Below, piece by piece: positions 1-46,295 of a stretch of 46,295 nt of DNA (its first letter is position 1; each line of letters begins with the position of its first letter). The position numbers and the translations under genes are program-made. Origin of the DNA: Rhodospirillales bacterium (GTDB taxonomy: Bacteria > Pseudomonadota > Alphaproteobacteria > Rhodospirillales > JAPHRK01); assembly GCA_026196105.1 (NCBI GenBank), contig JAPHRK010000048.1, positions 1 through 46,295 on the forward strand. The letters run 5' to 3'. The notes beneath the pieces are model-generated. The model worked only from the letters and a program-made list of their open reading frames with translations. It had not been told where the DNA came from and ran no database searches.

Positions 1-930
1 CGCGCCGTGATGACCGCCTATTTATCCTGTCTGGAGAACCTGCGAGACGATCCCACCGCCACGCCGTTCAGCATTCGCAACTGGATTGAAGACGACGAGC
101 GCGACGGTTTCATGTTTCTCACATCACGCGGCGACATGCACGAGAGCATCAAGGGTCTCACCACCTGTTGGTTGGAGATCGCCGTCAACACCTTGCTGTC
201 GCTGGAGCAAAGTTGGGATCGCAAAATCTGGATTATTCTCGATGAAGTGCCATCCCTCTATCATATTCCGAGCTTGCAGCCGGGTATGGCCGAAAGCCGT
301 CAGTTCGGCGGCTGTTTCGTCTTGGGCCTGCAAGTGTGGTCGGCGATGCGCGATATTTACGGAGCCAACGGAGCCGAAACATTGTCCGGTTTGGCTCGAA
401 CGCGGGTGGTTCTGTCCACACCCGACAAAGCCACCGCCAATTGGTGCAGCGAGGCATTGGGCAACGCGGAAAAAACCGAGCTTCAGGAAACTGTTTCCTA
501 CGGCGCACACGACATGCGCGACGGGGTGTCGTTAGCGGAACGCAATGAGCTACGTCCCATCGTCTTGCCCACCGAGATCATGAGCCTTCCCGACCTTAAC
601 GGCTTCCTGCGCTTGCCGCAAAACTTCCCCGTAACACGCTTCACCATCAAGCCGGACCTGTCCGAAAAAATAGCCAAGCCGTTTGTTGAGCTTCCGCAAC
701 AAGAGACAAAACCACCGCCTCCACCGATACCACCGCGCCCAACGGCAAAGCCAAAACCTAAACCCAGAAAGAAGGCAGCGACTAAGCCACCACCGGCTGG
801 TGAAACTGCACAAGCAAAACCGAGTGAGAAACCCCAACCGCCTGCGGCGGAAAAACCGGCACGGCCCACCAAAGAGAAAAAGAAAACACCCGCACCCGAT
901 GCCGATCTGGATGAGGGTTTAAACTTCTAA
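1..930 (+). CDS. traD: TraD-like type IV coupling protein, C-terminal part (5' end outside window)
   Basis: This is the C-terminal part (309 codons) of an F/TraD-family coupling ATPase, the inner-membrane hexamer that passes the relaxase-DNA complex to a type IV secretion channel. The frame is open to the window edge, so the first GTG/ATG codons seen are internal. A Walker B-like strand (IWIILDEVPSLY, Asp at about codon 81), the AESRQFGGC segment and the YGAHDMRDGVSL segment match the TraD_F group as I know it. From about codon 233 the protein becomes a Pro/Lys/Ala-rich low-complexity tail ending in an acidic stretch, a plausible relaxosome-docking tail. The stop overlaps the relaxase start (TAATG), so the two are translationally coupled. 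Confidence 0.9.
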   Translation, partial: RAVMTAYLSCLENLRDDPTATPFSIRNWIEDDERDGFMFLTSRGDMHESIKGLTTCWLEIAVNTLLSLEQSWDRKIWIILDEVPSLYHIPSLQPGMAESRQFGGCFVLGLQVWSAMRDIYGANGAETLSGLARTRVVLSTPDKATANWCSEALGNAEKTELQETVSYGAHDMRDGVSLAERNELRPIVLPTEIMSLPDLNGFLRLPQNFPVTRFTIKPDLSEKIAKPFVELPQQETKPPPPPIPPRPTAKPKPKPRKKAATKPPPAGETAQAKPSEKPQPPAAEKPARPTKEKKKTPAPDADLDEGLNF

Positions 931-3755
931 TGCTCTCCATATACGCCATCACCACGCCGGAAGGCATGTCCACCTATTACGATTCCGACGGCTATTACGC
1001 AAAAGATGACGAACAGGCGCAAAAGGCCAGTCAGTGGCATGGCAAGGGTGCCAAGGCTACCGGATTGGAAGGTTTCGTCACCCCGGAAACGTTTCAATAC
1101 ATTCTTGACGGCAATACGCCGGACGGGCGGCGGTTGGGGCGCATGGTGGACGGGGAATGGAAACACCGCGCCGGAATAGATCTCACCTTCTCGGCTCCCA
1201 AAAGCGTCAGCGTCATGGCTTTGGTCGCAGGCGACGAACGCCTCGTTGCGGCTCATGAGGCGGCCGTCAAAGCCACGCTCGATCATATCGAAGCGAAGGT
1301 ATTGGAAACCCGCGTTTGGGACCGTGCCAGTAAGACCCAGGTCAAGGAACGCGGTCTCGACATGATCGCTGCCCTGTTCCGTCATGAGGTCAACCGCAAT
1401 CAAGACCCGCACCTTCATACCCATTCGGTGATCGCCAACATAGTCCGCCAATCTCCAGAAAACGGGGGGGACGGTAAATGGCGCTCCATCGAAGGGGCCA
1501 GCCTGTTCCATCACAAGATGGAATTGGGGGCCATGTACCGGGCCGAACTGGCGATGAACGTGCGCGAGCTTGGTTATGAAATCGAACGCACTCACATGGA
1601 TGGGCGGTTCGACCTGAAAGGCGTACCCAAGTCGGTGCTGGCGACGTTTTCCACCCGTTCAAAAGAAATCCGCGATGTCTTGCAAGGTTATGATTATCAG
1701 AACGCCAAGACCGCCGCCGTCGCCACCTTGATGACGCGCAACCACAAGACCACGGTGGACCGCGATGCGCTTCACAAAGATTGGCATCGCCAAGGCGAGA
1801 AGCTTGGACTGACCGCCCGCATTCCTACGGAACCTGTGCTTGCGGACAGTGCGCAAGAAAGCCGCCTCGCTGCCGAGGCTGTCGATTATGCCATCCGTCA
1901 TCTTTCGGAACGCTCCAGCACCTTCAATCTGTCGGACCTGCGCACCAAGGCCAACGGCTACGGGGTGGGACAGTTCCGGCCACGGACCTTGGACCAGGCC
2001 GTCACGTCCAATCACCAGCTTATTCCCTCCAAACACAAAGACCATGAAGGTCAGGAGTTCGTTACCACGCGGGACGCCATCGCCAAGGAAAACGAAACCA
2101 TCACATCTATGAAGGCGGCGCAGAACACCGTGCAGCCGTTCATGGAATTTAGTGAGATCAACGACGGGCTGAAGGACACGTTTCTAAACGAAGGCCAGCA
2201 ACGTGCCGTGCGCGGTTTGCTCACGGGCCAAGACCGGATCATGGGCATTCAGGGGTACGCGGGCGTGGGCAAGACCACCCTGCTCACCGCTGCCCGCGAG
2301 TTGGCCCAAAAGCGCGACTATGAAGTGATCGGCCTTGCACCATCTGCCAGCGCCGTCAAAACCATGCAGGATGAAACCGGCATCGCATCGCGCACCTTGC
2401 AGAAGTTCCTGGGCCAGTACGATGGGTACGCTCATGGGCGCGGCAGCGAAGAAGGCAAAGTCGCCGTTCAAGACGAGTTCAAGAACAAGCTCATCGTGCT
2501 GGATGAAAGCTCGCTCGCTTCCACCACGCAAATGCGCGATCTGTTCCGCATTGTCGAGGCCATCCGTCCGGCGCGTCTGGTTCTGTTGGGAGATGAAAAG
2601 CAGCTTGATGCCGTGGACGCGGGCAAACCCTTTGCCCAACTCCAAAAAAACGGCATGAAAACCCTGAACGTGGATGAGATCGTTCGGCAGAAAAACCCAG
2701 AGCTTAAGACTGCCGTGCACGCGGCCATCGCGGGCGATATCCGCACCGCGTTCGCCAAGATCAGCAACAACATCATTGAGGCGGAGGAGCCGCAAAAGGA
2801 TGACAACGGCAAGATGGAACCCGGCGCTCGGGACGATGCCCTTGCCGCTGCCGCGTTCACCGCCTGGAATGCCCTGCCTATCGAGGCACGCGAAACCACC
2901 GGCATTGCCGCCCCCACCCATGTTCTTCGTCAGAGCATCAACGGCTTAGTCCGCGAGCAATTGGCGCTAGAGGGACAATTGAGCGGCCCGGAAAAGCAAA
3001 TCGACGTTCTTAAATCCGAAGGCTACACCAACGCACAAAAAGGCCGGGCGAAAAACTATTTTCCCGGCGATCAGGTGATCTTCAACCGGGCGCGTAACGG
3101 TGTCGAGCAAGGCGAAGTTCTGGCTATGGCCGGTGCAAACGAAGACACCAACACGGTCGCGCTCAAGCGGGAAAACGGCGAAATCGTCTCGCTCAATCTC
3201 AATCAAAACCGGGCCGCACAAGCGGTTGATATCTTGCGCGCCTCACCACTTGATATCCGCCAAGGCGACCGCATTCGCTTCACCCGTAACGACGAAAGCC
3301 TCGGTTTGATCAACTCCGGCATTGCCGATGTCACCAACATCGACAAGCAGGGCCGTGTCACCTTGGAAAAGGAGGACGGCAGCAGCTTGACACTCGATGG
3401 AGATTCACAGGCGTTGCGTTTTATCGACCATGCCTGGGCATCCACCGTACACGCTTTTCAGGGGCGCACCGTCGATAACATCATCGGCGTCATGCACTCT
3501 TCCCACCCGCACCTGACCCACCAGAAAGCGTTCTATGTGGAGATATCCAGGGCGCGGGAGAACGCCATGCTGATTACCGATGATCGCCAAACTCTTGGCA
3601 GGACGCTCACGGAAGTAACCGGGGAACGCATCGCCGCCTTGGAAGCGACTCCTGAATACAAATCACTGGTAACCAGCCCGGAATTGAATCCCGAGCCGGT
3701 TCCAGAGGTATCCAACAATCTCGATAAAGATATTGATGTGGAGATAGATAGATGA
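930..3755 (+). CDS. traI: MobF-family conjugative relaxase-helicase (TraI/TrwC type)
   Basis: This protein nicks oriT, stays covalently bound to the 5' end and unwinds the transferred strand. It has 941 aa, close to TrwC of R388 (about 970) and much shorter than F TraI. The N-terminal relaxase domain (about 1-300) shows paired tyrosines near residues 16-24 (TYYDSDGYY) and the three-histidine metal site HLHTH at 161-165. A RecD-like superfamily 1 helicase follows: Walker A GYAGVGKTT at about 442-450, Walker B LIVLDESS at about 518-525, and a C-terminal STVHAFQGRT motif. The start ATG overlaps the traD stop by one base and its stop overlaps the next gene (ATGA), so this is one operon. Confidence 0.95.
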   Translation: MLSIYAITTPEGMSTYYDSDGYYAKDDEQAQKASQWHGKGAKATGLEGFVTPETFQYILDGNTPDGRRLGRMVDGEWKHRAGIDLTFSAPKSVSVMALVAGDERLVAAHEAAVKATLDHIEAKVLETRVWDRASKTQVKERGLDMIAALFRHEVNRNQDPHLHTHSVIANIVRQSPENGGDGKWRSIEGASLFHHKMELGAMYRAELAMNVRELGYEIERTHMDGRFDLKGVPKSVLATFSTRSKEIRDVLQGYDYQNAKTAAVATLMTRNHKTTVDRDALHKDWHRQGEKLGLTARIPTEPVLADSAQESRLAAEAVDYAIRHLSERSSTFNLSDLRTKANGYGVGQFRPRTLDQAVTSNHQLIPSKHKDHEGQEFVTTRDAIAKENETITSMKAAQNTVQPFMEFSEINDGLKDTFLNEGQQRAVRGLLTGQDRIMGIQGYAGVGKTTLLTAARELAQKRDYEVIGLAPSASAVKTMQDETGIASRTLQKFLGQYDGYAHGRGSEEGKVAVQDEFKNKLIVLDESSLASTTQMRDLFRIVEAIRPARLVLLGDEKQLDAVDAGKPFAQLQKNGMKTLNVDEIVRQKNPELKTAVHAAIAGDIRTAFAKISNNIIEAEEPQKDDNGKMEPGARDDALAAAAFTAWNALPIEARETTGIAAPTHVLRQSINGLVREQLALEGQLSGPEKQIDVLKSEGYTNAQKGRAKNYFPGDQVIFNRARNGVEQGEVLAMAGANEDTNTVALKRENGEIVSLNLNQNRAAQAVDILRASPLDIRQGDRIRFTRNDESLGLINSGIADVTNIDKQGRVTLEKEDGSSLTLDGDSQALRFIDHAWASTVHAFQGRTVDNIIGVMHSSHPHLTHQKAFYVEISRARENAMLITDDRQTLGRTLTEVTGERIAALEATPEYKSLVTSPELNPEPVPEVSNNLDKDIDVEIDR

Positions 3756-4063
3756 GTCACCCAACGAAGGTTCTCAGTGTTCGCGTTACTCAAGAAGATA
3801 TTGCTCTGTTTCAGCAAGCCGCTGACGGCCAAGGTCTCGATTCACCCGATTGGATGCGCGCCGCCCTTCGTAAAACGGCCTTGGATCAAGTTTACGGCGG
3901 CAGCAACCCCTTCCCTTCCAACCTTGGCGAAACAGCTTTGTTGCGCGCCGTGTTGGTGATTTTGCAATTGGTGGGCGGCGATACGCCGGAAGAAACCAAG
4001 AACATCTACGTGAAAAAAGCCGCCCGTCAAATCGAAAAAATCAAAGCCGGAGATTGGTCATGA
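3752..4063 (+). CDS. Small protein after the relaxase, possible accessory DNA-binding protein
   Basis: 103-aa protein whose ATG overlaps the traI stop (ATGA) and whose stop overlaps the next start. The N-terminus (KVLSVRVTQEDIALFQQAAD) has the beta strand-helix pattern of a ribbon-helix-helix protein or a MobC-like relaxase accessory factor. The rest looks helical, ending in a basic segment (KKAARQIEKIKAGDW). I do not recognise a named family. Its place directly behind the relaxase and before partition genes suggests a role at oriT or in operon control, but this rests only on position and the weak fold resemblance. Confidence 0.7.
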   Translation: MSHPTKVLSVRVTQEDIALFQQAADGQGLDSPDWMRAALRKTALDQVYGGSNPFPSNLGETALLRAVLVILQLVGGDTPEETKNIYVKKAARQIEKIKAGDWS

Positions 4064-4275
4064 AACTCTCTCAAACACCTTACGACGAACATCCCTTCAA
4101 TTGGGAAAAGTACAGCCGCCTCTACGACGCATTCAATGAGGTTGCTGACGGCTTCCACGATCTCGGCCATGTCGAGTTGGGTCAAAGGGCGGAACAGGTT
4201 CGCCGGGCCATCTCCCGGCTTTGGGACGACGTTGTTGTCACCGAGCGCACCGAACAATCATCACAAAAGGAATAG
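4060..4275 (+). CDS. Small hypothetical protein of the tra/par operon
   Basis: 71-aa acidic, probably helical protein. I chose the ATG at 4060 because it overlaps the preceding TGA (ATGA); a start six bases upstream is less likely. The central NEVADGFHDLGHVELG stretch and a basic-acidic amphipathic helix are all that is visible, and no family is recognised. It ends 19 bp before the 11-bp repeat array that precedes parA. It could be the last gene of the tra operon or an accessory partition or transfer factor. Confidence 0.6.
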   Translation: MKLSQTPYDEHPFNWEKYSRLYDAFNEVADGFHDLGHVELGQRAEQVRRAISRLWDDVVVTERTEQSSQKE

Positions 4276-4294
4276 CCCATGAACACCTCCCCCT

Positions 4295-4415
4295 AGTCAC
4301 TGACTAGTCGATACCTAGTCACTACCCGGTGGATAGACGGTCACTACCCGGTGACTACCCGGTGACTATCCGGCGAATATCCGGCCCCTATCCAGTCACG
4401 ACCTAGCCCCTACCT
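4295..4415. repeat. Eleven tandem degenerate 11-bp units upstream of parA (centromere/operator candidate)
   Basis: Reading from 4295 in steps of 11 bases gives units such as AGTCACTGACT, AGTCGATACCT, AGTCACTACCC, GGTGGATAGAC, GGTCACTACCC, GGTGACTACCC, GGTGACTATCC, GGCGAATATCC, GGCCCCTATCC, AGTCACGACCT and AGCCCCTACCT. The consensus is about RGTSACTAYCC, with an invariant 11-bp period close to one helical turn. A perfect 7-bp inverted repeat (CTAGTCA-C-TGACTAG, 4293-4307) opens the array. Helically phased direct repeats just upstream of a parA with a small partner are the usual layout of plasmid centromeres that also act as autoregulatory operators. Iterons are the alternative, but no Rep gene is nearby. 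Confidence 0.7.
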
Positions 4416-4433
4416 ATAGAAAAGGAATTCACT

Positions 4434-5114
4434 ATGCCCGTAATAACCTTCGCAAGCTCAAAAGGCGGTGCTGGAAAAACCACCACCGCTCTTTCTCTTT
4501 CTCACGTTCTAACCCATCGCGGCGCTGCGGTGACGCTGATTGACGCCGATCCCAATCAACCGATTATCGAATGGGCGAACCAGGACCCCGACCACGTACC
4601 TCAAAACCTTCGCATTGTCCCCAATGTGACCGAGGAAAACATTGTCGATGAGATCGACGCGGCGGCGGCTCGCGACCCGTTCGTTCTGGTCGATCTGGAG
4701 GGATCGGCAAACTTGGCGGTTTCCCATGCCATTGGCCGCGCCGATCTGGTCCTTATCCCCATGCGTGGCAGCCAGTTGGATGCCGATCAAACCGCCCGTG
4801 TTATCAGGTTCATCAAACGCGAAACCAGAGTTTATAAGCGGCAAATTCCTTACGCTGTGGTCTATTCCTGCACATCCCCTGTAATCAGAAGCCGTGACTT
4901 CAAGAATATCGACCGGGAACTGGTTGAGAACAACATTCCGGTATTGCCCGTTGAAATGGTCGAACGGGCCGCTTTTGGGGCCATCATCAAATTGGGCGGC
5001 ACGTTATACGATCTGACGGCGAAAGAGGTTCATAACCCCGAAGCCGCCATCGACAACGCCGAGAACTTGGCAAAATCTGTAATCAAGTTCATTCGCGAAA
5101 GGGCCGTGGCATGA
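4434..5114 (+). CDS. parA: ParA-family partition ATPase (VirC1/pTAR ParA-like)
   Basis: 226-aa deviant Walker ATPase that should position plasmid copies along the nucleoid. The P-loop has the signature lysine (KGGAGKTT, residues 10-17), the DAD switch is at 37-39 and the Walker B aspartate is at 87 (FVLVDLEG). There is no N-terminal DNA-binding domain, so it is the short type that works with a small repressor-like partner. The start is supported by AGGA about nine bases upstream. The 11-bp array lies directly upstream and the stop overlaps the next start (ATGA). Confidence 0.92.
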   Translation: MPVITFASSKGGAGKTTTALSLSHVLTHRGAAVTLIDADPNQPIIEWANQDPDHVPQNLRIVPNVTEENIVDEIDAAAARDPFVLVDLEGSANLAVSHAIGRADLVLIPMRGSQLDADQTARVIRFIKRETRVYKRQIPYAVVYSCTSPVIRSRDFKNIDRELVENNIPVLPVEMVERAAFGAIIKLGGTLYDLTAKEVHNPEAAIDNAENLAKSVIKFIRERAVA

Positions 5115-5476
5115 CGGGAAGGAAAGGGAGCGGTCTTGATCTCGGCGACGATCCTACGGACTCGGATGGGCTGAAACTGGACGATTTTAAGCCCAAAGAA
5201 CAGCCGCCTTCGCGTGCGGACAAACCCAATCTCCAATCGGCGGAAGAGGCAGGTTTTACGACGCGCCACGCACCACCGAAACCGGCACCTGCGCCGGTTT
5301 CAAGCCGGGTCGATGGGCGAAGCTTGCGCACCACCAACCGCACCACTCAGCTCAACATCGCGTGCTGTGAAGAAACTCGTGAACGGTTCTGGACGCTGGC
5401 CCATGCGGCTGGAGTCCAGGCCGGAGAGGACTTTTTAATCCGCTTGATGGATGCGTTCATGGATGAAAAACAATAG
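5111..5476 (+). CDS. Small ParB/ParG-like centromere-binding partner of ParA
   Basis: 121-aa protein starting inside the parA stop codon (ATGA). Residues 1-70 are hydrophilic and Pro/Lys/Asp-rich, probably disordered. Residues about 75-121 (TTQLNIACCEETRERFWTL onwards) have the strand-helix-helix pattern of a ribbon-helix-helix DNA-binding domain, like ParG-type partners. A flexible tail plus RHH fold, fixed position behind parA and an upstream repeat array together support the centromere-binder role. The sequence alone does not name the family. Confidence 0.7.
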   Translation: MTGRKGSGLDLGDDPTDSDGLKLDDFKPKEQPPSRADKPNLQSAEEAGFTTRHAPPKPAPAPVSSRVDGRSLRTTNRTTQLNIACCEETRERFWTLAHAAGVQAGEDFLIRLMDAFMDEKQ

Positions 5477-5693
5477 AAAACTGTAAACACGCTCTGCATA
5501 TATTGTAGACAATTGTAGACAAGGCCATGACAACATACTGAAAACAAAGAATTGTCATGGTGTTGACGATTGAATACACAAAAATCCTGATGTAAACATC
5601 CCGAAAACCGCAGAATTCCGCCATTTTTCCCGCTTTGCTACTTGTAGCGACAGGTGTGTATGTTTAACGCCAATGGGCGTCACTGAAACAGCG

Positions 5694-5712
5694 AGGGGCA
5701 AAGCCCTTTTTT
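5694..5712 (+). terminator. Possible rho-independent terminator after the par operon
   Basis: A short GC-rich stem (GGGGC-AAA-GCCC, 5695-5706) runs directly into six Ts (5707-5712) on the + strand. It lies about 220 bp after the parB-like stop and could end the tra/par transcript before the structured region. The stem is short, so confidence is moderate. Confidence 0.45.
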
Positions 5713-6010
5713 GCTGTTCAGGTTCAGAAGATGTTATGGAATACAAATGGTCCTTGTGGGGGACGTACAGGGGGTTCAGGGCTGCGTCGTTTTACCCGCG
5801 AAAGGGATAGTCACCCGAAGGGATGAGACGCGCCTTGGCGGCTCAGTGACGAGCGGAACGCGAGGAGTATAGCCCGGTTCGTCGCAAGACGAATTTGCCC
5901 AAAACTGTTAGCTGAAAAAACAACCTGAACTGATCAGAAAACACCATCAACAGGCACTCAAAAAAATCCCACCACAACAAAAGCCGTTCCCTCAAAACCT
6001 CCACTCCCAA

Positions 6011-6079
6011 CCAACCAGGGGTGCCGGGGACTGGTCCCCGGCTGGGTCAAGGGCAACGCCCTTGGTTGGCGTAAGCCAA
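6011..6079. repeat. Nested inverted repeats able to form a branched (three-way) structure
   Basis: An outer stem CCAACCA/TGGTTGG (6011-6017/6063-6069) encloses two hairpins: a perfect 9-bp stem GCCGGGGAC/GTCCCCGGC with a 2-base loop (6023-6042) and AAGGGC-AAC-GCCCTT (6049-6063). A fourth hairpin, TTGGC-GTAA-GCCAA, overlaps the right edge (6066-6079). No T-run follows, so a simple terminator is unlikely. It could be part of oriT, a single-strand initiation site or a protein-bound cruciform. Confidence 0.6.
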
Positions 6080-6150
6080 TGCGGATCGTCACCAATTAAC
6101 AAGTCAAAATCCGCCTTCGGGTTTTGGCCGCAATTAACTCAGCAGGCGGG

Positions 6151-6190
6151 CAGAAAAATAGCCCTGCCGGAGATTACCGACAGGGCTTGT
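6151..6190 (-). terminator. Rho-independent terminator of the DUF2493 gene
   Basis: On the - strand AGCCCTG pairs with CAGGGCT (6160-6166/6181-6187), followed by ATTTTT. It begins directly after the DUF2493 stop codon. A decayed copy of the same terminator lies on the + strand near 8223-8256, part of the inverted duplication. Confidence 0.75.
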
Positions 6191-6194
6191 GTGT

Positions 6195-7121
6195 TTATGC
6201 GTATTTCTTTGTGGGGATGCCCATGCCCCGGGCTTTGTCTACCAAATTCTCGGTGATGCCGGTTCCGGGGAATGCCAGCACACCGATGGGCAAAATTTCC
6301 AGCATTGCGTCGTTTCGTTTGAACCCGGCGCGGGATTTGCCGTATTTATTCCAGTCCGGCTTGAACACCACTTGCGCGACCTTTCTGGCGGCGGCCCACT
6401 TGGCGGCAATCAGATCTGTGCCTTTCGGTGCGCCTCCGTGAACCAACGTCATATCCGGGTGTTTCTTGTGAGCCTTGTCGAGGGCTGCGAATATCAGTTC
6501 GTACTCGTTGAAGTCCATGCCTCCGGCGACGACCACTGTGGGGCCTTCGGGTGCCTGTGCCAGTGTCTTTTTGCGCTCGGTGGCGGCGAGGAAGTCCCGG
6601 CTGTCAACCACGGCGGCGGTCATGTGCGATGTGCTGATGCGTGATCCTCGGCTTGGCATCCACGGGTGTCCGGTCTGGACTGAAAAAAGTTCGGCTGCGT
6701 GGTCGCGCATGGTTTCAAAATATTCGCGGGCGTATGATGTGGCTTTGGCCCGGATTTCCAGCTTCTCCAGTTCCACCGATTTTACCTCGGTTCCGTCCTG
6801 TTCGCGGATGGCGCGGCGGATATCGAAGCTCAGTTGGTCGAAACCCTTATCCAGGCGGTCGAGCTTGCGCTGGAAGACGTTGACCGTGTTCCACAGCACG
6901 TCGGTTGCCTCGCTTTCCAGGCACGTATCTGTGAAGAGCTGGGCCAGACTGTCAAACACGTTATCGAGGGTTGCAAAGCTGATGTCTTGTTCGGGCAGGG
7001 GCCGGGGGTCTACTTCATCTGCTGGGGGCATGGCACCGAAGAGCTGCATCCTGTTCATAATGTCGTGGGTGGCGCTCTGGCCTGTCAGGCTGTCGGTGAT
7101 GTCGGGTGTTTCTGAATACAT
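6195..7121 (-). CDS. DUF2493 (SLOG-superfamily) protein
   Basis: 308-aa protein. The C-terminal third (from about residue 198, starting PTVVVAGGMDF) is a DUF2493 domain: a Rossmann-like strand, then VHGGAPKGTDLIAAKWA and VAQVVFKPDW. This is the nucleotide- or ligand-binding SLOG fold seen in many plasmid and phage proteins of unknown reaction. The N-terminal 190 residues are helical and charged, with no recognised domain. The start ATG has GGAG about 8-9 bases upstream. The whole locus, including upstream sequence and terminator, exists again as a decayed inverted copy to its right. Enzymatic role unknown. Confidence 0.85.
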   Translation of the reverse strand: MYSETPDITDSLTGQSATHDIMNRMQLFGAMPPADEVDPRPLPEQDISFATLDNVFDSLAQLFTDTCLESEATDVLWNTVNVFQRKLDRLDKGFDQLSFDIRRAIREQDGTEVKSVELEKLEIRAKATSYAREYFETMRDHAAELFSVQTGHPWMPSRGSRISTSHMTAAVVDSRDFLAATERKKTLAQAPEGPTVVVAGGMDFNEYELIFAALDKAHKKHPDMTLVHGGAPKGTDLIAAKWAAARKVAQVVFKPDWNKYGKSRAGFKRNDAMLEILPIGVLAFPGTGITENLVDKARGMGIPTKKYA

Positions 7122-7393
7122 TTGTTTAGCTCCTTCGTTGCGGCGAACGGTTGATCCCGCTCATGGGGCTACTTTGCGGATCGTCTAGGGGCATCCATCA
7201 CCCCACCCCCGAAGGGGGCTTGAGTGGGGCCGCAACGAAGTGAAGGACTGGCTGGGACAGCTTTTTTGCCTCGCGAGGAATGGGCGTTTGCGCCCAGGGG
7301 AAAAAAGGTGGTTCAGCCAGTTGATCTATGCCCCCCGATCCGCGATGCCCCACTCATGAGCGGAATCAAACGGTCGGTGCAATGACGGAGCGG

Positions 7394-8219
7394 ATGTGTT
7401 CAGATGCCTGTCATTACCGATAGCCTGACCGGACGCAGGTGCCCGTGAGGTTATGAACTGTTTGTAACTCGCCTTGCCCCTGATGAAGTAGCCCCCCGGC
7501 CCCGGCACGAAGCCGCAGCCCTCAACCCGGTCGTGTTTGATAGTCTGGCCCAACTCTTTACTGCTTGCTGGCAAGGCTGCTGGCGTGCTGTGGAATACGG
7601 GCAATGCCTTCCAGCCCCACCGCCTGATAAGGGGTTCGATCATCTGAGCAATCTGCCGCGCCATCCGTGAACAGGACGGAATATGCAAAGATGGAACTGG
7701 AGAAACTGGAAATCCGGACAACTCCACCAGCCTGCGGCTGTTTTGGAACCATGCGTGACCATGCTGCTCTGCCCAAGGCCAGATCGGGCAACCGTGGATG
7801 CCGGGGCGGGGTTCCCTCACCTGCCACCATGATCGTTGCCTTGTGGTTGACAGCCGGGACTTCCTCGCTGCCATGCAACCAGCCACTTGCCAGCCGAAGG
7901 TTTTACGGTGGTCGTCGCCGGAGGCATCCTCAATTCAACACCTGATATTCGCAGCCCTTGACTAGGCTCACCCTATCCCCGGCCTATCGGCTTCATAGGC
8001 GGCGTATAGGCACGGCCTATTGCCGCCCTAACCGCTGCCCAGTCGCGCAAGTGGTGTTCAAGGCGGAATGGTATTTAAGAAAATCCCGCGCCGGGTTCAA
8101 ACGTAACGACCAGATGCCGATTACAATGCCATCGGTGTGCTGGCATTCCCCGGAACCTGCACCACGATTTAAAAGGCAAAGCACGGAGCATGGGCATCCC
8201 TGCAAAAATTTCACCCGCA
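7394..8219 (+). pseudogene. Decayed DUF2493 gene, inverted copy of 6195-7121
   Basis: Pieces of the intact neighbour can be read in several frames of the + strand: ATG-TGT-TCA at 7394 matches MYS; ATTACCGATAGCCTGACCGG matches ITDSLTG. Later come ELEKLEIR near 7690, MRDHAA near 7751, VVDSRDFLAA near 7845, and VAQVVFK and KSRAGFKRND at 8046-8115. These fragments are separated by frameshifts and stops such as the TAG ten codons in, so no full protein can be made. The 3' end keeps a copy of the partner's terminator. Confidence 0.85.
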
Positions 8220-8313
8220 ACAAGCCCTTCGGTAATCTCCGGCATGGATATTTTTCTGCCCGTTCGCGTATCTGTCGATCCGCTTTTGCCCAGGTTATAA
8301 TAAATTTAACATC

Positions 8314-8985
8314 TCAAAGTTTTAACAGCTTAGAAATATCCCTTTTCACAGACCCAATCTGGCGCTTTCCGACTAATTTGTTTCGAGCATCCGAACGCCA
8401 CCCTTTTGAAGAATTCCACACTTCATTTGGGCCAAAACAAAGTACGAATGGGTTGCTTCGATTATCAAAAGAGCGCCGGACCATTCCAACTCTAAGGTAT
8501 CCTGCCATATGGGCCATTCCAGAATTAAATATTTCATCCCCAGTTTTGATCAACTCACACTGGCTCATATCTTCACTCAGACTATTTTCTGTAGCCCATG
8601 GTGGAGCAGGAAACATAAAGCAGGCTACAATTGGCTTACCAACATGAGATTTAAATTTTTCGCAACGCGCAGCATCTGGCTTGATACGTGATAGAACATA
8701 ATCAGAAGCCTGCTTAAACGCTTTAGCGAACTCTGGCGTTCCAAATCCTTTGCCGGATTTAATCTCAAAGGCCAAGGCAATGTCATTGTATTGTTGGTCC
8801 AAAGGAATTGCGACAATATCCGGGCGAATTGTCAGTTCACCAAATGTGGCGTGCTGCACATTGACTTCGCAATACAATTCGAAATGCCCTGACAAAATAT
8901 CAATTAAGTATTCCTTCGCTGATATTTCGTCGCTAAACACTAACTCTGAACCTAAATTCAAGATACCTCCATCCGCGTTATTCAA
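8314..8985 (-). CDS. Hypothetical protein with PD-(D/E)XK nuclease-like motif
   Basis: Up to 223 aa. RPDIVAI followed about 14 residues later by ALAFEIKSGKG gives the Asp and Glu-X-Lys spacing of PD-(D/E)XK endonuclease folds (restriction and repair nucleases). No other family signature is recognised. The first in-frame start is a TTG at 8985; a second TTG at 8961, with GGAGG four bases before it, may be the real one. The gene is visibly more AT-rich than the leading-region backbone, has none of the shared leader, and stands alone, so it looks like recently acquired cargo, possibly a defence nuclease. Function is inferred only. Confidence 0.65.
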   Translation of the reverse strand: MNNADGGILNLGSELVFSDEISAKEYLIDILSGHFELYCEVNVQHATFGELTIRPDIVAIPLDQQYNDIALAFEIKSGKGFGTPEFAKAFKQASDYVLSRIKPDAARCEKFKSHVGKPIVACFMFPAPPWATENSLSEDMSQCELIKTGDEIFNSGMAHMAGYLRVGMVRRSFDNRSNPFVLCFGPNEVWNSSKGWRSDARNKLVGKRQIGSVKRDISKLLKL

Positions 8986-9060
8986 AACAACAAGCCTCTT
9001 AGGCCAATTTCAGTAAGAGCTTACACGATCAGGTAAATTCAGAAAAGAGGGGCTATGCTC

Positions 9061-9084
9061 CGCCTTGGCGTACAGCCATAGGCG
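9061..9084. repeat. GGC-loop-GCC hairpin, copy 1
   Basis: CGCCT-TGGC-GTACA-GCCA-TAGGCG pattern on the + strand: outer arm CGCCT/AGGCG around the core GGCGTACAGCC. It lies between the DUF4326 stop and the nuclease-like gene. The core differs by one base from the other four copies. Confidence 0.6.
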
Positions 9085-9113
9085 ATGCGAGACTCCGCCA
9101 GATAAAACGCCTC

Positions 9114-9377
9114 CTACCCATTTGCCACCATATGTAAAACATCGCCATGACAAGCCGCTGGAGCGCACCAGCACACCAAATGCTTGCCACGCAGTTCGCG
9201 CTTGATAACCGCCTGAAGTTCCGGACGGCACCCGATATACGCACTAAACTTCTCGACCACCTCCGCCCGTGATCCATCCCTGCCCATCTGAAACGGATTG
9301 CCCCATTTGCCGGGCCGTCCGATATAAACAGCGTTTGCCGGGGCTGTGCCTGATCGTTTGTTATGGACGCATGTCAT
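9114..9377 (-). CDS. DUF4326 domain protein
   Basis: 87 aa. The pattern YIGRPGKWGNPF, an E/D-rich middle and LRGKHLVCWCAPAACHGDVL is the DUF4326 signature, with CWCAP and CHGD supplying the conserved Cys/His residues. The biochemical role is not known; members are common on phages and plasmids. I chose the ATG at 9377 (MTCVHNKR) because GGGAG lies about eight bases upstream and the domain begins at once; an upstream GTG/ATG extension would run into the leader repeat. It is preceded by leader copy E and followed by hairpin 9061-9084. Confidence 0.85.
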   Translation of the reverse strand: MTCVHNKRSGTAPANAVYIGRPGKWGNPFQMGRDGSRAEVVEKFSAYIGCRPELQAVIKRELRGKHLVCWCAPAACHGDVLHMVANG

Positions 9378-9404
9378 CGTATTTTCTCCCGTTATGTGTT
9401 CAAT

Positions 9405-9437
9405 TACGCACAACCATTTCTCGCCTCTGCCTCTGGG
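9405..9437 (-). promoter_or_regulatory. Shared leader repeat, copy E (before DUF4326 gene)
   Basis: On the - strand this reads CAGAGGCAGAGGCGAGAAA then TGGTTGTGCG. It aligns with the purine-rich leader GAGGCGRGAAA-GGTTTGG found before five other leftward genes. It starts about 60 bp before the DUF4326 ATG. Confidence 0.6.
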
Positions 9438-9450
9438 CGTCACGAAGCAT

Positions 9451-9474
9451 CGCCTTGGCGTTCAGCCATAGGCG
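9451..9474. repeat. GGC-loop-GCC hairpin, copy 2
   Basis: Arms CGCCT/AGGCG around core TGGCGTTCAGCCAT. On the - strand its codons resemble the N-terminus of the Toprim gene (SHRLWLNAKA versus SHRLGLNAEA), so it may be a fragment of that gene as well as a structural repeat. Confidence 0.6.
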
Positions 9475-9545
9475 GTGGGAGAACTCCGGCGTTGACGGGG
9501 TAATGAGAATTGCCATCCACCCCGTGCAAGCGCAGGGCAGAAGAC

Positions 9546-9571
9546 AGCCAGCGGCGTTCAGCCGTTTGGCT
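9546..9571. repeat. GGC-loop-GCC hairpin, copy 3
   Basis: Core CGGCGTTCAGCCG (9552-9564) enclosed by AGCCA/TGGCT arms (9546-9550/9567-9571). The arm sequence is unrelated to that of copies 1 and 2 but still complementary, which argues for a conserved structure. Confidence 0.55.
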
Positions 9572-9619
9572 TTGTTCAGGATGCCTGTGAGGACTGGCAC
9601 AGCCATAGACCGGGCCGGA

Positions 9620-9643
9620 GGTTCTGGCGTTCAGCCATGAACC
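9620..9643. repeat. GGC-loop-GCC hairpin, copy 4
   Basis: Arms GGTTC/GAACC around the same core TGGCGTTCAGCCAT as copy 2. The complete replacement of both arm strands with pairing kept is the clearest covariation in the family. The 9444-9671 stretch holds no convincing gene and consists largely of these hairpins. Confidence 0.6.
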
Positions 9644-9671
9644 AATCGGCCACGGTCATGGCGTGATGGCT

Positions 9672-10394
9672 TCACCAGCTCGGGACAACACTCCAATAGT
9701 TATCTTGCAGCCGTTCGCGTTCAACGACCAAAGCCTTCCGATTGTGAAGGTGTGATTGCAACGCGCTCCGCAAGGCCGAGCGGATCGGTTTATGTTGCCC
9801 GATGTCGGGGCAAGCCTCACGAATAGAGCGACACAGCGCCAGAATATCGGTGCGGATGCTTTTAAGTTCGTCTGCAATATCCTCGATCCTGATTGAAGCA
9901 GATTCCTTCGCTTCATATTCACGGGCATCTTCGCCCGCACGTTCTGCCAGGCGGTCGGCCTCCCGGGCCACGCCAAACTGGTCATCGTTCCAGACCTCGG
10001 AGAGGTCGAGAACAAAACCGTCACTCATGCTCTCGCCATAGCCAGCGACGAACCGCTCTTGCCCTCGTTTAGAGGGTAAGCGGAAGATCGCGCCGCGAAA
10101 GGTTTCTTCGGCATAATTATCCGAATACCAGCCCGTATGGCGAAGCCGCAGGCTTTCGTCGGCCCAGCCGACAAAGCGCAGGCCAGCCTGTTCCGCGTTT
10201 TCATAGAACCGCCGTGCGGCCCGTTCAGGGTCGCTGGCGTTCATGGGACAATGTCGCGTCGTCAAAGGGCGAAAGCCCTGACGATAGACCTGACGCATGT
10301 CGCCATAATGCGGATAACGCGCAGCAAGAGCCTTCAGGCTCGTCAAGCGGTCGCGGGGTGATTTGCCCAGCAGGGCGGTGATTTTGATTTCCAT
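9672..10394 (-). CDS. Hypothetical plasmid/phage-type protein
   Basis: 240 aa from the ATG at 10394, which has GGAGG nine bases upstream; a longer frame to 10565 overlaps the SSB gene and was rejected. The middle (GWYSDNYAEETFRGAIFRLPS, then RFVAGYGES) and the acidic DLSEVWNDDQFGVAREADRLAERAGEDAREY helix resemble uncharacterised proteins of phages and plasmids that I recall only in outline. The C-terminus is a charged helical region. It lies 76 bp downstream of ssb and is probably co-transcribed. No function can be assigned. Confidence 0.75.
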   Translation of the reverse strand: MEIKITALLGKSPRDRLTSLKALAARYPHYGDMRQVYRQGFRPLTTRHCPMNASDPERAARRFYENAEQAGLRFVGWADESLRLRHTGWYSDNYAEETFRGAIFRLPSKRGQERFVAGYGESMSDGFVLDLSEVWNDDQFGVAREADRLAERAGEDAREYEAKESASIRIEDIADELKSIRTDILALCRSIREACPDIGQHKPIRSALRSALQSHLHNRKALVVERERLQDNYWSVVPSW

Positions 10395-10417
10395 GATGTG
10401 TCCCTCCATAATGAGAA

Positions 10418-10450
10418 ACGGCGGAAGCCCGAAAGCCCCCGCCGTGTGTT
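10418..10450. other. Hairpin between ssb and the next gene
   Basis: A 7-bp stem ACGGCGG/CCGCCGT (10418-10424/10439-10445) with a 14-base loop sits in the 76-bp gap after the ssb stop. The T-run lies on the + strand side, so it is not a clean terminator for the leftward operon; it could attenuate or protect the ssb transcript. Confidence 0.45.
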
Positions 10451-10470
10451 TTTGCTCAAAAAGAAGCGAC

Positions 10471-10911
10471 TCAGAACGGTATGTCGTCATCGAGGTCGGC
10501 ACCACCGCCGTAGTTGCTATAGTCGTCATCCTTGTTCGGTGGCATATCATCTGCGCCACGATCATCGAGTTTTTCCAGGAACTGGATTTGGCAACCGGGC
10601 GTAACCGCGATTTCGGTGGTGTAACGCTCGATGTTGCTCTGGTCCGTCCACTTGCGGGTGCGAAGCATACCCTGCACGGCGGTCAAGCGGCCCTTGCGAG
10701 CGTGCTTTTCCAGAACCGAAACCAATCCCTTCTGGAACGTCACCACCCGATGCCATTCCGTGCGCTTGATCCACTCGCCTGATTGTTTGTCTTTATAGCT
10801 GTGGTCGGTTGCGATGGACATGGTTGCCACCTTGTCACCGTTCTGCATTGTCCGAATGTCTGCGTCCGCGCCAAGATGCCCTACGATTGTTACGCTGTTG
10901 ATGCTATACAT
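10471..10911 (-). CDS. ssb: Single-stranded DNA-binding protein
   Basis: 146 aa. The N-terminal OB fold starts MYSINSVTIVGHLGADADIR and continues through WHRVV; the protein ends in the acidic tip DDDIPF that recruits DNA-processing partners. The linker is short and Asp/Asn-rich. The ATG at 10911 was chosen because GGAG lies nine bases upstream and the OB fold begins immediately; the longer frame runs through the leader repeat. An ssb gene reading leftward next to a possible oriT is typical of plasmid leading regions, where it coats incoming single strands. Confidence 0.95.
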   Translation of the reverse strand: MYSINSVTIVGHLGADADIRTMQNGDKVATMSIATDHSYKDKQSGEWIKRTEWHRVVTFQKGLVSVLEKHARKGRLTAVQGMLRTRKWTDQSNIERYTTEIAVTPGCQIQFLEKLDDRGADDMPPNKDDDYSNYGGGADLDDDIPF

Positions 10912-10931
10912 TGTCTTAATCTCCATTTGAT

Positions 10932-10971
10932 TGTTGAATAACACCCAAAACTTTCTCGCCTCCCCCTCTGC
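10932..10971 (-). promoter_or_regulatory. Shared leader repeat, copy D (before ssb)
   Basis: On the - strand: GCAGAGGGGGAGGCGAGAAA followed by GTTTTGGGTGTTATTCAAC. It has the same order of blocks as the leaders before the ParB-like and PAPS-reductase-like genes and ends about 20 bp before the ssb start. Confidence 0.6.
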
Positions 10972-11172
10972 ACGGTTGCCACACGCTCGATGCAGGAAGG
11001 GGAGACACAGCGGGCGCAACAAATCACCAGTGCAAAAATGCCCGGTTCATAAAAATTCTGGATTGTGAATTGATGTATCGCTGCCTGTTAAATCAGGCAC
11101 GGGATGAGAGCGAAGCGAAATCAATCAGTCACGCATGTTAAGGACAAAAAATGACTAAATGCGTTCAATTTT

Positions 11173-11376
11173 TTGAGCAGTTTTAACGCGGTAATTCGAC
11201 AACTCAGCATTGGCAAATGGTCATTCGCTGACATCAAGGCCACGATGCACCGCCTTGGTGGTAAGCCAAAAATGATGGGGGGTGCTCCATTGCCTTTTAA
11301 TTCTATTACTCTTATGGTTGCAGTAAGTAATTTGCTTCTGACGGAAAGAAAAAACGGTCGCAAGCCCAAAACCTAA
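11173..11376 (+). CDS. Possible small protein upstream of the ATPase gene
   Basis: A 67-aa frame from TTG 11173 ends 17 bp before the ATPase start, on the same strand. It contains WSFADIKATMHRLGGKPKMM and a basic C-terminus (ERKNGRKPKT), so it could be a small DNA-binding protein. There is no convincing ribosome site and no recognised family. It may be a real co-transcribed gene or the tail of something lost. Sequence between 11023 and 11172 shows nothing else. Confidence 0.3.
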   Translation: MSSFNAVIRQLSIGKWSFADIKATMHRLGGKPKMMGGAPLPFNSITLMVAVSNLLLTERKNGRKPKT

Positions 11377-11393
11377 TAACTAGGAAACTGAAT

Positions 11394-13324
11394 ATGAACG
11401 GCGCACAAGGTACTCTTTTCGATGAGCGATTCTTGCTAGAGTATGCTGGACCAATAATGCGCGACCCAAAAACTGCTTTAGTCGAACTTGTAGCAAATGC
11501 TTGGGATGCTTACGCTACGGAAGTAACCATTATATGGCCAGATAGCAATACATCGTTCAGCATCTCCGACAATGGCACTGGCATGACACCAGATGAATTT
11601 GAGCAGAGATGGAGAACCCTTGCCTATGACAGAATTAGCCATCAAGGAAAATAGCGACCCCTCCACCGGACTCACCTCTAAAAGTACAACGCACAGTCTT
11701 CGGACGTAATGGAAAAGGCCGATTAGCAGCATTTGTGTTCGCTTCACCCTACAGAGTAAGGACATGGAAAGATGGCCTTGAGATCATTTATGAAATCAAA
11801 CAACGGCTTGGAAGTGATCCTTTGGGAACCACTGAAATCAAAAAAAATGAAGATAACGTAAAAGGTCATGGGTGCGAAGTTTTTGGCTTAACACCCATGA
11901 GCATTGGATTGAGTGCGGACAACGTTCGAGAAATTCTTAGTACGCGTTTCCTGACTGACCCTAACTTTAAAGTTTCGGTAAACGGAGTTTGGGTTACGTT
12001 TGAAGATGTCCCCTCAAACTGCATAAGCGAAATGCCCATTGAAGTACCAAACCATGGAACTGCAAAATTATTAGTCATTGATAGTCAGGAGACAGACAGG
12101 ACTACAAAACAACATGGAATTGCATGGAGAGTACAAAACCGCCTTGTTGGCGAGTGTGACTGGCGATGGATGGACAATGAGAAAGTTCTTGATGGACGCT
12201 CAGTCGAAGCAAAACGCTATACGTTCATTATATTTGCAGATTTTCTTACACCCGCTGTTAATGCAGATTGGACAGGTTTCAAGACAGACCTAGCTTTATG
12301 GCAGGAAACAGACGCTGTTTTGCAAGAGGCCATTTTCACCATCATTAAAGGAATAACAGAAAAAAAACGTGCGAAAACAAAAGAAATCGTTCGAAAAGAT
12401 CATCGAAAAAAATTGAAAGCGATGCCGATTCTAAGTCGAGAGCGTTGGAACCAATTTTTAGATAATATTGTCGATGATTGCCCAAATCTTTCCGACACAG
12501 AAATTGAGCAAGTGATGAAATTGCTCACCAATATGGAAGTTGCGAAATCGCAATATAGCCTTCTCGACAAGTTACATAAACTTAGCCCGGATGATATCGA
12601 TGATTGGGATGCTGTTCTTGAGAGCTGGTCCGTGCAATCCGCCAAAATCGTGCTGGATGAAATTGAAACGCGGCTTAAGCTAATTGAGGAAATTCGAATA
12701 AAAACAGAAAGAACTGAAACGGATGAAGTTCAAGAGTTACAACCGCTGTTCAAACAGGGCTTGTGGATATTCGGTCCGCAATTCGAAAGCATCGAATTCA
12801 CCTCAAACCGCGGCATGACAAACGTAATAAAGAACCTCTTTAAAGTAGATGATACAGGTTCACGCAACCGACCCGATTTTGTTATCATTCCCGATAGCTC
12901 AGTCGGTTTCTACTCACGCCCGAGCTTCGATAAAGAATTCAACGAATCTGGCACTAGAATTTTAGTAATCGTAGAATTAAAGCGCCCCGGAATTACAATT
13001 GGCACCGAAGAAAAAAGCCAAGTATGGAAGTATGTTCGTGAACTAATAAAAAAGGGCTATATCACAAATTCAACTGAAGTATTTGGCTATGTCTTGGGCA
13101 ATAGCATTGATCCGACAGAGACAACAGAAACTACACAGCTTGATGGTCGTGTTAGAATTCGCCCAATGCTCTACGATACCTTTGTTGGTCAGGCCGAAAA
13201 GCGAATGCTTAATCTACAACAGCACGTCAAAGAAGCGCCATTTATGCAAGAAGTTCTAAAAAACCTCTATGTTGAGGACAATAATGACCAAGAAGATCTT
13301 TTGAATATGCAGACCGCCGAGTGA
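11394..13324 (+). pseudogene. GHKL (Hsp90-like) ATPase with C-terminal PD-(D/E)XK nuclease-like domain, frameshifted
   Basis: About 640 codons in two frames. The first (11394-11654) carries the N box ELVANAWDAY and G1 box DNGTGM of a Bergerat ATP-binding fold, then stops at TAG 11652. The second frame, read from about 11650, supplies the glycine-rich lid (FGRNGKGRLAAF) and continues to 13324. One extra A in the run at 11648-11651 would join them. The C-terminal part has RPDFVII and VIVELKRPG, the D...ExK layout of a nuclease reminiscent of the Shedu/DUF4263 group. It is AT-rich and opposite in direction to its neighbours, so it looks like inserted cargo, possibly defence. Inactive unless slippage or a sequencing error restores the frame. 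Confidence 0.8.
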
Positions 13325-13347
13325 ACAGCCTTCCAAAACATGTCAAT

Positions 13348-14268
13348 TTAAGCGCCCTTGATCAAATCGTCATTGAAATCCGGCAATCTTGGATAAATCA
13401 TCCGCGTTTTGACACCTTGCCTGAGCGCACGAGTTTCCAGCATTTTTGCAGCGCCCCGTCCTGCCGCGCCGTTATCTGCGGCTATTGTCAGGTTTTTTAC
13501 GACTGCCGGGATGTTGAACGCTGCCATGTGGGCGGAGCTTAGTGTTGCGGCCAGTGCCTGACCGGGGTGGGTTACGGTGAATGACAGGGTTGATTCCAGC
13601 CCCTCGCCGACCAACAGATGATGCGTATTGATTGGTCCGACCCGGGCGGCGTTGCCGTTTAGCTCTCCCAGGGCGCGGCGTTCTATCAGGTTGGCGTTTT
13701 TGTCCAGGAACATTCGATTGATGCCCGTGAACTTGCCCGCATTATTGTGTACGCCGACGATGATCGCCGGGCGGTAGGTATTGGCGGCAAACCATGCGCG
13801 GGGATGGAAGCGGAGCGCACCCATTCCTTCGCGCAGGGCAATGCCGCGCTTACCCAAGTAGCTTTCGCCCAGGGTTCCAGCCAGCGGACGGCTATCGGCG
13901 TACAGGCGTTTGGCTATATCCGTGTTGCTTGATTTTTTGCCTTTGCGCTTTGAGTTAGAGCTTTGCGGCGGTGGTACTGGCGATAATCTCAGAAAATTTG
14001 CGGCTTCGACCATCGCGCTCGATAGATCAGGCAAACCGCGTGACAACTGGATGATGTCCAGCAAGTCACCGTGTTGAGCCTCGGCTGGATCATTCCACTT
14101 GCCTGCAACGCCGGGGCCAGCAAGGCGAACGAACAGGCTCTGGCCTTTTTCGTTTTGCACATTGCCGACCTGCCAGTATCGCCCGGCCTTGCGACCATTT
14201 GGCAAATAGTAGCGACACACCGCCTCGGCGTTCAGCCCGAGGCGGTGGGAGAGTTCCGATGCTTTCAT
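13348..14268 (-). CDS. Toprim-domain primase-like protein
   Basis: 306 aa. The N-terminus (ELSHRLGLNAEAVCRYYL, then GRYWQVGN and WNDPAEAQHGDLLDII) is the usual head of plasmid Toprim proteins related to P4/TraC-type primases. The C-terminal Toprim fold shows LLVGEGLEST (catalytic Glu), LTIAADNGAAGRGAA (the D-x-D position reads ADN, unusual) and LPDFNDDL. It probably helps second-strand synthesis or primes on incoming DNA; activity is inferred. The start lies three bases after the methylase-helicase stop, with AGGAG inside that gene's end. It converges on the ATPase gene with a 23-bp gap. Confidence 0.85.
   Translation of the reverse strand: MKASELSHRLGLNAEAVCRYYLPNGRKAGRYWQVGNVQNEKGQSLFVRLAGPGVAGKWNDPAEAQHGDLLDIIQLSRGLPDLSSAMVEAANFLRLSPVPPPQSSNSKRKGKKSSNTDIAKRLYADSRPLAGTLGESYLGKRGIALREGMGALRFHPRAWFAANTYRPAIIVGVHNNAGKFTGINRMFLDKNANLIERRALGELNGNAARVGPINTHHLLVGEGLESTLSFTVTHPGQALAATLSSAHMAAFNIPAVVKNLTIAADNGAAGRGAAKMLETRALRQGVKTRMIYPRLPDFNDDLIKGA
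14221..14244. repeat. GGC-loop-GCC hairpin, copy 5 (inside the Toprim gene start)
   Basis: CGCCTCGG pairs with CCGAGGCG around the same GGCGTTCAGCC core. Here it encodes HRLGLNAEA, so coding constraint and structure coincide. It may be the source of the other copies. Confidence 0.5.
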
Positions 14269-14271
14269 GGC

Positions 14272-17200
14272 TCAAGCTCCTGTCAGCGGGAAGCGTTCCA
14301 GCACTTTCGCCAGAATTTCCTGACCACCCGCACCGACCGGAATGAAGGCACGGCGTTTGTACTGGATGATTTCGGTCATACAGCCGAAGCCTGTCAGTGT
14401 GGCGAAGATGTCCGAGCCGCCATCGAAGCTCAGTTCGACACGGTTTTCAGCCATCACCCTCGATCTGCGCAGGCGAAGCCCTCGTATCAAGGCGTATGAA
14501 TTGCCATCGTCCAGCACCGAATTCCAAACGGCCTCAAGCGAAAGTTCCGGCGCTTCCAGACCCAACGCTGTATAGAATGCTGGCAGGTCTTTCTCATGCA
14601 GCACCCGGCCCAACAATCTGCGGCTATCGTCGGTTTGCAGGCGGTAGATACGCAAGCTGCCACGGCCCATACGATCCCAGATCGGCAGCAACAACCCTGT
14701 CACCAGATAGAACGACGATGTATGGAACTCTGGCAATGCCGCCAGTTCCGTTTCCCATGCTTCCTTGAAGCGATAGAGGGCTACTTCCTCCCATTTAGAG
14801 GTCATCAGTTCGATCTCGGTCATGCTGTCGGAGTCCAGTGGCCTAACCAGACGGACGCAAGGTTGCACCGCTCCTTCCACGGTCATGCGACTACGGCCCG
14901 GAACCTGCAATGCTGCCCGACCTGATTTTGCATTGACCAGGAACTTCGCATCCTCAGAGTGACGCGCCACCACGTCTTGAAACGGCAACGGTGTCAGCTT
15001 GTCCTTGCGGGTGATTTTCAGGCTGCTTGTTTTTGCTCCGGTGCGGCCATGCGTGAACACTTCGCGGGTTTCCGCCACGGTGAAGCTGTGCGCTTGCAGC
15101 GTCTCCACGCCAACATCCAAACCACCACTGGCCCGCATTCCTTCAAGGATTTGTTCCATCACCGTCTCGAAGGCTTCAAAGATGCTGTTCTGCCGAGCAA
15201 TGGTCAGGGCCAGCACCCGGTTAAGAAAGCGGCTCATGGGCGGCAGTTCCTCGCGTACCGATCCATCGCCATCAAGCAGCGACAGGCCCGTTTGCTGCTG
15301 GAAGGTCTCCAGCGAACAATTTTCGACCTCGCCGCGCACAATCTGGCGATAAAGCTGGCGCAGTGCGGCGCGGGCATACGGGCTTTCCAGATTGTCTTCT
15401 GATCTGAACATGCCCTGCCCTCCGGTCTGGCGCTGGCCCTTGGTGATCGCGCCCAGAGTGTCCAGCCTTCTGGCGATGGTCGAGAGAAACCGCTTTTCGC
15501 CCTTCACATCGGTTGCGACCGGGCGGAACAGCGGCGGGCAGGATTGATTGGTGCGGTTGGAGCGGCCCAGGCCCTGAATAGCGGCATCGGCCCGCCAGCC
15601 CGGTTCCAGCAAGTAATGCACCCGGCGGCGCGAGTTCTTGGCATCCAGATCGGCATGGTACGAGCGCCCGGTGCCACCAGCGTCGGAGAATATCAGGATG
15701 CGCTTTTCGTCATCCATATAGGCCTGAGCATCCGAGAGGTTGCTGGAGCCAGGGCGCTTCTGGACTTTGACAAGCCCTTCTTCTCGAATCAAACGAAGTT
15801 TGCGCCCGGTGACTTCGGACACATTGTCTGTGCCAAAATGGTGCAGGATTTGATCCAGCGCAGTCGGCACGGCTGGCAACCCGGCCAGATGCTCGATCAT
15901 GGCATCGCGCTTGGCTTCGGCGGCGCGGTTGAACACCGGATTACCCTCGGCATCGAACATGGGGCGTGAGAGCTCAACACCGTCTTCGTCGGTATAAACC
16001 TCGAACAGTTGGGTCGGGAACGAGTTGGCCAGATAATCCAGCACGTATTCACGGGGCGTAATATCGACGTTTAAATCCTGCCATTCGCTGGTTGGGATAT
16101 CGGCAAGACGGCGTTCCAGCAAGGCTTCGCCCGTGGATACCAGTTGCACGATCACCGCGTCACCGCGTTCGATGTCGGCCTTGATGGCCTTGATGAGCGA
16201 TGGGCATTTCATGGCGGTGAGCATGTGGTTGAAGAAGCGTTGTTTTGAGCTTTCAAACGCCGATAGTGCTGCGGCCTTGGCGTTCTTATTCAACGTTCCG
16301 TCCTCGCTGGAGATGTTCAGGGCTTCCAGCGCGGCTTGCAGGTTGTTGTGGATGATGTGATAGGCTTCCGCAAAACTGTCATAAATGCCAATTTGATCTG
16401 CGCTCAGCGCATGTTCGAGAATATCAACCTCAACCCCGTCATAACTGAGTGAACGCGCCGTATAGAGGCCCATTGCCTTGAGATCACGGGAGATGACTTC
16501 CATCGCCGCCACCCCGCCCGCGTCCATCGCCTGCACAAAGCCGGCACGGGTTTTAAACGCAGTGTCTTCACCCCACAAGCCAAGCCGTTCGGCGTAAGCC
16601 AGATTGCTCACATGGGTGGCTCCGGTCGCAGAAACATACGCAACGCGAGCCATCGGCAAAGCCCGTTGCAAGCGCAAGCCCGCCTGCCCCTGCTTCGATG
16701 CGGTCTTGATGCCACGATCACCTTTTGACGATGTGGCGTTGGCCAGCGCGTGGGATTCATCAAACATCAACGGGCCATCGAAGTCCGGCCCCAGCCATTC
16801 GACGATCTGTTCCAGCCGCGATGTTTTGCCCTGCCTTGCGGATGAGCGCAGCGTACCGTAGGTCAAAAACAAAATGCCGTCCGTCATCTGGATCGGCTGG
16901 CCCTGCTTGAACTTGGACAGCGGCACCACTTGCCTCGGATCGCCACCCAACGCCGCCCAATCCCGGCGAGCATCTTCCAGTAGTTTGTCGTTCTTACTCA
17001 CCCACAAGGCGCGTTTGCGACCCTTGAGGCGGTTATCGAGAATAATCCCGGCCACCTGCCGCCCTTTGCCACAACCCGTACCATCGCCAAGGAACCAGCC
17101 CTGCCGGAATTGCACCGAGCGCACCTTGTTTTCGGCTCCGGCTTCCATCTCGCTTTCACCAGCCAGATCATGATGCTGGTTCACCGCCCATTCGCCGGGG

Positions 17201-18636
17201 AGGATGTTGCTGTGGGCTTCACCAGCGTAGATGATGCTTTCGAGCTGTGCGTCCGACAAAATGCCATCGGTAATCAGGCGTTTTGGGAGGTCTGGCACAT
17301 AAGTTGGCTTGGGCGGAGCCACAGAAGCCATTGCCGCCGATTGCACCAGCGATGTGGGATGGGGGTTGGCCCCTTCAATACTTACCGACTGCGGAGCGTA
17401 GGTCTCGTACAGACAGTCTTGCAGTTCCTCGCTCGGTGCCTGCCAATCCAGCGTTTCAAACGCCAGCGGCAGAGCGTCGGTAATGTCGATGGGTTTGGGT
17501 TTTTCGGTTACGGGCGCGGATATGGTTTTGAGCGCCGGAGCTTTGGTGGGCTTGATCTCGGCAATCTTGCCTTCAACCGCCAAGCGATCCGGCACGTAGC
17601 GTTTCACCAGACGCAACAAGTCAGCCGTGCTGTTGACCAACTCCGGCACATAGCCCGAAAAATCCTTCGGATCATCAGCCGGAAGTTTGTCGATGATGGT
17701 CAGACGGGTCTCGAAGCTGGTGCCATGCTTGGCGTAGATTTTACCGGCCAATGGAGCCGAGAACACGATCTGACCGATCCCCTGAAGCCGTACAAACGCC
17801 TCGCGCCATTTGGGACTGTCAGGCGCAAAGTTCCGCCCGGTGATCGTCACCAACCGCCCACCTTCCGCCAAGCGGTTCAGCGCAGAGAACACATGCCGCC
17901 CGGCCACTGCCGGTGATGTCTTGGTCATGGTCGGCGATGTGGAAAACGGCGGGTTCATCAACACCACAGACGGCACAAACCCGCGTGGTAGCAGATCGTC
18001 AATATACTCGGCGTTATGATCGGAAACCGCGACATCGGGGAACATCTGTTTCAGCAAGGCGCGGCGTTTGGGTTCAAGCTCGTTAATCCGCAAGCCAGCC
18101 GTGCCACCTTCGGCAAACAAAGCCAGCAGCCCGGTGCCAGCCGAAGGTTCCAACACCACATCATCGGCCCCGAGCCTCGCGGCCTGTGCGACAACATAGC
18201 CAAGCGGCAACGGTGTCGAGAATTGCTGCCAGCGCTGCGAAATCTCCGAGCGCCGGGTTTGCGTCGCCATCAAAGATTGGAGTTTCTCAAGTGTCGCCAG
18301 CACTGCCAGAGGTTCACGCCGGGCCAGAGCATCACGATACTGGCGCACGAACAGCAGCCCGGCGAGTTCCTGGGCCTCGTAAACGTCCTTCCAATTCCAT
18401 GCGCCTTCAGAGTCCGATCCGCCAAACGCCGACACCATCATCGAGCGCAAGGTCTTTGCATCCAGAGCCTGCCCCTGGCACAACACCGCCAGCAATGCTT
18501 TGGCGGCAGAAATGAGCTGCAAAGCGCGATCCGGCTGGCGGACTTCGGACGTGCGTGAAAACAAGTCACCATCCAGAACGGACGGCGGCGGGGATGAAGT
18601 GGGTGATGTAAGGGCTGCGGTTTGAGCTTGGGTCAT
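14272..18636 (-). CDS. Giant methyltransferase-helicase (strawberry-notch family)
   Basis: 1454 aa. The start at 18636 has GGAGG six bases upstream. An N-terminal N6-adenine-methylase-like fold shows VLEPSAGTG at about 163-171 (SAM loop) and a VVLMNPPFS catalytic motif at about 224-232. A superfamily 2 ATPase of the Sbno type follows: GDGTGCGKGRQ P-loop at about 519, DESHAL at about 626 and the arginine-finger-like GLGRSNRTNQ near 1022. Such fusions are common on alphaproteobacterial plasmids and phages; methylation to evade host restriction during transfer is a reasonable guess, not shown. The Toprim gene starts three bases after its stop. Confidence 0.9.
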   Translation of the reverse strand: MTQAQTAALTSPTSSPPPSVLDGDLFSRTSEVRQPDRALQLISAAKALLAVLCQGQALDAKTLRSMMVSAFGGSDSEGAWNWKDVYEAQELAGLLFVRQYRDALARREPLAVLATLEKLQSLMATQTRRSEISQRWQQFSTPLPLGYVVAQAARLGADDVVLEPSAGTGLLALFAEGGTAGLRINELEPKRRALLKQMFPDVAVSDHNAEYIDDLLPRGFVPSVVLMNPPFSTSPTMTKTSPAVAGRHVFSALNRLAEGGRLVTITGRNFAPDSPKWREAFVRLQGIGQIVFSAPLAGKIYAKHGTSFETRLTIIDKLPADDPKDFSGYVPELVNSTADLLRLVKRYVPDRLAVEGKIAEIKPTKAPALKTISAPVTEKPKPIDITDALPLAFETLDWQAPSEELQDCLYETYAPQSVSIEGANPHPTSLVQSAAMASVAPPKPTYVPDLPKRLITDGILSDAQLESIIYAGEAHSNILPGEWAVNQHHDLAGESEMEAGAENKVRSVQFRQGWFLGDGTGCGKGRQVAGIILDNRLKGRKRALWVSKNDKLLEDARRDWAALGGDPRQVVPLSKFKQGQPIQMTDGILFLTYGTLRSSARQGKTSRLEQIVEWLGPDFDGPLMFDESHALANATSSKGDRGIKTASKQGQAGLRLQRALPMARVAYVSATGATHVSNLAYAERLGLWGEDTAFKTRAGFVQAMDAGGVAAMEVISRDLKAMGLYTARSLSYDGVEVDILEHALSADQIGIYDSFAEAYHIIHNNLQAALEALNISSEDGTLNKNAKAAALSAFESSKQRFFNHMLTAMKCPSLIKAIKADIERGDAVIVQLVSTGEALLERRLADIPTSEWQDLNVDITPREYVLDYLANSFPTQLFEVYTDEDGVELSRPMFDAEGNPVFNRAAEAKRDAMIEHLAGLPAVPTALDQILHHFGTDNVSEVTGRKLRLIREEGLVKVQKRPGSSNLSDAQAYMDDEKRILIFSDAGGTGRSYHADLDAKNSRRRVHYLLEPGWRADAAIQGLGRSNRTNQSCPPLFRPVATDVKGEKRFLSTIARRLDTLGAITKGQRQTGGQGMFRSEDNLESPYARAALRQLYRQIVRGEVENCSLETFQQQTGLSLLDGDGSVREELPPMSRFLNRVLALTIARQNSIFEAFETVMEQILEGMRASGGLDVGVETLQAHSFTVAETREVFTHGRTGAKTSSLKITRKDKLTPLPFQDVVARHSEDAKFLVNAKSGRAALQVPGRSRMTVEGAVQPCVRLVRPLDSDSMTEIELMTSKWEEVALYRFKEAWETELAALPEFHTSSFYLVTGLLLPIWDRMGRGSLRIYRLQTDDSRRLLGRVLHEKDLPAFYTALGLEAPELSLEAVWNSVLDDGNSYALIRGLRLRRSRVMAENRVELSFDGGSDIFATLTGFGCMTEIIQYKRRAFIPVGAGGQEILAKVLERFPLTGA

Positions 18637-18654
18637 GGGGAACCTCCGTTGGTT

Positions 18655-18717
18655 ATTGCCGAAGGCTCTCCTCGCCCCCGGCTTGTTCCCCAAAACCTTT
18701 CCGGCCTTTAACTCTCA
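18655..18717 (-). promoter_or_regulatory. Shared leader repeat, copy C (before the methylase-helicase)
   Basis: The - strand reads GAGAGTTAAAGGCCGGAAAGG, TTTTGGGGAAC and, further on, GGAGAGCCTTCGGCAAT. The last block matches the GAAGCCTTCCCGGCAAT segment of copy B, so the homology covers at least 60 bp. Confidence 0.6.
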
Positions 18718-18754
18718 AAAAAACACCGCCCACGGTGTTAACCGGGGCGGCATA
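18716..18754 (-). terminator. Rho-independent terminator of the UvrD-like gene
   Basis: On the - strand GCCGCCCCGGTT...GTGGGCGGTG forms a GC-rich stem with an inner CGGTT-AACACCG arm and is followed by TTTTTTT. It lies about 65 bp after the helicase stop. A near-identical terminator sits at 21650-21682. Confidence 0.75.
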
Positions 18755-18818
18755 AAGGACTTAACGTCCAGTCAGATCAAATTATATTAGCACTTCACCC
18801 AAAGCTGAAATTCCTTCT

Positions 18819-21518
18819 CTAGTTCCGCCAATTTTTCTCAAAGTGACCTGACAAAGGCTGAACTTCAGCGGGGGGGGCGCCATTGAAAGTCACACCCAGA
18901 TATGTCGCTGCGCGAGTTGCTCCAACGTATAGGAATTTCGTAAAGAGGTCGGGATAGGCTTGAATTGTCTGATCCAGCCCCAGAAAAAAGACAGCCTCAA
19001 ACTCCAATCCTTTAATGTGTTGGATGCTGAACACGCGGACATCCCGGTCATTCCCAACGACTTTCCCATCCTTACACGCCACAGCGGAAAGGCTGATTTC
19101 TTCAAGCCTGTCGTTCAGCTCAATTGCCAAAGGTTCAACTTGATCTTCACCATTTACAAGAACGGCAATCGTCGTTGCCTTCTGGATCATTCGATCTATC
19201 TCTTCAATTCGAGATGCCAGCCAATCGGCAATTTCAACATTGGTTCTCAGCCCACTTCCCCAAACAGGGGGCAAGCCTTCGACATCAAGCCTGTCTGGAA
19301 GAACGACATCCTCGGCAGGGGAACCGCCAAGTTCAGCAACCTTTTTTGCAAATTCGACGAGACGTCGACTTTGCCGATAAGATGTCGTTATCCTCTTCCG
19401 TTCGATTGCAATACCGAGCCAATCCAGTTCCTCATTAGACTTGACCCCCCAAGAGGTCAGTCGTTGGTTGAAGTCTCCACATATGAAAAAAGACCTGATG
19501 AAAGGGTGTGAAAGCTCATACATACTTGCAAGTTGAATTCGCGAGAAATCCGTTGCCTCATCTACAAATACCTGCGCTCTTTGTAAGTTGCGGACAGCTC
19601 CCAATATTCCGCTGTCAGGCACATTACCTCCAGGCTGCTTTCGATATCCACTGAGAATTTGATTCGCAATCTGCAATGAAGCTAGAATAAGTAAATCCAA
19701 CTCTTTCCAAAAGATATCAGACGATTTGCCCGGCACCGCGCAGTACCAACGCTTCTCTTTTACTCGATCTGCCCTAAATCGTTTGTACTTTATCGCGACA
19801 CTCCGAATCAAAAGACGATCAAGGCGCTCAAATTTGCGCAAACGAGTTTGTTCAGTAAGGAGCTGACCGAGCCGTTGAACATCTTCCTCTGAAGGCAATC
19901 GGTCAACGCCTAGCCAAGACAGAAGCATTCCATTTTGAGACTTATCGGATACTCGGCGCTTCGCAAATCGCGCTCTTGCATGAGACTTTACAGCCCGAAA
20001 AAGTAACGCGCTTGCCTCTCTTCCACTTACCAGCCGTCCTGCTACAGGTTCAGCTATCAAATCATCGTCATCTTCAATCTCACCGTCAATTTCATCGTCA
20101 TCATGCTCATCCTGAGACATTTGCCTAAGTTGACTTGAAATTTGTTCACGGAGCGACTTGGGGAAGTCTGGGTTGTCATGGGAAAGTTTATTGCGAGTAG
20201 CAGTAAGAATACGTTCAATATCGTCTTTACGTTTGGATATTTCGCGCCGTATCTCCGGGACCAATTCACCGACACTCAGAGCTATTGAGCTATAATATGC
20301 ATTCTCCGAGGACCGTAATATTCGAGCTAGGCGTGTCCCTAATGACCGAAGGCCATCCCCATCTCTGGCCCGAAACCAGTCTGCGTCTGCGACAAATTCT
20401 AATTTATTCTCTTCATCAAGGTATCTTCGAAAATCGTCGAACCATGACGCATCGTCGTTTGTATCCTCTTGCAGGTATTCTTGTTTCCGCCGCTCGACAA
20501 AAGGCCCTGAGCCGCTGCCCGTTCGCAACAAGTGTAATTTCTCCCTTGCAATGTCTCGTCGAAATTCATCCCATGTTCGGATGTGGGAATCAGAGGCGAC
20601 CTGCCCTTCTCTCGCAAAAGCCTCTTTAACGTATTGCCTCAATAGTTCTGTTGGCGAAAAAAGGAGCCAACTGGCCTCGTGCCGGAGATCTATATCCTCT
20701 TGGGTTTTCTCTACAAGTTGAGACTCATTTCCTGTTTCCCTAAGCGCCTCCCAGTCTGTCTTCTGCCCCAAGCGCCGAATGAGCGTTGTAGTTTTCCCCG
20801 TACCAGGAGGTCCTGAAAGGAAGCAGCGACTATTCAAAGGCATCCGGAATATTTCATCTTGATGCTTGTCCAGAATAGGTTGGTCGCGCAACCCCATATG
20901 GGTCAAAATCGCCCGCCGCACCCCCTCGACAACGTTCTCACTTTCCTCATCCCCCCAAGGATCAATACCCTGTTTTGCCTCTAGTGCGCCCCTAAGAGAC
21001 TTAAGAGTAAACTTGCCAATATCGCGGATATCTATTTCGGTATTAAACGCATCCCATTCCCCTACTTGCTGGGTAGGTTTTAGGCGGGAAGAACTTTCGA
21101 TTAACAGGCCGCGTTCTTCACCTGCAATGCCAAATGTCTCTTCATCACCTGCCGCCAACGCCGCAATTCGCCCCATCTTGGAATTGCGCCCAGCTATCTT
21201 AAAACCTGGCACGGGAATCGGAGTACCACGAGTTATAAAAACCGTGTCTTCATTACCATCGTCGTCTGTGAAACTCACCCTGGCAATCACCGGCTGTTCA
21301 ATCAGCGCCAAAAGGGCCTTAAACTCGCTGTCGGCGATATCTGAGAGAGAGTTGGCAGCCTGACCATTGTTCCACGTTTGAGGGTTAGTTAAAACACTCG
21401 CATCGCTACGGTGGTGTGCTTGCTTTTTCTCCTCTGCCTTTCCAACAACCGCTTCAATGCAGTCAAGCGAATTACTGGAAATATCTGCAATTATGTCATC
21501 TTTTTCAGTTTCGGTCAT
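18819..21518 (-). CDS. UvrD-like superfamily 1 helicase/ATPase
   Basis: 899 aa; ATG at 21518 with GGGGGA six bases upstream. About 230 residues of unrecognised N-terminal region are followed by Walker A GPPGTGKTTT (about 236-245), a large insertion including an acidic EHDDDEIDGEIEDDDD stretch, VDEATDFSR (Walker B region, about 652), TTSYRQSRRLVEFA (about 711) and SIQHIKGLEFEAVFF (about 828, motif V-like). It unwinds or translocates on DNA. It lacks the shared leader, has its own terminator and is richer in AT, so it appears to be cargo, perhaps anti-phage like other orphan UvrD proteins. No partner gene is adjacent. Confidence 0.85.
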   Translation of the reverse strand: MTETEKDDIIADISSNSLDCIEAVVGKAEEKKQAHHRSDASVLTNPQTWNNGQAANSLSDIADSEFKALLALIEQPVIARVSFTDDDGNEDTVFITRGTPIPVPGFKIAGRNSKMGRIAALAAGDEETFGIAGEERGLLIESSSRLKPTQQVGEWDAFNTEIDIRDIGKFTLKSLRGALEAKQGIDPWGDEESENVVEGVRRAILTHMGLRDQPILDKHQDEIFRMPLNSRCFLSGPPGTGKTTTLIRRLGQKTDWEALRETGNESQLVEKTQEDIDLRHEASWLLFSPTELLRQYVKEAFAREGQVASDSHIRTWDEFRRDIAREKLHLLRTGSGSGPFVERRKQEYLQEDTNDDASWFDDFRRYLDEENKLEFVADADWFRARDGDGLRSLGTRLARILRSSENAYYSSIALSVGELVPEIRREISKRKDDIERILTATRNKLSHDNPDFPKSLREQISSQLRQMSQDEHDDDEIDGEIEDDDDLIAEPVAGRLVSGREASALLFRAVKSHARARFAKRRVSDKSQNGMLLSWLGVDRLPSEEDVQRLGQLLTEQTRLRKFERLDRLLIRSVAIKYKRFRADRVKEKRWYCAVPGKSSDIFWKELDLLILASLQIANQILSGYRKQPGGNVPDSGILGAVRNLQRAQVFVDEATDFSRIQLASMYELSHPFIRSFFICGDFNQRLTSWGVKSNEELDWLGIAIERKRITTSYRQSRRLVEFAKKVAELGGSPAEDVVLPDRLDVEGLPPVWGSGLRTNVEIADWLASRIEEIDRMIQKATTIAVLVNGEDQVEPLAIELNDRLEEISLSAVACKDGKVVGNDRDVRVFSIQHIKGLEFEAVFFLGLDQTIQAYPDLFTKFLYVGATRAATYLGVTFNGAPPAEVQPLSGHFEKNWRN

Positions 21519-21649
21519 GCTTCCCCCTAACTAGCTGAGCAGGACCTTCATTCCAAGGCTCTCAACTTTTCAGAGAATACTAACAACACTACCATTGATG
21601 GCAACGTATATTTGGTTAATACCAAGCGAGAAACCCTGCACCCAAAAGA

Positions 21650-21682
21650 AAAACCGCCCACGGTAAAAACCGGGGCGGTTAT
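21650..21682 (-). terminator. Rho-independent terminator after the 92-aa gene
   Basis: On the - strand ACCGCCCCGG...GTGGGCGGT forms the stem, followed by TTTTTC, about 30 bp after the stop at 21709. It is very similar to the terminator at 18716-18754, so the two may flank an inserted segment carrying the helicase gene. Confidence 0.75.
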
Positions 21683-21708
21683 TTCGGTAAAATTGAATGT
21701 TTCGATAT

Positions 21709-21987
21709 TCACGACGCTTGCTGCAATTCCATATTGAAATAAAGGGACTTTGTTTTTGCATCAAACCCGGCTGGCTTGCGCCCCTGAACAAGGCGAATAC
21801 TTGCCTGACAACCTTTGCCATGTTCAGTGGCGAATGCCGTGGCTTTAGCGACAGCTTGGTCAGTGGTTGCGACCTGGAATTCTTTTTTTGGAAACTCTTG
21901 CCCAAAATCGAACGAAGTGACGAAGAAGCCCCGTTCCAGCTTTGCCGGATATAGGGTAACGGTGAAGTCGCGTAGTTTTTTGGTCAT
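21709..21987 (-). CDS. Small hypothetical plasmid protein
   Basis: 92 aa from ATG 21987, with AGGAAA about eight bases upstream; the longer frame overlaps the DUF2958 gene and was rejected. Strand-rich start (KLRDFTVTLYPAKLERGFFVTSFDF) followed by a helix (DQAVAKATAFATEHGKG) and another strand. No family recognised. It follows the DUF2958 gene by 16 bp and is probably in the same operon. Confidence 0.7.
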   Translation of the reverse strand: MTKKLRDFTVTLYPAKLERGFFVTSFDFGQEFPKKEFQVATTDQAVAKATAFATEHGKGCQASIRLVQGRKPAGFDAKTKSLYFNMELQQAS

Positions 21988-22003
21988 GATTTTTGTTTCC
22001 TGT

Positions 22004-22342
22004 TCAAGAAAGGTTATCAACGATATGGCCTGCTTTAGCTGCGGCTTCCACGTATACTGACATGGAGGTGCTCGCCTCGAAAAAGCGGTCTCGCTCCAAC
22101 CCAAGGCCCGTTTGGTTATTGCGGAAGTTTTCGAGGTCAACCCGACTCACAGGCCCTAATTCAGGCGACCCCATGCCTAAATCACACAATCCGTAGAATA
22201 TCCCATCGGCATCCAATTCTGAGAGCAACCATGTGGCCGATCCCATTGGGTTGAATATTTTGACCACGGGTGGGTGGTCCTGATCGCGGTTGCGGCCATT
22301 GGCTAACAGCTTTTGTTCGAGTGCTTTGGTTAAAAGTTTCAT
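22004..22342 (-). CDS. DUF2958 domain protein
   Basis: 112 aa. KLLTKALEQKLLANG, VVKIFNPMGSATWLLSELD, GLCDLGMGSPELGPVS and LGLERDRFF form the full DUF2958 signature. Members are common on conjugative elements, often beside ParB-like and antirestriction genes, and their reaction is unknown. AAGGA lies about eight bases before the ATG. The leader repeat (copy F) lies just upstream, in the gap after the ParB-like gene. Confidence 0.9.
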   Translation of the reverse strand: MKLLTKALEQKLLANGRNRDQDHPPVVKIFNPMGSATWLLSELDADGIFYGLCDLGMGSPELGPVSRVDLENFRNNQTGLGLERDRFFEASTSMSVYVEAAAKAGHIVDNLS

Positions 22343-22385
22343 CGGCGCATTCCTTGAGTGAGTGAAAGGGTAAAACCTCGACTTT

Positions 22386-22429
22386 TCCGTTCGGTTTCCC
22401 CCTTCCCTATCCGCCTCACACTCTCTGCC
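22386..22429 (-). promoter_or_regulatory. Shared leader repeat, copy F (before DUF2958 gene)
   Basis: On the - strand: GCAGAGAGTGTGAGGCGGAT then AGGGAAGGGGGAAACCGAAC. This is the most divergent member, but it keeps GCAGAG, GAGGCGG and the purine run in order. Confidence 0.45.
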
Positions 22430-24327
22430 TATTCAGCCGCCGGAAGGCAGAATGCGTCGGGTAGTTCATTTTCAACAGTTGGCACTTCGGCAAGCGGCTG
22501 GTCGTGGTTGACCAGATAAGCCATGCCTTCGGGCAACCACCGGGCGGCGATTGCGGCTTGCTCCGGCGTTACACCGGGGGTGCGGTTTCCGTTGAAGTTG
22601 GCTTCCAGCGTGTCAGCCAAAACATCCTTCTTTTCACCAGAGTGGTTCTTGGCCCACTTTTCACCCAGCACAACGGCTGCGATTTCCAGTGCGCGGGCCT
22701 TGGTGACACGTTTGAAGAAGTTCTCGGCGTTTGGTCGCCAGTGCGCTGCCGTGTCGATGTTAAGTCTGCGCCCGATAACCTCGTGCAGATCGTTGCCGCC
22801 AACCCCGCCAAGCCGCCCCTGCATGGTCAATGCTGTGCAATGAGCGAACAGGCGTTGCTTATCCTCCATCGACATAGCTGAAAGGGCTTTGAACCCCGGT
22901 ACAGGTGCCAGTTCCAGCCAGCTAATGTCGATCTCAGGCGATAGTTCCGCGCCCGTGGTATTGAAGCGTTCCGACCAGTTATATGGCAGGGTTGTCGTGA
23001 AGTTTATATCCAGCGGCTTGCCGGACATATAACCCACCTTCAACGTGGCATGGGCGATGGTGAACAACATCATGTCGAAGGCACAATCGAAGTCCCGCGC
23101 AAGATGTTTCTGAGCGATTTCCAGCCGGGTGTTGCCAAGGTCTTCCAGTAGCTTTGCACTATAGGTGCCGGATGCCTTGGTTTTCGCGTTAGGGTCGGCC
23201 TCCTGATCTTCGGGTAACACCAAACCGCGCCGAACTTGCAAGCTACCATCATGGTTGAGCGAAATCATGCAGCCAGCCCGAGCCAGGTCTTCGGGTTCAT
23301 AAGCCTTCAGGCTATTTTCAAGAGCTTCTTCCTTGTCCTGAAGTTTCTGGTACGCTTCCTCGTCTTCCGGGCTAAGGTCATCATCCATATCCATCGTTTG
23401 ATAAAGCTCCAAACCGTCCTGAATTTTTTTGGACTCAGCTTCCTGTTCCGGGGTCGGTTCGATATTTTTCGGATAGACGTTCTGGCATTCCTTTGTCGCC
23501 TCGTAAGAAAATTCAGGCGCGGATTGCATCCATTTCCAACCTTCGGCGGTTTGCAGTTCTGTGGCGGCTGCACTCAACTTCTCCTGACACAACCGCATAA
23601 CCAAAGCGCGATCTTCCAGATATATTGAAGAATTTCCCTGGCTGAACAAATCTTGCATGGAGGCTCCGCCTGCGGCTTCATAGGCTTCCAAGCCGATAAA
23701 TTGCACGAACCTGGAGTTGGCGGCAATTTTCTCATCAGTCAGCAAGCGCCGGACATGATGAGCGTGAAGGTGGCCGTCTTTGAGCTGTTCCCAGACAGCC
23801 AGTTGTTCGCCGTTATCATCCGTAACGGCAAAAGCCATAAGCGTTTCAAGGTTGATTTTGTCTTCGCGACAAGCCTCACGGATTTCCGGGACCACCCGAC
23901 CAAGCCGCAAGCGTTGGCGCACCAGTGTTTCGGTGTTGCCAAAACGGTTAGCGATTTCTATGACGCTCAAGCCTTGATCTGACAATGCGGCGAAGGCTTC
24001 AAACTGGTCGAGTGCGTGCATGGACAGGCGAACGATGTTTTCTGCCAGTGATACTTCCTGCGGATCACCATCATGCACCAGACAGGCGACAGGGTGATCG
24101 GCACCGAGTTCGCCATCACGGACAAGGCTCTGCAAAGCCACCAAGCGACGGCCTCCGGCCAACACTTCGTAGCGGCCATTCTCAAGCGGGCGAACGATCA
24201 GGTTTTCAAGCAATCCATGTGAAAAAATAGAAGCCGCAAGCTCGGCTTGTTCGGCAGCGGTTGGCGGGGTTTTGCGAACGTTCAACGGGGATAGATCAAG
24301 GTCTTTTAGCGGAATATTGATATTCAT
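22429..24327 (-). CDS. Large ParB/RepB/Spo0J-family protein
   Basis: 632 aa; ATG 24327 with GGAGC about eight bases upstream. The N-terminal ParB/sulfiredoxin-like nuclease fold (about 1-110) has LAGGRRLVALQ and SLAENIVRLSMHALDQFEAF; the helix-turn-helix follows (LSVIEIANRFGNTETLVRQRLRLG, about 120-145). The 400-residue C-terminal region is helical and acidic and not recognised. It is much larger than a partition ParB and sits apart from parA, so I think it is a leading-region ParB-like protein, possibly a CTP-using or nuclease-type regulator. A ParB-like protein next to a PAPS-reductase-like protein also recalls the IbrA/IbrB pairing. Confidence 0.9.
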   Translation of the reverse strand: MNINIPLKDLDLSPLNVRKTPPTAAEQAELAASIFSHGLLENLIVRPLENGRYEVLAGGRRLVALQSLVRDGELGADHPVACLVHDGDPQEVSLAENIVRLSMHALDQFEAFAALSDQGLSVIEIANRFGNTETLVRQRLRLGRVVPEIREACREDKINLETLMAFAVTDDNGEQLAVWEQLKDGHLHAHHVRRLLTDEKIAANSRFVQFIGLEAYEAAGGASMQDLFSQGNSSIYLEDRALVMRLCQEKLSAAATELQTAEGWKWMQSAPEFSYEATKECQNVYPKNIEPTPEQEAESKKIQDGLELYQTMDMDDDLSPEDEEAYQKLQDKEEALENSLKAYEPEDLARAGCMISLNHDGSLQVRRGLVLPEDQEADPNAKTKASGTYSAKLLEDLGNTRLEIAQKHLARDFDCAFDMMLFTIAHATLKVGYMSGKPLDINFTTTLPYNWSERFNTTGAELSPEIDISWLELAPVPGFKALSAMSMEDKQRLFAHCTALTMQGRLGGVGGNDLHEVIGRRLNIDTAAHWRPNAENFFKRVTKARALEIAAVVLGEKWAKNHSGEKKDVLADTLEANFNGNRTPGVTPEQAAIAARWLPEGMAYLVNHDQPLAEVPTVENELPDAFCLPAAE

Positions 24328-24362
24328 TGTTTTAAGCTCCAGCGAGTGGCCGGGTCGGGCTT

Positions 24363-24416
24363 TCCTCCCCTGAACAACCACTCAACCAAACCTTTTCCCG
24401 CCTCCACCTCTCGCCT
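24363..24416 (-). promoter_or_regulatory. Shared leader repeat, copy A (before the ParB-like gene)
   Basis: On the - strand: GAGAGGTGGAGGCGGGAAAA, GGTTTGGTTGAGTGGTTGTTC and AGGGGAGGAAAG. The middle block is identical to copy B over TTTGGTTGAGTGGTTGT, the strongest pairwise match of the family. Confidence 0.7.
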
Positions 24417-24424
24417 GTTTTGGC

Positions 24425-24691
24425 CTACCACAGCAATATTTGTAGATCAGCGTGTTCCGGGGGCTTGCTCCAGCCCTTGACCACTTCGGCAACCGCCTGC
24501 TTTTCCAAACTGGCGGGACTGAAGCCTGAACGCAGATCGTCCACCAGCTTGGTAAAGTCACCGTCAGACAGCTTCTTGAGCAGCCGCACGGCCACATTCA
24601 GCAAATCTTCCTCGGAATATCTGGCGCAACCAAAACCACTGGCGAAAATGCCAAACTTTGTATCGCGGATTGTCAGGGTTGTTTCGGTCAT
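24425..24691 (-). CDS. Small hypothetical protein between the PAPS-reductase-like and ParB-like genes
   Basis: 88 aa. The ATG at 24691 overlaps the stop of the upstream PAPS-reductase-like gene (ATGA), indicating translational coupling. It begins TETTLTIRDTKFGIFASG and has an amphipathic helix (EEDLLNVAVRLLKKLSDGDF). No family recognised; coupling suggests that it works with its upstream neighbour. Confidence 0.7.
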   Translation of the reverse strand: MTETTLTIRDTKFGIFASGFGCARYSEEDLLNVAVRLLKKLSDGDFTKLVDDLRSGFSPASLEKQAVAEVVKGWSKPPEHADLQILLW

Positions 24692-25494
24692 TGTCGTTGT
24701 CTCCTGGGTTTAGGTTGAGCCATGACCCCGGTGTAATCCTCAAGGAATTGCGGGGGCTGGCCTTTTCTGGGCATGATGAATGCGTGATCGATCTGGCGTT
24801 CCAGCGCGACATATTGAGCGTAGGGTTCCGGGTTCAGTTCAGCCGCGATCCGCAGATCCGCACGACTGGCCATGATGCAAAACATGCATGACAGGCGGGA
24901 CATGCCAGCGGTGTAAGCCCAATGAGGCTGCTCTCCGGCCCGCTCGATCTCGGCGAACACTTCGGCCTCACTCATCTGGAAGATCGGCAACCAGTCAAAC
25001 CAGTTTCGACCAGCCTTACTATTGCGCTCTGACCGCTTGAATGGCACGGCCTTGGCCCTGCGCGTGCTTTCCTCGGCGCGAAGCCCCATGCAGTTGACGA
25101 TCAAACCATTAAAGCGCGGATTGGCTTTCAAAAAGCGGCGAATGTCGCGTTCAATGGGGTTACGCTTCAAATCCGATGTGCATTGCCGGTGCGTCGGGCC
25201 GGGCCACATGCCGCGATTTTCGACCATCTGAAGGAAGGTTTTCACCGATGTTGTCTTGATCGGCACCAGCGGAGCGACAGTGGCGACAACATGCTCCCAG
25301 GTTCCCGCCCAATCAGCACCGGGCAGATCGGCGTGGATCACCAAAAGCTGATCGGCTGGCACAAGGGTGCGAAGGCGCAAGAACATGGCCTGGCTGTCCT
25401 TGCCGCCCGAATGATTGACGACAAACAGCGCACCTTGCGCGATAAGCTCCTCAATCACCGGGAATTCTGACGTTTCATAGAAATCAAATTGCAT
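24688..25494 (-). CDS. PAPS reductase/PP-loop family protein
   Basis: 268 aa. The PP-loop ATP-pyrophosphatase motif HSGGKDSQ lies at 28-35, and RQCTSDLKRNPI, GLRAEES and SCMFCIMAS supply the cysteines and basic residues of phosphoadenosine-phosphosulfate-reductase-like enzymes (relatives include DndC, IbrA and phage enzymes). It may adenylate and modify a nucleobase, nucleotide or protein; the substrate is unknown. The ATG at 25494 puts the domain at the N-terminus; it has no strong ribosome site, and earlier TTG codons would read through the leader. It is first in the run leading to the ParB-like gene. Confidence 0.85.
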   Translation of the reverse strand: MQFDFYETSEFPVIEELIAQGALFVVNHSGGKDSQAMFLRLRTLVPADQLLVIHADLPGADWAGTWEHVVATVAPLVPIKTTSVKTFLQMVENRGMWPGPTHRQCTSDLKRNPIERDIRRFLKANPRFNGLIVNCMGLRAEESTRRAKAVPFKRSERNSKAGRNWFDWLPIFQMSEAEVFAEIERAGEQPHWAYTAGMSRLSCMFCIMASRADLRIAAELNPEPYAQYVALERQIDHAFIMPRKGQPPQFLEDYTGVMAQPKPRRQRQ

Positions 25495-25540
25495 GGCGGC
25501 ACCCGGCGTTGTTGGAAGAAATGCGATTGCCGGGAAGGCT

Positions 25541-25595
25541 TCACCTCCCTCCAGACAACCACTCAACCAAATCTCTGCCGCCTCTAACTCTGGGT
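25541..25595 (-). promoter_or_regulatory. Shared leader repeat, copy B (before PAPS-reductase-like gene)
   Basis: On the - strand: AGAGTTAGAGGCGGCAGAG, ATTTGGTTGAGTGGTTGTC and TGGAGGGAGGTGAAGCC. It matches copy A over 17 consecutive bases and copy C in its downstream part. Confidence 0.7.
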
Positions 25596-25601
25596 GCCGA
25601 C

Positions 25602-25634
25602 GACTAGCGAATAGGTTGTCACTAGCTAGTGACT
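25602..25634 (-). repeat. Three inverted 11-bp units related to the parA array
   Basis: Read on the - strand from 25634: AGTCACTAGCT, AGTGACAACCT, ATTCGCTAGTC. The first two match the parA-array units AGTCACTGACT and AGTCGATACCT closely and keep the exact 11-bp step. A perfect palindrome TCACTAGCTAGTGA (25619-25632) lies within. The unit sits at the outer edge of the leading-type genes, 21 kb from the main array and in opposite orientation. Confidence 0.6.
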
Positions 25635-25738
25635 AGGAGTGCTGCAAATGTGTTTACTTCAGTTATAGATAAATGAAGTTCTTGGGAGGGACGGTTCAAC
25701 CGGTAACTTTCAGGGTAGTTGTCGCTTTTAGTTAAATA

Positions 25739-26455
25739 TTAAGCCGCCCTATTTTGTCGTTTTATCATCTTATCTTTTTGGGGGTTTAGGTAAACCTTTT
25801 TTATGGGTTCCCAGTTTCTGGTTTTGCCGCTCCATCGGTTTGGGTTCTTGGCTTTTGCCTTGGCATAAACCTGTTTGCGTTTGTTTAAAATGTCTGTGTC
25901 ATTTCCTTGATGACGTTGATTTGGGGTTACGAACTTTATGGCACTGTGCAGGTGTTCATTGTTATACCATTTAACAAAACCATCGACCCAGTTGCGGGCC
26001 TCTTTGATGTCATCAAAAGGTGTTTCCGGGAACTGAGGGCAGTATTTGAGCGTGCGAAAGATGGCTTCAGAATAAGGGTTGTCGTTACTCACTCCAGGGC
26101 GGCTAAAGGACGGGACCACCCCTAATTGCTCCAAGGTCGCCAGCATAGTTGCCCCTTTCATTGAGCTTCCGTTGTCTGAATGCAAGGTTGTTTCTCCCGG
26201 CTTCACGCCCTCATTCTGGCAAATATCAATCATCAGATCAGCCGCCAGGGCACTGGTTTCTTCCCCATAGATCTGCCAGCCAACAATCTTGCGACTGTAA
26301 ATATCAAGGACCAGATAAAGATAGAAAAACAGACCTCTAACTGTGGTTGGCAGATAGGTGATATCCCAACTGTAAACCTGGTTTTGAGCAGTCGCCACCA
26401 GAGCTCTTGGCTTTTTAATATGTCGCGTCGGGCTTGCCTTTTGGCGATGGGCCAA
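25739..26455 (-). pseudogene. IS3-family transposase (OrfB), 5'-truncated
   Basis: 238 codons remain. The DDE core is present: WDITYLP (first Asp), HSDNGSS (second Asp) and NPYSEAIFRTLKY (Glu). What is missing is the N-terminal part of OrfB and all of OrfA. The frame starts abruptly at the junction with the SpoIIE gene near 26440-26455, so the element was cut by deletion. No clear terminal inverted repeat was found at the left end. Without its 5' part it cannot be active. Confidence 0.85.
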
Positions 26456-27294
26456 TTGGTTGGTTGCTTGACATTACCGAACGCAAAGAGGCAGAACGCG
26501 ACCTATCCAATGCTTATGAAGTCATCACAGATTCCATTAATTACGCCAGCCGTATTCAGCGATCAATTCTTCCGTCTGATGATTTCCTCAAAGAGGATTT
26601 GCAAGATCATTTCGTTATTTGGCAGCCCCGAGACGTAGTTGGCGGTGACCTTTACTGGTATCGCCGTGTTGAGGGTGGTTTCATTATTTCGGTATGTGAC
26701 TGTACAGGGCACGGTGTTCCCGGCGCATTTTTAACGATGATTGCTAGTGGTGCTTTGGATCGCGCCCTTAGAGAGCATCCTAAGGGAGATCCCGCTGAGC
26801 TCCTCAAAACCATGAACCGCAGCGTTCAAATATCTCTGGGGCAGGACCAAGACGATGGGGAATCTGATGATGGGTTGGAATTGGGCATTTGTCGCATCAA
26901 TTATGACACAAACGAAATAACCTACGCAGGGGCCCGTTTCTCTTTGTTTAAAGTTTCTGACGAAGGGGAAATCAAGGAAACCAAGGGATATAAGTCAGGG
27001 ATTGGGTATTGCAAAGTCCCCATAGACCAAGCTTTTACAAACCACAGCCTCCAACCTACTGAGACGGATACTTATGTTATGGTTTCAGATGGTATTCTTG
27101 ATCAAATTGGAGGTCCAAAACGCAGAGGGTTTGGCAAAAAACGCTTCTTAAAGCTCTTAAGTTCCTCAGCTGGCAAACCCCTTGAGGATCAAAAACGTAT
27201 TATCCTGGATGAGTTTGAATCTTATCAGGGGGGTGAAAGTCGACGAGATGATATTTCGGCCCTTGGATTTAAAGTCAGAAAATTGGAGAGTTAA
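26434..27294 (+). pseudogene. SpoIIE/PP2C-type phosphatase, N-terminus lost at the IS junction
   Basis: About 280 codons. It opens in the last strand of a PAS-like domain (PIGWLLDITERKEAERDL), has a coiled linker, then the SpoIIE phosphatase domain: VVGGDLYWY, SVCDCTGHGVPGAF (metal-binding Asp/Gly pattern), YAGARFSL, VMVSDGILDQ and RRDDISALGF. It would dephosphorylate an anti-sigma-antagonist-type protein. The sensor part that should precede PAS is gone, replaced by transposase sequence on the opposite strand, so the annotated ATG at 26434 is probably not natural. The catalytic domain is intact and could still fold if expressed. Confidence 0.8.
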
Positions 27295-27429
27295 TTGGCC
27301 CAATATTATTTCCATTTGAGCTCATGAAAACAGATAAGGTATGCAGTGCTTAGCTTATGGTGGAATGAGTACTACGCCTCTTTCAAGTGATTGAGTCAAC
27401 AAAGTCTCCTGAGGGTCAACTTGAGACCA

Positions 27430-27463
27430 TTGAATAAGGGTGGAGCACTTCCGCTCCACCCCA
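27430..27463 (-). terminator. Terminator hairpin after the recombinase gene
   Basis: GGGTGGAGC/GCTCCACCC (27438-27446/27453-27461) with a 6-base loop lies six bases after the recombinase stop and is followed on the - strand by TTATT. The T-run is weak but the stem is strong. Confidence 0.55.
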
Positions 27464-27467
27464 AGAT

Positions 27468-28103
27468 TCAGATTTCAACTTGTTCGGCTATCGCCAAAGC
27501 ATCGTCAACTTCAACACCAAGATAACGGACGGTGCTTTCAATTTTTGAATGCCCAAGCAGTATTTGCACTGCACGAAGATTTCCGGTTCGTCGATAAATC
27601 AGCGTTGCTTTTGTCCGCCGAAGCGAATGGGTGCCAAAAAGCAAAGGGTCCAAACCTATCTTGGCAATCCATTGGGATAGTAAGCGAGCATATTGTCTTG
27701 TGGTGAGGAAGTGATCAGGGCCACCCCTCCCCCCAAATAGAAACTCACCTGGCCTCTTACCTGTGCTTCGAAGAAGGTTGTCGATAGCTTCACGCGTATT
27801 TTCAGTAATTTCGAATTTGACCGGCCTCCCTGTTTTCTTTTGCCGAACTGTTGAGCGGTCCAGTGCGTATCCATGAGGAGCAACATCCTCAACCCTAATA
27901 GAGACGACATCACATCCCCGGAGTTTGCTGTCCAACGCCAAATTAAAGAGTGCAAGGTCTCTAATACGGCCTTCTAATTGAAGATGAGTTCTTATTGCCC
28001 AAACATGTTTTGGTTGGAGTGGTGGTTTGGGACCAATGAACTTACCCTTATTCCAGGGTCTCTTCTGTGATTTTTCTATAACCGGTTTCTGTTGTTCCAA
28101 CAT
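27468..28103 (-). CDS. Small tyrosine recombinase/integrase
   Basis: 211 aa; ATG 28103 with GGAG about eight bases upstream. The catalytic set of the tyrosine recombinase family is visible: Arg62 (KLRGCDV), His159 and Arg162 (HSLRR), His185 (LLGHS) and the nucleophile Tyr194 (VRYLG). The N-terminal core-binding SAM-like domain is almost absent, so it belongs to the short recombinases found on mobile elements. It lies between the conjugative element and the chromosome-like genes and could have served either the element or another insertion. No att site was identified. Confidence 0.9.
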   Translation of the reverse strand: MLEQQKPVIEKSQKRPWNKGKFIGPKPPLQPKHVWAIRTHLQLEGRIRDLALFNLALDSKLRGCDVVSIRVEDVAPHGYALDRSTVRQKKTGRPVKFEITENTREAIDNLLRSTGKRPGEFLFGGRGGPDHFLTTRQYARLLSQWIAKIGLDPLLFGTHSLRRTKATLIYRRTGNLRAVQILLGHSKIESTVRYLGVEVDDALAIAEQVEI

Positions 28104-28392
28104 TCTCGTTCTCCTTGATTCGTTAAACACAAAGAGAAAGTAAGCAGTTGGAGCAGTCTGATAAGGTGTCCGGTACCAATGAACAGCAGAAGGTTTCACT
28201 TAAAGGATATTAATCTCGACTTCGCTTCGTGACCCAAAACGGACCTTGGCAAACTGTTATCGATCTATATACGCTGCCACTTTTTTCTCTAAACCAAAGT
28301 TCTATACGGTCCAAAACAGCACTTGGGTTGATTGTTGGAGTGTGAAAGGCGTGCTTCGTTGTCTGCATCAAATGTAATTTAGCAGGCCAATA

Positions 28393-29547
28393 ATGGACAC
28401 CAAGGCGCCCCAATCTTCCATCCATCAGAAAGCTCGTAGCTCGCCACAATCGGCTATGGTTTGGGACTTGCCGCTTCGGCTGTTCCACTGGTCTCTTGTT
28501 GTCGTTGTTTCCGTTGCCGGGATTACGGGGTTTCTATCCCCAGAATGGTGGTTGGATGTCCATGTTATTGCTGGTTACGCTCTCGGCATACTTCTGGCCT
28601 TTCGTGTTGTTTGGGGCGTGTTGGGCAGTCACTACAGTAAGTTTGGTAGTTTCCCTTTCTCAATTGGCAAAGTTTTTCACCACTTCGACACACTCATAAG
28701 CCGGACGCCCCATAAACATATAGGTCACAACCCTGTGGGTGCTTGGATGATAGTCATCCTTCTCCTGAATTTGGCGGTATTAGTCGTGACCGGGATAATA
28801 TCTCTGGGAGGGCAGGAGAATTTTGGCCCATTGGCGTCTTCCATAAGTTCTAAAATCGGTGCCGTTGCTACCAATCTTCACGAGATTGCCTCTTGGGGGC
28901 TTCTTGCTGCTGTCGCCATCCATTTGTCCGGCGTGTTTGTGGAAACCTTTGTATTTCGTCAACCCCTTGTGCTGGCGATGATTACCGGCACGAAAACAAT
29001 GTTGAAGCAGACACCCGCTGCTACTGACAACGGGCATGGAAAAAGAGGGATAGCCGTTTTTCTCACAACAGCCTTCCTGATTCTTGTCGGGGGTTTAATT
29101 TTTTCAAGCTTTCCTCCATCTGGGTGGAAGGAAGTTCGATTTCCAACAAACTATGCTTCAGAGTGTGGCGATTGCCATGATGCCTATCACCCAAGCTTGC
29201 GGACTAGAGAGACATGGCAATCCATCATGAGTGGATTGTCGGATCACTACGGAGAAGATGCTTCTTTAGATTCTGAAACAGAAAAGGAAATCACGGCTTT
29301 TTTGACCGAGAATTCTGCCGACCTGTTTGATACGGAAGTCGCCCATCGAGTTGGGAAAGTCTTAACGCCGTCATTTCGCATGACCGGTGTCCAGTACTGG
29401 AAAGAGCGTCACAAAGACATCAGCAAACCCACATTTCAACAAAAAAACATCGGTTCAAAAGTCAACTGCTCTGCCTGTCATAGCGATGCGGTGTCCGGTC
29501 GCTTTGATGACTACAAAATTCACATTCCAAATGGAGATAAAAAATGA
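28393..29547 (+). CDS. Cytochrome b561 fused to a C-terminal diheme cytochrome c (DHC) domain
   Basis: 384 aa. The N-terminal half is a four-helix cytochrome b (VWDLPLRLFHWS start, helices near 32-50, 60-78, 115-137 and 155-175, with His ligands in helices). A fifth hydrophobic segment near 220-238 anchors a C-terminal periplasmic domain with two c-type heme sites, CGDCH (258-262) and CSACH (359-363). This tail is homologous to the separate DHC gene two genes downstream. It should carry electrons from quinol to periplasmic DHC and SHP. The stop overlaps the next start (ATGA). Confidence 0.9.
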   Translation: MDTKAPQSSIHQKARSSPQSAMVWDLPLRLFHWSLVVVVSVAGITGFLSPEWWLDVHVIAGYALGILLAFRVVWGVLGSHYSKFGSFPFSIGKVFHHFDTLISRTPHKHIGHNPVGAWMIVILLLNLAVLVVTGIISLGGQENFGPLASSISSKIGAVATNLHEIASWGLLAAVAIHLSGVFVETFVFRQPLVLAMITGTKTMLKQTPAATDNGHGKRGIAVFLTTAFLILVGGLIFSSFPPSGWKEVRFPTNYASECGDCHDAYHPSLRTRETWQSIMSGLSDHYGEDASLDSETEKEITAFLTENSADLFDTEVAHRVGKVLTPSFRMTGVQYWKERHKDISKPTFQQKNIGSKVNCSACHSDAVSGRFDDYKIHIPNGDKK

Positions 29548-29984
29548 AGACCTCTTTTTTTAAACAATTTCAACTATTGAGCATCGCCATGGTGGTTACG
29601 GTGGGCGTTGCTCCAAATGCTGGAACAGCCGCAGAAATACCCGAGAAAATTATTGCGAACTATTTTTCGAGTGCCAAATCATCAGATGCCAGCATCGACT
29701 CCTTTTCCGCAGATCGAGGGCGTAAGCTTTTCCTATCCAACCCAGCAACCGGTAAACCGGACACCCCCTCCTGCACTTCCTGTCATTCCAACAGTCCAAT
29801 GAACCAAGGGCAAACTCGGGCGGGAAAAGACATTGCCCCAATGGCTTTATCCAAAACGCCTAACCGCTATGTCGATATAAAGAAGGTCGAAAAGTGGTTT
29901 CGCCGCAATTGTAAAAGCGTGTTGGGCCGTACCTGCACGCCTTTAGAAAAAGGCGACTTTCTAACATTCATGATCAGCCAATAA
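29544..29984 (+). CDS. SHP-type cytochrome c (DUF1924)
   Basis: 146 aa with a signal peptide (about 1-29, cleavage after GTAA) and one heme site CTSCH (77-81). The segment from DRGRKLFLSNP to the C-terminal RRNCKSVLGRTCTPLEKGDF matches DUF1924/SHP, the high-spin cytochrome first described in Rhodobacter sphaeroides with Asn as sixth ligand and the ability to bind oxygen or NO. The two Cys in the C-terminal segment would form the SHP disulfide. SHP, DHC and a cytochrome b are a known trio, exactly as here. Confidence 0.88.
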   Translation: MKTSFFKQFQLLSIAMVVTVGVAPNAGTAAEIPEKIIANYFSSAKSSDASIDSFSADRGRKLFLSNPATGKPDTPSCTSCHSNSPMNQGQTRAGKDIAPMALSKTPNRYVDIKKVEKWFRRNCKSVLGRTCTPLEKGDFLTFMISQ

Positions 29985-30006
29985 TATTTTTCAAAGGAGT
30001 TTACCA

Positions 30007-30492
30007 ATGTCCATTATTTCTCGAACCGCCTTCGCGGGAGCAGCCATCTCACTGTTAATCGGTGGGGTCGCCCATGCCAGTGGAGCAAGTAGTCGCTACA
30101 ACCCGGTCCAAGATCAAACAACGATCAACGAATGCGGAGCTTGTCATATGGTCTTCCACCCGCAAATGCTCCCCGCCAAATCTTGGGATAAGATCATGGA
30201 TGGGCTTGCCAACCATTTTGGCGAGGATGCTTCCTTAGATGAAAAAAATGTTATGCAATTGAAGAAGTACCATATGGAAAATGCTGCTGATTCCAAATGG
30301 TGGGGGGGTAAGTTTATGCGGGGTCTATCAAAATCTTCCGCACCATTGCGTATTACCGAAACCCCTTATTGGGTCCGAGAACATAATGAGGAAGTACCTG
30401 CTCGGGCATGGAAAGACCCCAAAGTAAAATCCAAGGCAAACTGTGTCGCTTGTCATAGCCGTGCCAATAAAGGTGACTATGACGATGACTAA
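30007..30492 (+). CDS. Diheme cytochrome c (DHC)
   Basis: 161 aa, secreted: signal peptide about 1-24 (cleavage near AHA-SG). Heme sites are CGACH (43-47) and CVACH (146-150); ACHMVFHPQMLPAKSW, GEDASLD and TPYWVREHNE are DHC-family blocks that also occur in the fused domain encoded at 28393. AAGGAG lies about six bases upstream of ATG 30007. It is thought to be the electron donor of SHP; the physiological role of the trio is not settled. It ends in an acidic DYDDD tail. Confidence 0.9.
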   Translation: MSIISRTAFAGAAISLLIGGVAHASGASSRYNPVQDQTTINECGACHMVFHPQMLPAKSWDKIMDGLANHFGEDASLDEKNVMQLKKYHMENAADSKWWGGKFMRGLSKSSAPLRITETPYWVREHNEEVPARAWKDPKVKSKANCVACHSRANKGDYDDD

Positions 30493-30506
30493 AAAAGCCA
30501 GCCCAC

Positions 30507-30544
30507 TTGTGTTGGAGTTGCAGATAACTACAATTCCAACACAA
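30507..30544. promoter_or_regulatory. Long hairpin between DHC and the LuxR-type gene
   Basis: TTGTGTTGGAGTTG (30507-30520) is almost exactly complementary to CAATTCCAACACAA (30531-30544), 13 of 14 pairs, with a 10-base loop. No T-run follows, so it is more likely an mRNA-stabilising stem, an attenuator or an operator for the regulator encoded just after it. Confidence 0.5.
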
Positions 30545-30560
30545 CAAAGCATAATGGGGG

Positions 30561-31067
30561 ATGAATTTGAAAAACAGACGTTCGTTTGAGGTGAAGTCCC
30601 TCGTTGTATCTTTCGTCGTCATCGCGATTTGCGAAGTTTTTTTCCTTATGGATGTGGCAGCCGACTTCTTTTACATCGACATTGCTATCGCTTGGATCGA
30701 TCACAGTGCAATCGAACTAGTTTCGACCTTCACGCTCGCTTTTGCCTTATTTGCCATTGGGTATCAGATAAAATGCCTCCTAAAAGAGCATCGTGAGGCA
30801 CAGGCATCTGTTCAAGTCGCCAAAGGTGAACTTCTTGCGGTGATCTACGCAAAATTCGATGAATGGCATCTGTCACCATCAGAACGTGAGATCGCTCTAC
30901 TTTTGATGAAAGGGCTGACAATCCAAGAAATTGCAGATGTGCGGTCCACTCAACAGGGTACTGTGAAAAGCCAAAGTAGTGCTATCTATCAAAAGGCAGA
31001 GGTTAAAAGCCGCAATGAACTTGTCGCCTATTTTGTTGAGGACTTACTTGGCGACAATTTTCGTTAA
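30561..31067 (+). CDS. Membrane-anchored LuxR-type transcriptional regulator
   Basis: 168 aa. Two hydrophobic helices (about 12-34 and 50-72) are followed by a coiled segment and a C-terminal GerE/LuxR helix-turn-helix (HLSPSEREIALLLMKGLT, then QGTVKSQSSAIYQKA). It has no receiver domain. The arrangement, two TM segments plus a cytoplasmic LuxR domain, is that of one-component membrane regulators. The gene lies 68 bp after DHC and is separated by the hairpin 30507-30544, so it likely controls the cytochrome operon in response to a membrane or redox signal; the signal is unknown. Confidence 0.8.
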   Translation: MNLKNRRSFEVKSLVVSFVVIAICEVFFLMDVAADFFYIDIAIAWIDHSAIELVSTFTLAFALFAIGYQIKCLLKEHREAQASVQVAKGELLAVIYAKFDEWHLSPSEREIALLLMKGLTIQEIADVRSTQQGTVKSQSSAIYQKAEVKSRNELVAYFVEDLLGDNFR

Positions 31068-31077
31068 GTCCGCAATT

Positions 31078-31200
31078 GGCTAATTGCTGCTGTGAAGCCT
31101 GACCTCCATTCGCGTCCGGAGTCGAGGGTAGTGCTGACTTCGAGAGCTTTCTTACCGCTTTTGCACGGACTCCGGACCACCATGGTAGCCTGTGGCCAAG
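31078..31200. repeat. Dispersed ~120-bp repeat, copy 1
   Basis: It shares with 35124-35239 the ordered blocks AAGCCTGACC/AAGGTTGACC, GACTTCGAGAGCTTTCTTAC and CGGACTCCGGACCACC at about 80% identity. GTCCGGAGTC (31114-31123) and GACTCCGGAC (31168-31177) form a perfect 10-bp inverted repeat with a loop of about 44 bases. It lies just after the LuxR-type gene. No coding potential was recognised; it could be a miniature mobile element or a structured RNA. Confidence 0.6.
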
Positions 31201-31268
31201 CTCACTATTAACCCAATTCGGAAAAACAGCGCTATTAAAGTCCACGATCTTAGTTCATTGAGAACTGG

Positions 31269-31610
31269 TCACCCCCAGTCTAGCCTGCTTACTGGCTGCT
31301 CTTGCACAATGTTAGGTGCAATTTTTTCATGAGAATCAATTATGTATGGCTGCCCCAACTCATCTTCCAGAATGATCCCCGGCGGCATTTCTGAGTTGAT
31401 CAGGAATAGAAAATTTCGAAAAACTATTGGGGGGCACAGAATAATTTCAGCGCGTAAATCAGGGCCATCGCATTGGAATGAAACCATTGAGCGGTCTATT
31501 CCCAAAAGTTCAATTCTTTCACCGCGTTTAAGGTCAAATTCAGTTATCACGCCAATTTCTATAACCTCTGAATGACCTTCAGAACTAGACGCTCGAACAA
31601 AAACACTCAT
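31269..31610 (-). CDS. Hypothetical protein, strand-rich
   Basis: 113 aa; AGGAG seven bases before ATG 31610. The sequence alternates short beta-type segments (VIEIGVITEFDLKRGERIELLGI, SMVSFQCDGPDL) with a hydrophobic middle (IVFRNFLFLI) and no cysteine or metal motif. It has no signal peptide. I do not recognise it, and it reads opposite to its neighbours in a lower-GC pocket. Confidence 0.55.
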   Translation of the reverse strand: MSVFVRASSSEGHSEVIEIGVITEFDLKRGERIELLGIDRSMVSFQCDGPDLRAEIILCPPIVFRNFLFLINSEMPPGIILEDELGQPYIIDSHEKIAPNIVQEQPVSRLDWG

Positions 31611-31704
31611 TTCCCACTCCTACGTATTTTTTTACGATCAAGATGGGTATGTATGTCAGGTTATGTTAGAGACCGATATCGGGTCTATTTCCTAGGGTGA
31701 AGAT

Positions 31705-31851
31705 ATGATAAGCACTTTGCCATTGGATGTTGGTGACACCAAAAAATACATCAAAAAACTGAAAAAGCGCTTGGAAACCCATCAAGCATTTTTACATGGC
31801 GATTTCAGTGATCTAGTGAACGCACCTCCATGTTTGGACCTCCATGAATGA
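31705..31851 (+). CDS. Small 48-aa basic protein
   Basis: ATG 31705 has AGGGTGAAG just upstream. The product begins ISTLPLDVGDTKKYIKKLKK, a lysine-rich helix, and ends LVNAPPCLDLHE. It overlaps the next frame by eight bases (ATGAATGA at 31844), a coupling arrangement. It may be a real small gene or the remnant head of a lost operon; no family is recognised. Confidence 0.35.
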   Translation: MISTLPLDVGDTKKYIKKLKKRLETHQAFLHGDFSDLVNAPPCLDLHE

Positions 31852-32059
31852 TAAAATCTCGATTGTTTTTTCGGGCGACCTTGCCCCCAACACCAAGCGC
31901 CGTTCCATTTGCCGATGCCCCCGAAGGCAATCTTCCATCATTGCCGGGTCAACAAAACCCTCTGGAAAAGACCAGGGGACTCCGACCTTTAAGCCGCACT
32001 TAAGGTTGGGGGAGCAACTTGCAGGTCCGCGCGAAACCATGCGCATCACAAAAAGCTAA
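31844..32059 (+). pseudogene. Possible remnant of a CapA-like or other metallophosphatase-fold gene
   Basis: The frame opens with NDKISIVFSGDLAPN, like the first strand and GDxxP loop of CapA/PgsA-type phosphoesterase proteins, then turns at once into Arg/Pro-rich sequence with no domain. It stops 12 bp before the next gene. This looks like the first 15 codons of a lost gene, or is chance. Confidence 0.25.
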
Positions 32060-32071
32060 AGGAACTACTAT

Positions 32072-32563
32072 ATGTTTAGCAAAAAAAACCTTGTTTCTTC
32101 CGTGCTGGCAATCGGACTTGTTGTTGGTTCATCCGGCGTGGCCTATGCCGCCTCGGATGAACATTCCCATGACGGGCACGGCTCGGGCGATGTTGAACTG
32201 ACGCTCAATGCGGGCAAAAAATGGCCAGGCGACGACAGCTTACGCAAAGCAATGGGAGAAATTCGAACTGTCATGGCTTCTCGCCTGATCGAAATCCATG
32301 AAAACCGTCTTCCCGCCAAGGAGTACAAAATCTTGGCGCAGTCCGTTCAAGGTCAAATCGATTATATGGTCGAGAACTGCAAGCTACCTGTTGCCGAAGA
32401 TGAGCAACTGCACATCGTCCTCAACCCTATCATCGAAGGAATCGAGGCAATGGAGGAAGGTGCCAATCCCCGGAGCGGCGCAGTGAAAATCGTTAAAGCT
32501 CACAATGCTTATGGTAAGTACTTCAACCACCCAGGATGGAAACCGCTCGGCAAAAATCATTAG
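32072..32563 (+). CDS. Periplasmic His-rich helical protein of unknown function
   Basis: 163 aa; signal peptide 1-26 (AYA cleavage), then a His/Asp/Gly-rich linker (EHSHDGHGSGD) that could bind metal. The rest (LRKAMGEIRTVMASRL, YKILAQSVQGQIDYMVENCKL, DEQLHIVLNPIIEGIEAM) is predicted as a four-helix bundle like cytochrome c', but there is no CXXCH, so no covalent heme. It ends HNAYGKYFNHPGW, a block seen in secreted proteins near redox or nitrogen-oxide genes, as far as I recall. A strong terminator follows at once; AAAGGA is upstream of the ATG. Confidence 0.7.
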   Translation: MFSKKNLVSSVLAIGLVVGSSGVAYAASDEHSHDGHGSGDVELTLNAGKKWPGDDSLRKAMGEIRTVMASRLIEIHENRLPAKEYKILAQSVQGQIDYMVENCKLPVAEDEQLHIVLNPIIEGIEAMEEGANPRSGAVKIVKAHNAYGKYFNHPGWKPLGKNH

Positions 32564-32578
32564 ATCCCACAACTGGAA

Positions 32579-32620
32579 ACTCGGGCTGCCATCGAAACCG
32601 AGCAGCCCGAGTATTTTTTT
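32579..32620 (+). terminator. Rho-independent terminator after the periplasmic protein gene
   Basis: An 11-bp perfect stem ACTCGGGCTGC/GCAGCCCGAGT (32579-32589/32602-32612) is followed by ATTTTTTT. It starts 15 bp after the stop. From here to 32962 (about 340 bp) no convincing gene was found. Confidence 0.9.
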
Positions 32621-32962
32621 CAAGAGTCCGTTGACAATTAGCTCACCGCTGTGGTCTGGACAAATCATCCTCTGGTTAGGAGTAATGTGGAAGAACATGT
32701 TTGACATATTCGACGACAAGCACGCAGCCAGTGGGCGATTATGCCAGGTCCCTTGTGGAATGGAGTATTTTTTTGGCAGGAGTAGTTTGCGGGAAGGCTA
32801 TGGACCCCACCACATAACGTTCCCTGCTCCTAGCCCCGGCTAAAAATCTCTCTCGCCACAGCGGTGTGCTAATCGTCAGCAGACCCAAGTATTTACCCGG
32901 TATTAAAGCTTAACTCGACGCTGAGAAATGTGCTTAAATCGGACAAACATTGGAAAAAACGC

Positions 32963-33628
32963 ATGCGCATCTTACTAGTCGAAGATGACCCCCTTCTTGG
33001 TAAAGGGATAAGCGCTGGCCTCTCCCAGGCTGGGTTTGCCGTGGACTGGGCAACTGACGGGGATGATGCAGAAACCGCTCTTTCCACAACATCTTACGAC
33101 ACAATCGTCCTTGACCTCGGTTTACCAAAAACGGACGGCTTAACAGTTCTCAAACATCTAAGGTCGTCAAAAAATTCTATTCCTGTCCTTATTTTAACGG
33201 CCCGGGATTCAATTGAGGACAGGGTGACCGGGCTGGATGCGGGAGGCGACGACTATATGGTTAAGCCATTCGATCTTGCCGAGTTGCAGGCGCGTGTTCG
33301 GGCTTTACTGAGAAGATCTAGAGGCACCATTGATCCGACTCTGCACCATGGCCGGGTAACTCTGAATCCCGCCGCACAAATAGTCTGCCTGGACGACAAT
33401 CCGGTCAACCTTTCAGAACGGGAATTCGCAACATTGCAGGAGCTAATGACCAACACCGGTAGGGTACTCTCCAAGACCCAGCTAGAGGACAAACTCTATG
33501 GCTGGGGAAAGGAAATAGAAAGCAACACAATTGAGGTCTACATCCATCATCTTCGACGAAAACTGTACCCCGAATTAATTCGCACCATAAGGGGGGTAGG
33601 ATACGTTATGCCAAAGATTGAACCATGA
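32963..33628 (+). CDS. OmpR/PhoB-family response regulator (QseB-like)
   Basis: 222 aa. The receiver domain has the acidic pair Asp8/Asp9, phospho-acceptor Asp51 (VLDLGLPKTDG) and the LTARD and KPFDLAEL motifs. The C-terminal winged helix shows LSEREFATLQELM, GRVLSKTQLEDKLYGW, NTIEVYIHHLRRKL and the RTIRGVGYVM wing. ATG 32963 (MRILLVEDD) was preferred over an upstream in-frame TTG. It is coupled to the histidine kinase by an ATGA overlap. Targets are not shown; the terminator at 32579 makes it a separate unit. Confidence 0.92.
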   Translation: MRILLVEDDPLLGKGISAGLSQAGFAVDWATDGDDAETALSTTSYDTIVLDLGLPKTDGLTVLKHLRSSKNSIPVLILTARDSIEDRVTGLDAGGDDYMVKPFDLAELQARVRALLRRSRGTIDPTLHHGRVTLNPAAQIVCLDDNPVNLSEREFATLQELMTNTGRVLSKTQLEDKLYGWGKEIESNTIEVYIHHLRRKLYPELIRTIRGVGYVMPKIEP

Positions 33629-34980
33629 ACAATTCACTCCGCCGACGTCTGATGATCATCCTTTGTGGAAGCGTCGTTGCCGCTTGGCTTGCCACAGCCT
33701 TTTTCTCCTACCTGGACACAAAGCGCCAGATTGATCAAATGCTGGACACCAGCCTCATCCAATCTGCGAACCTCCTTCTCGTCCTGCTTAACCAATCGCC
33801 ACCTGGTGAACTTGGGGGAGCGAGGCCAATTGAACTCGGAACGGAAAAACGACAAATGATCGCCTATCGGGTGCTGGCTGGTAACGGAAATCAGGAAATC
33901 AAATCCCCAGGCATGCCCACTTTTTCGCCGGATAACAGGCAACAGGGCTTCGATGACAGAACAAGCAATAACGAGCAGTGGCGTGTTTATGGAATTGAAA
34001 CCGAAAAAGGTTTTTTTATTGAAGTCGCCCAACAACACAAGTTTCGAGCAACTTTCGCCGAAAATGTGGCAACGCATATCTTACATCCTGTTTGGTTCGC
34101 TGTTCCCTTGCTCGCCGTCCTTATCTGGCTCTCTGTCCGCTGGGGATTAATCCCCTTGCAAAAGGCCGCGGAAAACGTCGAAAAACGCTCGGCCAACAAT
34201 CTTGAGCCCTTGAATTCACATGAAGCTCCACTGGAAATTCGGCCACTTCTTAATGCCCTAAACAGTTTATTTGCTCGAATTGGCGTCTTGCTTGGCAGGG
34301 AACGACAATTTACCTCTGATGCCGCACACGAACTACGAACTCCTCTTGCAGCTATCAAAACGCATAGTCAGGTCGCCCGACAAGCCCGAGATCCGGGAGA
34401 ACGTAGCCAGGCCCTCGACAACGTTATTCAGGGAACGGACCGAGCAATTCGCTTGGTCGAGCAGCTTCTCGTTTTAGCTCGGCTCGACCATCAAAGTTTG
34501 TCCGCAACCCAAGAACCAGTGAACTTGACAGAAATCGTCGTAAAAGAGGTCATAAACCAAACACCCACGGCCACTGTAAAACAAGTCGATCTTGGGGTAT
34601 CCGAAGAGGCGGATGAAAAGGCCACCATCACGGGCAATCCCGATCTATTGGATATTCTGATCCGCAACCTTCTGGACAATGCCGTGCGTTACACTCCAGA
34701 GGGGGGGAAAGTAAACGCAAGCGTCAGGCAAAGAGATAATCATGTCTTCCTGCAAATCGCAGACTCTGGCCTCGGCATTCCTGCGGAACGTCGCCAACGA
34801 GTGTTTGACCGTTTCTATCGTATTGAAGGTAGCGCCGAACAAGGCTGCGGACTGGGCTTATCCATTGTTTCAAGGATTGCCGAAATCTACGGTGCGTCGA
34901 TCAAACTAACCGACGGACTTGGCACCTCAGGCCTTACCGTAACAGTTACCTTCCCGCTTCAGTCAACGTCCTCCCATTGA
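33625..34980 (+). CDS. Sensor histidine kinase (QseC/PmrB-like)
   Basis: 451 aa. TM1 at about 10-30, a periplasmic sensor of about 130 residues, TM2 at about 152-172, a short HAMP-like linker, H box with His235 (DAAHELRTPLAAIKTHSQ), N box NLLDNAVRYTPEGG, G1 box DSGLGIPAE, F box FDRFYR and G2 box GCGLGLSI. It phosphorylates the regulator encoded just upstream. The periplasmic loop has no cysteine or recognised ligand fold. Confidence 0.92.
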   Translation: MNNSLRRRLMIILCGSVVAAWLATAFFSYLDTKRQIDQMLDTSLIQSANLLLVLLNQSPPGELGGARPIELGTEKRQMIAYRVLAGNGNQEIKSPGMPTFSPDNRQQGFDDRTSNNEQWRVYGIETEKGFFIEVAQQHKFRATFAENVATHILHPVWFAVPLLAVLIWLSVRWGLIPLQKAAENVEKRSANNLEPLNSHEAPLEIRPLLNALNSLFARIGVLLGRERQFTSDAAHELRTPLAAIKTHSQVARQARDPGERSQALDNVIQGTDRAIRLVEQLLVLARLDHQSLSATQEPVNLTEIVVKEVINQTPTATVKQVDLGVSEEADEKATITGNPDLLDILIRNLLDNAVRYTPEGGKVNASVRQRDNHVFLQIADSGLGIPAERRQRVFDRFYRIEGSAEQGCGLGLSIVSRIAEIYGASIKLTDGLGTSGLTVTVTFPLQSTSSH

Positions 34981-35123
34981 CAAGGGGCTGGTGCCACCCA
35001 CCACAATCACCAGACAATAATTTTCTTAATTACCAATTATAGGGAAGCCAAAACATCGTGACATTTCACCATCCAAAAAAACTGTTTCCGTCGTTTTTAA
35101 TCGCATGAGGCAAGTCGCCTTTT

Positions 35124-35239
35124 GGCTATGAGCTGTAGTGAAGGTTGACCTTTATTCGCTTCCGGACTCAAGAGTAGTGCAGACTTCGAGAGCTTTCTTA
35201 CTGCTTTAGTACGGACTCCGGACCACCTATTTCACGGCC
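35124..35239. repeat. Dispersed ~120-bp repeat, copy 2
   Basis: Same orientation and block order as 31078-31200. The left arm of the inverted repeat reads TCCGGACTC here, one mismatch from perfect, while the right arm CGGACTCCGGACCACC is unchanged. It fills most of the 301-bp gap between the kinase and the decaheme gene. The sequence ACTTCGCTTCGTGACCC just after it (35245-35262) recurs at 28219-28236. Confidence 0.6.
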
Positions 35240-35281
35240 AAAACTTCGCTTCGTGACCCTAAGCTGATATTTAAGAAATTC

Positions 35282-36220
35282 TCAGTCATCATCATCATCA
35301 TCGTGTTTTTTCTTCCTTTTCTTGTACTTCTTGTCAAACGAAGGCACAAATTGGTATGGAGCACCTCGCTTCAAAGATTTCCAGGCTCTTTTAGCTTCAT
35401 CTTCATCGGCACTACGGTGACAGGAAACACAGTTTTCATAATCACGAATACCTTCTTCCAAGTGCTCTTCTTTTATCTTCCAAGGCGTATGCTCATGGCA
35501 CGAGTAACAGGTGTATTCTTTATAGTTCGGAGTTTTATGGCAGGTTGTGCATCTTTCATGGTGCTCATCAAAAACAAAGAATTTGGCGTGATCGAAGCTA
35601 GCTGGCTTCCATTTTTCAGTGCTGTGGCATTGGCCACATTTATCTGATACTTGTCTGTGCAATTTATCAGTGGGCACTTTGCCTTTATGGCATGAGACAC
35701 ATTTCTCAAGTTCAGTCTTCTTCAATAGTTTATGGTCAAAGATTGCTGGTTTCCATTTTTCTGAACTATGGCATTGTGTGCATTTGTCTGAAGCCTGACG
35801 ATGCTTGGCATCTTTTGGCTTTTGGTGACAAGCTACACATTGTTCCCGCGATGATATGTCGAGTAGCTTGTGAGAAAATTTATGTTTAGTTCGATATACG
35901 GCAACACCCTCGTGGTCGCTATGACAAGCGACACAATCTTGACCTAACAATTTCTGATGGAAAGCGACATTGGGTTTTTTGTTAGGCTTAGGGGCTCCCT
36001 TTGTGGTCAATAGACCAATATCAGCAACCTTGTGGCAAGTGATACATTTCTCTGATGATGCTCCAAAAAGAACATCATGGCAGGCAAAGCAATTTGTTTC
36101 AGATGTTCTGTGGTCTTCAATTAACTTTCCAGGGCTAACCATCAAATGAGGGTATATGAATACCAACACAGCAAGAGCCGTGAGGTTAAGGGCGAGAATT
36201 ACTTTGATGATTGGTCTCAT
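35282..36220 (-). CDS. Decaheme cytochrome c, membrane-anchored
   Basis: 312 aa with ten CXXCH sites (CFACH, CITCH, CVACH, CVACH, CTQCH, CVSCH, CGQCH, CTTCH, CYSCH, CVSCH). An N-terminal hydrophobic helix (about 6-28) is an uncleaved anchor or signal peptide. The middle contains two tandem units built on HRQxSDKCxQCHSxEKWKPA and FDH. The C-terminus switches to KKYKKRKKKH then six Asp. It is a multiheme electron wire, probably on the outer face of the inner membrane, fed by the reductase and cytochrome b genes upstream. The ATG at 36220 overlaps the preceding stop (ATGA). Confidence 0.93.
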   Translation of the reverse strand: MRPIIKVILALNLTALAVLVFIYPHLMVSPGKLIEDHRTSETNCFACHDVLFGASSEKCITCHKVADIGLLTTKGAPKPNKKPNVAFHQKLLGQDCVACHSDHEGVAVYRTKHKFSHKLLDISSREQCVACHQKPKDAKHRQASDKCTQCHSSEKWKPAIFDHKLLKKTELEKCVSCHKGKVPTDKLHRQVSDKCGQCHSTEKWKPASFDHAKFFVFDEHHERCTTCHKTPNYKEYTCYSCHEHTPWKIKEEHLEEGIRDYENCVSCHRSADEDEAKRAWKSLKRGAPYQFVPSFDKKYKKRKKKHDDDDDD

Positions 36221-36795
36221 TTCCACCCCCAGAATAAGAAAACACTAACTATATGGCCAATGCTTAGAACGGCGAAAGCATAAGATATTGGGAAATGGGC
36301 AGCGCGCCATTTGGCCATAAGGTCAAAGGTTACGGCATCCCAGAACAGTTCTTTCTCAGTTTCTTCCTTTGAAAGACCGTGCATTCGGTATTTTTCTTGT
36401 TTTCCAGCTATATGTTGCCGTGAACGGGCAAGTAAATACTGACCTATCATGCCACTGATCACATTGACCACCATAGCCCCCAGAGCCAGCCAGGGGAGGA
36501 TCGCATTAAAGTGGACCCCGGCATGGACGAGAATCATCAGGGCTCCCAGCCATGTAAAAATTTCATGCATTTTGAGAAGGACTCGCGGACTTCCAGAGCG
36601 GATGAATTTGCGCTTCCTTAGGGAATAGAAAAGCGACAAAAGAATAAAAATAGTCCCTGGAATACCGAGGTACCGTCCGACCCAGATTAGATCATATAAA
36701 TGGAGGATAAAATCTCCAACGATCGTCGCCGCAATCAGCACGACAAACTGAGTAAGAAAAGGGAGAACTTGGAGGCGCAGTAGTGACTTGTCCAT
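36217..36795 (-). CDS. Cytochrome-b-like integral membrane protein
   Basis: 192 aa with about five TM helices (near 10-30, 40-60, 74-92, 96-116 and 165-185). Histidines in helical segments (LHLYDL, LLKMHEIFTWLG, LVHAGVHFNA, SIGHIVSVF) are candidate b-heme ligands, as in ferric-reductase or cytochrome b561-like proteins. ATG 36795 has GAGG six bases upstream; a GTG at 36807 overlapping the previous stop is the alternative. It sits between the flavin reductase and the decaheme gene and is the likely transmembrane link between them. Confidence 0.75.
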   Translation of the reverse strand: MDKSLLRLQVLPFLTQFVVLIAATIVGDFILHLYDLIWVGRYLGIPGTIFILLSLFYSLRKRKFIRSGSPRVLLKMHEIFTWLGALMILVHAGVHFNAILPWLALGAMVVNVISGMIGQYLLARSRQHIAGKQEKYRMHGLSKEETEKELFWDAVTFDLMAKWRAAHFPISYAFAVLSIGHIVSVFLFWGWK

Positions 36796-36803
36796 AATTG
36801 TCC

Positions 36804-38096
36804 TCACGCTATCAAAGTTAAGTTACGTTTTGGACGGGAGATACAAAGGAGGCAGCTTCCTGGATCAGGATCAAAGTCAGGTTCTTGGGTGTAGTCAATT
36901 TCCCCTGCTTCTATGGTTGTTTGACAGCCTCCACAACCACCAGCCCGACAGCCTGATTCTACTTCCACACCATTTCTTTCAGCAAGTTCCAGTAAAGACC
37001 CTGAGCTCTCGTCCCAGGAAATTGATTTCCCTGATTTGCTAAAGGTTACTGTAATGGGCTCAGCATCAGTTTGCTCGTCAGTGGCGATAGGTTTTCGCGG
37101 CTTCGTCTTGGCGAGCGAAGCAGGCCCAAATGCTTCATAGTGGATGCTTTCATCTGGCACTCCCCATTTTTCAAGAGACGGTACGATGCTCTCCATCATT
37201 TGGCGGGGGCCACAGATATAAAATTGAAACAGTTTCAGGGGAAGGGTCAAGCGCAACAAAGTGATGCCGGCATAGCCTTTATGTTGATAATCGCTCCCAA
37301 AACTATCCTCTGGCAACGGTTTGCTGTAACAGATATAGAGCCGGAAATTTGAATGCTCCTTGGCGAGTGCTTCTAAATGCCGCTTCATGGCATGTTCCGT
37401 GCTGTTTCGCACCCCATAGAACAACCAAATTTCGCGAGAGCTTTTGCTCTGAAGATATGTATTCAGCATGCTCAGCATAGGTGTTATTCCTATTCCTCCG
37501 GCAATCAGAACAGCAGGCTGGTTACTCGCCTCCATAAAAAAGTGTCCTCCTGGAGACCGAACGTCCAGAAAATCTCCTACATCGACATTGTCATGGAAGT
37601 AATTAGACCCTAATCCGGCAGGTAAGTTTGGGGGCTCAGTTGGAGGTACAGACCGCTTAATCGAAACTCGATAATGGTCCAGTCCAGGACGATCAGATAG
37701 AGAATAACAGCGAATAACTTTCTTGAGTTCTTTCGAAACAGGATTCCTAACGGGCAGTTCGAAAGTAAGGAACTGTCCGGGCTTGAAATTAGGTAACGGG
37801 TCGCCATCAGTGGGGACGAGGTGGAAAGAACAAATACTTTGGCTGGCATCCTCATATTCTTTTTTGGCGACCTGGAATTTACGACTCCCTATCCAGGTTG
37901 GTTGTTTATCAGGAATGCTTATTGGTAAGCTCTCTTTGTACACAGGTTCTGCAGCAAGGCGTTGATCAAACCCATAGAGACTTCTTTTTACTTCCTGATA
38001 AACCTGCCAATGACGATAAAATGCAAGCATGCCAAACGTGGTAACTTGGAGGAATGCTGCCGCAAATATAAAAGAAACTAGCTCGAATGAAGTCAT
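36804..38096 (-). CDS. FAD/NAD(P)-dependent reductase with C-terminal 2Fe-2S ferredoxin domain
   Basis: 430 aa. N-terminal TM anchor (about 5-27), then a ferredoxin-reductase module: FAD motif RCYSLSD, substrate segment GQFLTFELP, NAD-binding VLIAGGIGITPMLS and the FYICGPRQMM block. The C-terminal 80 residues are a plant-type 2Fe-2S domain with CRAGGCGGC plus a distal CLLC. The arrangement resembles NqrF or xenobiotic reductases with reversed domain order. It should take electrons from NAD(P)H and pass them to the membrane cytochromes. It is followed at once by the cytochrome-b-like gene. Confidence 0.9.
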   Translation of the reverse strand: MTSFELVSFIFAAAFLQVTTFGMLAFYRHWQVYQEVKRSLYGFDQRLAAEPVYKESLPISIPDKQPTWIGSRKFQVAKKEYEDASQSICSFHLVPTDGDPLPNFKPGQFLTFELPVRNPVSKELKKVIRCYSLSDRPGLDHYRVSIKRSVPPTEPPNLPAGLGSNYFHDNVDVGDFLDVRSPGGHFFMEASNQPAVLIAGGIGITPMLSMLNTYLQSKSSREIWLFYGVRNSTEHAMKRHLEALAKEHSNFRLYICYSKPLPEDSFGSDYQHKGYAGITLLRLTLPLKLFQFYICGPRQMMESIVPSLEKWGVPDESIHYEAFGPASLAKTKPRKPIATDEQTDAEPITVTFSKSGKSISWDESSGSLLELAERNGVEVESGCRAGGCGGCQTTIEAGEIDYTQEPDFDPDPGSCLLCISRPKRNLTLIA

Positions 38097-38150
38097 TTAT
38101 TCTTCCCCCTCATTTTCTGGGATTATTAGTTGCAAGGTAATCTTATAACT

Positions 38151-38735
38151 TTAAGATACTCTTTTCCACAAATTAAACATGGCTGTTATCGACTGATGTC
38201 CAGCTAGTTGGTGAAGAAGCCCAGCTCCTGCATGTAGTGCAAGGTAACCCCACATCAACGGGCCCAAAACTTCATGTATTTCCTTCACATCGTGGAGCCA
38301 GCCGATCATTTTTCCATTTTCAGGGGCATAGAGAAAGATAACCAATCCACTTGCAGCCAAAATTGTCGCAACAATGAGGCCGAGCCCTTGAATTGCTCCG
38401 GCTAAAGGGCTTGGTTCAGAATTGTCAGGTAAGCGGAGCTTTACGAGCCCTTCCCCAAATGTTCGAGCGTCATTCCATACTGCCGTACGCCTTGTTGACG
38501 AGAACCATGGGATCAGTTGAGCCAGAGGAACTTTTCCAGGCCGAACCATTGACCACAGCCAGTGCGTGACAAGTACGCCGAGTAATGTAATTCCCAAAAC
38601 TTCATGGATTTCGAATAAAAAATCACCCGCCCGTCCCGGTTTAGGGTGGGTCATCCCGAGACTGACGATCATCTGCAGGGCAATGCCAAAGGCAAGAAAA
38701 AGATGAAACAGACGGGTTAAACGATCATAATGCAT
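38151..38735 (-). CDS. Cytochrome b561-type membrane protein
   Basis: 194 aa from ATG 38735 (GGAG about eight bases upstream). Four TM helices with paired histidines: MHYDRLTRLFHLFLAFG, EIHEVLGITLLGVLVTHW, a central helix at about 120-140, and EIHEVLGPLMWGYLALHAGAGLLHQ. This is the Ni-Fe hydrogenase-B/b561 fold that shuttles electrons between the quinone pool and c-type cytochromes. It sits 54 bp before the reductase, in the same direction. Confidence 0.88.
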   Translation of the reverse strand: MHYDRLTRLFHLFLAFGIALQMIVSLGMTHPKPGRAGDFLFEIHEVLGITLLGVLVTHWLWSMVRPGKVPLAQLIPWFSSTRRTAVWNDARTFGEGLVKLRLPDNSEPSPLAGAIQGLGLIVATILAASGLVIFLYAPENGKMIGWLHDVKEIHEVLGPLMWGYLALHAGAGLLHQLAGHQSITAMFNLWKRVS

Positions 38736-38810
38736 AGAACTTCTCCAAATATATATTCTCAAATTACTGAAGTAGCGGCTTAGTTACAGCCACTTCAGTT
38801 TGCCCCGGCT

Positions 38811-39344
38811 TTAACGAGTTACAGATTTTTGCCCTGGCTGAATGGTTCCATTCACCGGATCAATGGTGATTTTAGTTTTCATTCCCCGTTCATCGGTCAC
38901 TTTGGCTTGATAAATGCCTCTTTTGGCCTTGATAGAATGAACAACACGATACCCTTTTTGTTCTAGGAGATTTGAAACCTCACCTAAAGAAAGAGATCTA
39001 GGCGGTAGCGCATATTTATCGATACGGGGCTTTCCATCCCTCGTTAAGTTAGTCTTGGGAACCCTTTTCTCTTTAACTGTTACAATCCCCGTTTTCGGGT
39101 CAATCACAATCTTCAAACGAGAGCCATCTTTGTCACGGACAGTCGCCTCATAGAAACCATGCTCGATTTCGACTTTGCGAACATCATTGTATCCAGCTGC
39201 GCTCAATAACTGAACAGCAGAGGCAACAGATAAAGTGACGGGGGCTGTTTGTTTAGGGGCCATATCGGCGGAAAACGCTGAGACGGTAGTAAGGGTTAAG
39301 ATAGTCAAAGATGCGATAGCTGTATTTCGGATAAAGGTTATCAT
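38811..39344 (-). CDS. Secreted protein with two PepSY domains
   Basis: 177 aa; ATG 39344 (GGAGA about eight bases upstream), signal peptide 1-26 (SAFSA). Two PepSY repeats follow, each with an LL..GY..V motif and a GIYQAKV/GFYEATV strand then IDP..G (about 37-90 and 118-172). PepSY proteins often sit next to cytochrome b and two-component genes and may sense or inhibit in the periplasm. It is first in the leftward redox cluster and divergent from a second PepSY gene. Confidence 0.85.
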   Translation of the reverse strand: MITFIRNTAIASLTILTLTTVSAFSADMAPKQTAPVTLSVASAVQLLSAAGYNDVRKVEIEHGFYEATVRDKDGSRLKIVIDPKTGIVTVKEKRVPKTNLTRDGKPRIDKYALPPRSLSLGEVSNLLEQKGYRVVHSIKAKRGIYQAKVTDERGMKTKITIDPVNGTIQPGQKSVTR

Positions 39345-39471
39345 AGGCTTAGTCTCCTGAAAGAAAAATCGGTTAGTTCGAGCGATACCGGCAAACCTTT
39401 TGATAGACTTGCCTTTTCGATCCATGACCAGACCATACACTTTGACACCTGTCCCTACGCTGAAAGCCATT

Positions 39472-39489
39472 TTAAGGTTACGTTCAGGT
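39472..39489. promoter_or_regulatory. Candidate OmpR-family binding site in the divergent promoter region
   Basis: TTAAGGT (39472-39478) and TTCAGGT (39483-39489) form a direct repeat with an 11-bp step, the usual spacing of OmpR/PhoP-type half-sites. It lies between the two divergent PepSY genes, 50 bp before one start and about 130 bp before the other, suited to control by the RR encoded at 39888. Confidence 0.4.
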
Positions 39490-39538
39490 AGAAAGTCGTA
39501 TCTTGCACGGAAACTTTAATAATGGAGCTCAAATCAAA

Positions 39539-39871
39539 ATGCGGAAATTTTTACTGGCGATTTTAGCTACTCTTCCCTTTTTTATTGTAACCGCAGTACA
39601 AGCGGATGATGATCACCGAATTGCCAGAGAAGTTCTGAAAGCTGGAAAAATAGCCCCGCTTGAAACCATTTTAGAGCGGGTCGCTCTCCAATTCCCTGGA
39701 CACATACTCAAAACAGAGCTTGAAAAAGATAGTGATGCTGAAGACGGATGGGCATACGAAATAAAGATATTGCGCGAAGATGGAGTTGTCGTAGAAGTAG
39801 TATATGATGCTAAAAACTTAACCATCCTAGAACTTGAAGAAGGTGGGAAGAAAAAGGTCGATACTAAATGA
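39539..39871 (+). CDS. Small secreted PepSY protein
   Basis: 110 aa; ATG 39539 with GGAG eleven bases upstream. Signal peptide 1-22 (VQA), then one PepSY domain (IAREVLKAGKIAPLETILER, GWAYEIKILREDG, VEVVYDAKN) as in the PhoP/QseB-linked PepSY proteins. It ends 16 bp before the response regulator and is most likely co-transcribed with it, as an accessory sensor or inhibitor for the kinase. Confidence 0.85.
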   Translation: MRKFLLAILATLPFFIVTAVQADDDHRIAREVLKAGKIAPLETILERVALQFPGHILKTELEKDSDAEDGWAYEIKILREDGVVVEVVYDAKNLTILELEEGGKKKVDTK

Positions 39872-39887
39872 CCATTTGGAGCAAGTT

Positions 39888-40556
39888 ATGAGGGTACTTA
39901 TTGTCGAAGATGATCCTGGTATCGCTCGGCAGATTGAAGTAACTTTGCGTGAAGCAGGCTATGCCATCGACTTGGCGTTTGATGGTGAAGAAGGACACTT
40001 CCTAGGTGATACAGAACCCTATGACGTTATCATTCTCGATCTTGGTCTGCCCGGAATAGGGGGGTTGAATGTGCTGGAGCGATGGAGAAACGATGGCCGC
40101 ACTATGCCTGTGCTTATTCTTTCGGCCAGAGATACTTGGCGCGAAAAAGTGACGGGGCTTCGGACGGGTGCCGATGATTATCTTGCCAAGCCTTTTGAGA
40201 TGGATGAACTGATAGCTCGTGTTGAGGCACTTGTACGTCGCGACGCAGGTCACGGAAGCCCAATTCTCAAGTGTGGTGGTGTAAAACTAGATACAACGAG
40301 CCAAAAAGCCTTTCTAGGAAATACCCTGCTAACTCTTACAGCCATGGAATATAGACTTCTCTCTTACCTGATGCATCACCAAGAGAAGGTGATTTCAAAG
40401 ACAGAACTCACAGAGCATATCTATGAATATAATGATGACCGAGACTCAAATATTATTGAAGTGATGATTAGTCGACTACGAAACAAAATTGGCGCGGATT
40501 ACATCAAGACCTATCGTGGTCGCGGCTATCAATTAACGGCTGACGATGACGAGTAG
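39888..40556 (+). CDS. OmpR-family response regulator (PhoP-like)
   Basis: 222 aa. Receiver with Asp8/Asp9, phospho-acceptor Asp51 (IILDLGLPGIGG), LSARDTWREKV and KPFEMDEL; winged helix with LTAMEYRLLSYLMHHQEKVISKTEL-type blocks, SNIIEVMISRLRNKI and YRGRGYQL. ATG 39888 gives the standard start MRVLIVEDD. It overlaps the kinase start by 11 bases. It probably regulates the divergent PepSY/cytochrome cluster. Confidence 0.92.
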   Translation: MRVLIVEDDPGIARQIEVTLREAGYAIDLAFDGEEGHFLGDTEPYDVIILDLGLPGIGGLNVLERWRNDGRTMPVLILSARDTWREKVTGLRTGADDYLAKPFEMDELIARVEALVRRDAGHGSPILKCGGVKLDTTSQKAFLGNTLLTLTAMEYRLLSYLMHHQEKVISKTELTEHIYEYNDDRDSNIIEVMISRLRNKIGADYIKTYRGRGYQLTADDDE

Positions 40557-41886
40557 GGCATCCCTCAGCTTTAGACTCGCTGTGTCTTCAGCGCTGTGGA
40601 TCATCGTGACTTTGGTGGCAACGGGGCTCCTGATAGTATTTTTATTCAAGGGTCATATTGAAAGACGTTTCGATCACCAATTAGTAGATCATCTCGAAGA
40701 ACTCGTTGCTGCTAGCGAAGTTAATATTCATAACAAATCAGTCCTCAACTGGATACCTGCCGACCCTCGTTTCAATCGTCCCCATTCTGGTTGGTATTGG
40801 GAAATCTTGTCAAATAATGAATTTGTCCATCAGTCTAACTCTCTTCTGACAACGCGCCTGCTTCCCTTCTCTGGGGATGGTTCAATAAAAGCATTCTCAC
40901 AAATACAAGGGCCATCTAATCAAGTTCTTCGAATACATTCTCGAATCATAAGACTTCCCAAAAACGCTATTCCCTACGTTTTTTCAGTAGCTGGACCTGT
41001 TTCAGATATCAATAGGGATATTTGGAAGTTTGCTGAAAGCATTGTCATTGTAATGACTATTCTTGCCATTTCACTTATTGGCATTGTTGTCTTACAGATC
41101 CGCTTTGGCCTTAAGCCATTGCGCCGGGTACGAGAAAACCTTTTAGACATCAAATTAGGTAATAAAAATAAATTGCCCACCGACTTTCCATCTGAAATTC
41201 AGCCCCTAGCAACTGATTTAAATGCATTGCTTGAATATCAAGCCGCGTTGCTCAATCGCGCACGTACCCAAGTTGGCAATCTTGCCCATTCCCTTAAGAA
41301 CCCTATGGCTGTTCTTAAAAATGAATTGAAAGAAATACCGGGTGAGAAAGGTTTGGCTATTAGGGCGGAACTCGACACCGCAAGCCAGAGCATTGATCGT
41401 TATCTCCAAAGGGCTCGGATTGCAGGGGCACAAAATGTTCTTGGAGTTCGAGCTGATCTCAAGTCAGTGTCAGAGGATATTATTTTTTCTTTGGACAAGC
41501 TTTATGCAAAGCGGAAACTCGACATTCATCTAGAAAACTTGAACGCTTTAATTCTTCGAGTAGACCCCGAAGACCTTATAGAACTCCTCGGTAATTTGAT
41601 GGACAATGCCTGTAAGTGGGCTACCAGCCAGGTGAAAATTACTGCGACGAGAGTGGAGGATAGAGCCGTTATCATTATTGAAGACGATGGGCTTGGTCTT
41701 CCCGCCGAGAAGTATGAAGAAATCATGAGACGAGGGACACGCTTTGATGAGACCAAGCCTGGCAGTGGCCTAGGCCTTGATATTGTAGCGGAAACGGTTG
41801 AATTGTACGGAGGGGAATTGGCTTTCTCTGCTTCTAAGATGGGTGGCCTGCATGTAAAACTTGTACTTCCTTTGGCTATCGGGTGA
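40546..41886 (+). CDS. Sensor histidine kinase (PhoQ-like)
   Basis: 446 aa. TM1 at about 12-34, a periplasmic sensor (about 35-160, WYWEILSNNEFVHQSNS), TM2 at about 165-187, HAMP-like linker, H box His248 (NLAHSLKNPMAVLKNE), N box NLMDNACKWA, G1 box DDGLGLPAE and G2 box GSGLGLDIVAE. The HSLKNP version of the H box is the PhoQ/HPK3c type. It ends the operon; an IS insertion follows at 41997. Confidence 0.92.
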   Translation: MTSRASLSFRLAVSSALWIIVTLVATGLLIVFLFKGHIERRFDHQLVDHLEELVAASEVNIHNKSVLNWIPADPRFNRPHSGWYWEILSNNEFVHQSNSLLTTRLLPFSGDGSIKAFSQIQGPSNQVLRIHSRIIRLPKNAIPYVFSVAGPVSDINRDIWKFAESIVIVMTILAISLIGIVVLQIRFGLKPLRRVRENLLDIKLGNKNKLPTDFPSEIQPLATDLNALLEYQAALLNRARTQVGNLAHSLKNPMAVLKNELKEIPGEKGLAIRAELDTASQSIDRYLQRARIAGAQNVLGVRADLKSVSEDIIFSLDKLYAKRKLDIHLENLNALILRVDPEDLIELLGNLMDNACKWATSQVKITATRVEDRAVIIIEDDGLGLPAEKYEEIMRRGTRFDETKPGSGLGLDIVAETVELYGGELAFSASKMGGLHVKLVLPLAIG

Positions 41887-41996
41887 AAATTTAAAGGCTT
41901 GCCTAACTAATTAGTGAATTTTGCATCACTGATTATGTTTGAGAATTGAAAGGACAATCATATATTATATATTTCTAATGGGCCGCTTCTGGCTGA

Positions 41997-43561
41997 GGCT
42001 GTTGAAAAACTCTGCTTTGAAGCCGGTTCAACTAGCTGTTTAATTTATGGGAATTTTTTTGGCTCTATTTTCCGGTGTTACCGGGTTGGTTTTATCTGCT
42101 TGGTTGATGCTTTATGCCCACTGTTCACACCCCTATCGCCATTGGTGGCGGTTTTGTTGCAAGCTTGATCAGTCGTTTTAGGTTTTGTACTGTTGCCGTG
42201 AGCAGGAATTCGTCTTTGGCCCCGTGCAGGCCGCGTAACCTGAGCCGTGTCATTTCCAAATGGTGTTTGGCTTCACCGAATAACCGCTCGATCTTTTTGC
42301 GATTACAGGCGGACTGGTTGTAAGCATCGTTACCCCAAAGAGATTGAGCGTAATCACGGGCAGCTTGATTAATATCCCGTGGAATTTTTCGCGCTGGGGT
42401 TTTCGGGCAACAAAGGTGCTTTTTGGGACATTGCTGACAATCAGGTTTACTGGCTCTATAGAGTAAGGTCGTGCCCTCGTGACGTCGACCAGTTGTCTTT
42501 AACGGTTTTCCTTCAGGGCAGATATAAATATCGGCCTCAGCATCGAAGGTGAAGTCACTCCGTGAAAAAGTGCCATCCTTGCGTTTGCTTTTATCCCAAA
42601 CCGGGATGTGTGGATCAATGTCATGCTCGACCAGCCAACCCAGCATCTTTCCGGTCCCATAAGCCACGTCCCCAGCAATATGTTCCGGCTTCAAACCAAA
42701 GCGATCTTCCGTCCGTTCGATCATGGCCTGTGTCACTTCAACTTCTTTGCTAATGCGCGTTGGTGTCGCCTCAACATCAAGGATTACGGCATTTTCCATG
42801 TCGATCAAATAGTTCATGCTGTAACCAAACATGACCTTGTTGCGCCCACGCGTTGTCCATGCTGCTGTCGGATCGATCGGGGACATAGCCTTTGGTTTGC
42901 GTTCTGGGTTGGTAGGTGCGTTCTCGCTCTCAAGGGCTTCCAGGTATTCTTTGATGGGACGTTGGGTTTGTTGTTTATCTGTCCAATCATAATCAGCCCC
43001 CTCGACCCGGGCAAAACGACTGGCATCCGCCTCGATTACACTGGCATCAACGGCAAAGCCCTCATTGCCTACAAGTCCAGCTTTCATACAATTACAAACA
43101 ACTTCCTCAAAAACCTTGCGCAGAATATCGCTATCACGAAAACGACCATGGCGATTTACTGAAAAGGTTGAATGGTTGGGAACCTGGTCTTCAAGGCCGA
43201 GCCGACAGAACCAACGGTAGGCCAGGTTAAGTTCAACATCCTGACACAGTCGACGTTCCGAGCGGATCGAATAACAGTATCCGACCAGTAACATTCTGAT
43301 CATCAGTTCCGGGTCAATTGATGGTCGCCCTGTGTGGCTGTAATACGGTGCAAGTTCAGTTCGAAGCCAGTCAATATCTAGGACAGCATCAAGTTTGCGC
43401 AACAGGTGGTTCTTCGGGATGCGGTCTTCAAGATTGAATTGGTAAAACAAACGATCTTGCTGCCCAACCTGTTCACCCAACATCACCGCTCTCCTGTTCA
43501 AAATCAACAGAACAAGTGAATCACAGGCAGATCATCTATTCAACTGAGTTTTTCAACAGTC
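41997..43561 (-). mobile_element. IS1182-family insertion sequence
   Basis: Terminal inverted repeats GGCTGTTGAAAAACTC (41997-42012) and GAGTTTTTCAACAGTC (43546-43561) match at 15 of 16 positions and frame a single transposase gene. No certain target duplication was seen. The element lies between the kinase gene and a small hypothetical ORF, in a low-GC stretch. Confidence 0.85.
42125..43483 (-). CDS. IS1182-family transposase
   Basis: 452 aa; ATG 43483 just inside the inverted repeat. The DDE-type core has LVGYCYSIRSERRL, the first catalytic Asp in FAVDASVIEADASR, AGDVAYGT and a C-terminal ERLFGEAKHHLEMTRLRLRG helix with the Glu, plus a CPKKHLCC cysteine cluster. It appears complete and could be active. 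Confidence 0.9.
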   Translation of the reverse strand: MLGEQVGQQDRLFYQFNLEDRIPKNHLLRKLDAVLDIDWLRTELAPYYSHTGRPSIDPELMIRMLLVGYCYSIRSERRLCQDVELNLAYRWFCRLGLEDQVPNHSTFSVNRHGRFRDSDILRKVFEEVVCNCMKAGLVGNEGFAVDASVIEADASRFARVEGADYDWTDKQQTQRPIKEYLEALESENAPTNPERKPKAMSPIDPTAAWTTRGRNKVMFGYSMNYLIDMENAVILDVEATPTRISKEVEVTQAMIERTEDRFGLKPEHIAGDVAYGTGKMLGWLVEHDIDPHIPVWDKSKRKDGTFSRSDFTFDAEADIYICPEGKPLKTTGRRHEGTTLLYRASKPDCQQCPKKHLCCPKTPARKIPRDINQAARDYAQSLWGNDAYNQSACNRKKIERLFGEAKHHLEMTRLRLRGLHGAKDEFLLTATVQNLKRLIKLATKPPPMAIGV

Positions 43562-43698
43562 TCGGCTATTAGCCGAAATGGAAACTGGCTACCTAAGAGG
43601 GGGTTAAAAGTCTGTTGTCAGGGGTAGAGCTGAATACTTGGAAAAATTTAGTAATTTTGAAATAGCGTAGATCAACCTGAAGCTCTATAGGTACCAAC

Positions 43699-43998
43699 AT
43701 GACTGACGAGCAGATCGCGGCTGTCCTGGAGAAGCCATTAGATCAATCCACCTGCCGTCGCAAGAAACCGCTCCCAAAGGGGTGGTTTTTTTATGCCTAC
43801 ACCCAACAGCAAAAGCCGTTTTCCATCTCGTTGAGCAAAGCGAATAAGACAGGTAGGCCCACCAAAGGGCCAGTAGGTGATATCACCTACAATATCCTGC
43901 CCCCACTACGACAGGAGAAAAAAAGGCGAAGTCGGGCAAAGTTGGGCACAAAAGGGGCAAAGTTGGGCGAACTTGGGCAAACACAGGCAGTCTATTGA
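43699..43998 (+). CDS. Hypothetical protein with basic, repeat-bearing C-terminus
   Basis: 99 aa. The N-terminus (TDEQIAAVLEKPLDQ) is helical; the rest is basic (KKRRSRAKLGTKGAKLGELG). The DNA encoding the tail repeats GGGCAAAGTTGGGC (near 43936 and 43957). No strong ribosome site and no family. It may be a nucleoid- or RNA-binding protein beside HU, or not expressed. Confidence 0.4.
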   Translation: MTDEQIAAVLEKPLDQSTCRRKKPLPKGWFFYAYTQQQKPFSISLSKANKTGRPTKGPVGDITYNILPPLRQEKKRRSRAKLGTKGAKLGELGQTQAVY

Positions 43999-44163
43999 TT
44001 TCATTAGATTTTTTCACCACACCTATTCCTCACACGTTTTTTGTGTTTTCCCCTTGGCATTGTTGACCAATTTGGAGAGAAAACCTTTCTGAAACTTCTT
44101 GAGCAATACCCCTGCCCCGTTTATCAATGTATGAAACATTTCCAATTCAACAGGAGCCACCCA

Positions 44164-44439
44164 ATGAACAAATCTGAACTCATAGCAGCTATGGCAGAAA
44201 AGTCTGGCCTGACTCAAGCAGATGCGAGCAAAGCCCTTGGGGCATTTTGTGATAGTGTTAGCGATGCCCTTGCCGGTGGTGGCGACATTCAAATCACCGG
44301 TTTTGGCGGTTTCTCCATCTCCGAGCGTGCCGCCCGTACAGGCCGAAACCCACAAACCGGTGCTGAAATCCAAATTGCTGCTTCAAAGGCCCCAAAGTTC
44401 AAAGCAGGCAAATCTCTTAAAGATGCTGTGAACGGTTAG
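44164..44439 (+). CDS. hup: DNA-binding protein HU
   Basis: 91 aa; AGGAG about nine bases before ATG 44164. Matches HU-beta from NKSELIAAMAEKSGLTQADA through GFGGFSISERAARTGRNPQTG, the beta arm that inserts its Pro into the minor groove, to KFKAGKSLKDAV. It binds and bends DNA without sequence specificity. The DUF1186 gene starts eight bases after its stop. Confidence 0.95.
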   Translation: MNKSELIAAMAEKSGLTQADASKALGAFCDSVSDALAGGGDIQITGFGGFSISERAARTGRNPQTGAEIQIAASKAPKFKAGKSLKDAVNG

Positions 44440-44447
44440 ACCACGCC

Positions 44448-45974
44448 ATGCATGTTCCTCCCTATATAGGCAACGAGGCATTCGCAGATTTACTTGATGA
44501 ACATGATTGCCTGTGTAGTTTTGAGGAAATTCGCTTTCGAATTTTCGCGACAATCATCAGCCCCTGGCAAGAAGAAGATATCTACCCGCTTATTGAAGAA
44601 TTTTTCGATTACGATCTCCCTGATTTTTCCAGCGACGAGGAGAAAGCGGGCCTAATACTTCTATTTCTGGGACTTCGGAATGAAATCGATGAGCAGATAC
44701 AGAGGGAGACGATAAAGCTGTCATCGGTCGATACCTATGACAGTATTGATGAAATTCTCTACAGCCGGATAGACTGCGTTTCATCAGGCTTTATTCGAGG
44801 CGTTTGGGGGGAGGAAGAAAAGCTCCCCATAACTCTAACCATGGCCTCTATGCTCACCTCTTTAGAGGAATCCTGCTTTAACTATGATCGCTTACTTTGG
44901 GAAGTACTGGATAAGAAAAATGTATCCGGTAAGCAAACCCAAGAAAGGTCTGAGACAGATTTACTGGCCGAGATCGCCAAAATTGACCAAAATACCGAAG
45001 AGAGCATGGCTTCTCTGGCAAAGGCTTTCCAGGATGACGGTCCTGCGGCTGACCGCAAGAAGCTGACTCATTTCAGACACCTGCTAGAAGTCCTTACTTT
45101 TTCAGACCAATTACCCAAAGAGGCTATCCGTGAATGTATCTTCCGCAAGGATGAGTTGGTTCCGGTCTTCATTAACATTTTACGCGATTTCACGAGGAAC
45201 AGCCCTGATATTGACGATAGACAGAACGCTTTGCTCATCATCGTCCATATGCTTGGAGAAATCGGAGCCCCCCAAGCTTTCTCCCCCCTGATGGATATGC
45301 TGGAAGGTGATTCGGATCGGATTTATGAGCTTCTAGATGATGCTGTAACTGAAAGTATGGGAAAAATTCTGATCAGTGTTTTTGACGGCAATACGGATCG
45401 CCTCTATAAAATAATGGATAACCCTAAAGCAGATGAATTCATTTGCAGCGGTATTTTTGATACCTGGACCTATTTCGTCGCCGCCGGGCAGATAGACCGC
45501 GAAGAGGCGAAACAATACCTCTCAACCTTCTTTGAAAGAAACAAGGCGCGTAAGGAAAGTTATATTTGGCTGGCTTGGACGGAAGCCATCGCCCAACTTG
45601 GTTTCACAGAGCTTTCAGGCCTTGTAAGGCAAGCCTACAGCCTGGGAAAAATACCGCCAAGATCGCTTCTTCCGGAAGAATTCAACGAGATCATTGAAGA
45701 AGCATCCAAAACCGACGACCTGATTCTCTTTCTTAAAAAAGACGGCATATACCCCTTCACCGATACCATTGCCGCCCTGGGAAAATGGCACATATTTTCC
45801 GAACAGTATTTGCAGGAAAAAAGAGCAAAGGAGCTTGCCCAAAAGGACGAGCTCGATACGATCCCTTTCATGCCGACAATAGGCCCCGCCGTCAATCAGA
45901 ACAAATCAGTTGGTCGTAATGACCCTTGCCCCTGCGGTTCGGGAAAGAAATTCAAAAAATGCTGCCTACACTGA
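44448..45974 (+). CDS. DUF1186 protein with C-terminal SEC-C zinc motif
   Basis: 508 aa, helical HEAT-like architecture (DUF1186 region about 200-430: YELLDDAVTESMGKIL, SLLPEEFNEIIEEA). The last 20 residues, GRNDPCPCGSGKKFKKCC, are a full SEC-C metal-binding motif like that of SecA. The N-terminal 160 residues resemble YecA/UPF0149-type acidic helices, though weakly. Role unknown; SEC-C tails often bind ribosomes or zinc. The HU stop lies eight bases upstream, so the two may be co-transcribed. Confidence 0.8.
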   Translation: MHVPPYIGNEAFADLLDEHDCLCSFEEIRFRIFATIISPWQEEDIYPLIEEFFDYDLPDFSSDEEKAGLILLFLGLRNEIDEQIQRETIKLSSVDTYDSIDEILYSRIDCVSSGFIRGVWGEEEKLPITLTMASMLTSLEESCFNYDRLLWEVLDKKNVSGKQTQERSETDLLAEIAKIDQNTEESMASLAKAFQDDGPAADRKKLTHFRHLLEVLTFSDQLPKEAIRECIFRKDELVPVFINILRDFTRNSPDIDDRQNALLIIVHMLGEIGAPQAFSPLMDMLEGDSDRIYELLDDAVTESMGKILISVFDGNTDRLYKIMDNPKADEFICSGIFDTWTYFVAAGQIDREEAKQYLSTFFERNKARKESYIWLAWTEAIAQLGFTELSGLVRQAYSLGKIPPRSLLPEEFNEIIEEASKTDDLILFLKKDGIYPFTDTIAALGKWHIFSEQYLQEKRAKELAQKDELDTIPFMPTIGPAVNQNKSVGRNDPCPCGSGKKFKKCCLH

Positions 45975-46154
45975 GCGGTCCCAATTTCACGGATTTGGTT
46001 GTCGTGAGATATCCTGAGATAGCAGGGATTGGCTGCGGTGATTTTGCGAATCAGAATCCCAAATCGTCACGGCAGAATCTTGTCGTGAAAAAAGCAATCG
46101 TGTTGACTCGGTGTTGACTTTTTCTAAAATCACTACATTTCAGGTTTATTTCAG

Positions 46155-46190
46155 ACAACAAAAAACCCGCTAGACTATTGATCTAGCGGG
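46155..46190 (-). terminator. Rho-independent terminator of the tRNA gene
   Basis: CCCGCTAG/CTAGCGGG (46166-46173/46183-46190) with a 9-base loop is followed by TTTTTT on the - strand, nine bases after the tRNA 3' end. Confidence 0.85.
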
Positions 46191-46198
46191 ATTTAATT

Positions 46199-46275
<77 letters not shown>

Positions 46276-46295
46276 ACAAGCGAAGACCGAAGGTC

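Follow-up and report, generated by a model that had tools for sequence, protein, structure and literature searches.

Six plasmid genes that help incoming DNA settle in a new cell share a leader just before the start codon, and predicted folded RNA versions of this leader sit in front of such genes in plasmids of many Alphaproteobacteria. This suggests control at the RNA level rather than by a special single-stranded-DNA promoter. The stretch analysed here, called the window, is the 46,295-nt contig JAPHRK010000048.1 of Rhodospirillales bacterium (GCA_026196105.1). The initial annotation had noted the repeated leader before six leftward genes of a plasmid leading region, and we confirmed that observation and found it to be wider than stated. 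All six leaders are on the - strand beside the start codons that had been named. The features are as follows.

9375..9434 (-), leader of the DUF4326 gene: AGAGGCAGAGG box, short hairpin, Shine-Dalgarno (SD) sequence GGAG, ATG (R1 hit, E 0.0011, filters off)
9114..9377 (-), DUF4326 protein gene (PF14216, 1.8e-24)
10909..10969 (-), leader of ssb: AGAGGGGGAGGCGAGAAA box, short weak hairpin, SD GGAG, ATG (R1 hit, E 0.07)
10471..10911 (-), single-strand binding protein gene (PF00436, 2.2e-28)
18634..18715 (-), leader of the methylase-helicase gene, beginning directly after a terminator-like hairpin with a T run (R1 hit, E 0.0075)
18717..18750 (-), terminator-like hairpin with T run abutting that leader, read by eye; a terminator search with a loop limit of 9 nt did not flag it
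14272..18636 (-), methylase-helicase (strawberry-notch type) gene (PF13872, 2.4e-120; PF13871, 4.3e-96)
22340..22424 (-), leader of the DUF2958 gene (R2 hit, E 0.0048)
22004..22342 (-), DUF2958 protein gene (PF11171, 1.7e-34)
24325..24411 (-), leader of the ParB-like gene, the predicted hairpin taking in the SD (R1 hit, E 1e-4)
22429..24327 (-), ParB-like gene (PF02195, 1.9e-7; PF17762, 6.7e-6)
25492..25591 (-), leader of the PAPS-reductase-like gene, ending at ATG 25494 (R1 hit, E 0.16)
24688..25494 (-), PAPS-reductase-like gene (PF01507, 1.8e-7, for the longer ORF to 25566) with BrxP/SspD/DndC-like matches (PADLOC BrxP 8.2e-15, SspD 1.5e-10, DndC 1.3e-6)

To test whether the repetition could arise by chance, we looked for direct repeats among the leaders. 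The ParB and PAPS leaders share TTTGGTTGAGTGGTTGT (17 nt; two copies in the window, both in leaders), and the DUF4326 and ssb leaders share GAGGCGAGAAA (11 nt). In 300 mononucleotide shuffles of the six 110-nt upstream regions, the longest word shared by any of 15 pairs averaged 8.6 and never exceeded 13. The 17-nt repeat is therefore not chance, although the 11-nt repeat alone could be. The block GAGGCGRGAAA is not specific by itself, with 6 matches in 3.9 Mb, 3 of them these leaders, against 6 for the reversed pattern.

As an independent check, we built covariance models from other genomes. Model R1 was built from 65 leaders of ParB-like genes and was run unfiltered over both strands of the window, where it had 15 hits at E<=10. 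The best five are the ParB, DUF4326, methylase-helicase, ssb, and PAPS leaders, all on the - strand and ending at a start codon, whereas the sixth (4448-4498, E 0.48) is not a leader. Model R2 was built from 72 methylase-helicase leaders and run over seven sources, and its best window hit is the DUF2958 leader. No hit lies at the starts of the ATPase, UvrD, or nuclease-like cargo genes. Single hits are weak, however, and the ssb and DUF4326 copies have only short hairpins. No window leader reaches E<=0.01 with the profile HMMs, and a filtered R1 scan of the whole assembly returned nothing.

We then asked whether or not the leader is conserved before orthologous genes in related elements, a condition the initial annotation had set for its own refutation, and found that it is. 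In 87 sequences including the window, profile searches gave 215 hits at E<=0.01, all on the leading-gene strand, in 85 of the 87 sequences (none in the window), and 72 of 85 loci have two or more. R1 gave 186 hits at E<=1 in the 87 sequences, 185 of them on that strand, its 65 training rows included. Outside the window, the leader precedes 68/70 ParB-like and 76/86 methylase-helicase genes, which are the families used for training, and 21/23 ArdC genes, 7/7 ArdB genes, 16/16 genes of an unknown family, and 10/17 DUF932 genes, which were not trained on. By contrast, it was found before 0/83 toprim, 0/73 DUF2493, 0/19 DUF6117, 0/16 DUF736, 0/9 RepA+RepC, 0/1 TraA, 0/2 VirB4, and 0/2 ParE genes. 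These counts leave out genes with under 130 nt on a side and the window's own genes, which a first count had included, and are not independent because leaders are related by descent. Related ssb (0/9) and DUF2958 (1/9) genes elsewhere lack the leader at E<=0.01, so two of the window's six are unusual carriers.

A leader shared with Gamma-, Betaproteobacteria, or cyanobacteria was rejected. In three orthologous loci, L110–L112, R1 had 0 hits at E<=10 and R2 had one at E 0.88, and no leader was seen by eye before 12 genes. A draw from the phylum gave 29 of 349 genomes, all of the same class, although the listing does not show how many of the 349 were of other classes. One exact 25-nt pattern had 0 matches in IMG/VR, which is a weak test.

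The common layout is a purine box (AGAG-NN-AGAG), a hairpin with a conserved TTGGAG/TTTGAG bulge and a purine-rich loop, the SD, and the start codon. The first four letters of the box are conserved by construction because rows were lined up on AGAG. In the ParB-type alignment, 14 of 19 pairs have changes on both sides, 91.5% of cells are paired, and 0 of 500 shuffles reach any of five measures, with slid controls 41–48% paired. In one step of the collection, the start with most GAGAG words was chosen where several ATGs were possible. From 77 methylase-helicase leaders, L011, L023 (wrong start), L039 (wrong place), L051, and L090 were left out of the alignment (72 kept), and some rows were ended at an earlier ATG. 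Because the consensus structure obtained from this alignment has 8 pairs only, the methylase-helicase leaders were judged by single folds.

To determine on which strand the structure acts, we counted single mismatches in stems. A hairpin in the transferred T-strand, if this is the template, should tolerate G.T there, which reads as A.C on the coding strand. We observed the opposite. The ratio of G-U to A-C on the coding strand was 77:11 for ParB leaders (65 leaders), 45:4 for other leaders (69), and 19:6 for methylase-helicase leaders (77), against 45:54 in 400 random windows. Leaders with G-U>A-C versus A-C>G-U numbered 40:2, 32:2, and 17:5, respectively. The coding strand also folds better, with mean z of –2.73 sense versus –1.77 antisense for ParB leaders and –1.84 versus –1.16 for methylase-helicase leaders. 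However, the methylase-helicase ratio is no stronger than that of one control, the coding stretch without leader upstream of toprim (21:8), so the case rests on the other two sets, of which the "other" leaders were picked by R1, whose structure scores G-U better than A-C. The remaining controls were 8:7 (DUF2493), 4:4 (DUF6117), 2:1 (DUF736), and 6:1 upstream of 30 assorted genes without leader. That the T-strand is the template is an assumption resting on gene orientation and, for locus L007, a nic motif.

These data bear on the proposal of the initial annotation that the leaders are early-transfer promoters. Its interpretation is partly supported. A shared regulatory leader of leading-region genes that is not found at cargo starts is supported, but a promoter of the Frpo kind is not supported. 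In the Frpo/ssi-like explanation, the T-strand folds into a hairpin that RNA polymerase reads as duplex, so that genes are expressed before second-strand synthesis. The gene set, common orientation, and repetition before each gene fit this idea, as does the lack of a promoter signal upstream, and such promoters are reported in leading regions of F-type plasmids, where they serve genes such as ssb and occur several times in one leading region (Samuel et al., 2024, PMC11541004). Those are T-strand DNA hairpins with –35/–10 elements in the structure. Here, judged by described features rather than by comparison with a known Frpo sequence, the bias is for the coding strand, the element includes the SD and ends at the start codon, and no such boxes are seen by eye in the consensus columns. 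A crude sigma-70 score inside leaders, which does not cover other promoter types, was slightly above that of shuffled sequence (6.09 versus 5.89 and 5.92 versus 5.74; best 7.5 of 11.6 possible). We consider this explanation unlikely, although a promoter function in addition to the RNA function is not excluded.

A conserved sigma-70 promoter just upstream of the purine box was also rejected. Over 200 nt in 67 ParB and 77 methylase-helicase leaders there was little information content (mostly 0–0.3, up to 0.5–0.7 at single positions next to the box) and no A+T peak (10-nt bins 0.27–0.40). Crude –35/–10 scores were near shuffled ones in two runs (ParB 6.26 versus 6.49 and 6.32 versus 6.48; methylase-helicase 6.63 versus 6.50 and 6.67 versus 6.54), with leaders lacking an SD word skipped in the first.

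We next examined pairing of the SD, again skipping leaders without an SD word. In ParB-type leaders the predicted hairpin buries the SD (unpaired 0.17 native versus 0.47 shuffled, n 64, p 2.7e-11), which favours translational control. The effect is weaker on average in ArdC, DUF932, and other leaders (0.25 versus 0.41, n 57, p 4.8e-5), and genes without leader gave 0.25 versus 0.28 (n 26). By contrast, methylase-helicase leaders place the hairpin against the SD without burying it more than chance (0.34 versus 0.36, n 53 of 78, p 0.17), so their effect may differ. In the window only the ParB leader buries its SD (bases unpaired 0.19, 0.02, 0.01, 0.82); DUF4326, ssb, methylase-helicase, and DUF2958 leave it mostly open and PAPS has no clear SD. 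A constitutive 5' hairpin for mRNA stability or standby ribosome loading, without regulation, would fit a hairpin beside the SD, purine-rich single strands, and the open methylase-helicase SD. SD burial in the ParB type and the restriction to a few functional families while neighbouring genes lack the leader speak against it, and we regard it as unlikely.

Together, these data lead us to favour, with moderate confidence, the idea that the leaders belong to one family of structured 5'-untranslated mRNA elements that control plasmid establishment and anti-defence genes in the leading regions of alphaproteobacterial conjugative elements. The sequences themselves show the common layout, the covariation of the ParB-type stem, the G-U bias that puts the structure on the coding strand, the restriction to a set of gene families, and the predicted pairing of the SD in ParB-type and, more weakly, other leaders. 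That the element is present in the mRNA, changes expression, and acts on translation is inferred from sequence alone. In this view, the stem would shut or limit ribosome access, and a shared factor or folding event, perhaps binding the conserved purine motifs, would open it when the plasmid establishes, so that scattered genes respond together. A broader reading, which we put forward only tentatively, is that one leader family, opened by one shared factor or event at plasmid entry, acts as a regulon-wide translational switch in place of the single-strand promoters of F-type plasmids. The leader would then mark unknown genes of the same regulon as anti-defence candidates, such as a ~185-aa family that carries it in 16 of 16 copies counted. 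How incoming plasmids express protective genes in time is known mainly from F-like plasmids, and a separate RNA-level solution spread over Alphaproteobacteria would be a new answer to that question and provide a sequence tag for finding unknown anti-defence genes. We found no report of it in the open-access literature, a search that leaves out most subscription papers and all bioRxiv preprints.

No Rfam family covered a leader in the sources scanned. At gathering threshold, in the window and nine loci (L007, L009, L010, L013, L037, L044, L054, L061, and L078), the only matches were a tRNA, S-element, and ctRNA, and at E<=10 three weak matches in L009 and L044 did not overlie a leader on its strand. 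The radC RNA motif (RF01754) is, as here, a candidate cis-regulatory RNA of Proteobacteria (Weinberg, 2010, PMC2864571). It lies before radC, antirestriction, methylase, and integrase genes. It has 149 model positions against 86–98 here and had no match in these scans; it also matched 0/60 relatives, but no control genome gave a match, so that search is empty. The STAXI motif (RF01728) is a repeated structured element near ssb, antirestriction, and integrase genes for which its authors also weighed ssDNA against RNA and preferred RNA, but it consists of tandem pseudoknots with frequent UUCG loops in Enterobacteriales and had no match here. SD-sequestering translational hairpins, such as riboswitch expression platforms and that of T4 gene e, likewise pair the SD inside a 5' hairpin, as in the ParB type. 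For the leaders described here no aptamer, ligand, or factor is known, and they are used before many genes of a plasmid class. Two further possibilities were rejected by eye. A loop-to-CGCUCUC pseudoknot in methylase-helicase leaders is allowed by the letters, but these hardly vary and some rows lack a partner, and a candidate conserved upstream ORF is open in locus L015 but not in L017.

Terminator-like hairpins occur within 150 nt before 29 of 78 methylase-helicase leaders, 23 of them at 16–38 nt, versus about 2.5% of random windows and 0 of 78 on the other strand. The 23 at 16–38 nt leave little room for an ordinary promoter, a point in favour of the single-strand promoter explanation, and the terminator-like hairpins leave the origin of the transcript unexplained under the mRNA leader. 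Another explanation is insulation against read-through, where the hairpin, with a terminator where present, silences transcripts from upstream and the productive mRNA starts inside the leader, lacks the 5' arm, and has a free SD, as in the fold-back inhibition of T4 gene e and IS10. SD burial in ParB-type leaders, the terminator-like hairpins upstream of methylase-helicase leaders, and the absence of an upstream promoter signal fit this. However, it needs a promoter inside a G+C-rich hairpin without a visible –10 and does not explain the conserved purine box and bulge, and ParB leaders, which bury the SD best, have an upstream terminator in only 1 of 68. We think it unlikely. An antitermination element of the put or EAR type, in which the leader RNA modifies RNA polymerase to read through terminators between leading-region genes, would fit the several leaders per locus, the terminators between genes, and the lack of a local promoter signal, but seems very unlikely. 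The element is fixed to the SD and start codon, which antitermination does not need; among 71 R1 hits examined, with those of ParB and methylase-helicase genes left out by hand, the offset was 0 in 56 of the 69 with an ORF.

To determine whether the leader sequences described in the initial annotation are present, we first examined the gene content of the window, which corresponds to bases 1–46295 of contig C64 in a 3.9-Mb assembly. The left end of the window holds genes for a TraD/TrwB-like coupling protein and a TrwC-type relaxase. These are followed by leftward genes that include DUF4326, SSB, methylase-helicase plus toprim, UvrD-like cargo, DUF2958, a ParB-like protein and a PAPS-reductase-like protein. 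The six leaders that the initial annotation placed before genes of this region are there, and its observation held. The ParB and PAPS leaders share 17 identical bases, whereas the longest shared word never exceeded 13 in 300 shuffles.

We tested whether or not the leader also occurs elsewhere. For this we compared six annotated plasmid regions and 80 genomic loci around methylase-helicase genes, the latter being the best 80 of 457 confirmed and thus a sample of close relatives. Together with the window this gave 87 sequences (1.95 Mb, individual sequences designated L007, L009 and so on), with record titles that name Mesorhizobium, Rhizobium, Bradyrhizobium, Sphingopyxis, Paracoccus, Rhodospirillales and others. 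At 74 of 84 methylase-helicase starts, the upstream 105 nt contained at least two GAGAG words. An HMM of these leaders found 101 places at E<=1, all on the leading-gene strand. Of these, 77 precede the methylase-helicase by the automated criterion used, and the other 24 include ArdB-like, ParB-like and DUF6878 genes. ParB-like genes have a shorter version of the same design. A covariance model built from 65 of these shorter leaders (R1) gave 186 hits at E<=1, its training rows included, and 185 of these were on the leading-gene strand. Profiles of both leader types gave 215 hits at E<=0.01, all on that strand and in 85 of the 87 sequences, 72 of which hold two or more.

We then returned to the window with these models. 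R1 was trained without the window and, when run unfiltered over the 46 kb, its five best hits were five of the six leaders, each ending at the start codon. The next hit, at E 0.48, is not a leader. A second model, R2, which was trained on 72 methylase-helicase leaders, had the sixth leader as its best window hit. Taken singly, the hits are weak (E 1e-4 to 0.16).

To examine which genes carry the leader, we counted gene families outside the window by tblastn. In the two families used for training, the leader was found at 68 of 70 ParB-like and 76 of 86 methylase-helicase genes. Among families that were not used for training, it was found at 21 of 23 ArdC, 7 of 7 ArdB and 10 of 17 DUF932 genes, as well as at 16 of 16 counted genes of an unknown family of about 185 aa. 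This last family is represented by L071:6258–6821 (+) and 15 relatives, for example in L009, L021, L025, L033, L054 and L060. The two copies tested (L071 and L009) had no Pfam or PADLOC match, and the family is a candidate anti-defence protein. By contrast, the leader was found at 0 of 83 toprim genes, which directly follow the methylase-helicase, and at 0 of 73 DUF2493, 0 of 19 DUF6117, 0 of 16 DUF736, 0 of 9 SSB, 1 of 9 DUF2958 and 0 of 9 RepA and RepC genes together. SSB and DUF2958 carry the leader in the window but rarely or never elsewhere in this sample. These counts indicate that the leader marks antirestriction and establishment genes, not all genes of the region. ArdC of R388 is required in the recipient and not in the donor (PMC7213743).

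To gain information about structure, we folded the 65 ParB-type leaders, and the consensus fold has 15 pairs, to which four more that take in the Shine-Dalgarno (SD) sequence can be added. Of these 19 pairs, 14 show changes on both sides. Overall, 91.5% of cells pair, compared with 41–48% when the alignment was slid, and none of 500 shuffles reached any of the five measures used. To ask which strand is folded, we folded leaders with Watson-Crick pairs only and counted single mismatches inside stems. The ratio of G-U to A-C was 77:11 for ParB leaders, 45:4 for 69 other leaders, which were not training rows of R1 but were picked by it, and 19:6 for methylase-helicase leaders, whereas 400 random windows gave 45:54. 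At genes without the leader, the ratios were 8:7 (DUF2493), 4:4 (DUF6117), 2:1 (DUF736), 21:8 (toprim) and 6:1 (30 assorted genes). The toprim stretch is coding sequence and leans the same way, so the methylase-helicase ratio by itself proves nothing, but the other two sets stand well above it. G-U on the coding strand is A-C on the template. The coding strand also folds better against dinucleotide shuffles, with mean z-scores of –2.73 versus –1.77 and –1.84 versus –1.16. Hence, the selected structure is most likely on the coding strand, that is, in mRNA. In this comparison the T-strand is taken to be the template because the genes read toward the transfer region and because, in L007, the sequence before traA has a putative RSF1010-like nic motif, placed so that the T-strand would leave through these genes. 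The Ti and RSF1010 origins are reported to be alike.

In ParB-type leaders the 5' arm is predicted to pair with the SD. In ensemble folds the SD of these leaders was unpaired with a probability of 0.17, compared with 0.47 when the leader was shuffled (n = 64, p = 2.7e-11). For the other leaders the values were 0.25 and 0.41 (n = 57, p = 4.8e-5). By contrast, there was no difference for methylase-helicase leaders (0.34 versus 0.36, n = 53) or for 26 genes without the leader (0.25 versus 0.28), and in the window only the ParB leader hides its SD. We therefore put translational control first. The repetition, conservation and structure of the leader come from the sequences themselves, whereas its action in mRNA and on translation is inferred.

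No promoter was found, since there is little conservation upstream of the purine box and crude promoter scores upstream of and inside leaders are near those of shuffled sequence. In 29 of 78 methylase-helicase leaders a terminator-like hairpin on the same strand lies within 150 nt upstream, and in 23 of these it lies 16–38 nt before the box. This compares with about 2.5% of random windows and none on the other strand, and for ParB leaders the count is 1 of 68. Upstream of the leaders at L054:8809, L062:8867, L065:2520, L068:9812 and L087:9813, strong, nearly identical terminators end 17–18 nt before the methylase-helicase leader, leaving no visible room for a promoter. In the window, a similar hairpin abuts the methylase-helicase leader (seen by eye, but not flagged by the automated search). 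These hairpins are probably terminators of the gene before, but they make the source of the transcript a real puzzle and keep alive two rival explanations, insulation against read-through and a promoter. Some genes without the leader (gene starts at L007:13249 and 15903 and at L010:18251 and 19547) have, by eye, a GCCCGGCC-N4-CGCCGGGC-like hairpin shortly before the start codon, again leaving little room for a promoter.

To assess how widely the leader is spread, we searched further genomes with R1. Matches were found in 19 of 289 genomes drawn from the class of the window and in 29 of 349 genomes drawn from its phylum, all 29 being of the same class. Stricter filters were used for these searches, so the counts are lower bounds. 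In three orthologous loci from a cyanobacterium, a Gammaproteobacterium and a Betaproteobacterium, R1 had no hit and R2 had one at E 0.88.

No Rfam 15 family reached its gathering score at a leader in the window and nine loci, and none overlay a leader on its strand at E<=10 in two loci. The nearest published ideas are the radC and STAXI motifs (Weinberg 2010, PMC2864571) and the Frpo/ssi promoters (PMC11541004). By test the leader is neither RNA family, and it fails the strand test for Frpo. The interpretation of the initial annotation is only partly supported: a shared regulatory leader of leading-region genes is supported, whereas the suggestion that the leaders could be a family of early-transfer promoter of the Frpo kind is not supported. 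The leader works most like a translational RNA leader, of which it would be a new family with an unusual job. Together, these data make us nearly certain that the repetition is real, conserved and structured, and it is likely that the leader acts as RNA. It is somewhat more likely than not that it acts on translation, whereas a shared switch linked to plasmid entry remains a tentative possibility.

Other features of the window were also seen, some of which lie beside the leaders:
18717–18750 and 21645–21678 (–), two similar terminator-like hairpins that flank the UvrD-like cargo gene, as if it sat in a slot between them (by eye).
9061–9084, 9451–9474 and 14221–14244 (–), the palindrome CGCCTATGGCTGNACGCCAAGGCG, two copies without and one with 3 mismatches (0 expected), one of which lies just upstream of the DUF4326 leader.
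4290–4430 and 25600–25660, degenerate TAGTCACTACCCGGTGACTA-like repeats before the VirC1-like gene, with a similar stretch before the PAPS leader (by eye).
25739–28199, an integrase-core (IS-type) gene and a tyrosine recombinase gene, which follow the PAPS leader and may mark the right edge of the element; beyond them lie a cytochrome b561/dihaem cytochrome gene and, at 46202–46275, a tRNA.
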